27,788 bases of DNA from the IMG/VR virus record IMGVR_UViG_3300032323_000662, positions 1 through 27,788 of that record. One strand, written 5' to 3'. The notes below the pieces were generated by a model. That model was not told where the DNA came from and made no database searches. It worked only from the letters and a program-made list of their open reading frames with translations. The translations under genes and the position numbers were made by a program. The DNA comes from a virus. How positions within the stretch are numbered: the stretch's first letter is position 1; each line of letters begins with the position of its first letter. Below, piece after piece: positions 1 through 27,788 of this stretch.

Positions 1-19
1 AATAATGCTTTAAACCATT

Positions 20-36
20 TACTTTACAATAAAGTA
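20..36. repeat. Perfect 7-bp inverted repeat (hairpin) in the left-end gap
   Basis: TACTTTA and TAAAGTA flank a 3-base CAA loop. On the plus strand the hairpin is followed by a T-rich run (37-47), and on the minus strand it lies downstream of the gene ending at 91. It could be an A/T-only weak terminator or a protein-binding site. The rest of 1-90 has no gene that I can support and no TAnnTTTG promoter on the minus strand. Confidence 0.4.
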
Positions 37-90
37 TTTTGTTTTTTAAGAAAAAAATTCTTTTCTCTATTTTCCTTGACTTATCTTGTT

Positions 91-294
91 TCATTGTTCT
101 TGTTGTTTAAATGTTTCGTTATAGTATTCATTAGGGCATAATCCATTTGTATGGTGAAACATTCCTTCTTCAAATGCTGTTTCAATATGCTCCTTCTCCA
201 TTTCTTTGGCTTGTTCTATTTCTTTCTGCCATAGGTCTGTGTGGTCTCCGCATATCTGCTCTACCAACCACTCTACTGCTGTCTGTTCTTTCAT
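91..294 (-). CDS. Small phage protein of the KEMEKE...YYNET type, unknown function
   Basis: This 67-residue ORF closes the recombination operon and follows the preceding gene by three bases. It has a KEMEKE segment about residues 30-35 and a YYNETF motif near the C-terminus. The same landmarks in the same order occur in the truncated gene at the right edge (27554-27788), so the two are paralogues. I recognise the general type as a small accessory protein frequent in Bacteroidota phages, but I know no function. It is predicted to be soluble, mostly helical and acidic. ATG 294 is the only sensible start, giving N-terminal TAVEWL, which matches TEVEF in the paralogue. Confidence 0.75.
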   Translation of the reverse strand: MKEQTAVEWLVEQICGDHTDLWQKEIEQAKEMEKEHIETAFEEGMFHHTNGLCPNEYYNETFKQQEQ

Positions 295-297
295 ATC

Positions 298-498
298 TTA
301 AAATAAACGTTCTTTAATCACCGGTAACTCAGGACCATAAATCTGCTCAGTGAGCTCATCAGCGTATTGCCTTGCAGCATTAGCTACATACTCACATGGG
401 TTTTTAATCAGCTCATCTCTATAGTGTCCTGATGCAGCCAGTAGGCCTTGCATGGCAGCTATTACTGCTGCCTCAAAAAATTCTTCTCTAGTTTTCAT
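298..498 (-). CDS. Small hypothetical phage protein (66 aa)
   Basis: This is a short helical ORF of about 66 residues beginning MKTREEFF. I place the start at 498 and not at the upstream ATG 519 because ATG 498-496 overlaps the TGA stop (497-495) of the preceding gene in an ATGA arrangement, which is usual for translationally coupled phage genes. The central part is Ala-rich (FFEAAVIAAMQGLLAASG), followed by a probably amphipathic helix. No catalytic motif or membrane segment is convincing. Its position in the ERF/YqaJ operon suggests an early accessory role, but that is inference only. Confidence 0.65.
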   Translation of the reverse strand: MKTREEFFEAAVIAAMQGLLAASGHYRDELIKNPCEYVANAARQYADELTEQIYGPELPVIKERLF

Positions 499-803
499 CT
501 TATAGATATTAATCCCCAAAATAAAGATATCTCTCTTCGTTTAGGTTTTGTTTTTATTACTTGTTTTTTAGGTAATGTCGATGGTACTGATGATACTATC
601 TGATGTCCTACATAAATCCACATTCTACCGTACTCATTTTTCCATTCTGGGTGTATAGTTAATGCATCCTTTAATGCTCCTGTTTGTACTACCGTACTAC
701 TAGTGGTACCTATAATACTACTGATTTCTCTAGATGAGTAAGATTTATTTTTCTTAAATTTTTTAGAATTCAACTTTTCAATAACAAAATCTACATTTTT
801 CAT
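495..803 (-). CDS. Small basic protein with possible HTH segment
   Basis: This 102-residue ORF has a Lys-rich N-terminus (KKFKKNKSYSS) followed by REISSIIGTTSSTVVQTGAL, which has the spacing of a helix-turn-helix (residues about 24-44). The C-terminal third is again basic. It lies between the YqaJ-type exonuclease (ends 805, one base apart) and the 66-aa gene, with an ATGA overlap at the downstream end. The HTH-like pattern and basic charge suggest nucleic-acid binding, possibly as a regulator or a helper of recombination. I cannot name a family, and the HTH reading is tentative. Confidence 0.6.
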   Translation of the reverse strand: MKNVDFVIEKLNSKKFKKNKSYSSREISSIIGTTSSTVVQTGALKDALTIHPEWKNEYGRMWIYVGHQIVSSVPSTLPKKQVIKTKPKRREISLFWGLISIR

Positions 804-804
804 T

Positions 805-1428
805 TTATTTATTTTTTAATTGGGTTAGTACTTCGTTGTAAAATTCAGTAGCTAGGATTAATCTCTCAGCCATCTGTATCTCAATCTCCTTATCTCTTTC
901 AAAGGTGATGGATGTGATACGCTTTTCAGGTGCAATATGATCCACATAGTGCAGTGCTCCATTCTCATACTCACCCAATAGTTCAGGTGCAGTAGTTACC
1001 ATGACATAACACAGCTCAAAAGATGGCATGTCATATAACCACATGTAAGCACGTCCTTGCCATTCATAGTCACTTAGGTCCTTGAGCTCGTAGTTAGTGG
1101 CAGGAAACGTATCTAAGGACCATGAGGTCTTAATATCTATGATACTTGTCTCAGTGATAATATCACAGCATCCGGATAACCACTCATTCTCTACCCTCTC
1201 CTCATTCTTTTTGTAGTCCTCTAATCTAACCAGGTTAAGTAGGTCAATACTATCCTGCTCCTGAGCTAATCCTTTAGTGATATACTTGCTGTTCAGTTCA
1301 CTCCTGTACTCAAAGAAATCCTCTTTAGCCTTTTGGATGATATAGCTCTTAGCTGTTTGGCTCAATGCCTCCCCCTTAGTACGGGAGGAGGTCATTAATT
1401 TGCCTAATTGTGATGCTCTAAACTTCAT
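805..1428 (-). CDS. YqaJ/lambda-exo-like recombination exonuclease
   Basis: This 207-residue protein has the layout of the YqaJ viral recombinase / lambda exonuclease branch of the PD-(D/E)XK nucleases. RASQLGKLM with the following TAKSYI helix opens the fold, KGLAQEQDSIDLL follows (residues 52-64), and the catalytic core is SGCCDII (Asp89) then IIDIKTSW (Asp98, Lys100). A YEWQGRAYMWLY segment matches the Q-containing helix of the family. Such enzymes resect dsDNA ends and load an annealing protein. That partner is encoded immediately upstream (1425-1973), joined by an ATGA overlap. Together they form a Red-like homologous recombination pair. The pair is probably early-expressed from the promoter at 1997-2004. 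Confidence 0.85.
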   Translation of the reverse strand: MKFRASQLGKLMTSSRTKGEALSQTAKSYIIQKAKEDFFEYRSELNSKYITKGLAQEQDSIDLLNLVRLEDYKKNEERVENEWLSGCCDIITETSIIDIKTSWSLDTFPATNYELKDLSDYEWQGRAYMWLYDMPSFELCYVMVTTAPELLGEYENGALHYVDHIAPEKRITSITFERDKEIEIQMAERLILATEFYNEVLTQLKNK

Positions 1429-1973
1429 AGCTGTGCCTCCTGCTCTTTGGTTAGGTTATACATCTCTTTAATCTGCTCAGGTGTGAATTTACCACTCTTA
1501 ACTGCTGCCAGTGCCTTATCCCATCTCTCCCCATCCAACGTAGGCTTTGCCTTAGGTGCTCTAGCTGCAGTTTCACCATCATCATCAATGGCCTGCAGGG
1601 ATAGTAAGCTAACTAATGTACCTCTACGGTAGTAAGTAATGCAGCTCAACAACTTTTGGGGATCAATGATAGCAGGCAATTCGAGTGAACTTTCCATACT
1701 ATCTCCTGTTTCAATGTCAATTATCTCAGTGAATACTTTACCATCTCTTACGGGTTGCAATAGTAGCAATCCACAATCTAGGAGAATAGGCTCAACAGTC
1801 TCAATGATGCTGTTAATATCAGCGTATGAACGCTTGAAATGTGGGTTGGTCGCATTTTTAATGACCTTACCCATTGACTGCTTAGCTAGATGCAGTTTTT
1901 GATAGATGTTGAGGGTAATTACCTCGGGTGCTGTTTTTGGCTCTTCAGCTTGAGCTGTTTTTCTTGTTGTCAT
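1425..1973 (-). CDS. ERF-family single-strand annealing protein
   Basis: This 182-residue protein has the ERF-family signature in its N-terminal half: YQKLHLAKQSMGKVIKN, then NPHFKRSYADINSIIETVEPIL and CGLLLLQPV, the usual 'fkY.y..l..i...i.p.L...gl' pattern. ERF proteins anneal complementary ssDNA during recombination and concatemer formation. The C-terminal part after residue 140 is a flexible Ala/Lys/Pro linker and a short helical tail, probably for partner contact. It is the first gene of an operon with the YqaJ-like exonuclease, and the stop and the next start overlap as ATGA. A host-type promoter lies about 25 bases upstream. Length is at the short end for the family. Confidence 0.85.
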   Translation of the reverse strand: MTTRKTAQAEEPKTAPEVITLNIYQKLHLAKQSMGKVIKNATNPHFKRSYADINSIIETVEPILLDCGLLLLQPVRDGKVFTEIIDIETGDSMESSLELPAIIDPQKLLSCITYYRRGTLVSLLSLQAIDDDGETAARAPKAKPTLDGERWDKALAAVKSGKFTPEQIKEMYNLTKEQEAQL

Positions 1974-1996
1974 AATTTTAAGGTATTAAATTTCTA

Positions 1997-2004
1997 CAAA
2001 TATA
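1997..2004 (-). promoter_or_regulatory. Host-type -7 promoter box (TATATTTG) for the ERF operon
   Basis: The minus strand reads TATATTTG, a perfect match to the Bacteroidota -7 consensus TAnnTTTG. It sits in the gap between the gene ending at 2017 and ATG 1973, leaving an expected leader of about 15-20 bases. A TTTG (plus 2020-2023) lies 15 bases upstream, slightly too close for an ideal -33 box. Confidence 0.6.
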
Positions 2005-2016
2005 CAAATTATATAT

Positions 2017-2247
2017 TCACAAAGGTAAAAAATCTAAAAAATTTAGTAAGAATTTATACTCAGTACAAAAATATATTGTATCCCCTTTTAGTAATGGGCT
2101 CTTATTAACTGCAAAGCCATCATAATCATCTAGGATAAACTCATAATCTGAACTTATCCAAAACTTCATGCCTAATTCTCTGAGCTGTTCAGGGGTAAAT
2201 GATAGCTCATCTATCATCCTATCTAGTATATCGGGATCTAACTGCAT
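2017..2247 (-). CDS. Small acidic hypothetical protein (76 aa)
   Basis: This ORF is rich in Asp, Glu and aromatic residues (LDPDILDRMIDELSF, ISSDYEFILDDYDGF). The start overlaps the stop of the nuclease gene by 10 bases, so it is the last gene of the primase-lipoprotein-nuclease operon. There is no membrane segment or recognised motif. The SFTPEQLRELG stretch is a probable helix. I do not recognise the family. The tight packing and the promoter that follows its stop support it as a real gene. Confidence 0.65.
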   Translation of the reverse strand: MQLDPDILDRMIDELSFTPEQLRELGMKFWISSDYEFILDDYDGFAVNKSPLLKGDTIYFCTEYKFLLNFLDFLPL

Positions 2248-2696
2248 GACTCAATGAATTGATTATACCACTCCACAAAACTATCGAAGTCCTTAGCAAT
2301 AATGTAGGTACCTCCTGCTTTCTCTATGTTCTCCTGATACCTTTTCTGTGCATCTGACTGCCTATCCTTACCTATCTTGACCTCTATCTTAACACTACGC
2401 CCCTTTATAGTAGCAGATATATCAGCACTCCCTGCAGTAGATGTTCCTTTGGTCCAGGTTACCCCGATCACCTTACCGGCTGTAGTCTTTTTTTCTCTAG
2501 CTGTACCCATTGTGTTAATGCGTTCCGCTTGGTATCCATTGTAATTAATATAATCACAGATAGCTCTTGTTAATCCGTTTGCTGTTGAGTCTTTGTACAT
2601 TGTTTTTGGTATATAATCTTGTGGGTAATTAGGGTGAGTAATGGCATAGCGCTGAAGCTTCATTTCATGCAGTAGAGTCTTGTATTCTTTTTTCAT
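2238..2696 (-). CDS. VRR-NUC-like PD-(D/E)XK nuclease
   Basis: This 152-residue protein has a C-terminal half with the VRR-NUC / small RecB-like nuclease pattern: GSADI (Asp92), then a strand with KIEVKIGKDRQS (Glu105, Lys107), then DAQKRYQENIEKAGGTYIIAKDFDSF, where Gln117 and the AGG-Y turn are typical. The order D...ExK...Q is the active-site signature. VRR-NUC proteins cut structured DNA, and phage versions are proposed to resolve junctions. The N-terminal 80 residues are helical and unassigned. Start 2696 is chosen because it overlaps the lipoprotein stop as ATGA. A longer reading from 2735 would overlap that gene much more. A junction-resolving role with ERF/YqaJ is plausible but inferred. 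Confidence 0.75.
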   Translation of the reverse strand: MKKEYKTLLHEMKLQRYAITHPNYPQDYIPKTMYKDSTANGLTRAICDYINYNGYQAERINTMGTAREKKTTAGKVIGVTWTKGTSTAGSADISATIKGRSVKIEVKIGKDRQSDAQKRYQENIEKAGGTYIIAKDFDSFVEWYNQFIESCS

Positions 2697-2929
2697 AGTT
2701 TCACATTCAATATATACTCCTGATTCTCTTTCCATGCTTTCACCTGGTACTCACCCTTGGGCAGTTGCATCCATGTCTCCCCAAATGTGGGGATGGTATC
2801 AGTGTATCCAACTACCTGAATGTAGTCGTATTTTTCCATCTTTATGTATCCGTATGCATCGCATTTCTGCGAGCTCTTGCACCCTGTTAATATATTAATC
2901 AGCAAGAGTAATTTCAAAATATCTCCCAT
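2693..2929 (-). CDS. Small lipoprotein
   Basis: This protein of about 78 residues starts MGDILKLLLLINILTGCKSS, a short signal peptide with a lipobox ending at Cys17, so it should be exported and lipidated. The mature part is about 60 residues, with a YIQVVGYTDTIPTFGETW segment and a YQVKAW...YILNVKL end that suggest a small beta-rich domain. It overlaps the end of the primase gene by 35 bases and is coupled to the nuclease gene by ATGA. A lipoprotein inside a replication operon suggests superinfection exclusion or host-envelope modification, but this is inference. An upstream start at 2974 exists but would not place the signal peptide at the N-terminus. Confidence 0.7.
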   Translation of the reverse strand: MGDILKLLLLINILTGCKSSQKCDAYGYIKMEKYDYIQVVGYTDTIPTFGETWMQLPKGEYQVKAWKENQEYILNVKL

Positions 2930-5210
2930 TTTGGTTTCTGTTTTTTGTGAATTTATAATTTTTATAACTAGCATAGGCTTGCACCCATTTGATAAACTTT
3001 CTGCTGTCTAGGTCCTTGAAGCCATTTGTATCTGATTGGAATGCTTCCATGCATGATTTATTATAGTAGTTTACATTGAGTGCTATATTTCCATCCATCA
3101 CAAAGTCATAGAATTCCTTGCAGGTGTTCTGAATGAAACGCTTAGCATCTGCATTAATGGATACGCTCCTAACCAATCCATTTTGGAGGTACATCTGTAG
3201 GTTGCTGAGCATATAGTTATCGAAGTGTGACCACTCATCCTTACTCCACTCATCAAATAGTAGCTTACCATACTCATCCTGTGGATTGCGTTGGCTATTA
3301 AAGTACTGAAAGAACTCTATTTCATGCCTCCTACGATCATGTGAGGTACCTGCACCACTAATCACATAGTTTGTAGTGATAACTATCTTAGGTGAACGCT
3401 CGAAAGGAATGTATATCTCATCCTTGTTTTTTCTGTTGACCGGTATACCCTCAGTGATTAGAGAGAATAACTGCTCAAAATCAAAATGCTTTTTAACATC
3501 ATCAAATGCAAGCACCTGAGTATCTATATTAACCCGTTGGTAGACAAAATCATTCTTACTAGGGTTGTATGCTTTGCCATCTATCTTAATAATCTTACGG
3601 ATATTGCCAATGGCAGTTAACATCAAGCTCTTACCACTACCTCCATTAGGGTTATCATCTATCTCTTGGTCATTGAATATGATTGCCTTTTGGTCAGTCT
3701 TATCTTTGAACGTGTGGATGAGGTATCCAAGTGTTGACTCCATTGCTTTGATACGCTGCTCATCCTGGGCTGATACCTTATGTACAAAATCTTGGAAATT
3801 ATTATCGTGAATCGCGATTCGGGTATAATTTCTTTTAATAATCTGCTCCCTCCAAATGTAGCCATCTATATCAATGTAGCTAAGTAGCTCTACCTTGTCC
3901 TTTGATACGTGGACCACTCCATTATTGAATGGAATGTAAGATACATGTCTTGTATCCTGCAGGATACGCATATCAATAGACTCTAGCATGTTCAGGTGTG
4001 ACTCGGTGAACAGCTGAGCACTCTTAGCACAGTGGTTATATACGTCAAGCTCACCCTTGGCTAGGCAGTATTTGAGTACAAAGTCCTTGATTAGCTCCAC
4101 TGAGCTTTCAGATACCTTATTCTCTTCAATATAAACATAGGTAGGCTTGTTACTTCGTTCCGGGTAATACTTAGCAAAGCCATGCTTGTGCAGGAACTTG
4201 GCATAGTCATGCGGTACGATAGTAATTTTCTTACCATCTGCCTGCCAAAACACATCATCTGAGTTCTGCACCTCCTCCTTTACTGATTCAATAATGTTAC
4301 CTGATACCCCTAACTGCTTTTGGATGTCCTCATCCTTTACCCCCTCTTTTAGTTTTAGCTTGACCTTGTTAACGGTGTATGTATCTTCAAAGTACTTAGT
4401 GTTAAAATTGCTGCTTTTGTATGCATTGATAACAGTATAGTTTATTTCACTCGCTGTAAAGTCCTCCTGTTGGTATTGTAACAGGTAATTTTTAGCGGCA
4501 TACTGATCAACCCCATACTCTGCCATGCAGCAGGCTACCTTAAAGGTCCAATTGTTACGGCCCTGTTCAAACACCCCATGATTAAACTTCATGATTAGCT
4601 CAATGATACGGTCCTCATTAGCAATGGGGAGCACTGCTATCTTTTCACCCTTGTGGTATCCCTTATCCTGGGTGATTCCTTGGAACACATCGCAGAATTC
4701 ATTGAGGTAGGCATCAGGGTCATAGCTTTCAAAGCATACTCTGCTCACGTTGCTATTGGCCACGTCAAAATAATCACTGTTGATGTATTCCTTGTAGGCC
4801 TCAAATCTCCGCTTGTGCTCAAACTTATTGCTTTCAGGTGTACGTATAACTACCTTGAGTCCATTTCCACTGGGAGAAGTGAACATCATGTAAACATAGG
4901 GGCATTCCTTGAGCCTGTTCCGTTCTGCTGTCAAAGTTTCCTTATCAGGATACTTATCAAAATCTAACACGCAAAGTCCTGAGTGCTGAATAAGGCCATC
5001 ATCTTTACGCTCACTAAATGTGCCGTTGAACATGATAGCCATGAGCTGCATTTTGCTTTCTGCATCTCCTGCTCTTAGTTTCTTAATCTTATTAATCAGC
5101 TCGGGGTTTCCTTGCTTGATTCTGTTGTACACTTCTATGGCCTCAAGTGTGAAAGGTGTTTCTTTGGAGTTATACAAACTCCTGAAAACTGATATTTTAG
5201 GGTTAAACAT
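2895..5210 (-). CDS. Primase (BT4734/VirE_N type) - SF3 helicase fusion
   Basis: This replication protein has about 771 residues. The N-terminal part carries the BT4734-like / VirE_N pattern: HSGLCVLDFDKYPD (about residue 80) and FTSPSGNGLKVVIRT (about 110-125), the metal-binding and substrate motifs of an archaeo-eukaryotic-type primase. A central helical region follows. The C-terminal part is an SF3/D5-like helicase, with Walker A NGGSGKS near residue 523, Walker B QVLAFDDV near 568 and IVITTNY as motif C. It should prime and unwind the phage origin. No phage DNA polymerase is visible, so the host replicase is probably recruited. I choose ATG 5210 over the upstream codon at 5234 because the promoter box at 5216-5223 lies between them. 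The gene faces away from the origin-like repeat cluster. Confidence 0.85.
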   Translation of the reverse strand: MFNPKISVFRSLYNSKETPFTLEAIEVYNRIKQGNPELINKIKKLRAGDAESKMQLMAIMFNGTFSERKDDGLIQHSGLCVLDFDKYPDKETLTAERNRLKECPYVYMMFTSPSGNGLKVVIRTPESNKFEHKRRFEAYKEYINSDYFDVANSNVSRVCFESYDPDAYLNEFCDVFQGITQDKGYHKGEKIAVLPIANEDRIIELIMKFNHGVFEQGRNNWTFKVACCMAEYGVDQYAAKNYLLQYQQEDFTASEINYTVINAYKSSNFNTKYFEDTYTVNKVKLKLKEGVKDEDIQKQLGVSGNIIESVKEEVQNSDDVFWQADGKKITIVPHDYAKFLHKHGFAKYYPERSNKPTYVYIEENKVSESSVELIKDFVLKYCLAKGELDVYNHCAKSAQLFTESHLNMLESIDMRILQDTRHVSYIPFNNGVVHVSKDKVELLSYIDIDGYIWREQIIKRNYTRIAIHDNNFQDFVHKVSAQDEQRIKAMESTLGYLIHTFKDKTDQKAIIFNDQEIDDNPNGGSGKSLMLTAIGNIRKIIKIDGKAYNPSKNDFVYQRVNIDTQVLAFDDVKKHFDFEQLFSLITEGIPVNRKNKDEIYIPFERSPKIVITTNYVISGAGTSHDRRRHEIEFFQYFNSQRNPQDEYGKLLFDEWSKDEWSHFDNYMLSNLQMYLQNGLVRSVSINADAKRFIQNTCKEFYDFVMDGNIALNVNYYNKSCMEAFQSDTNGFKDLDSRKFIKWVQAYASYKNYKFTKNRNQNGRYFEITLAD

Positions 5211-5215
5211 GGTTA

Positions 5216-5223
5216 CAAATATA
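5216..5223 (-). promoter_or_regulatory. Host-type promoter of the primase-helicase operon
   Basis: The minus strand reads TATATTTG followed by TAACC and then ATG 5210, with a TTG 18 bases upstream as -33 element. This fits TTG-N17-23-TAnnTTTG. Initiation 5-8 bases downstream would fall on or next to the ATG, predicting a leaderless or nearly leaderless mRNA. A TTATTGTCA box (5229-5237) lies inside the spacer, so the origin binder could repress this promoter. Confidence 0.6.
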
Positions 5224-5228
5224 ATAAA

Positions 5229-5411
5229 TGACAATAAATTCCAATTAATGACGATAAAATAAAATCATCGTCACGGCTATAAACTAGTGCTGTATTGGGT
5301 TTCAGCTATTTCATGACGATAAGACGATAAATTTTCCAGAACGAAAACTTTTTTAGTGGTCTATATATTAAGTACCCCCTATAAGAGTATCGTCACATCG
5401 TCATACGGTCA
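5229..5411. other. Candidate replication origin with DnaA-box-like iterons
   Basis: This noncoding, A/T-rich stretch of about 190 bases holds repeated TTATCGTCA-like boxes. Perfect copies are on the minus strand at 5249-5257 and 5314-5322. One-mismatch copies are at 5229-5237 and 5322-5330 (minus) and at 5265-5273 and 5387-5395 (plus). Weaker copies are at 5395-5403 and 5403-5411 (plus). TTATCGTCA differs from the bacterial DnaA box TTATCCACA at two of nine positions. An A/T-rich tract without boxes (about 5328-5375) could be the unwinding element. The region is bordered by the primase-helicase gene on one side and by a gene for a DnaA domain IV-like protein on the other, which is a classic origin context. 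Confidence 0.7.
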
Positions 5412-5412
5412 T

Positions 5413-5438
5413 AAAAAAGAGGGAGCCTAAACCCCCTC
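5413..5438 (-). terminator. Rho-independent terminator after the DnaA-like gene
   Basis: On the minus strand a 7-bp stem (GAGGGGG pairing with CTCCCTC, one G-T pair) with a 6-base loop is followed by TTTTTT. The ascending arm contains the last codons of the gene ending at 5427. It would stop transcription before the origin region. Confidence 0.8.
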
Positions 5439-5924
5439 CCCCATATTAACCCTTAAAAAATTATGGTCCTCAAAGATAGCTACTATATCGGATACAGTCA
5501 TTTTATCTTGGAATTTTGTTAATAACTTTGGAGGCATATTTCCTGTGATTGTTACCCTTGCTTCTTCGTCACACATCGGCATGACACTGACATCAAAGAT
5601 ATTAATATCATCTCTTTTCTGCTTAATTAGGTCAGGTAATGGGTGAATGTACTTGAGGTATCTCTCATCTTTTCTACCATACCAATATGTATGCTCTTTC
5701 ATGCCATGAATAACTGAGCTATGATCTCGGTTAAAAAATTTACCAATCATGCTCAAGGTCATGTGCCGGTAGTTGTACATATAGTTGTACAGGTAGTACC
5801 TCTTGTATGCTGATATTTCTACCCTACTAGGTGTGTTTAGTTGGTAGTCCAGGATAAGCTTCATTAGGTCCTCATTTTGTAGCTTTGTGAGCTCGAATAC
5901 TGTCTCATCTATTTCTCCTCTCAT
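5427..5924 (-). CDS. DnaA domain IV-like DNA-binding protein, probable origin binder
   Basis: This 165-residue protein contains LSMIGKFFNRDHSSVIHGMK at about residues 57-76. That matches the signature of the bacterial DnaA C-terminal domain (IG..F.RDH.TV.HA), the HTH helix that reads DnaA boxes. The preceding helices (about 30-56) are consistent with domain IV. There is no AAA+ ATPase domain, so this is not a full DnaA initiator. The C-terminal 80 residues are unassigned. The TTATCGTCA cluster begins just past its terminator and resembles DnaA boxes, so it is likely the phage origin-binding or origin-regulating protein (inference). It is coupled to the upstream HTH gene by ATGA. Confidence 0.75.
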   Translation of the reverse strand: MRGEIDETVFELTKLQNEDLMKLILDYQLNTPSRVEISAYKRYYLYNYMYNYRHMTLSMIGKFFNRDHSSVIHGMKEHTYWYGRKDERYLKYIHPLPDLIKQKRDDINIFDVSVMPMCDEEARVTITGNMPPKLLTKFQDKMTVSDIVAIFEDHNFLRVNMGEGV

Positions 5925-6115
5925 TTTTTCTCAATGTAATATTTGTAGTAATTATCTCGTTTTACGTTATAGTCTAGCTTTTCAAATAGCTTAAGGTACC
6001 TGTATGCTGTCCTTTCACTTGTGCCTAAGTACCTAGCCATCCCCATTACGGTCCTAGGCTTTTCCTGTAGCATCTGCAGGAGCCTGAGCACCCTGTATAT
6101 TTTGTGCTGATTCAT
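5921..6115 (-). CDS. Small winged-HTH (HTH_11-like) regulator
   Basis: This 64-residue protein is almost entirely a helix-turn-helix unit: YRVLRLLQMLQEKPRTVMGMARYLGTSERTAYRYLKLFEKLDYNVKRDNYYKYYI. The pattern 'i..l..l......t...lA..lg.S.RTvyRyl..L...g' is that of HTH_11 or DeoR-type domains, followed by a short wing. It is likely a DNA-binding transcriptional regulator without an effector domain. It is linked by ATGA overlaps to the gene before (6112-6255) and to the DnaA-like gene after. It is a candidate binder of the palindrome at 7011-7029 at the head of its own operon, which is not testable from sequence alone. Confidence 0.75.
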   Translation of the reverse strand: MNQHKIYRVLRLLQMLQEKPRTVMGMARYLGTSERTAYRYLKLFEKLDYNVKRDNYYKYYIEKK

Positions 6116-6255
6116 ACCTTCTCAATTACAAAGTGTCCGTAAATATGAGTACCTGCTGCTCTGAATTGGTTAAGCTGCCAATGGCAGAGGGCTTTGTTAG
6201 GGAAGTCGTAGCTTTCTGATAGCCTGTTTTCGTAGTAGTACAATAGTCGATACAT
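6112..6255 (-). CDS. Small hypothetical protein (47 aa), overlapping another frame
   Basis: The ORF starts MYRLLYYYENRLSESY and ends HFVIEKV. Its stop TGA (6114-6112) overlaps ATG 6115 of the HTH gene as ATGA, a strong sign of coupled translation. The composition (aromatic and amphipathic, ordered-looking) is more protein-like than the competing frame across the same DNA (6126-6371). No motif is recognised. An in-frame TAA lies two codons before the ATG, so this is its natural start. Confidence 0.65.
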   Translation of the reverse strand: MYRLLYYYENRLSESYDFPNKALCHWQLNQFRAAGTHIYGHFVIEKV

Positions 6256-6371
6256 GAGTTCTTACATTTAAGGTATTCTAAATATAGGGAGGTATTAAAG
6301 GAGCCTCCCTTGTCTCCTGCAAATGATTGACGGGTCCACCATCGAGCCATCTCTGATATATCTCTATGCAT
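6126..6371 (-). CDS. Hypothetical protein (81 aa), 3' part overlaps the next gene
   Basis: From ATG 6371, eight bases inside the end of the 96-aa gene, the frame reads MHRDISEMARWWTRQSFAGDKGGSFNTSLY, which looks like real protein. The second half (after about residue 40) is Ser/Thr-rich and overlaps the 47-aa gene out of frame over about 130 bases. Either both frames are used, or the true product has been extended by a lost stop or a sequencing indel. No function is recognised. Confidence 0.45.
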   Translation of the reverse strand: MHRDISEMARWWTRQSFAGDKGGSFNTSLYLEYLKCKNSCIDYCTTTKTGYQKATTSLTKPSAIGSLTNSEQQVLIFTDTL

Positions 6372-6654
6372 CATACCTCCAATCATCCTCATCAAAGTTA
6401 TTATCAAAATCCTGCATATCTCTTACCAGGTTAGTATCCTGTATACACCAAATAATCTCTTCATTTAGTTGGTCAAGTTGTGTATCCGTTAAGATGTAGT
6501 CAAGCTCCACCTCACCAATCACTTGGGTAGCTAGGATGTTACTAAGCTCTACCTCATAGTCCTCCTCTGTGATGTTAGTGATGTTAAACTCACAGCTCCC
6601 ATGCACCTCATCAAAGTCAAAAAATGCTGTGTTATTTTCTAATGTTACTTGCAT
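6364..6654 (-). CDS. Extremely acidic small protein (96 aa)
   Basis: By my count this protein has 26 Asp/Glu, no Lys and only two Arg in 96 residues, so its net charge is near minus 24. The C-terminus ends in a dense acidic run (FDNNFDEDDWRYDA). Acidic charge of this density is known from DNA-mimic anti-defence and antirestriction proteins such as Ocr and ArdA, but also from unrelated small phage proteins, so I make no functional call. It overlaps the upstream 32-aa membrane peptide gene by 10 bases and sits in the operon driven by the promoters at 6948-7015, which suggests early expression. Confidence 0.7.
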   Translation of the reverse strand: MQVTLENNTAFFDFDEVHGSCEFNITNITEEDYEVELSNILATQVIGEVELDYILTDTQLDQLNEEIIWCIQDTNLVRDMQDFDNNFDEDDWRYDA

Positions 6655-6743
6655 ATCATAAGTATTAAAGTGTTATACATTGCTACCATGGTAGCTAAAA
6701 TTACAGCTACGCTTGCTGCTACATTGAATAGTTCTCTTTTCAT
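6645..6743 (-). CDS. 32-residue single-span membrane peptide
   Basis: Sequence: MKRELFNVAASVAVILATMV then AMYNTLILMICK. A positively charged start is followed by one hydrophobic span covering most of the peptide, so it is probably an inner-membrane microprotein. ATG 6743-6741 overlaps the stop (6742-6740) of the preceding gene as ATGA, and its own stop overlaps the next start by 10 bases. Being tiled exactly between two genes is the main support. The role is unknown. Confidence 0.6.
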   Translation of the reverse strand: MKRELFNVAASVAVILATMVAMYNTLILMICK

Positions 6744-6919
6744 TTGTTAGCTGTTAGGATGTCTAAAAAATCTTCGGTGTTATCTAATGCTGTCTGAGTC
6801 ATTTCCTCAGTAGCTTCTACAAGCAGTTGCTCTAGGAATAAAGCAAGGTTCTCTGCGTTGTTTTGGTTTGCCTTGATAAAGTCAAGTGCTCTGTTAAATT
6901 GTTGGTTAAACCGTTCCAT
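6740..6919 (-). CDS. Small helical protein (59 aa), first gene of the control operon
   Basis: From ATG 6919 the protein reads MERFNQQFNRALDFIKANQN..., a single long amphipathic helix followed by an acidic segment (EEMTQTALDNTEDFLDIL). I choose 6919 over 6958 because the promoter box 6948-6955 would lie inside the longer reading. The leader from the predicted start site is about 20 bases. It is the first gene after the dual-promoter region and so likely among the earliest expressed. No family is recognised. Confidence 0.65.
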   Translation of the reverse strand: MERFNQQFNRALDFIKANQNNAENLALFLEQLLVEATEEMTQTALDNTEDFLDILTANK

Positions 6920-6947
6920 AAATAAATTTTTGTTTGTTAATACCTGA

Positions 6948-6955
6948 CAAAGATA
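6948..6955 (-). promoter_or_regulatory. Host-type promoter P2 of the control operon
   Basis: The minus strand reads TTTG (plus 6974-6977), an 18-base spacer, then TATCTTTG (6955-6948). Both elements match the Bacteroidota consensus. It drives the operon 6919-5427. Confidence 0.7.
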
Positions 6956-7007
6956 CAAAAGGTTTCATATCTGCAAATTATTTTGCACAAAAAAATTAAG
7001 TTTTACA

Positions 7008-7015
7008 CAAATTTA
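7008..7015 (-). promoter_or_regulatory. Host-type promoter P1 overlapping a palindrome
   Basis: The minus strand reads TTG (plus 7036-7038), a 20-base spacer, then TAAATTTG (7015-7008). The spacer is largely filled by the palindrome 7011-7029, so P1 looks repressible. It is in tandem with P2, about 60 bases upstream. Confidence 0.55.
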
Positions 7016-7029
7016 GAATGATTCTAAAT
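7011..7029. promoter_or_regulatory. 19-bp perfect palindrome, candidate operator
   Basis: ATTTAGAAT-G-ATTCTAAAT is a perfect inverted repeat with a single central base. It covers the upstream half of the P1 -7 box and most of the -33/-7 spacer, the usual place for a dimeric repressor. There is no T-run after it, so a terminator is unlikely. Candidate binders in the window are the HTH proteins at 5921-6115 and 26724-26945. Confidence 0.6.
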
Positions 7030-7068
7030 AAGGAACAAGCCTATAAGCTTAAATAATCTCCGCAAAAA

Positions 7069-7842
7069 TCAGGATATAGACTTACGCTTGTAGAGATACT
7101 CCTGATACTTAGTGAATACCAAGTGGTTTATCTTATTGTGTTTTTTGCAGTCTCTACATTGGAGCCAATGGTGTACGGTACCTGCTGCAGTGACTACTTT
7201 TTTATTGTGCCTGTGATTAGTACCACCACATTCTGCACATTCATACTTATCACCCCCATTCTGAACGGCATAGTTGTGACTAACTAGGGTGTAGCTGTTA
7301 AGTTTATTGAATACTGACTCAAGTACCTCTACATCCATCTTACAATAGGCCACCATCTTATCTAATGCATCCTGGTCCTTTCTAAATACAATGTCTTTCC
7401 ATAGATCAAGCCCTCCTGTTTCCATCTTAGCACCTACCTTTAGTAGTTTAGCTATGTAGTCTAGTTTGTTTGAGTTAAAATTAAAGTACCTTTTAGCCCA
7501 TTTAAGCGTGTCTATGGTCTTAGGTGATGGCATTACATTGATATCATGAAATAAAGCCCTTGTGCGTATCCATTTAAGGTCAAATCTATCCCCATTGTGG
7601 GCCACTATCTCATCTGCTTTGTGCAATACCTTGATGAATTGCTCAATCATTTTCTTATCACTCTGACTTTTGGACCATGTTAAGCTGTGAATTTCCTCCT
7701 CACCCTCCCATTTGTAGCAGATGCAGATGATTGCACGCTCATGTATGATGTCACCTGGGTTGATATTTAGATTGTATCCTGTTCTCCAAAATACCCCGAC
7801 ATTGAATGAAGTCTCAATGTCATAAAAAAGTCTTTTTCTCAT
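7069..7842 (-). CDS. DnaQ-like/RNase H-fold 3'-5' exonuclease with zinc ribbon
   Basis: This 257-residue protein has the three exonuclease motifs: ExoI YDIET (Asp8, Glu10), ExoII AHNGDRFDLKWI (Asn83, Asp85/Asp88) and ExoIII YCKMDVEVL (Tyr166, Asp170). This fits family-B polymerase-type or YprB-type exonucleases. The C-terminus adds a zinc ribbon (Cys202-x2-Cys205 ... Cys229-x2-Cys232), probably for nucleic-acid binding. There is no polymerase domain, so it acts alone or with the host replicase, in DNA processing or host DNA degradation. It is the last gene of the portal-to-lysis unit, coupled to the spanin gene by ATGA, an odd place for a DNA enzyme. Confidence 0.8.
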   Translation of the reverse strand: MRKRLFYDIETSFNVGVFWRTGYNLNINPGDIIHERAIICICYKWEGEEEIHSLTWSKSQSDKKMIEQFIKVLHKADEIVAHNGDRFDLKWIRTRALFHDINVMPSPKTIDTLKWAKRYFNFNSNKLDYIAKLLKVGAKMETGGLDLWKDIVFRKDQDALDKMVAYCKMDVEVLESVFNKLNSYTLVSHNYAVQNGGDKYECAECGGTNHRHNKKVVTAAGTVHHWLQCRDCKKHNKINHLVFTKYQEYLYKRKSIS

Positions 7843-8288
7843 AGTTTAAATAGCAGGGCAATCCTATCTAGGAGCCCCTTTTGAATTAAAAACCGCAGAA
7901 AGATACCTAAAAAGAATGAAATCACAATAGGCCACCAAGCCCATCTGTACTTTACTACCTGTTCAGCTTGAGCTGTTTTGTATATAGTCTTACCTCGTAT
8001 CCTTTCTACTCTAGTCTTGTAGCGGTACTCTATCCTAGTCTGAAATCTAGTCTTAGGAATTATGATATTCTTAAAAAACACAATAGTATCCTTAGTAGTG
8101 TAGAACTTCTCCCATACAATAGTATCATTAATGATCATTGGGATGCTGTCAACTGTAGTAATGCGGATGGTGTCACTATCCTGTACTACTTGCAAGCCAT
8201 TCTTTAAGGCTTTCTTGTAATGCCATTGAGCACGCTTAGGAGCTGAGCAGGATACAATGAGTATCAATAGTGGTAGGATATATCTCAT
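7839..8288 (-). CDS. Probable u-spanin (outer-membrane lipoprotein with C-terminal TM)
   Basis: This 149-residue protein begins MRYILPLLILIVSCSAPKR, a lipoprotein signal with lipobox Cys14. It ends with a membrane segment WWPIVISFFLGIFLRFLIQ (about 118-136). The periplasmic part between is beta-rich and charged. An N-terminal lipid anchor plus a C-terminal inner-membrane anchor is the architecture of unimolecular spanins (T1 gp11 type), which join and fuse the two membranes at the last step of lysis. It follows holin and amidase directly, linked by ATGA. Function is inferred from architecture and position. No sequence family is recognised. Confidence 0.75.
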   Translation of the reverse strand: MRYILPLLILIVSCSAPKRAQWHYKKALKNGLQVVQDSDTIRITTVDSIPMIINDTIVWEKFYTTKDTIVFFKNIIIPKTRFQTRIEYRYKTRVERIRGKTIYKTAQAEQVVKYRWAWWPIVISFFLGIFLRFLIQKGLLDRIALLFKL

Positions 8289-8932
8289 AGGCTTTGTAGC
8301 ATCTTAATTATTCTAGGACATGGGTAAATATCTGCCTTATCTTTTCTCACACTATTGTGAGTGTAGATCCCTGCAGTACCTTTGAATGCCTCTTTGTCTA
8401 TGCTGAATATCTCTGACCGGTAAGCCTTAGGAATGTCATAGGTTTCGCAAAGATACTCCACCAACTGCCGAGTGCTTTCAATCTGCTCATCTGTATATTT
8501 GTACCAATACTTATTACCCTTGTAGGGAGTATCTAAGGTAGTTACCATGGATGGGTCAACCACTCCCTTGACATAATTGTAGTACTTTCCATCCTTGAGC
8601 TTCAATGGGCCCCAATTACAAATCTCGATTCCTACAGATAGCTTGTTTAGGTTTTGGTACTTGAGCCCATGTACTGAAAAGTCCTGACTATCTATCCCCA
8701 GGTGATAGGCCCAATGCTTGGAAGAGAAGCACTGTACTATGCTACCTCTTTCACCTACCACAAATGCAGTAGCTATCCTATCTGAGTTGCTGTTCCACCA
8801 ACGTGATACAGCTATGGGGTTACCATTGCCTGCTGTGTGGTGTAAATAAATTTGTTTTTTTTCAGACTCCTCGTGGAAGTATTGGCTATTAGATAGGCGT
8901 TCCTGAAATATTTTCGTTATGTCTAATTTCAT
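8285..8932 (-). CDS. N-acetylmuramoyl-L-alanine amidase (endolysin)
   Basis: This 215-residue Amidase_2/PGRP-fold enzyme cuts the bond between muramic acid and L-alanine in peptidoglycan. The zinc-site motif IYLHHTAG (His31/His32) opens the fold, WAYHLG follows near residue 75, and GIYTHNSVRKDKADIYPCP near the C-terminus supplies the second His and the Cys ligand. There is no signal peptide, so export depends on the holin encoded just upstream. The holin gene overlaps its start by 44 bases. It is the middle gene of a holin-endolysin-spanin cassette. Confidence 0.9.
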   Translation of the reverse strand: MKLDITKIFQERLSNSQYFHEESEKKQIYLHHTAGNGNPIAVSRWWNSNSDRIATAFVVGERGSIVQCFSSKHWAYHLGIDSQDFSVHGLKYQNLNKLSVGIEICNWGPLKLKDGKYYNYVKGVVDPSMVTTLDTPYKGNKYWYKYTDEQIESTRQLVEYLCETYDIPKAYRSEIFSIDKEAFKGTAGIYTHNSVRKDKADIYPCPRIIKMLQSL

Positions 8933-9380
8933 TGACTTCCTTTTTTATATCCTTGGCTCTTGCAAATAAATTTTTCATTGCCTGCCATAGGTCAAGGCCC
9001 TTTACCGCTTTGTAGTTTTCATTGATACTCATGACCTCGATTGATACCAGGATGAGTGCAAGCACCTTAGTAAGCAATAACTCTACGGAAAAAAACTGCA
9101 GGATGATACTATTTAGTATAAACTTATCTATCATATAGAACATGATAACAGTTACCTCATAGAGTAACATCTTACTAATGATTGCAGATAGGCCTCTGCT
9201 AGTTATCTTTACCTTGTTTTTATAGCTCTTCCACACCCCTGTTATAGTATCTAACACGATCACAAATCCAACTAGAAACAATAACCCTGAGATAGGCATC
9301 AAAAATGCACTGAGAACGCCTAAGAGTTTAAACCAATTGGCATGCATTGTAGCTAGTAGTATGGATAGCTGTGACCTCAC
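8889..9380 (-). CDS. Holin (phage_holin_4-like)
   Basis: This 163-residue protein has several hydrophobic spans: LLGVLSAFLMPISGLLFLVGFVIVLDTITG, then a region at 85-100 and another near 110-130. The segment VLDTITGVWKSYK...ITSRGL matches the conserved 'D.itG......k.ItS..l' block of the holin-4/toxin-secretion holin family. It forms membrane lesions that release the amidase. The annotated start is a GTG (9380) overlapping the previous stop as GTGA. ATG 9347 is an alternative that would remove 11 residues, and a dual-start arrangement as in lambda S is possible but unproven. Confidence 0.8.
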   Translation of the reverse strand: MRSQLSILLATMHANWFKLLGVLSAFLMPISGLLFLVGFVIVLDTITGVWKSYKNKVKITSRGLSAIISKMLLYEVTVIMFYMIDKFILNSIILQFFSVELLLTKVLALILVSIEVMSINENYKAVKGLDLWQAMKNLFARAKDIKKEVNEIRHNENISGTPI

Positions 9381-9943
9381 AAGATTAGGATGCTGTTATT
9401 GTACCCATTCTCAAGGAAGTTACCGCACATACCTGTGCAAGTAGTTTGCCATTGAGTAATGCATGAGCAATTTTGGAACATTGGACGTAGGTCTGTATCC
9501 TGGTTAGCTGTAGATATGAATAAAGGGAACAGGTTACGGTTAGCAAGTAGCCATCTGATTAAACGCTGCTCAAAGAAACTAGCTTTCTGTGCATAGTGCT
9601 CCATACCAAAGGCTACCTCTGAGCGTGATACGCTTGCTGAGAAGTCACCGCTTTGAGTTTGCAAACCTTTGTTTTTAAGTTGGTAGGTCAACCCAAACAC
9701 TGCATCCTCTGCACTCCTCCAAGCAATCACAGGCTGAATGAACTCTACTAGATTTATCTCGTCAGGGTTAAGCGCTGTGTTATTGTACTGAGTAAGCAAG
9801 TAATTATAGAACGTAGTGCCCAGGATAGGCTGCACTCTTAATGCCGCTTGTGTAGCAATGTAGGGAGTTACGTCAGTAACATCCACATTAGCTGTAATGG
9901 GTGTGTTTGTTTTGAGGTAGGTTTCAGTTATGAAATACAACAT
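9377..9943 (-). CDS. Head-tail connector-like protein (DUF6712-like)
   Basis: This 188-residue protein starts directly on the portal stop (TAATG). The N-terminal TPYIATQAALRVQPILGTTFYNYLLTQYNN and the helical bundle with FIQPVIAWRSAEDAVFGL fit adaptor-type proteins that sit beside the portal in Bacteroidota phages. The C-terminus is Cys-rich (NCSCITQWQTTCTGMCGN), perhaps for disulphide or metal binding. Position after the portal supports a head-completion or connector role. The family name is recalled and was not searched. Confidence 0.6.
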   Translation of the reverse strand: MLYFITETYLKTNTPITANVDVTDVTPYIATQAALRVQPILGTTFYNYLLTQYNNTALNPDEINLVEFIQPVIAWRSAEDAVFGLTYQLKNKGLQTQSGDFSASVSRSEVAFGMEHYAQKASFFEQRLIRWLLANRNLFPLFISTANQDTDLRPMFQNCSCITQWQTTCTGMCGNFLENGYNNSILIL

Positions 9944-11271
9944 TATACAATAGGTGTTTGTGCCGCTGCAGTTGCAGCTGCTTGTGTAACATCTCCACCC
10001 TCTACAGGAGCCAATGAAGCAAGTGCTCTAATCTCATTGATAGTCATGGTCTCAAGTACCTTGGTAGCTACCAATGGACTCAAACTGTTCAATGCATCAT
10101 TTGTTTTAGAGCTATCACCCTCAAGCTCCACGATGGTCTCGTTAATGATTTGAAAATTGTTGATTGTGAAATCAGCAGGAATGCGAGCAATACCCAAGAG
10201 CTCATTAAAGATAGTAGTAACCTGTTGACGTAGCTCCATTACTACATTCTTTTCAAAGATAACATAGGCTTGCTTGATATCACTGCCACTACCTAGGCTT
10301 CCTGTGGTACGGATACCCATTAGGATAGGGTCAATAGTGTGAGCAAAACAAATCTGCTCAGTGTTCAAAGCAGATGCCTCATGGAATAGCTTATCATTAC
10401 CATTGGTAGGTAGGCTTTCTATCTTTGGAAGTTGGTCCGCACCATTGGCAAAAAATGCAACTGCCTTACCGGCATTGGCTGCACCTTTAAGGCGGTCAAT
10501 AGTTTCCTTGATCATGTGCTTTTCCTCCTCAGACTGTGGCCTCTTTGGGAACATCATAGCAAAGCTAGGAAATACACTATTTTGTATGTTACTTTTTGCG
10601 AAGTAAGATAACTCACCACTAAGAAAAGCAAAGTTTAAAGCCGATGTATAGGTAGGAAGTGAGTAATAATCTTGCCCTACCGACTTAACTTCGTAGCTAA
10701 ATAGTTGACATGCATCTTTACAGGTGATGTGGTAAGGCTTAATCTCCTCAATACCTATTCTCCTGCTCCAATCATCACACAAAAAGTACATTTTTTTATC
10801 TCTACCTACCCTTACTTTCTCGGGTGAGACGTTTTCAATTTTCATGAGCTTGCGTTTTTCACCAAAATACAGCTTGAAATATACCCGATTGTGTAGAATT
10901 AACTGCTTTGTCACTGCCTTTACTGTGTGCTTGAGGTTAGCTTTCTTCTCAAAGGTAAACATCTCTAGCTTTTCCTGTGGTGTGAGCTTGTCAGTGGTAA
11001 GGTTAAACCCTCCACCAATCACAGCATTGGTCTTGAAGTCTACAATGGCACCATGTAGCGGTGAGCTAAAGTACATCTGATTCAATAGCTCAGGATAGAG
11101 GTTGTCACTTCCAAAGTACTGCCACATGTTAGCGTTATACCTGGGGTCAACAACAGGTAAGGTTAAGTTGCCTCTCCCTACCGGTAGGAATGGGGTGCTA
11201 AATGATTGGTAGCCCTCAATTACCTCGGGGCCTTTTTGTTTTGTGTTAATAAATCTATCGTACCATGCCAT
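9943..11271 (-). CDS. Portal protein
   Basis: This 442-residue protein of HK97-type portal size begins MAWYDRFINTKQKG. SPLHGAIVDFKTNAVIGGGF (about 70-90) is the usual portal wing/stem entry helix, followed by YYSLPTYTSALNFAFLSGELSYFAKSNIQNS and a core with LGSGSDIKQAYVIFEKNVV and LRQQVTTIFNELL near the C-terminal crown, the familiar portal end. Twelve copies would form the DNA entry ring that docks the terminase. It is unusual that it lies far from the terminase genes and after the capsid gene. The C-terminal tail is Ala/Thr-rich and flexible. Confidence 0.85.
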   Translation of the reverse strand: MAWYDRFINTKQKGPEVIEGYQSFSTPFLPVGRGNLTLPVVDPRYNANMWQYFGSDNLYPELLNQMYFSSPLHGAIVDFKTNAVIGGGFNLTTDKLTPQEKLEMFTFEKKANLKHTVKAVTKQLILHNRVYFKLYFGEKRKLMKIENVSPEKVRVGRDKKMYFLCDDWSRRIGIEEIKPYHITCKDACQLFSYEVKSVGQDYYSLPTYTSALNFAFLSGELSYFAKSNIQNSVFPSFAMMFPKRPQSEEEKHMIKETIDRLKGAANAGKAVAFFANGADQLPKIESLPTNGNDKLFHEASALNTEQICFAHTIDPILMGIRTTGSLGSGSDIKQAYVIFEKNVVMELRQQVTTIFNELLGIARIPADFTINNFQIINETIVELEGDSSKTNDALNSLSPLVATKVLETMTINEIRALASLAPVEGGDVTQAAATAAAQTPIV

Positions 11272-11273
11272 AG

Positions 11274-11624
11274 TTAATCGTATATTGAGTTACCTGCAGG
11301 ACCACTTACTACCATTCTCCCCTCCTCAATAACTACGCCTGTAGTTTGAGCTATTGTAAGGGGCAAAACGAATGCAGTTGAGCTTTCATAAACCTGGTAA
11401 TTGTACTGCCCTTTCTTTAGTATGATATCTGTAGGCTCATCTAGAGCAAACAGGTTGTATCTTTCAGGGTAAGCACTCGTATCAGGAGCTGTGAATAGCT
11501 GTGGTGTGCTTGTGGTATTCATTTCGTTAGTGAATACAAACAAATAATTAGGTGTGGGTACAGTTGTTACCTCTGTTAAGGTTAAAACAAACTGATTAAT
11601 TACTCCCTGTTCAATGTAAATCAC
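11274..11624 (-). CDS. Structural protein candidate, first gene of the portal unit
   Basis: This 116-residue beta-rich protein starts IYIEQGVINQFVLTLTEV and contains PNYLFVFTNEM and KKGQYNYQVYES. The start codon is GTG (11624-11622), and the invariant AATATAGGT motif abuts it. No later ATG gives a better reading. The Thr/Val-rich strands resemble small decoration, head-fibre or tail-surface proteins of Bacteroidota phages. I cannot assign a specific role. The gene is two bases from the portal start, so the two should be co-translated late. Confidence 0.6.
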   Translation of the reverse strand: MIYIEQGVINQFVLTLTEVTTVPTPNYLFVFTNEMNTTSTPQLFTAPDTSAYPERYNLFALDEPTDIILKKGQYNYQVYESSTAFVLPLTIAQTTGVVIEEGRMVVSGPAGNSIYD

Positions 11625-11633
11625 ACCTATATT
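11625..11633 (-). promoter_or_regulatory. Late start-codon-abutting motif, copy 5 (AATATAGGT)
   Basis: On the minus strand TAATATAGGT is followed directly by the GTG start at 11624. It comes soon after a terminator (11658-11685), so it should begin a new transcript (portal-lysis unit). Confidence 0.65.
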
Positions 11634-11657
11634 AAATTAGACTTATCAAATGTTCAT

Positions 11658-11685
11658 AAAAAAAGCCCCACCATAAGGCAGGGCT
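11658..11685 (-). terminator. Rho-independent terminator after the tail-tube gene
   Basis: On the minus strand, AGCCCTGCC pairs with GGTGGGGCT (two G-T pairs, 4-base loop) and is followed by seven T. It ends the protease-capsid-tube unit. Confidence 0.85.
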
Positions 11686-11708
11686 CTAATATATAGAGAG
11701 GCAGGATA

Positions 11709-12245
11709 TTAAACCGGGATACCAATTGCAGCAAGTGCAGTAGGGTCTACCTCGTATGCTAGGTACTCATTCTCAGCTACCAAAGTAACAGAGTATTTAG
11801 AACCATCCGCACGAGCTGTTCCTGAACCTTCACCTGTAGCAGATAACTGCAAGTATGGGAAGTACCAATACTTACCGTTAGCATCTAATACGATAGCTAC
11901 TAAGTACTCTTGACCTGCTCCAAGGATTTTGATAGCACGAGACTTATCAGCCTCACGTCGATGGAACATTAAGTTGATAGTCTGAGTAACGAATGAGCTA
12001 CCATTAACTAGGTCGATAGTGCTGTCCTCAGTAAAGTTAGATGTGTTTCTGCGGATGTAGTAGTTAGTAAATGTTACGGCAGGAACCTGAAGATTGATTG
12101 CTGTTATTGTCCACCCTGTACCTGCAGATGGGTCTGTAGGAACAATAGATGCAATCTCATCTTGTTGGTTAATCCAAATACCATAAATACCACCACTGTT
12201 GTTGTCGCAACTCTTTAAGATTGCTTCTAATGCTTGACAAGCCAT
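11709..12245 (-). CDS. Probable major tail tube protein
   Basis: This 178-residue protein begins MACQALEAILKSCDNNSGGI. It has alternating strand pattern throughout, with SSFVTQTINLMFHRREADKSRAIKIL, YLVAIVLDANGKYWYFPYLQ and SKYSVTLVAENEYLAYEV. The 'FVT..i.l.f......k......l......va.v.D..G.ywyf' arrangement resembles tail-tube proteins, which stack in hexamer rings around the tape measure. It follows the capsid gene and precedes a strong terminator, which suits an abundant structural protein. Family assignment is by pattern and position. A head-decoration protein is the alternative. Confidence 0.6.
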   Translation of the reverse strand: MACQALEAILKSCDNNSGGIYGIWINQQDEIASIVPTDPSAGTGWTITAINLQVPAVTFTNYYIRRNTSNFTEDSTIDLVNGSSFVTQTINLMFHRREADKSRAIKILGAGQEYLVAIVLDANGKYWYFPYLQLSATGEGSGTARADGSKYSVTLVAENEYLAYEVDPTALAAIGIPV

Positions 12246-12266
12246 TGTGTTAAAGTATTATATAAA

Positions 12267-12280
12267 GGGGGTTGCCCCCC
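12267..12280 (-). terminator. G/C hairpin between capsid and tube genes
   Basis: The minus strand has GGGGG-GCAA-CCCCC followed by TTTATAT. The stem is very stable with a GNRA-type loop, but the T tract is short, so partial termination or 3'-end protection of the capsid mRNA is more likely than a full stop. Confidence 0.6.
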
Positions 12281-12294
12281 TCTATGGATTATTA

Positions 12295-13248
12295 TTAGTT
12301 ATAGTAAACGATATCACCGTTATTCACGAAAGAGAAACCTACTTTCATGTTAGCACGAGTACGGATAATTGGCTCAGCAACAGTATCAGCTAAGTTAACA
12401 GCACGTAAATCAGATGGATCTCCCTCACCATCAAAGGCAAAGATTAAGTTATCTTTCAATGTGATAACAAATTTGTTATTGCTCATACCTGGACAAAGAA
12501 CAATCTTAATACCTAAGTAAGTCAAAGATAAATCTTGAGTAATAAATGCGTTAGTGTTACCTGAAGCTACTCCTAATCGGTAGATGTTTACCAATTGAGT
12601 AGGCATGTAGATACGTAGGTCAGCAGTACGGGATGCAATAGATGCAGGAACCAAAGCAAAAGCAGCCTCTAATTTTGCACCTAATCCACCAACACCTGAG
12701 AATGTAGTGATAGTACCTGTACCACCATCGATAACAGGAGTTACTCCTGGAGGAGGAGACAAAGCTGCATCTAATTGCACTTCATAACCATCACATAAAT
12801 CAAGTGGAGCAACACCACTTACATCACCTCTCCATCGTAGAGCTTCAATTTGTCCGTTAACAGCGTTAGCCATTTCAGACCAGTAGTAGTTAAAGAAATT
12901 AGCTACAGAGAAGTCACCGTTAGAACCTGCTGCCATCTGTAAAGATACAAATGATTGCTCTAGGTCAAACTGACATACTTGAGCCATTGCAGAAAGAGCA
13001 CATACGTCTACTTCATGCGAGCTTAAGTTATCTGCGTTAACGTTAGGGAAGTTACATGGTGATGCAGCCAATAAGTCTGTACCAAAAGTAACTGTACCAA
13101 TTTTAGTTTTGTACTTGATACCAGGTAGAGTACGGAAGTTATCAGCAATCTCAGTGCTTCCTAAATATGCTTGAGCATAGAATGCCTCAGCGTTCGGCGC
13201 TAGTAATGCACTATTATCAATGTTTAAATCAAATCTTAATTTTCTCAT
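12295..13248 (-). CDS. Major capsid protein (HK97-fold type)
   Basis: This 317-residue protein lies directly after the protease/scaffold gene, 11 bases apart, in the usual order. The middle shows the E-loop/P-domain-like arrangement of Bacteroidota phage capsids: FDLEQSFVSLQMAAGSNGDF, FFNYYWSEMANAVNGQIEALRWRGD, then RIYMPTQLVNIYRLGVA and a C-terminal FVITLKDNLIFAFDGEGDPSDLRAVN with RTRANMKVGFSF. The A-domain-like C-terminus ('n.....d......') is characteristic. It forms the icosahedral shell. It is translated from the late unit beginning at 14213, and a stable hairpin follows it. Confidence 0.85.
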   Translation of the reverse strand: MRKLRFDLNIDNSALLAPNAEAFYAQAYLGSTEIADNFRTLPGIKYKTKIGTVTFGTDLLAASPCNFPNVNADNLSSHEVDVCALSAMAQVCQFDLEQSFVSLQMAAGSNGDFSVANFFNYYWSEMANAVNGQIEALRWRGDVSGVAPLDLCDGYEVQLDAALSPPPGVTPVIDGGTGTITTFSGVGGLGAKLEAAFALVPASIASRTADLRIYMPTQLVNIYRLGVASGNTNAFITQDLSLTYLGIKIVLCPGMSNNKFVITLKDNLIFAFDGEGDPSDLRAVNLADTVAEPIIRTRANMKVGFSFVNNGDIVYYN

Positions 13249-13259
13249 TTTGTTTGTTG

Positions 13260-14213
13260 TTATTTTGTTGTGTTAAATTTTACAAAGTTACTTAGTCTTT
13301 GATGTGCACTCAAGGCCACATCCTCTACAATCTCCTCAGACTCTACCTCAGTAGACAATATCTCATCTAGTTGGTTACGCATCTCTGCAATCATTGCAGC
13401 TACAGCGTTCATGTGCTCATCTAATAAAGGTCGTACAATAGCAATGATAGCCTCTGCATCAACTACAGGATCTACCGCCATTGTTTCTTCTACTGTCTCC
13501 TCTTCGATAACAGTTTCTTCTAAGGCTACCTCTTCTGAGGTCTCCTCCATTTCAACATCACGTATCTCAATAACCTCTCCATCTTTTACAACGTAGATTT
13601 TATCCTCGATAGTGTGCTCTCCATCAGGTAACTTGTTCATATTTGTTTTTGTTTTTGTTTGCTCTTTTAATTTCATGCCTAAGTACCCCTCAATAGAGAA
13701 TCCTATTTGGTCTTGTGCTACAAGTTCTGCATAGTATTCCTTATCAGTAACCTGGGCAGTTACCATCAGCGTACCCTGTGGTACTTCAATACCAAATGTG
13801 GAGTAAGCCTTATCTTGTTTTGGGTTGTCTACTATCCATGCCTCAAGTACATAGGCAGGAACGGTCTGAGATTGATCATGCTCAAGGTTAAATAGGTCTT
13901 GGTTAACCATCTTTTGCATGAATTTTCCATGAATTAGCTCTATCTCTTCCTTGGTAAACTTGACATTGTACTCCTCATTAGTATCCTCATCCAATCGATA
14001 TATCTCCATTGGTATCAAAGCAGGTGCAGTGATACGATACTTGAGCTCATCATTAAAAAATAACGGCTTAGCTTGGGAGTTGAATGCCATCCCCTTTACT
14101 TTGATGGCAGGATTAGAAGTAAAAGCTATCTGTTCGATGCCAAGGTCCTCACCATTTTCAGCGTATGCTGGGTCAATAGTAATTTGATAGGTAGGGATTT
14201 TATCTTTAGCCAT
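13260..14213 (-). CDS. Head maturation protease (XkdF-like) with scaffold-like tail
   Basis: This 317-residue protein carries an XkdF-type serine protease domain over about residues 60-185. FNLEHDQS provides His112, VPAYVLEAWIV and GTLMVTAQVTD are core strands, and GFSIEGYLG provides Ser173, the expected order for this family. From about residue 200 it becomes strongly acidic (EETSEEVALEETVIEEETVEE) and then coiled-coil (LLDEHMNAVAAMIAEMRNQL), a scaffold-like part. Fusion of protease and scaffold in one gene is known in several phages. It would direct capsid assembly and then cleave itself and the capsid N-terminus. An AATATAGGT motif lies one base upstream of its ATG. Confidence 0.85.
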   Translation of the reverse strand: MAKDKIPTYQITIDPAYAENGEDLGIEQIAFTSNPAIKVKGMAFNSQAKPLFFNDELKYRITAPALIPMEIYRLDEDTNEEYNVKFTKEEIELIHGKFMQKMVNQDLFNLEHDQSQTVPAYVLEAWIVDNPKQDKAYSTFGIEVPQGTLMVTAQVTDKEYYAELVAQDQIGFSIEGYLGMKLKEQTKTKTNMNKLPDGEHTIEDKIYVVKDGEVIEIRDVEMEETSEEVALEETVIEEETVEETMAVDPVVDAEAIIAIVRPLLDEHMNAVAAMIAEMRNQLDEILSTEVESEEIVEDVALSAHQRLSNFVKFNTTK

Positions 14214-14214
14214 T

Positions 14215-14223
14215 ACCTATATT
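14215..14223 (-). promoter_or_regulatory. Late start-codon-abutting motif, copy 4 (AATATAGGT)
   Basis: On the minus strand TAATATAGGT lies one base before ATG 14213. It is back to back with the plus-strand promoter box at 14234-14241, only 10 bases away. Confidence 0.65.
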
Positions 14224-14233
14224 AAAAAAAACG

Positions 14234-14241
14234 TATATTTG
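14234..14241 (+). promoter_or_regulatory. Host-type promoter box for the plus-strand gene pair
   Basis: TATATTTG matches TAnnTTTG exactly. Initiation about 6 bases downstream leaves a leader of about 10 bases before ATG 14257. No convincing -33 element is seen. The box overlaps the alternative TTG start at 14239, which argues against that start. Confidence 0.5.
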
Positions 14242-14256
14242 TTCAAAAATTTAACT

Positions 14257-14805
14257 ATGGTAACTATCTTAAACAGGGAGATTCCCAACCAAATTGAAGA
14301 GCTCACTATTGAGCAGTTTGAAGCAATCACTGATATTAATAACAATCAGGAACTTGACCCCATTGATAAGCACCTCCAGGTGTTTGCTTACCTTGGTATC
14401 CCTGAATCAGAGTTTTGGGATTATGATGTAGCTGATTTTGTAGGGATGGTAAGAGACTTTAACAGCAGTGAGCAGAAAGACTATCCAACAGTTGAGGAGA
14501 TAGAGCTTGAGGGCTATGTGTACAAAGCACAATTAAAGTTAACTGTACGTGATACTAAGATGATTGAAAAGATAACAATAAAAAAAGAGAAAGGATATGT
14601 ATCCGAGATGTTAGCTGTGATGTTTAAACGGGAGGACCTTACCTCTGCTGAGCACTATGCAGATGCACACATCAAGCACAAAGCAAAGCTCATCCGTAAA
14701 TTGAATGCAGCTATCTCCATTCCTTATATCATGTTTATTGCTAAAAAAATATCACAGCAAGCCAATGATCAAATTACCGAAGCAGTGGAATCAAGTAACG
14801 CTTGA
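14257..14805 (+). CDS. Candidate tail assembly chaperone A, plus-strand
   Basis: This 182-residue acidic helical protein starts MVTILNREIPNQIEELTIEQFEAITDI. The 'ip....eLTieQF..i..i' opening is shared with the next gene, so the pair are diverged paralogues or share a domain. Members of this general type are found in Bacteroidota phages near tape-measure genes. By position and overlap they could be tail-assembly chaperones (gpG/gpT-like). No catalytic motif is seen. The 3' end contains an A7 run and overlaps the next gene in another frame. The orientation is opposite to nearly all other genes, and ATG 14257 is chosen because the promoter box covers the TTG at 14239. The role is inferred. Confidence 0.6.
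   Translation: MVTILNREIPNQIEELTIEQFEAITDINNNQELDPIDKHLQVFAYLGIPESEFWDYDVADFVGMVRDFNSSEQKDYPTVEEIELEGYVYKAQLKLTVRDTKMIEKITIKKEKGYVSEMLAVMFKREDLTSAEHYADAHIKHKAKLIRKLNAAISIPYIMFIAKKISQQANDQITEAVESSNA
14743..14749 (+). other. A7 run in the overlap of the two plus-strand frames (possible slip site)
   Basis: In the first frame the run reads AAA AAA A.., and in the second frame it reads .AA AAA AA, shifted by +1 (equal to -2). Either a +1 or a -2 slip of tRNA-Lys keeps full pairing and would enter the second frame with no stop in between. Independent initiation at 14765 is the simpler alternative. Confidence 0.35.
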
Positions 14806-15505
14806 GCAGTTCATTGAATTTAGCGGCATAGATAGAGAACAGGGAGCCTACCACTACAATAGTGAGGCTCTCTCTATCTTATCAGATGAGCCTATGGAGG
14901 TCATTGAGGATATGGATGTAGATGAGATGGCAGAACTTGTAGCAGAAGCCAAGTGGTGCACCTCTGAGCCATCCAAAATATATAAGCATGAGCTCTTTGG
15001 AATGAAGTTTAAGCCACTCAACAAGCTCACTCTTTTCGAGTACATTGACCTGGACTATTATTTCACAGATAACTATATTACAAATCTTCACAAAGTATGT
15101 GCCATCTGCTACCGGCATACAAAGATAAATGAGTGGGGGGATGAGATACTAGAGCCCTATGAGTTTGACTGTACCATTAGAGCTGAGAAATTCCTTGACC
15201 TACCAATCACAGATGTGTATGGTATAGTACATGAGTTCCTTAAGTACAGGGATACATTCCTAAAAAACTATGAGAACCTGTTTAGTGGTGAGCTTGACCA
15301 AGAGCTTAGTGAGGAGGAGCGCAGGGAGTTAGATCCCGAAGAGGTTAAAGAAATAGAGAAAGAACAGGCTCAGACTAAGTGGTCATGGGAGCAAACTATC
15401 TACGGCCTTACCAATGGGGATATAACTAAGAGTGAAAAGGTAGGAGCCCTACCTCTCATCTATGTGTTTAATGTACTGTCTATGAAAAAAGAGTTAGACA
15501 TCTAA
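14765..15505 (+). CDS. Candidate tail assembly chaperone B, plus-strand
   Basis: This 246-residue protein from ATG 14765 reads MIKLPKQWNQVTLEQFIEFSGIDREQ, matching the LTIEQF opening of the gene before. The middle is acidic and aromatic (FEYIDLDYYFTDNYITNLHKVCAICYRH), followed by a long acidic helix with LDQELSEEERRELDPEEVKEIEKEQ and a final compact segment WSWEQTIYGLTNGDITKSEKVGALPLIYVFNVL. This end pattern resembles C-terminal parts of tail-assembly proteins. An upstream in-frame ATG at 14705 would add 20 residues that do not look like protein. It overlaps the first gene by 41 bases in another frame, and its last 12 bases overlap the minus-strand gene 15494-15946 tail to tail. Confidence 0.6.
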   Translation: MIKLPKQWNQVTLEQFIEFSGIDREQGAYHYNSEALSILSDEPMEVIEDMDVDEMAELVAEAKWCTSEPSKIYKHELFGMKFKPLNKLTLFEYIDLDYYFTDNYITNLHKVCAICYRHTKINEWGDEILEPYEFDCTIRAEKFLDLPITDVYGIVHEFLKYRDTFLKNYENLFSGELDQELSEEERRELDPEEVKEIEKEQAQTKWSWEQTIYGLTNGDITKSEKVGALPLIYVFNVLSMKKELDI

Positions 15506-15946
15506 TGGACTTCCTTGAGTAAATCCTGGAGGTGCATATAGTGCCTCAAATGTGTAGACAATTTTTTGCTGTCTTTCAAGTACCTCAACTGCCTCTATCA
15601 ATGGATACTTTTTAGTTAACCATTCAGTGTACTGCCGATATATTTCTGCTGTTATACCTGCATTGTTTAGCTCATCAGTAAATTGTGCTACATAATCACG
15701 AGGGGTAATCACTCCACCATTCCAAAGATAAGCTCCATTGTTAAGAAAGATAAAGTAGTACATGGCTACTATCTGTATCTCTAGCTTTTGGAAGCCTGTT
15801 ATTTTAGCATTGATACGGATACTTTCTACAAGTGTACCCTCACCATCCACAATATCATTCCTTAAAATTCTCTTGAGTATGGTAGCCATTTTCCTACGTG
15901 TAGGATATAGCACATTGAACTCCCCTGTGTTACCGTATCTAGCCAT
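15494..15946 (-). CDS. Structural protein candidate (tail/head completion)
   Basis: This 150-residue protein has RYGNTGEFNVLYPTRRKMATILKRILRNDIV, then GTLVESIRINAKITGFQKLEIQIVAMYYFIFLNNGAYLW. The pattern 'GtL..Sir......g.....i.i....Y..fln.G' recalls small neck or tail-completion proteins of the HK97-gp10 type, but only loosely. Its end KIVYTFEALYAPPGF is well ordered. It is last in the short unit beginning at 16845, after the tail-fibre-like gene. I place it in virion assembly. The exact job is unknown. Confidence 0.6.
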   Translation of the reverse strand: MARYGNTGEFNVLYPTRRKMATILKRILRNDIVDGEGTLVESIRINAKITGFQKLEIQIVAMYYFIFLNNGAYLWNGGVITPRDYVAQFTDELNNAGITAEIYRQYTEWLTKKYPLIEAVEVLERQQKIVYTFEALYAPPGFTQGSPLDV

Positions 15947-16082
15947 TTGTTAATGCTTTATATATTTCCATTGTATCATCCACTAAAATGATACCCTTAT
16001 CAGTTTCTACGTGTAGCTGTGTATCACTCACCACCTCAATGGGGCCTGTGATTGTGTATTCTATTCCGTTAATACTAAACAT
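15939..16082 (-). CDS. Small protein (47 aa) between fibre and completion genes
   Basis: From ATG 16082 it reads MFSINGIEYTITGPIEVVSD, a compact beta-rich small domain ending MEIYKALTNG. The start overlaps the tail-fibre stop by eight bases and the stop overlaps the next start by eight. The ATG at 16124 would extend far into the fibre gene, so it is rejected. No family is recognised. A small virion or chaperone protein is plausible from position. Confidence 0.6.
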   Translation of the reverse strand: MFSINGIEYTITGPIEVVSDTQLHVETDKGIILVDDTMEIYKALTNG

Positions 16083-16845
16083 ATGCGAATACTTTGAATA
16101 AATTAATGTTAGCAACATCCGCAATATTTTGGCATTGCATGGTGAATATAACGTAATTATCTACTGACCTGTTAAATGCTACGTTGACTATGTTACCTGT
16201 GGTGTAGTCTGAGAAAGCAGCATTAGAATAGCTAGTTAAGTTAGTACCATTGTAGCTAAAATTTCGTTCAACATATCCTGTTTGATGGCCGTTATTCATT
16301 GTAAATAAAGTATTGAATAAGGTAGCACCTGTTAAGCTGTTGGTAGTGTTAAAATATATCCTACCATACAACTGCCCTACGGCACCACTCACTCTGTACA
16401 TTCTGAATATCAACTGCAGGATATTGTTAGTGCCTAATGTGTTGGCAGGTATCAATAGTGAATGACATATAGTGATAGCTGTGCCTGTAGTGTTAGTACC
16501 TAGAATACCTGAGAAGCCTAATAGCTTAGGACCTATGCTAACATCCCCACTGCCTACCAATGAGTTGCCGTTCACTGTCTTTATGTTAGTGCCACTTACT
16601 AATGTATCCTGCTTAGCATTCAAGGCAGTCTGTAAATCAGTCTGAGCAGATAGCGTTCCTGTGATACCTCCCCAGGTTGCACCACCACCTGATGCTGCTG
16701 CAATTATCTGAGCACCTGTAATGGCTGTGTTAGTAGGTACCCCTCCTGACATAGAGGTGCACTCTATCAAGTCAGTAGGCTGTAGGTTGCCGGTATGCGG
16801 TGTGAGGTTAGGTCTCCAATCTCCCCACCAAAATGGTGAACTCAT
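16075..16845 (-). CDS. Tail fibre / receptor-binding-like protein
   Basis: This 256-residue protein contains LQTALNAKQDTLVSGTNIKT followed by NGNSLVGSGDVSI (about residues 71-104), a motif typical of phage tail-fibre shafts. After this a beta-rich C-terminal domain (Asn/Thr-rich strands, about 110-256) looks like a trimeric head domain for host binding. The N-terminal MSSPFWWGDWRPN may attach to the tail. It heads the unit that starts at the AATATAGGT copy at 16846-16854. It is the best candidate in this window for host recognition, though the hub protein could carry other receptor contacts. Confidence 0.75.
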   Translation of the reverse strand: MSSPFWWGDWRPNLTPHTGNLQPTDLIECTSMSGGVPTNTAITGAQIIAAASGGGATWGGITGTLSAQTDLQTALNAKQDTLVSGTNIKTVNGNSLVGSGDVSIGPKLLGFSGILGTNTTGTAITICHSLLIPANTLGTNNILQLIFRMYRVSGAVGQLYGRIYFNTTNSLTGATLFNTLFTMNNGHQTGYVERNFSYNGTNLTSYSNAAFSDYTTGNIVNVAFNRSVDNYVIFTMQCQNIADVANINLFKVFAYV

Positions 16846-16854
16846 ACCTATATT
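16846..16854 (-). promoter_or_regulatory. Late start-codon-abutting motif, copy 3 (AATATAGGT)
   Basis: On the minus strand TAATATAGGT is followed immediately by ATG 16845, in the 29-base gap after the tail-completion gene. Confidence 0.65.
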
Positions 16855-16874
16855 ACTTTAAGCCTCCGAAATGT

Positions 16875-17309
16875 TTATAGTGGCACAGCACAATCAGTCC
16901 AATCATTCACCGTTAACGTGATGTTCATAACATAACCTGCAGCATAGTCAAGCAAGTCATTGTTAATAGCTTGGAATGATGGAAGCCCTATGACATCAAA
17001 GGCATAGTCATTGCTATCCATGTAGTAAATATAAAGGTCATTCAATATTTGCTGTGTATCACTAAGGATAGTGATGATATTAGCCCTATCCTTTTGGATG
17101 ATATCAAAGCAGTACACATCAAAGTTAAACTCAGATGTATTCTCCGTAGGGTTAACACTTACCGGCACCACAAAAACAATAGGATACTTCTCATCCTGAG
17201 TAGCGAAGTTGTATAGCTGTTCCTTAAAATCACTACCTACTTTCTTAACCTGTAGATGATTAGTGTAGAATAGCTCAATGTGATCTATGATTGCTTGTAG
17301 TGAGTTCAT
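16875..17309 (-). CDS. Tail completion/terminator-like protein
   Basis: This 144-residue protein starts on the tape-measure stop (TAATG). The arrangement IDHIELFYTNHLQVKKVGSDFKEQLYNF, then YPIVFVVPV, FNFDVYCFDIIQKDRANIITILSDTQQILNDL recalls small proteins that cap the tail tube in Bacteroidota phages (a gpU-like role). It ends MNITLTVNDWTDCAVPL. It is last in the tail unit b-c, after the tape measure. The role is by position and general pattern, not by a firm match. Confidence 0.55.
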   Translation of the reverse strand: MNSLQAIIDHIELFYTNHLQVKKVGSDFKEQLYNFATQDEKYPIVFVVPVSVNPTENTSEFNFDVYCFDIIQKDRANIITILSDTQQILNDLYIYYMDSNDYAFDVIGLPSFQAINNDLLDYAAGYVMNITLTVNDWTDCAVPL

Positions 17310-19528
17310 TAAAGTTCGGCGTTTTTGTTAATCTTGTTTATCTTATTCTGTACGTTGGTCACCTGGGTTTCAGATACTACAGCAGTCACAGTCATAGAGC
17401 TATTATTTGTACCACCTCCTGCACTCATTGTACCTCCTGCATTAGCTGAGCCAAATAGCTGTGCTCCCTGTGGTACTTGCTGTGCTACGTTAGGGGTGCC
17501 ACCTGTATCACCGCCGCCACCGCCGCCACCACCTGATGGGGTGCCGCCTGATGTTAGTATAGACTTAGCCTTGGCTACGTTGGTAGCAATCTGTATGATA
17601 CCTGCAGCAAATTGTGCAATACCTGACGCTCCAAAGGTAACAGCATTGGAGGGGTTAGATTGTGATGCAGCAACTAATGCAGAGATAGCCTTGGCAGTAT
17701 CAATACCTATCTGCACTAATGCCATTGCCTTGTTGAACTTCTCGAGTTTCTTTTGGTCCTTAATAAATGCAGCCCCTACATTTTGTATCCCTGTGGCTAT
17801 ATCTCCTGCTAGCGCTATTTTTGCATCCCTTTCTTTTTTAGCGTTTTCAACTTTAAGATTAGATGCATCTCGTTCTATATCTATTGTATCGTTTTTGAAT
17901 TTATTACTAAGAGCTAACTGCAGGGCAACATTACCCTCTGCTAGTTTATACTCTGCGTCATACTTTGTTTGAAGTGCTTGCAGTTTCTTTTGGTCCTCAG
18001 TAAGCTCAGCATCTGCTAACGTCTTAGCAAGGGTTTCCTGTTGCTTTAACTTGGCATCTGTTCTCTTCTGATTTTCTGCCTCCTCCTGATCATTGTATAA
18101 TTGAGTAAGTACTTTCTTTTGCTCCTCGGTTAGTGTGGTATCTGCTAAGGTCTGAGCTCTTAGCTTATCATACTTGACCTTAGTCATGGCGAGTTCTTTC
18201 TCAGTTCCCTCCTCCATCATCTGTAGCTGTAAATCAGCTATAATCTCATTGCCTTTCTTGAGGTTATCCGCTTCAATCTTAGCCTTATCTGTTGCTAGCT
18301 TATCAAGTTCCTGTTGCTGTTGCGTTCTGAACATCTCATTAAACTTAGCTTTCTCTTCTGCAGTTTTAGTGGCATCCGTTTTCAGGTCATTCATTAACCT
18401 GGCATACTTCTCATTTACGATAGCTACCTCCCTTGCATTGGCATCCTGTATCTGTGTGAGCTCAAAGTCTCTAAGTGCCCTAGCGTTATCTAATCTTTGC
18501 TTAGCTGCCTGCTTAGCTTTCTCCCTAGCTTTCTCTGCTGCTGCTGCTGCCTTAGCTGCTGCTGCCTCTGCGGCTTCATCTGCTTTCTTTTCTGCAGCTT
18601 TCTCATCTGCTATCTCTTGTGCCTTGATACGTTTACGTTCATTTACACCACCTCGAATAATTTTATTTTCATCCTCTATCTGCTTGCGTAATGCCTCCCG
18701 TTTCTTTGTTGCTTCCTCACCCTCTTGATGGGCCATTGCTTCAAGGGCTTTCTTAGCTGAGTTCTTTCTCCTGATAGCCTCTTTCTCTGTTGACCTAGAC
18801 TTGTCAAGCTCGAGCTGAGTAGTATCCTCACCTGCTATCTTAGCCATGGCTATCTCCTGGTCATAGTTCTCACCTATTATCTCAGAACGTTTCTTTGAAC
18901 TCTCTGTTATTTTCTCATTAGCCTTAGCCATTCTATCTGCGTTCTCATCTGCAGCATAGCTTGTCAAACCTAGCCAATCACCTAAATCCTTTAAGCCCTG
19001 AATTAATGCATTAATAGGTATCATCAAAAAGTCAAGTACTTTCTGTAGCACCCCTATCTTATTAAGAAAGATTAGTACTACAGCTACAATAGCCACAATA
19101 ACAGCAACCAATAAGAAGAGGGGGTTAGCTAGTATCTGCATACCTAACTTTACAAAGGCTCCACCCACTGTCTTTAAGGTAGTCATCAAGCCTCCGAATG
19201 CTTTGCCTAGGTCCTTAGGGTTAATGCTCCCTAATGTTTTTGCAAAGGCCTTAGACTTTTCTGCTGCACCCTCGAAGTCAAGGCTCATGAGGTCACTCTT
19301 AATAGAGCCAAAGCTATTAGATACAGCCTCAAACTTTGACCCTGTAGCAAATACATTGACCTGCTCATTGGCATCCTTGAGTTGGTCCTTGAGTTCCCCT
19401 GCTCTTTGAGCTAAGACAGTCATTGTTTCGGGATCAGTAGACTCCGCTATCTGCCCTTTAAGGTCTCTAAGTTCCGCTTTGATGGCAGCTATGCCACTTA
19501 TCTTTAATGGTATCTCTACTTCATTCAT
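17309..19528 (-). CDS. Tape measure protein
   Basis: This is the 739-residue coiled-coil giant of the tail operon. It begins with a short strand region, then a membrane-like hydrophobic segment LFLLVAVIVAIVAVVLIFLN at about 137-156, then a very long Lys/Glu/Ala coiled coil from about 200 to 590 with repeats of the form 'YDKLRAQTLADTTLTEEQKK', and ends with an Ala/Gly-rich part containing a run of eight Gly. Tape measure proteins set tail length, at about 0.15 nm per residue, so about 110 nm is expected. The hydrophobic part may help the DNA cross the inner membrane. One base separates it from the hub gene upstream. Confidence 0.9.
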   Translation of the reverse strand: MNEVEIPLKISGIAAIKAELRDLKGQIAESTDPETMTVLAQRAGELKDQLKDANEQVNVFATGSKFEAVSNSFGSIKSDLMSLDFEGAAEKSKAFAKTLGSINPKDLGKAFGGLMTTLKTVGGAFVKLGMQILANPLFLLVAVIVAIVAVVLIFLNKIGVLQKVLDFLMIPINALIQGLKDLGDWLGLTSYAADENADRMAKANEKITESSKKRSEIIGENYDQEIAMAKIAGEDTTQLELDKSRSTEKEAIRRKNSAKKALEAMAHQEGEEATKKREALRKQIEDENKIIRGGVNERKRIKAQEIADEKAAEKKADEAAEAAAAKAAAAAEKAREKAKQAAKQRLDNARALRDFELTQIQDANAREVAIVNEKYARLMNDLKTDATKTAEEKAKFNEMFRTQQQQELDKLATDKAKIEADNLKKGNEIIADLQLQMMEEGTEKELAMTKVKYDKLRAQTLADTTLTEEQKKVLTQLYNDQEEAENQKRTDAKLKQQETLAKTLADAELTEDQKKLQALQTKYDAEYKLAEGNVALQLALSNKFKNDTIDIERDASNLKVENAKKERDAKIALAGDIATGIQNVGAAFIKDQKKLEKFNKAMALVQIGIDTAKAISALVAASQSNPSNAVTFGASGIAQFAAGIIQIATNVAKAKSILTSGGTPSGGGGGGGGDTGGTPNVAQQVPQGAQLFGSANAGGTMSAGGGTNNSSMTVTAVVSETQVTNVQNKINKINKNAEL

Positions 19529-19529
19529 G

Positions 19530-22250
19530 TTATGGCTTGTAATATCTTATTTCAATAGTAGTGTTGACTAGGTAGTTATCTACAAAGCCTACTCCTATCT
19601 GTGTTGTGAATATATCTATAGTGTTATTTGATACAACGTACTGAGCACTAATCACCCCATCAAAGTTTACGTTGTTAATCATGACCGTTAGCTCACTCCC
19701 TAGGATAGCACCTAAGTCCCAATTTTGTATAGCTCCCTGATACTCCCCTTGGTTTTGTCTAGTCCATACTATATCTCCAAAGCTAGACTCTTTGACATCT
19801 ACTGTTGGGTCAGATGTTCCACTCTGAGATAGCAATGCTGTGTATCTGTAGTATGGAGGGTCAACAGGTATGCCATTCACCTTACCGTATACAGTTAGGT
19901 TATCAGTGTAGATACCATCCTCCTCAATCGTAGCATCATCTGCTACCACTACCACCTTGAGCCCTGCGTTAACATTGTTACCCTTACCGGTTACCACACC
20001 TGAGGTGCTGTTAGGTATGATGTTTCTATTAGAGTCCTTAGTTTTAACAATAGTGCTGTTAGCTACCTGAGTGATAGCACCAATACTTCCTATCCCTACG
20101 CCTGGTGTTGTAAAGCCTGGAGCAAACGGCATGAAGTTTACCTCATTGTCTATGCTGATAAGTTCTACCTGTGTGAGCTGATTGGCATTGGCATTGTAAT
20201 CAATGACCTTGTTAATGTTCCACCATGAGTTATCAATCCTAATCTTATCATTGAGCTCTAAGGGTTGGATGTCAGACTCTTTAAGATTAAAGTAAGCAGT
20301 CAACATCTTACCGTTGTTTATCTGCCCCATGGTCCTCCTCCAATATCTATTGTAAAGATTGTTATCGGTTAGGGTACTTGGCATATAGTAGTAGTATGCA
20401 CAGGTAGCGAAGTTCAAATCCCAGGTAGGGTTGAGTGGGTTATCGAAGTGGCCAACATACGGGTAGCTAGTTATGTTAGTCATACCTACTGTACCATAGT
20501 CAAAGATACTAAACGCTTGACATGGGGTGAGTCCTACCTCTGCCGTAGAGTCATATAAGATACGGATGTTAGTATCAGGCTGTGCTCCTGCTAGCATTGG
20601 CACGTATGCACCAAAGGTAGAGCCATCAATCGGAGTAGGGCTGAACAATACATCCTTAGTAGTTACATCCTTTACATACTCGTTGTCAAAGATAACTTCT
20701 GCTTGTCCGTAGATTTGATTGGTAGCATTGGTGTAGATCGTATTAGGTGTATCCTTATCTGCCTTGTATGTTAGTATTACTTTCTTACTTGTTAGCTCAG
20801 GTAGGAATGACAGTGACTGCTCCCTATCCTTGGCTAGTAGGTGAGTCCAATTTACCTCTTTGCCTGCATCGTAGTAATCATCCCTATGGATTAGGTTGAG
20901 CTGATTAGGCTGAGTCTTATCTACATCCGCATACAGGTTGAACATGTTGAATATAGCCTTAACAAAATCGTTCTGCTTAATCTTTTTAGGCACATAGTCA
21001 TTCACCTCAATGGTACCACCAATGGCTACAATGTTACTGCTCAGGCTTATGCTTATCTCTGCCGAAAGTATATTGAGTGCTAGCTGTGTGTTAGGAGTAT
21101 AGAATGTACTTAACGAAGTCTGTGCAGCATGTATCTGCATCTGTATATTGGTGAGCTGACTGAGTAGGGTAGGGCTACTAACCTGCTGAGTAAAGGATAC
21201 TGTATCAGTTGCGAATGTAGTAGTACCTACAGGTACGGATGCGGGGCCCACATGAGTAGGTCCTTGCACAATAAAGTTGTTATATGTGTTACGATACCTT
21301 ACCCTGTAGAATGGAGGTAGTGTAACTGTTGCAGGTACAGTACCCGTATTGATGAGGTCAAGGGTGTAACTTACCACCACAGTAAACTCATAGTACTGAG
21401 CATTGGCTGAGCTGATATTGAATGGGGTAGTGTATGTTCCTGTGACCGGATTAAAGATACCTTGTGGGTCCTCTATCTCAGTTAGTCCTGTGAATGTATA
21501 GAATGGTGTTTGAGGAATTACCTGAGCAGGTGAGGTCACTGTACTCGTTGTAGTTTTCTCTGCTCGCACCACGTAATCAGCATAGTCAAAGTTATCTATA
21601 CCTCCGTTGTATGGAATAACTAGCTTATCAAACTTAGTATCACTTAGGCTAGCCCAATTGTATGTAAAGCCTGCACCTTGGAAGATACGGTCAAAATAAG
21701 TCTTAGCAAAGATGGCAGGCTTGAATTCCTGAATAGTATTTATTACACTACCGCTACCTGGGAGGAAATACTTGAAGCCATCCACCTCAGTGTTACTAAA
21801 CCTGTTTACTACATTGAACGCATCGTATGTATGGTTGAGGTCACTGAAATCTATATCGGTTAGCTCTAGGTTATTTATGGCTGTAAAGAAATCTGCCTTG
21901 CTTTCCTTAATCAATACCTCATATTCTACATGCTCCTCATACTGCTCAGTGAGCTGTACCTTTTTAACTGCTGTGAGTTGTAGGCTAGCGTTCTCCATGA
22001 CCGGTATCCCATCCTGGATAACTGAACAGGTAGTCACTGCATTGATGTTGAATGTGCCGGATACAATGTTAACATCATAGTAGTGGTTGAGTAAGTTATT
22101 GTTATTCTTACTGCCTACCAATGTAATGGTCTTAGAAAAGTTACCTTTCCTTTGACTTATATCCCTGATGTCTCCTACCTGAAATGTCAAAGGGAATGAA
22201 GTACCCTCCTTAACATCAAGGTAGCCTGTAGCTAATTGTATCCTAACCAT
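19530..22250 (-). CDS. Baseplate hub / tail-associated protein
   Basis: This 906-residue protein is the largest in the window. It opens LATGYLDVKEGTSFPLTFQVGDIRDISQRKGNFSKTI, a hub-type N-terminus seen in Bacteroidota phage tail proteins. A middle block NDFVKAIFNMFNLYADVDKTQ...IHRDDYYDAGKEVNWTHLLAKDREQSLSFLPELTSKKVILTYK resembles the phage hub (gp27/gp44-like) domains. The C-terminal part (from about 750) is beta-rich and fibre-like. It should sit at the tail tip, bind the distal tail protein and contact the cell. It overlaps the end of the 488-aa gene by eight bases. It precedes the tape measure in transcription order, the reverse of most siphophages. Confidence 0.7.
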   Translation of the reverse strand: MVRIQLATGYLDVKEGTSFPLTFQVGDIRDISQRKGNFSKTITLVGSKNNNNLLNHYYDVNIVSGTFNINAVTTCSVIQDGIPVMENASLQLTAVKKVQLTEQYEEHVEYEVLIKESKADFFTAINNLELTDIDFSDLNHTYDAFNVVNRFSNTEVDGFKYFLPGSGSVINTIQEFKPAIFAKTYFDRIFQGAGFTYNWASLSDTKFDKLVIPYNGGIDNFDYADYVVRAEKTTTSTVTSPAQVIPQTPFYTFTGLTEIEDPQGIFNPVTGTYTTPFNISSANAQYYEFTVVVSYTLDLINTGTVPATVTLPPFYRVRYRNTYNNFIVQGPTHVGPASVPVGTTTFATDTVSFTQQVSSPTLLSQLTNIQMQIHAAQTSLSTFYTPNTQLALNILSAEISISLSSNIVAIGGTIEVNDYVPKKIKQNDFVKAIFNMFNLYADVDKTQPNQLNLIHRDDYYDAGKEVNWTHLLAKDREQSLSFLPELTSKKVILTYKADKDTPNTIYTNATNQIYGQAEVIFDNEYVKDVTTKDVLFSPTPIDGSTFGAYVPMLAGAQPDTNIRILYDSTAEVGLTPCQAFSIFDYGTVGMTNITSYPYVGHFDNPLNPTWDLNFATCAYYYYMPSTLTDNNLYNRYWRRTMGQINNGKMLTAYFNLKESDIQPLELNDKIRIDNSWWNINKVIDYNANANQLTQVELISIDNEVNFMPFAPGFTTPGVGIGSIGAITQVANSTIVKTKDSNRNIIPNSTSGVVTGKGNNVNAGLKVVVVADDATIEEDGIYTDNLTVYGKVNGIPVDPPYYRYTALLSQSGTSDPTVDVKESSFGDIVWTRQNQGEYQGAIQNWDLGAILGSELTVMINNVNFDGVISAQYVVSNNTIDIFTTQIGVGFVDNYLVNTTIEIRYYKP

Positions 22251-23709
22251 TCACCATGTCGTTATTAGCTAGCTTAATAGTAATGCTTTGCTTGATTAGA
22301 TTCTTATTGCGTTGCTTGTAGTACTCATAGGTAGAGTTCACTATGTTGCAGCTGATGTACTCAGTGCTCTCAGGGATGTCGCAGCTCTCATCGTAGTTGC
22401 TTATCTTGAAGTATGTATAGGGTGAACTAACTAACTCAGTGAAATAGGTAGCCATCTCCTGTGTCATCCAATCAGTATTCAGGTCAATGGTTTCCTCTAC
22501 TGTTACATAGCTGTTGATGTACCCCCTATCTATCAGGTCATAGGTCCACTCAGTGCTGGCTATCTTACCGAGTACATCCATGTTGTACTGCTCCCGTTGT
22601 ACGGTACCTTTTTGGTATGCTCTACCTGTGAATGCAAAGCTACCCCATGAGCCATAACGGTCAAGGAATATAATGCTGTACTCTTGCTTCTGTGTTCTAC
22701 GATCTATGTTAACTCGGTAGCTCTGTGTTACCTGTGCACCATTGTGCTCATAGTAGTACTCATAGTATTGAGTGGTAGGTTTAATCAATGGCAGTGAGCC
22801 TGAGACTACAGTCAAGGTGCCTGCGTTGTTAGGACCTACCGCGTTCCCTGTGATGTGGTCAGTGGCTCCCACTGTCTTTCTCAACACATCACCCCCATCA
22901 TTGGTAAATACTATCCTGTGCGTTCCTCCAGGTATAGCACCATAGACTGCGTTCATCCATAGGTCCTGAGATAAGGTAGAGTAAAAGTTGGTAGCAGGGA
23001 TGGAGGTAAGGAACTTGTCAGTGTTACTGCTCAAGTTATAATTAGCCTGGTTCCATGACGGCCACTGAGTCCAAGGTAGTGCACCATTGAACACATAGTT
23101 ATTCAGGTTATCAATGATGTTGTATGTCACAGTCTTTCTCCCATCTGCATAGGTTATCTGCACATCCTTGTTAGCATTCGTTATGGAGCTCCATAGGAAG
23201 TTAATCACAATGGCAGTAGGTGTAGCTACGAGTACAGTGTATAGCCCATCAAGGTTAGCATTCACTCCGCCTAGCCCTGTTTGTGTTAACACTATCTGAT
23301 CACCAACAACAAATGAGTTAGTACCATTCAGCTGTACTCTGCCAACATAGGGAGCAGTTAGGTACTGAGTCATGGCTGAGGTAAACGTGGTCGTAGTAAG
23401 ATATTCCTCACCTACCTTGACATCATACTTGTAATGGCTATCCGTTGCATTGTACACTGTGGTGTTGGTAGGGAATAGGTCATAGCTTACATAGGCTTGA
23501 AGTAGCTTGCTTAGGTCTATCTCACCATACCCTGTAGTGTAAACAGGGAGCACCCTGTACTCAGCTATCTGATTGGCAGTGCCTGACTCGTATACCTCAA
23601 AGATATACTTAAAGCCTCCAAGGTTTTTGTTGGTGCTGTCATAGATATACTTGACAGAGTTGTATGCAGGGGTGAGCACTTGAGGTTGTGCCTTTAATGT
23701 CATTGCCAT
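22243..23709 (-). CDS. Distal tail / tail-tip protein candidate
   Basis: This 488-residue beta-rich protein begins MAMTLKAQPQVLTPAYNSVKYIYDSTN. The C-terminal third has FLDRYGSWGSFAFTGRAYQKG and VEETIDLNTDWMTQEMATYFTELVSSPYTYFKI, a pattern I associate with tail-tip (Dit-like) proteins of Bacteroidota phages that pack against the hub. Position directly after the terminase and before the hub supports this. No enzymatic motif is seen. The start is fixed by the AATATAGGT motif that abuts ATG 23709, after a 31-base gap from the terminase stop. Confidence 0.6.
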   Translation of the reverse strand: MAMTLKAQPQVLTPAYNSVKYIYDSTNKNLGGFKYIFEVYESGTANQIAEYRVLPVYTTGYGEIDLSKLLQAYVSYDLFPTNTTVYNATDSHYKYDVKVGEEYLTTTTFTSAMTQYLTAPYVGRVQLNGTNSFVVGDQIVLTQTGLGGVNANLDGLYTVLVATPTAIVINFLWSSITNANKDVQITYADGRKTVTYNIIDNLNNYVFNGALPWTQWPSWNQANYNLSSNTDKFLTSIPATNFYSTLSQDLWMNAVYGAIPGGTHRIVFTNDGGDVLRKTVGATDHITGNAVGPNNAGTLTVVSGSLPLIKPTTQYYEYYYEHNGAQVTQSYRVNIDRRTQKQEYSIIFLDRYGSWGSFAFTGRAYQKGTVQREQYNMDVLGKIASTEWTYDLIDRGYINSYVTVEETIDLNTDWMTQEMATYFTELVSSPYTYFKISNYDESCDIPESTEYISCNIVNSTYEYYKQRNKNLIKQSITIKLANNDMVNG

Positions 23710-23718
23710 ACCTATATT
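23710..23718 (-). promoter_or_regulatory. Late start-codon-abutting motif, copy 2 (AATATAGGT)
   Basis: On the minus strand TAATATAGGT is immediately followed by ATG 23709. It heads the tail unit (tip, hub, tape measure, completion protein). Confidence 0.65.
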
Positions 23719-23740
23719 ATTCTATCCTAATGTTTTGTTT

Positions 23741-24892
23741 CTAGAATGCATAGTAGCTATCATCCGTATAGTACTCCTGCCGTATGTGAGTGGTCGCGTA
23801 CCTGATTGCATCCATGGCATCATCGAATAACTTGACCGGCTCATCTGTTATGAAGTCCCCTACCTTTTTCCACTTGTAATTCTCATACTCTCGCTTGAGT
23901 GCCTTATCATCCTGGCATATAACCCCAAAGGTCTTGAGGTTGTCTATCCCTTTCTTAACTACCTTATTAGCGTTTATCACGTCATACCCTGCTATGTTCA
24001 TCTCCTGTATTATTTCAGGCCTTGAGTAATCAGCTAGTATGCTAACAGTTTGCTCTATGCCTAGGCTGCCTAGCTTCTCGATGAGCATGGTGGTAGTCAG
24101 GTAGCTCTCATAGATAACAGGCTCAACATAGATGTCGTTATCACAGTAGTACACCCTCATGAGTGCAGTGGGGTGATTGTATCCAAAGTCTAACCCATAC
24201 ACGTACTTGACAAACCTAGCAGGCCTATGAGCCACGAATGACCATTGGCTGTATATGTTACTCTTGCTGATTGCTTTCTCACCCAAGGCATAGATTTGAT
24301 ACAGTGCCTCATCCGTTCTCTTGAGGTCCTCGATTTGTGATCTAATGCTCTGAGGTAGGAATGGGTTATCTTTGTACGTTGACTTAATCATGATGCTCTC
24401 CTCCTGTGGTAGCTCATATAGCCATGAGGTTGACTCACTTGGGTTGTAGTCAAAGATTAGCTTAGACTCCGTTCTCATGTTCAACTGAGTGAAGTCATCG
24501 AAGTATAGCTCATTGGCTTCGTTACACCATGCAATGTCTCTCTTGCGGCCTCTAATCTTCTGCTCATCATCCACACTAAAGAATTCAACTATGGACCCAT
24601 TAGGGAACGTGTAGATGTGCTCACTCTTATTGTGTGCCTCTACTGAATAGATATTAAGTTCCTTGAGTATCTCAATGAAGTCTCTGAGTACTGTAGCCCT
24701 TAGAGCAGGGAATGTCTTACGGATAACAGATACTACCTTATGGTTGTTCTGTAGGCAATAGATGATAACTAACTGACAAAGGCTATAGGTCTTTGAGGAA
24801 CGTGACCCTCCCTCGTTAATTACGAACCTAATCCCAGGGTCATTGAGTGCCTCGTAGTTTTTCTCAAATATTACTGTGCTCTTTATTTCCAT
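23741..24892 (-). CDS. terL: Terminase large subunit
   Basis: This 383-residue packaging ATPase-nuclease has Walker A EGGSRSSKTYS (28-37), coupling region RKTFPALRATV (58-68), Walker B DIAWCNEANEL (about 119-129, Glu125 catalytic), and a nuclease domain with YGLDFGYNHPTALMRV (about 231-246), ILADYSRPE and a final DDAMDAIRYATTH acidic cluster. These are the landmarks of the Terminase_3/PBSX-type family. It cuts concatemers and drives DNA through the portal. The length is on the short side (usual 400-450), but all motifs are present. A 55-aa gene overlaps its start by 29 bases. Confidence 0.93.
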   Translation of the reverse strand: MEIKSTVIFEKNYEALNDPGIRFVINEGGSRSSKTYSLCQLVIIYCLQNNHKVVSVIRKTFPALRATVLRDFIEILKELNIYSVEAHNKSEHIYTFPNGSIVEFFSVDDEQKIRGRKRDIAWCNEANELYFDDFTQLNMRTESKLIFDYNPSESTSWLYELPQEESIMIKSTYKDNPFLPQSIRSQIEDLKRTDEALYQIYALGEKAISKSNIYSQWSFVAHRPARFVKYVYGLDFGYNHPTALMRVYYCDNDIYVEPVIYESYLTTTMLIEKLGSLGIEQTVSILADYSRPEIIQEMNIAGYDVINANKVVKKGIDNLKTFGVICQDDKALKREYENYKWKKVGDFITDEPVKLFDDAMDAIRYATTHIRQEYYTDDSYYAF

Positions 24893-25031
24893 TAGCTATT
24901 TGAAATGCATTCATTAGCATAGCCATCTGCCTTCCATCGGTAGCTACTGCCCTCCTATCTATCCTAACCTGTACGCCTTTCATTTTGTAGATGTAGTCCT
25001 CCACCACAGCACACATGAACTCAATCTGCAT
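24864..25031 (-). CDS. Small protein (55 aa) between terminase subunits
   Basis: Starting at ATG 25031, 11 bases inside the end of the small terminase gene, the frame reads MQIEFMCAVVEDYIYKMKGV and ends NGNKEHSNI, running 29 bases into the large terminase gene. A second start, ATG 25016, is possible. It fills the gap between terminase genes exactly and is helical and basic in the middle (KGVQVRIDRRAV). No family is recognised. It could be a packaging accessory protein. Confidence 0.6.
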   Translation of the reverse strand: MQIEFMCAVVEDYIYKMKGVQVRIDRRAVATDGRQMAMLMNAFQIANGNKEHSNI

Positions 25032-25443
25032 CCGGTCTCACTATGGTTACCTGTATGCTCTCTATCTTATCTCCCTTAGTGGTAGTGTCAACCCTCTCAG
25101 TTAAGTTGTTGAGACGTTGAGTAATGGATGCATTGTACTGTCCGGTCATGCCTCCCTCTATCTGGTCCATGCGGATTGCCTCCTCTATACGCGAGCAGAT
25201 TGTGGCATATTCAGAATATCTATCTCCCTTGTTACAAAAATAATCATTGACTGTCTGCCCTTTCTCAGCAGCAAAAGTCCTAAAACCCACTTGAGTAAGC
25301 GGCCTCTCCAATGGTACTGCTGTAGCCTCACCTGTCTTTGTGGATAGGGAATAGGAGTACCTGGGGTTTTCTTTACACCACCTCTTATAGGCTTCAAATA
25401 AATCCCACATATCATCGGGAGTAGGTATATGCTTAGGCCTCAT
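25021..25443 (-). CDS. terS: Terminase small subunit (gp3/Terminase_4-like)
   Basis: This 140-residue protein starts MRPKHIPTPDDMWDLFEAYKRWCKENP. The later part YSEYATICSRIEEAIRMDQIEGGMTGQYNASITQRLNNLTERVDT is typical of gp3-like small terminases of Bacteroidota phages: helix pairs for oligomer formation followed by a short C-terminal tail (ESIQVTIVRPDAD). It should recognise the packaging site and recruit the large subunit. Position directly before the large terminase gene supports the call. The start overlaps the end of the 70-aa gene by 11 bases. Confidence 0.85.
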   Translation of the reverse strand: MRPKHIPTPDDMWDLFEAYKRWCKENPRYSYSLSTKTGEATAVPLERPLTQVGFRTFAAEKGQTVNDYFCNKGDRYSEYATICSRIEEAIRMDQIEGGMTGQYNASITQRLNNLTERVDTTTKGDKIESIQVTIVRPDAD

Positions 25444-25645
25444 TAGACTCGTTTTCTACTGCTTTATATTTCTTACTCTTAGCCTCAGACTCTACCTCTT
25501 CAAAGAGATAACCTAACCCCACAGATGTAAGGTGCTCAGCTTCGTTAGCTGTGTCCTCAGTTACTGTGAATGAGGTCTCAAACCCCAACGGATTGTACCT
25601 GGTAATATACTGACCTAGGTATTCATTTTTTACTTTCTTTGTCAT
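25433..25645 (-). CDS. Small conserved-type hypothetical protein (70 aa)
   Basis: This protein has a basic N-terminus (MTKKVKNEYLGQY), then GFETSFTVTEDTANEAEHLTSVGLGYLFEEV and a charged tail. It lies in the first late unit before the small terminase, overlapping genes on both sides. No membrane segment or enzymatic motif is seen. It may assist packaging by position, but I do not recognise the family. Confidence 0.6.
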   Translation of the reverse strand: MTKKVKNEYLGQYITRYNPLGFETSFTVTEDTANEAEHLTSVGLGYLFEEVESEAKSKKYKAVENESNEA

Positions 25646-25799
25646 ATTCGTATTGTTCTAAAAATAGCCATGCATAATAAAGCACTACCCATATCCCAAA
25701 GGCTCTGCATCCGTAGAAGTAATTATCACGGATTAAAAACACAGCACCGGTCAAGGCAGTGAATGTAGCCAAGATACTAATTATTTGAGATAGTCTCAT
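25623..25799 (-). CDS. Small two-span membrane protein (58 aa)
   Basis: ATG 25799 starts MRLSQIISILATFTALTGAV with a first hydrophobic segment, and a second segment IWVVLYYAWLFL lies at about residues 36-47, then a charged tail (EQYEYDKESKK). It heads the first late unit and its ATG is abutted by AATATAGGT. The sigma-like gene ends inside it (25777) and the 70-aa gene begins inside it (25645). The function is unknown. Confidence 0.6.
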   Translation of the reverse strand: MRLSQIISILATFTALTGAVFLIRDNYFYGCRAFGIWVVLYYAWLFLEQYEYDKESKK

Positions 25800-26322
25800 A
25801 CCTATATTGTAATTTACGCAAATTTTGTTTAATTTCTCTAATCAGATAGTGAGCAGATGTTACCGGTATATCAAAGTACTTAGCCATCCCTCGAGCTGTG
25901 GTGTATCCCTTGTCAATGTATGCCTCGAATACTATCCTGTGCACATGATCATCTATCTCGCTTCTGTATATCTCTATCAGCCCCTTGTGAGTACTGTATA
26001 TTTTATCCTCTAGTATCTTAGCCTGTAGGTCCTGCTCGTTATCCTCCTGCTCAGATGCATCATATTCCATTGATGTTACCCTATCATCCCTATGGCTGAG
26101 TGAGGTATTCCATAGTATCTGATATTTGATGGTGTTTAGCAGGTAGCTTTTCACCTGGGCTTCGCTCTCAGTATCCTCATTGATGCTTAGTACATGGAGG
26201 TATGAGTTATTAATAACCGTATCCGCCTCAATATTACTCCCCATCTTAGTGAGAAAATACAGCGTGTAAGCCCTGACCTCATAGTAATGGGTGCTAATGT
26301 ACCTGTCTAAGACTCTTTTCAT
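25777..26322 (-). CDS. Sigma-factor-like protein, candidate late activator
   Basis: This 181-residue protein has an N-terminal part YYEVRAYTLYFLTKMGSNIEADTVINNSYLHVLSINEDTESEAQVKSYLLNTIKYQILW that is consistent with sigma region 2. A C-terminal part HRIVFEAYIDKGYTTARGMAKYFDIPVTSAHYLIREIKQNLRKL resembles region 4 with its HTH (about residues 135-168). It is therefore a small ECF-like sigma factor. It lies immediately before the first late unit, and the first AATATAGGT copy is located within its own 3' end. It is a candidate for directing RNA polymerase to that motif. The similarity is moderate; a general HTH regulator is the alternative. Confidence 0.65.
   Translation of the reverse strand: MKRVLDRYISTHYYEVRAYTLYFLTKMGSNIEADTVINNSYLHVLSINEDTESEAQVKSYLLNTIKYQILWNTSLSHRDDRVTSMEYDASEQEDNEQDLQAKILEDKIYSTHKGLIEIYRSEIDDHVHRIVFEAYIDKGYTTARGMAKYFDIPVTSAHYLIREIKQNLRKLQYRYETISNN
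25800..25808 (-). promoter_or_regulatory. Late start-codon-abutting motif, copy 1 (AATATAGGT)
   Basis: On the minus strand CAATATAGGT is followed immediately by ATG 25799. It lies within the 3' coding end of the sigma-like gene and heads the packaging unit. Confidence 0.65.
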
Positions 26323-26509
26323 ACCAATTCATAAAGTCTTTGTACCACACTTTCCTCCTAACAGATGCACAGAAGCACTCCCTAGGCTGTGGACCATCAT
26401 ACTTGACCCGTATTTTATAGAGCTGAACACAGGAGTGCTTAGAATACTTTACAGCATCCGCAGTAGCATCTATCTTATCTATCGTATCTATGTCAGTTTG
26501 TTCAAACAT
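26294..26509 (-). CDS. Small Cys-containing hypothetical protein (71 aa)
   Basis: From ATG 26509 the protein reads MFEQTDIDTIDKIDATADAV then CVQLYKIRVKYDGPQPRECFCASVRRKVWYKDFMNWYE. The start overlaps the membrane-protein stop, while the reading from 26596 would lie mostly within that gene. ECFCA and the basic RRK segment are notable. It ends inside the start of the sigma-like gene (29-base overlap), so the two may be co-translated. The function is unknown. Confidence 0.65.
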   Translation of the reverse strand: MFEQTDIDTIDKIDATADAVKYSKHSCVQLYKIRVKYDGPQPRECFCASVRRKVWYKDFMNWYEKSLRQVH

Positions 26510-26736
26510 AATTCTAAAATGTATGCACCCAGTGCTGCCTGACATGCTAGGATAAAATCTTGATGCCAAGCTAATGTAAGCCAAAAGGCTACACACTTAC
26601 TACAGCTCAATGCATCTAGTAAGGGTATAGCCCATGTGCCAATTTTAAAAGACATGTATATCTTGGTCAAGGTTGCTTGCAATGGTTCAAAATTGCACCA
26701 CCACCATGCCAAGGGTATTAATGTTAGGAGTTCCAT
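26488..26736 (-). CDS. Membrane protein with CxxCxxFW motif (DUF1360-like)
   Basis: This 82-residue protein has hydrophobic parts at about 1-15, 30-42 and 50-75. DALSCSKCVAFWLTLAW holds a CxxCxxFW motif of the DUF1360-like small membrane proteins, whose function is not known to me. It is in the early region between HTH and sigma-like genes, with 13-base and 22-base overlaps. The Cys pair could bind metal or form a disulphide. It could alter host envelope or exclusion, but this is only inference. Confidence 0.65.
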   Translation of the reverse strand: MELLTLIPLAWWWCNFEPLQATLTKIYMSFKIGTWAIPLLDALSCSKCVAFWLTLAWHQDFILACQAALGAYILELCLNKLT

Positions 26737-26945
26737 GACTTCAAATATACTCTAAAAAATGAATCATATATCTCAGTGGTCACATTTCTACCCTGCATGA
26801 AGCGGTATAGCTTGGCATAGTTTACCCCCATATCCTCAGATAGATGGGTTAGCTTATATCTCTTGGATAGCTTGCCACGTATCTCTCTACGCATCCAATC
26901 AGATAGCTGTTGGTCCTCAGAAAGGTAGATCGTCAGTGCTCTCAT
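26724..26945 (-). CDS. Small HTH (XRE-like) DNA-binding protein
   Basis: From ATG 26945 this is a 73-residue protein with LSKRYKLTHLSEDMGVNYAKLYRFMQGRNVTTEIYDSFFRVYL, the 'l..la...g.....l...l.g' pattern of XRE-like HTH domains. The N-terminus is basic. An upstream reading (26984) would overlap the SSB-like gene by 68 bases, so I prefer 26945 with a 29-base overlap. It is probably a transcription regulator and a second candidate for binding the palindrome at 7011-7029. Confidence 0.65.
   Translation of the reverse strand: MRALTIYLSEDQQLSDWMRREIRGKLSKRYKLTHLSEDMGVNYAKLYRFMQGRNVTTEIYDSFFRVYLKSWNS
26742..26749 (-). promoter_or_regulatory. Possible host-type promoter box inside the HTH gene
   Basis: The minus strand reads TATATTTG, five bases before ATG 26736, the same spacing as at the primase gene. 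No -33 box is visible and the site lies in coding DNA, so chance is possible. Confidence 0.3.
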
Positions 26946-27273
26946 CTGTAGTGTCAAAAGTTTTACGCAATTTATCAACAGCACTGTTCTCTACCTTTGA
27001 GCTCAGACTCATAGTCCATGCTTCAATGGAGTTGAAGTACTTAATGGTACCATCTTGTGCCTCCCATTTACGGCCTCGTAGGTTATAGCTCACCTCTACC
27101 GCATCCCCTGCTTTCAGGTTGTTAGCTAGATCGCATTTATCCTGGGTTAGTTGGAACGTAACGTACTGAGGGTACTCATCCTGAGACTTCAGGGTTACTT
27201 CTCTTTTCTTAAACTTGTCTGATACAGACGTTGTTGGGGTAATGAATACCACCTCTCCTTTGAATTTACTCAT
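26917..27273 (-). CDS. DUF3127-type single-stranded DNA-binding-like protein
   Basis: This 118-residue protein is of the DUF3127 type: GEVVFITPTTSVSDKFKKREVTLKSQDEYPQYVTFQLTQDKCDLANNLKAGDAVEVSYNLRGRKWE. That is an OB-fold strand pattern with K-K-R and aromatic residues for ssDNA. The C-terminus DDLPF is the acidic tip of SSB proteins that recruits partner enzymes. It likely protects ssDNA at forks and works with the primase-helicase and the ERF annealase. It is expressed early, in the gene run from the right edge. Confidence 0.85.
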   Translation of the reverse strand: MSKFKGEVVFITPTTSVSDKFKKREVTLKSQDEYPQYVTFQLTQDKCDLANNLKAGDAVEVSYNLRGRKWEAQDGTIKYFNSIEAWTMSLSSKVENSAVDKLRKTFDTTDESTDDLPF

Positions 27274-27358
27274 GGTTTATGTATTTGATGTAATTAATTG
27301 TGCTTATCCATCCCCACACTATGGCAGGGGCTATTAAAATTGATGCTAAAATAATCAT
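27266..27358 (-). CDS. 30-residue single-span membrane peptide
   Basis: Sequence: MIILASILIAPAIVWGWIST then INYIKYINHE. One hydrophobic span is followed by a short polar tail. ATG 27358-27356 overlaps the previous stop (27357-27355) as ATGA, and its TAA overlaps the SSB-like start by eight bases. It exactly fills an otherwise empty 80-base gap. The role is unknown. Confidence 0.6.
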   Translation of the reverse strand: MIILASILIAPAIVWGWISTINYIKYINHE

Positions 27359-27576
27359 TTGTCTAGGTTTACTTCGTTATCATTAAGGCTGCCGATTAGG
27401 AAGTCCTGTATCTTCTCTACTATCTCATATTGTGCATCCGGTAGCTCACCATACTTCAACATACTACGGAGCTCTGCTTTGAGCTCCCATAGTACATTTA
27501 GCATATCAGCCCCTTTGATGGCACAGTAGTGTTCTGCCTGGTCCTCAGGTAAGTTAAATTCTAGTGTTGCTTTCAT
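27355..27576 (-). CDS. Small helical early protein (73 aa)
   Basis: The protein begins MKATLEFNLPEDQAEHYCAIKGADML and continues as amphipathic helices (LWELKAELRSMLKYGELPDAQYEIVEKIQDFL). I recognise it as a type common in Bacteroidota phages next to SSB-like genes, with no known function. It overlaps the truncated gene upstream by 23 bases and is coupled to the 30-residue peptide by ATGA. An early replication-associated role is a guess from position. Confidence 0.7.
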   Translation of the reverse strand: MKATLEFNLPEDQAEHYCAIKGADMLNVLWELKAELRSMLKYGELPDAQYEIVEKIQDFLIGSLNDNEVNLDK

Positions 27577-27788
27577 AGGTTTCGTTATAGTATTGTTCTG
27601 CTGTTCTATTGTCGGTATACGTTAATACTCCATCAATTTTTGCTCTAATGTTCCATGCTTCAACTATCTGCTCTTTCTCCATCTCTTTGGCTTTCTCAAA
27701 AATTTCTTTTAAAATATGACTTGCTATTGAGTTTGTTTTATATTGCCATAAAAAATTCTTATTAATTAAATTAAATTCAACTTCTGTC
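27554..27788 (-). CDS. Partial gene cut by the right edge, paralogue of 91-294
   Basis: At least 77 codons are open from the window edge, beginning TEVEFNLINKNFLWQYK and with KAKEMEKEQIVEAW and AEQYYNETYE before the stop at 27556-27554. KEMEKE and YYNETY match the gene at 91-294, as does TEVEF to TAVEW. The N-terminal edge lacks a start codon in the window. If the sequence ends join, a TTG across the junction (27788-1-2) would begin MTEVEF. The function is unknown. Confidence 0.7.
   Translation of the reverse strand, partial: TEVEFNLINKNFLWQYKTNSIASHILKEIFEKAKEMEKEQIVEAWNIRAKIDGVLTYTDNRTAEQYYNETYESNTRI

Follow-up and report, generated by a model that had tools for sequence, protein, structure and literature searches.

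Two-box sites abutting start codons as candidate late promoters of a probable ECF-like sigma factor in an uncultured freshwater phage group

Late units of the phage

The window, i.e. the whole 27,788-nt stretch of DNA that was analyzed, carries five structural and lysis units, among whose genes the following could be named; temporal classes (early or late) were assigned from gene function.

25623-25799, minus strand: gene for a 58-aa membrane-like protein, first in unit 1
25021-25443, minus strand: terminase small subunit (phrog_606, E 8e-14)
23741-24892, minus strand: terminase large subunit (PF04466, phrog_2)
13260-14213, minus strand: XkdF-like head protease, first gene of unit 4 (PF14550)
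12295-13248, minus strand: probable major capsid protein (phrog_1623 virion structural, E 2e-6)
9943-11271, minus strand: portal protein (phrog_11226, PF04860)

A first-pass annotation of this DNA had placed copies of a short motif at the first genes of packaging, tail, fibre, head, and portal-lysis units. Family matches back the names of the packaging (both terminase subunits), head (XkdF-type protease and a virion protein), and portal-lysis (portal and endolysin) units, whereas the labels 'tail' (unit at 23709) and 'fibre' (unit at 16845) are putative, being drawn from weak matches and gene order only.

The phage belongs to a group of ~28-30 kb genomes from IMG/VR metagenomes, with 564 relatives identified by their terminase. 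The phage is small, uncultured, and of freshwater origin. Cultured relatives gave terminase matches of only ~32% and portal matches of 25%, and none for the 488-aa protein or the capsid protein. A terminase search of GTDB contigs for a bacterial host returned one phage contig, within an 800-kb MAG. Judging from promoter type and gene content only, the host group is apparently Bacteroidota.

A two-part site at the start codons of five unit heads

Exact search of the window revealed five occurrences of AATATAGGT, all on the minus strand and at the coordinates reported previously (chance expectation 0.47; five copies reached in 0 of 100 shuffles), and, as had been noted by eye, no further copy. 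Four of them read TAATATAGGT and the remaining one, at 25800, CAATATAGGT, in agreement with the longer form described for four of five. The earlier claim of zero to one base between motif and start codon likewise holds: the gaps are 0, 0, 0, 1, and 0 nt for the copies with upstream ends at 25808, 23718, 16854, 14223, and 11633, respectively, the last of these being followed by GTG.

Overlooked in the first pass was a second element, [A/G]AACA, found 20-21 bases upstream of the motif's first A at all five copies. Conservation of this second box at every copy suggests that the site is a two-part promoter, whose proposed layout comprises [A/G]AACA, a 15-16-nt spacer, and (T/C)AATATAGGT touching the start codon. 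The candidate promoters (P1 to P5) and an adjacent terminator are as follows.

25800-25830, minus strand: putative late promoter P1; AAACA (25826-25830), spacer, CAATATAGGT, ATG of 25623-25799; within the 3' end of the sigma candidate gene
23710-23740, minus strand: putative late promoter P2; AAACA, spacer, TAATATAGGT, ATG of 22243-23709 (putative tail unit)
16846-16876, minus strand: putative late promoter P3; AAACA, spacer, TAATATAGGT, ATG of 16075-16845 (putative fibre/tail unit)
14215-14244, minus strand: putative late promoter P4; GAACA, one-base-shorter spacer, TAATATAGGT, A, ATG of 13260-14213 (head unit)
11625-11655, minus strand: putative late promoter P5; GAACA, spacer, TAATATAGGT, GTG of 11274-11624 (portal-lysis unit)
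11662-11687, minus strand: intrinsic terminator (11-bp stem plus T tract) shortly before the upstream box of P5, matching the terminator reported earlier shortly before one copy

When both strands of the window were scanned with a two-box matrix trained on the relatives' sites, the five sites scored 26-29 bits and the next best position 10.4, so that both boxes occur together at no sixth place. Maxima in triplet-shuffled controls (7.5-20.4 bits) stayed under all five real sites. In all distinct sites of the relatives, the boxes lie 21 or 20 nt apart (once 22), and for P1 the distance is 21 nt in 44 of 44.

Restriction of the site to late unit heads

A search in related phages, as proposed in the first pass, found the motif concentrated at the start codons of unit heads. 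The one-box motif occurred 389 times on the late strand vs. 3 times on the opposite strand in 160 loci of relatives; the two-box site was present in 232 of 232 loci, with 554 vs. 2 occurrences. Of 209 distinct stretches of 60 nt preceding the five unit heads, 197 contain the exact motif, yet it occurs in none of those preceding 32 other genes, non-head genes of the late units included. Within 110 nt upstream, 95-100% of heads carry the two-box site, compared to 0-4% elsewhere. This sharing of one promoter by late unit heads and not by early genes is as expected of late promoters under the control of a phage sigma factor.

Independently of any protein, a pattern scan of IMG/VR recovered at least 116 new stretches; among the matches listed, proteins of this phage group are encoded by 111 and missing from five. 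A homologue of the sigma candidate described below was present in all three divergent, site-bearing relatives tested, and none was found in the five outlying records.

The first-pass annotation had also described the motif as unlike the host promoter box. Indeed, TAHHTTTG within 110 nt upstream occurs at 0% of four heads and at 16% of the 16075 head. While this primary-sigma promoter type of Bacteroidota is shared by the early phage genes and the sigma operon, the late sites have TAATATAGGT and AACA instead.

Concerted change of the motif in divergent clades

Two divergent clades, B (L401, L403-L420) and C (G001-G003, L426-L430), inform on how the sites evolve. In clade B, whose sigma candidate is ~52% identical to that of the window, the downstream box reads CAATATAAGT at P1, P2, and P3 (in all members where available), CAATATAAAC at P4, and CAATATACTT at P5. 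The clade has kept the upstream box unaltered, the spacing is equal or different by one base, and the start codon adjoins the downstream box except at P5, where it follows two bases on. The motif has thus shifted together with a diverged sigma candidate, in what is essentially one evolutionary event, and the change of all five heads together is as expected if the diverging protein were the reader.

Clade C retains the core TAATATA, with the last three motif positions loose and fewer heads bearing a site. Here, P2 precedes a non-homologous gene, and in G001-G003 P1 is missing together with the 58-aa gene it would drive. A hairpin remnant and T tract similar to the window's terminator lie upstream of P5. 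Sites that are tied to the unit head rather than to the gene, and that shift together genome-wide, are expected of a trans-acting DNA reader.

DNA-level conservation of P1 inside the sigma candidate gene

P1 overlaps a coding sequence and hence allows selection on DNA and protein to be told apart. In 101 distinct sigma candidate genes, the codons under the upstream box are AAA (101/101) and CAA (100/101), and those under the downstream box CAA (101/101), TAT (101/101), AGG (96/101), and TAT (101/101). The spacer codons in between vary, and tyrosine elsewhere in these genes is often encoded by TAC. Such synonymous freezing under the boxes argues that both are kept at the DNA level and not merely as protein sequence. 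The encoded tail, QYRY or QYKY, goes with P1: it is found in genomes that have the site and lacking in relatives that do not. The sigma-like gene had previously been described as lying just before this copy; it is nearby, but the motif (25800-25808) in fact sits inside the last codons of the open reading frame 25777-26322. This arrangement may allow the packaging unit to be transcribed without the sigma candidate being transcribed again.

An ECF-like sigma factor candidate

25777-26322, minus strand: gene for a predicted ECF-like sigma factor of 181 aa, the proposed reader of P1-P5 (weak NCBIfam matches, AlphaFold2, Foldseek)

All NCBIfam matches of the 181-aa protein are sigma factors, the best reaching 22 bits (E 1e-4) and further sigma families E 1e-4 to 7e-3; none of the curated sigma cut-offs in NCBIfam, which lie far above 22 bits, was passed. 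The general sigma-70/ECF model TIGR02937 was matched end to end by two divergent homologues (E ~0.002). Neither Pfam nor profile searches of PDB sequences yielded a sigma match for the protein, and a search of 50,697 phage records gave no real match.

AlphaFold2 models (pLDDT 75.6 and 80.4) consist of two helical domains with a loose linker between them. In Foldseek, the top 31 matches are sigma or sigma-like, with ECF types leading, at E 1e-3 to 1e-1 and none at E 0.001 or better; rank 1, a chain of an RNA-guided transcription complex, is presumably the sigma of that complex. VIA-align placed residues 1-87 on region 2 (Z 8.0, 81 residues, 4.1 Å) and about 91-181 on region 4 (Z 8.9, 76 residues, 2.2 Å), values that are modest for a helical protein. 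The predicted structure thereby combines the region 2 and region 4 folds of the ECF/sigma-70 family. Each of these scores is modest, and jointly they are consistent: by predicted fold, weak family matches, and operon position, the product is very probably a two-domain ECF-like sigma factor.

ECF promoters typically carry AAC in their upstream element. With the ECF (group 4) sigma factors of TIGR02937, the candidate system shares protein length, the presence of regions 2 and 4 only, the AAC in the upstream box, and the predicted fold. It differs from them in scoring below the curated cut-offs, in its proposed role in phage late control, and in that no anti-sigma partner was identified.

Host-type boxes and a proposed early-to-late cascade

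Boxes of the host type lie ahead of the operon encoding the sigma candidate and of other genes.

26742-26749, minus strand: host-type -7 box TATATTTG upstream of the sigma operon, separated by 5 nt from the ATG at 26736
26488-26736, minus strand: gene for an 82-aa protein, first in the sigma operon and conserved upstream of the sigma candidate
26294-26596, minus strand: second gene of the sigma operon (the listed open reading frame starts at GTG; start provisional)
14234-14241, plus strand: host-type -7 box TATATTTG for the divergent gene at 14257, overlapping the upstream box that P4 has on the other strand
1997-2004, minus strand: host-type -7 box TATATTTG ahead of the early gene 1425-1973 (ERF)

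TAHHTTTG precedes the sigma operon in 91% of distinct relatives, the plus-strand gene at 14257 in 100% of 77 distinct relatives, and the ERF gene in 93% of relatives; gene 6740 has it as well (six sequences only). At gene 26488, which opens the sigma operon and whose product had no Pfam match, 3-5 nt separate the end of the box from the ATG in most relatives, and at the ERF gene the distance from box to ATG is 22-28 nt. At the level of sequence, the sigma candidate gene hence lies behind a host-type early promoter.

The presence of such boxes at early genes including the sigma operon implies a two-step cascade. The sigma candidate would be made early by the host polymerase from the host-type promoter TATATTTG (26749-26742) and would then join host core RNA polymerase, with its region 4 on AACA and its region 2 on AATATAG. 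The resulting holoenzyme may switch on the five structural and lysis units via P1-P5, and RNA synthesis would begin at the start codon or within about 2 nt of it, yielding leaderless late mRNAs. As a whole, this model of late promoters of a Bacteroidota-type phage, read by an early-made sigma factor and giving leaderless messages, appears fairly likely. The boxes, their spacing, unit-head restriction, DNA-level conservation, and concerted change, as well as the early host-type boxes, are read from the sequences, and from them we infer sigma binding, timing, and the exact 5' ends. The phage-specific late promoter proposed in the first pass gains support from the second box, the unit-head restriction, the frozen codons, the concerted shift, and the sigma fold; its leaderless part is deduced from promoter position.

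Position of transcription start and probable leaderless late mRNAs

Of 447 distinct two-box sites across all clades, 327 have the first open start codon directly after the box (0 nt), 48 have it 1-3 nt on, and ~22 have it 11-12 nt on. In 375 of the 447, a start codon therefore lies 0-3 nt after the box, placing a -10-like box within ~20 bp, as is the case for leaderless genes. At four heads, only ATG or GTG serves as start codon. Retention of ATG/GTG, together with codons 2-12 varying mostly at third positions at all heads, suggests that translation begins there. Since P5 lies directly behind an intrinsic terminator, its start codon must come from P5's own transcript. With a promoter abutting a conserved start codon, and P5 behind a terminator, the late mRNAs are likely leaderless or near-leaderless.

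Alternatively, promoter and sigma factor could be correctly assigned, but RNA could start a few bases inside the open reading frame or upstream, with translation from another start or from read-through mRNA. In Flavobacterium johnsoniae, the host -7 box lies 4-5 nt from the TSS (PMC6847099). By this canonical geometry, with an upstream box near -33, transcription would begin 2-3 nt past the A of the ATG, inside the start codon, and leaderless transcripts would thus need a short discriminator; the conserved bases also reach the start codon. On the other hand, the start codon lies 9 nt from the -10 A, inside the 8-14 nt quoted for -10 boxes by Zheng et al. 2011 (PMC3160421), a purine still follows the motif in most sites with a displaced start codon, and the preserved start codons and third-position bias described above point to translation from the annotated start. 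A start elsewhere is accordingly regarded as unlikely, and leaderless or near-leaderless messages remain the preferred reading.

Combining the 3-5-nt gap between box and ATG at 26488 with the 4-5 nt from box to transcription start (PMC6847099), the message of the sigma operon would also be leaderless. By a slight preference, we favor a scenario in which the lineage runs its late program wholly on leaderless mRNAs via its own ECF-like sigma factor, with the sigma operon leaderless from a host-type promoter and the replication genes keeping their leaders. If true, this would constitute a built-in split between two modes of initiating translation, within a host group where leaderless mRNA is seldom used.

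The probable reader of the sites

P1-P5 are, in all likelihood, promoters read by the phage's own putative sigma factor, although in principle a host alternative sigma could read them, the phage protein then being an accessory DNA-binding factor. The failure of the 181-aa protein to pass any curated sigma cut-off would fit the latter reading. Its two sigma-like domains, with structural matches that are almost all sigma factors, the occurrence of its gene in the three divergent site-bearing relatives tested and its absence from all five chance-match records, and the shifted motif at every head in the clade with a diverged gene copy all speak for the phage protein, and we consider the involvement of a host sigma quite improbable.

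Even less probable is that the nine-base motif acts as a translation-start signal in longer, leadered mRNAs, an option raised in the first pass that would make it a Bacteroidota-style substitute for the Shine-Dalgarno sequence and no promoter at all. The motif does adjoin start codons, and A-rich contexts tune initiation in F. johnsoniae, which lacks Shine-Dalgarno sites (PMC6847099). Such a signal would, however, account neither for a second box conserved at a fixed distance of 20-21 nt nor for the confinement of the motif to five unit heads and its absence from other genes of those units. Moreover, at P2 one subclade has both boxes intact with the start codon 11 nt downstream, and no upstream leader is expected at P5 because of the preceding terminator.

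That a T7-like single-subunit polymerase uses the sites, giving 3-nt leaders, is barely credible: TATAGGT superficially resembles T7-class promoters, but recognition covers ~30 bp in two separate boxes and no RNA polymerase domain was found among the large window proteins (a PF00940 search of 18 relatives gave no match, and none for its control either).

Relation to known phage and bacterial systems

In T4 (gp55) and SPO1 (regulatory sigmas), a sigma factor that the phage makes early directs the host's core RNA polymerase to phage-specific late promoters. A review of late transcription in T4 is available (PMC2988020). The system proposed here resembles both in pairing an early phage sigma factor with its own set of late promoters. 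It differs from T4, with its single late box, in having two boxes, and from both in that the promoters are fused to start codons, one of them embedded in the sigma candidate gene, and that this gene has no real sequence match to any cultured phage.

Zheng et al. 2011 (PMC3160421) place the -10-like box of leaderless genes about 12 bp upstream, and the late sites are similar in having a -10-like element ~9-10 bp from the start codon. Unlike those genes, the present cases would comprise every one of a phage's five late units, and the apparent host group has mostly leadered mRNAs (87% of F. johnsoniae mRNAs have leaders >10 nt; PMC6847099). Phage sigma factors with late promoters and leaderless genes are each known already, and what is new is their combination, its compactness, the promoter inside the sigma candidate gene, and the apparent host group. 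No direct precedent for phage ECF sigma factors or leaderless phage late genes in Bacteroidota was found in the literature searched, which comprised papers available without subscription.

A single small sigma gene together with five promoters of 30 bp might form a complete minimal early-to-late switch for widespread uncultured freshwater phages. The model predicts leaderless late messages in Bacteroidota, where Shine-Dalgarno sites are absent and leaderless mRNAs are thought to be uncommon. The diverging clades would offer a natural series for studying sigma-promoter co-evolution, and the very compact sigma-promoter pair could lend itself to testing in laboratory Bacteroidota.

Predicted overlapping promoters and leader lengths

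The proposed late promoter of the head unit, P4, and a Bacteroidota primary-sigma (host-type) –7 box, TATATTTG, on the opposite strand are reverse complements at the P4 upstream box; a predicted early and a predicted late promoter stand back to back, built on the same bases (14234–14244). Two conserved divergent + strand genes (14257–14805 and 14705–15505) are served by this –7 box.

Features of the window
13283–13290: host-type box TAACTTTG, ahead of the capsid gene
14234–14244: P4 upstream box overlapping a host-type –7 box; –7 box on + strand
25777–25830, – strand: C-terminal tail of the predicted sigma factor with embedded proposed late promoter P1
26737–26749, – strand: host-type –7 box of the sigma operon to ATG

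Ahead of the probable capsid gene, a host-type box occupies the corresponding place in only about 18% of relatives. At the sigma operon, most relatives have only 3–5 nt from the end of the host-type –7 box to the ATG, compared with roughly 14–50 nt between box and start codon at replication genes; because of this short distance, the operon's message also looks leaderless. Sigma itself ends in QYRYE or QYKYD, a tail missing in relatives without P1, and the embedded promoter appears to dictate these residues.

In one subclade (L061, L074, L042 and L045), a conserved 11-nt A-rich leader, AAAGA[C/G]AAGTA, separates motif from ATG at P2, the putative tail-unit promoter, and at P2 only, as would befit a natural leadered form of the late promoter.

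Possible completeness and host of related contigs

Near-identical matches to both promoter boxes lie close to both ends of contigs G016 and G017 (loci L047 and L048), suggesting that each is a complete genome, about 28.5 kb long, with redundant ends. Clade B is the group whose sigma is ~52% identical to the window's. One of its members, L418, sits at one end of a far longer contig (91,599 bases, one terminase copy) that may be a prophage or an assembly chimera. L401 (JAIXRY010000011.1), another phage contig from this clade, was assigned to a pond MAG of 800 kb that carries no label beyond 'bacterium'; the assignment may be an artefact of binning and not evidence of a host.
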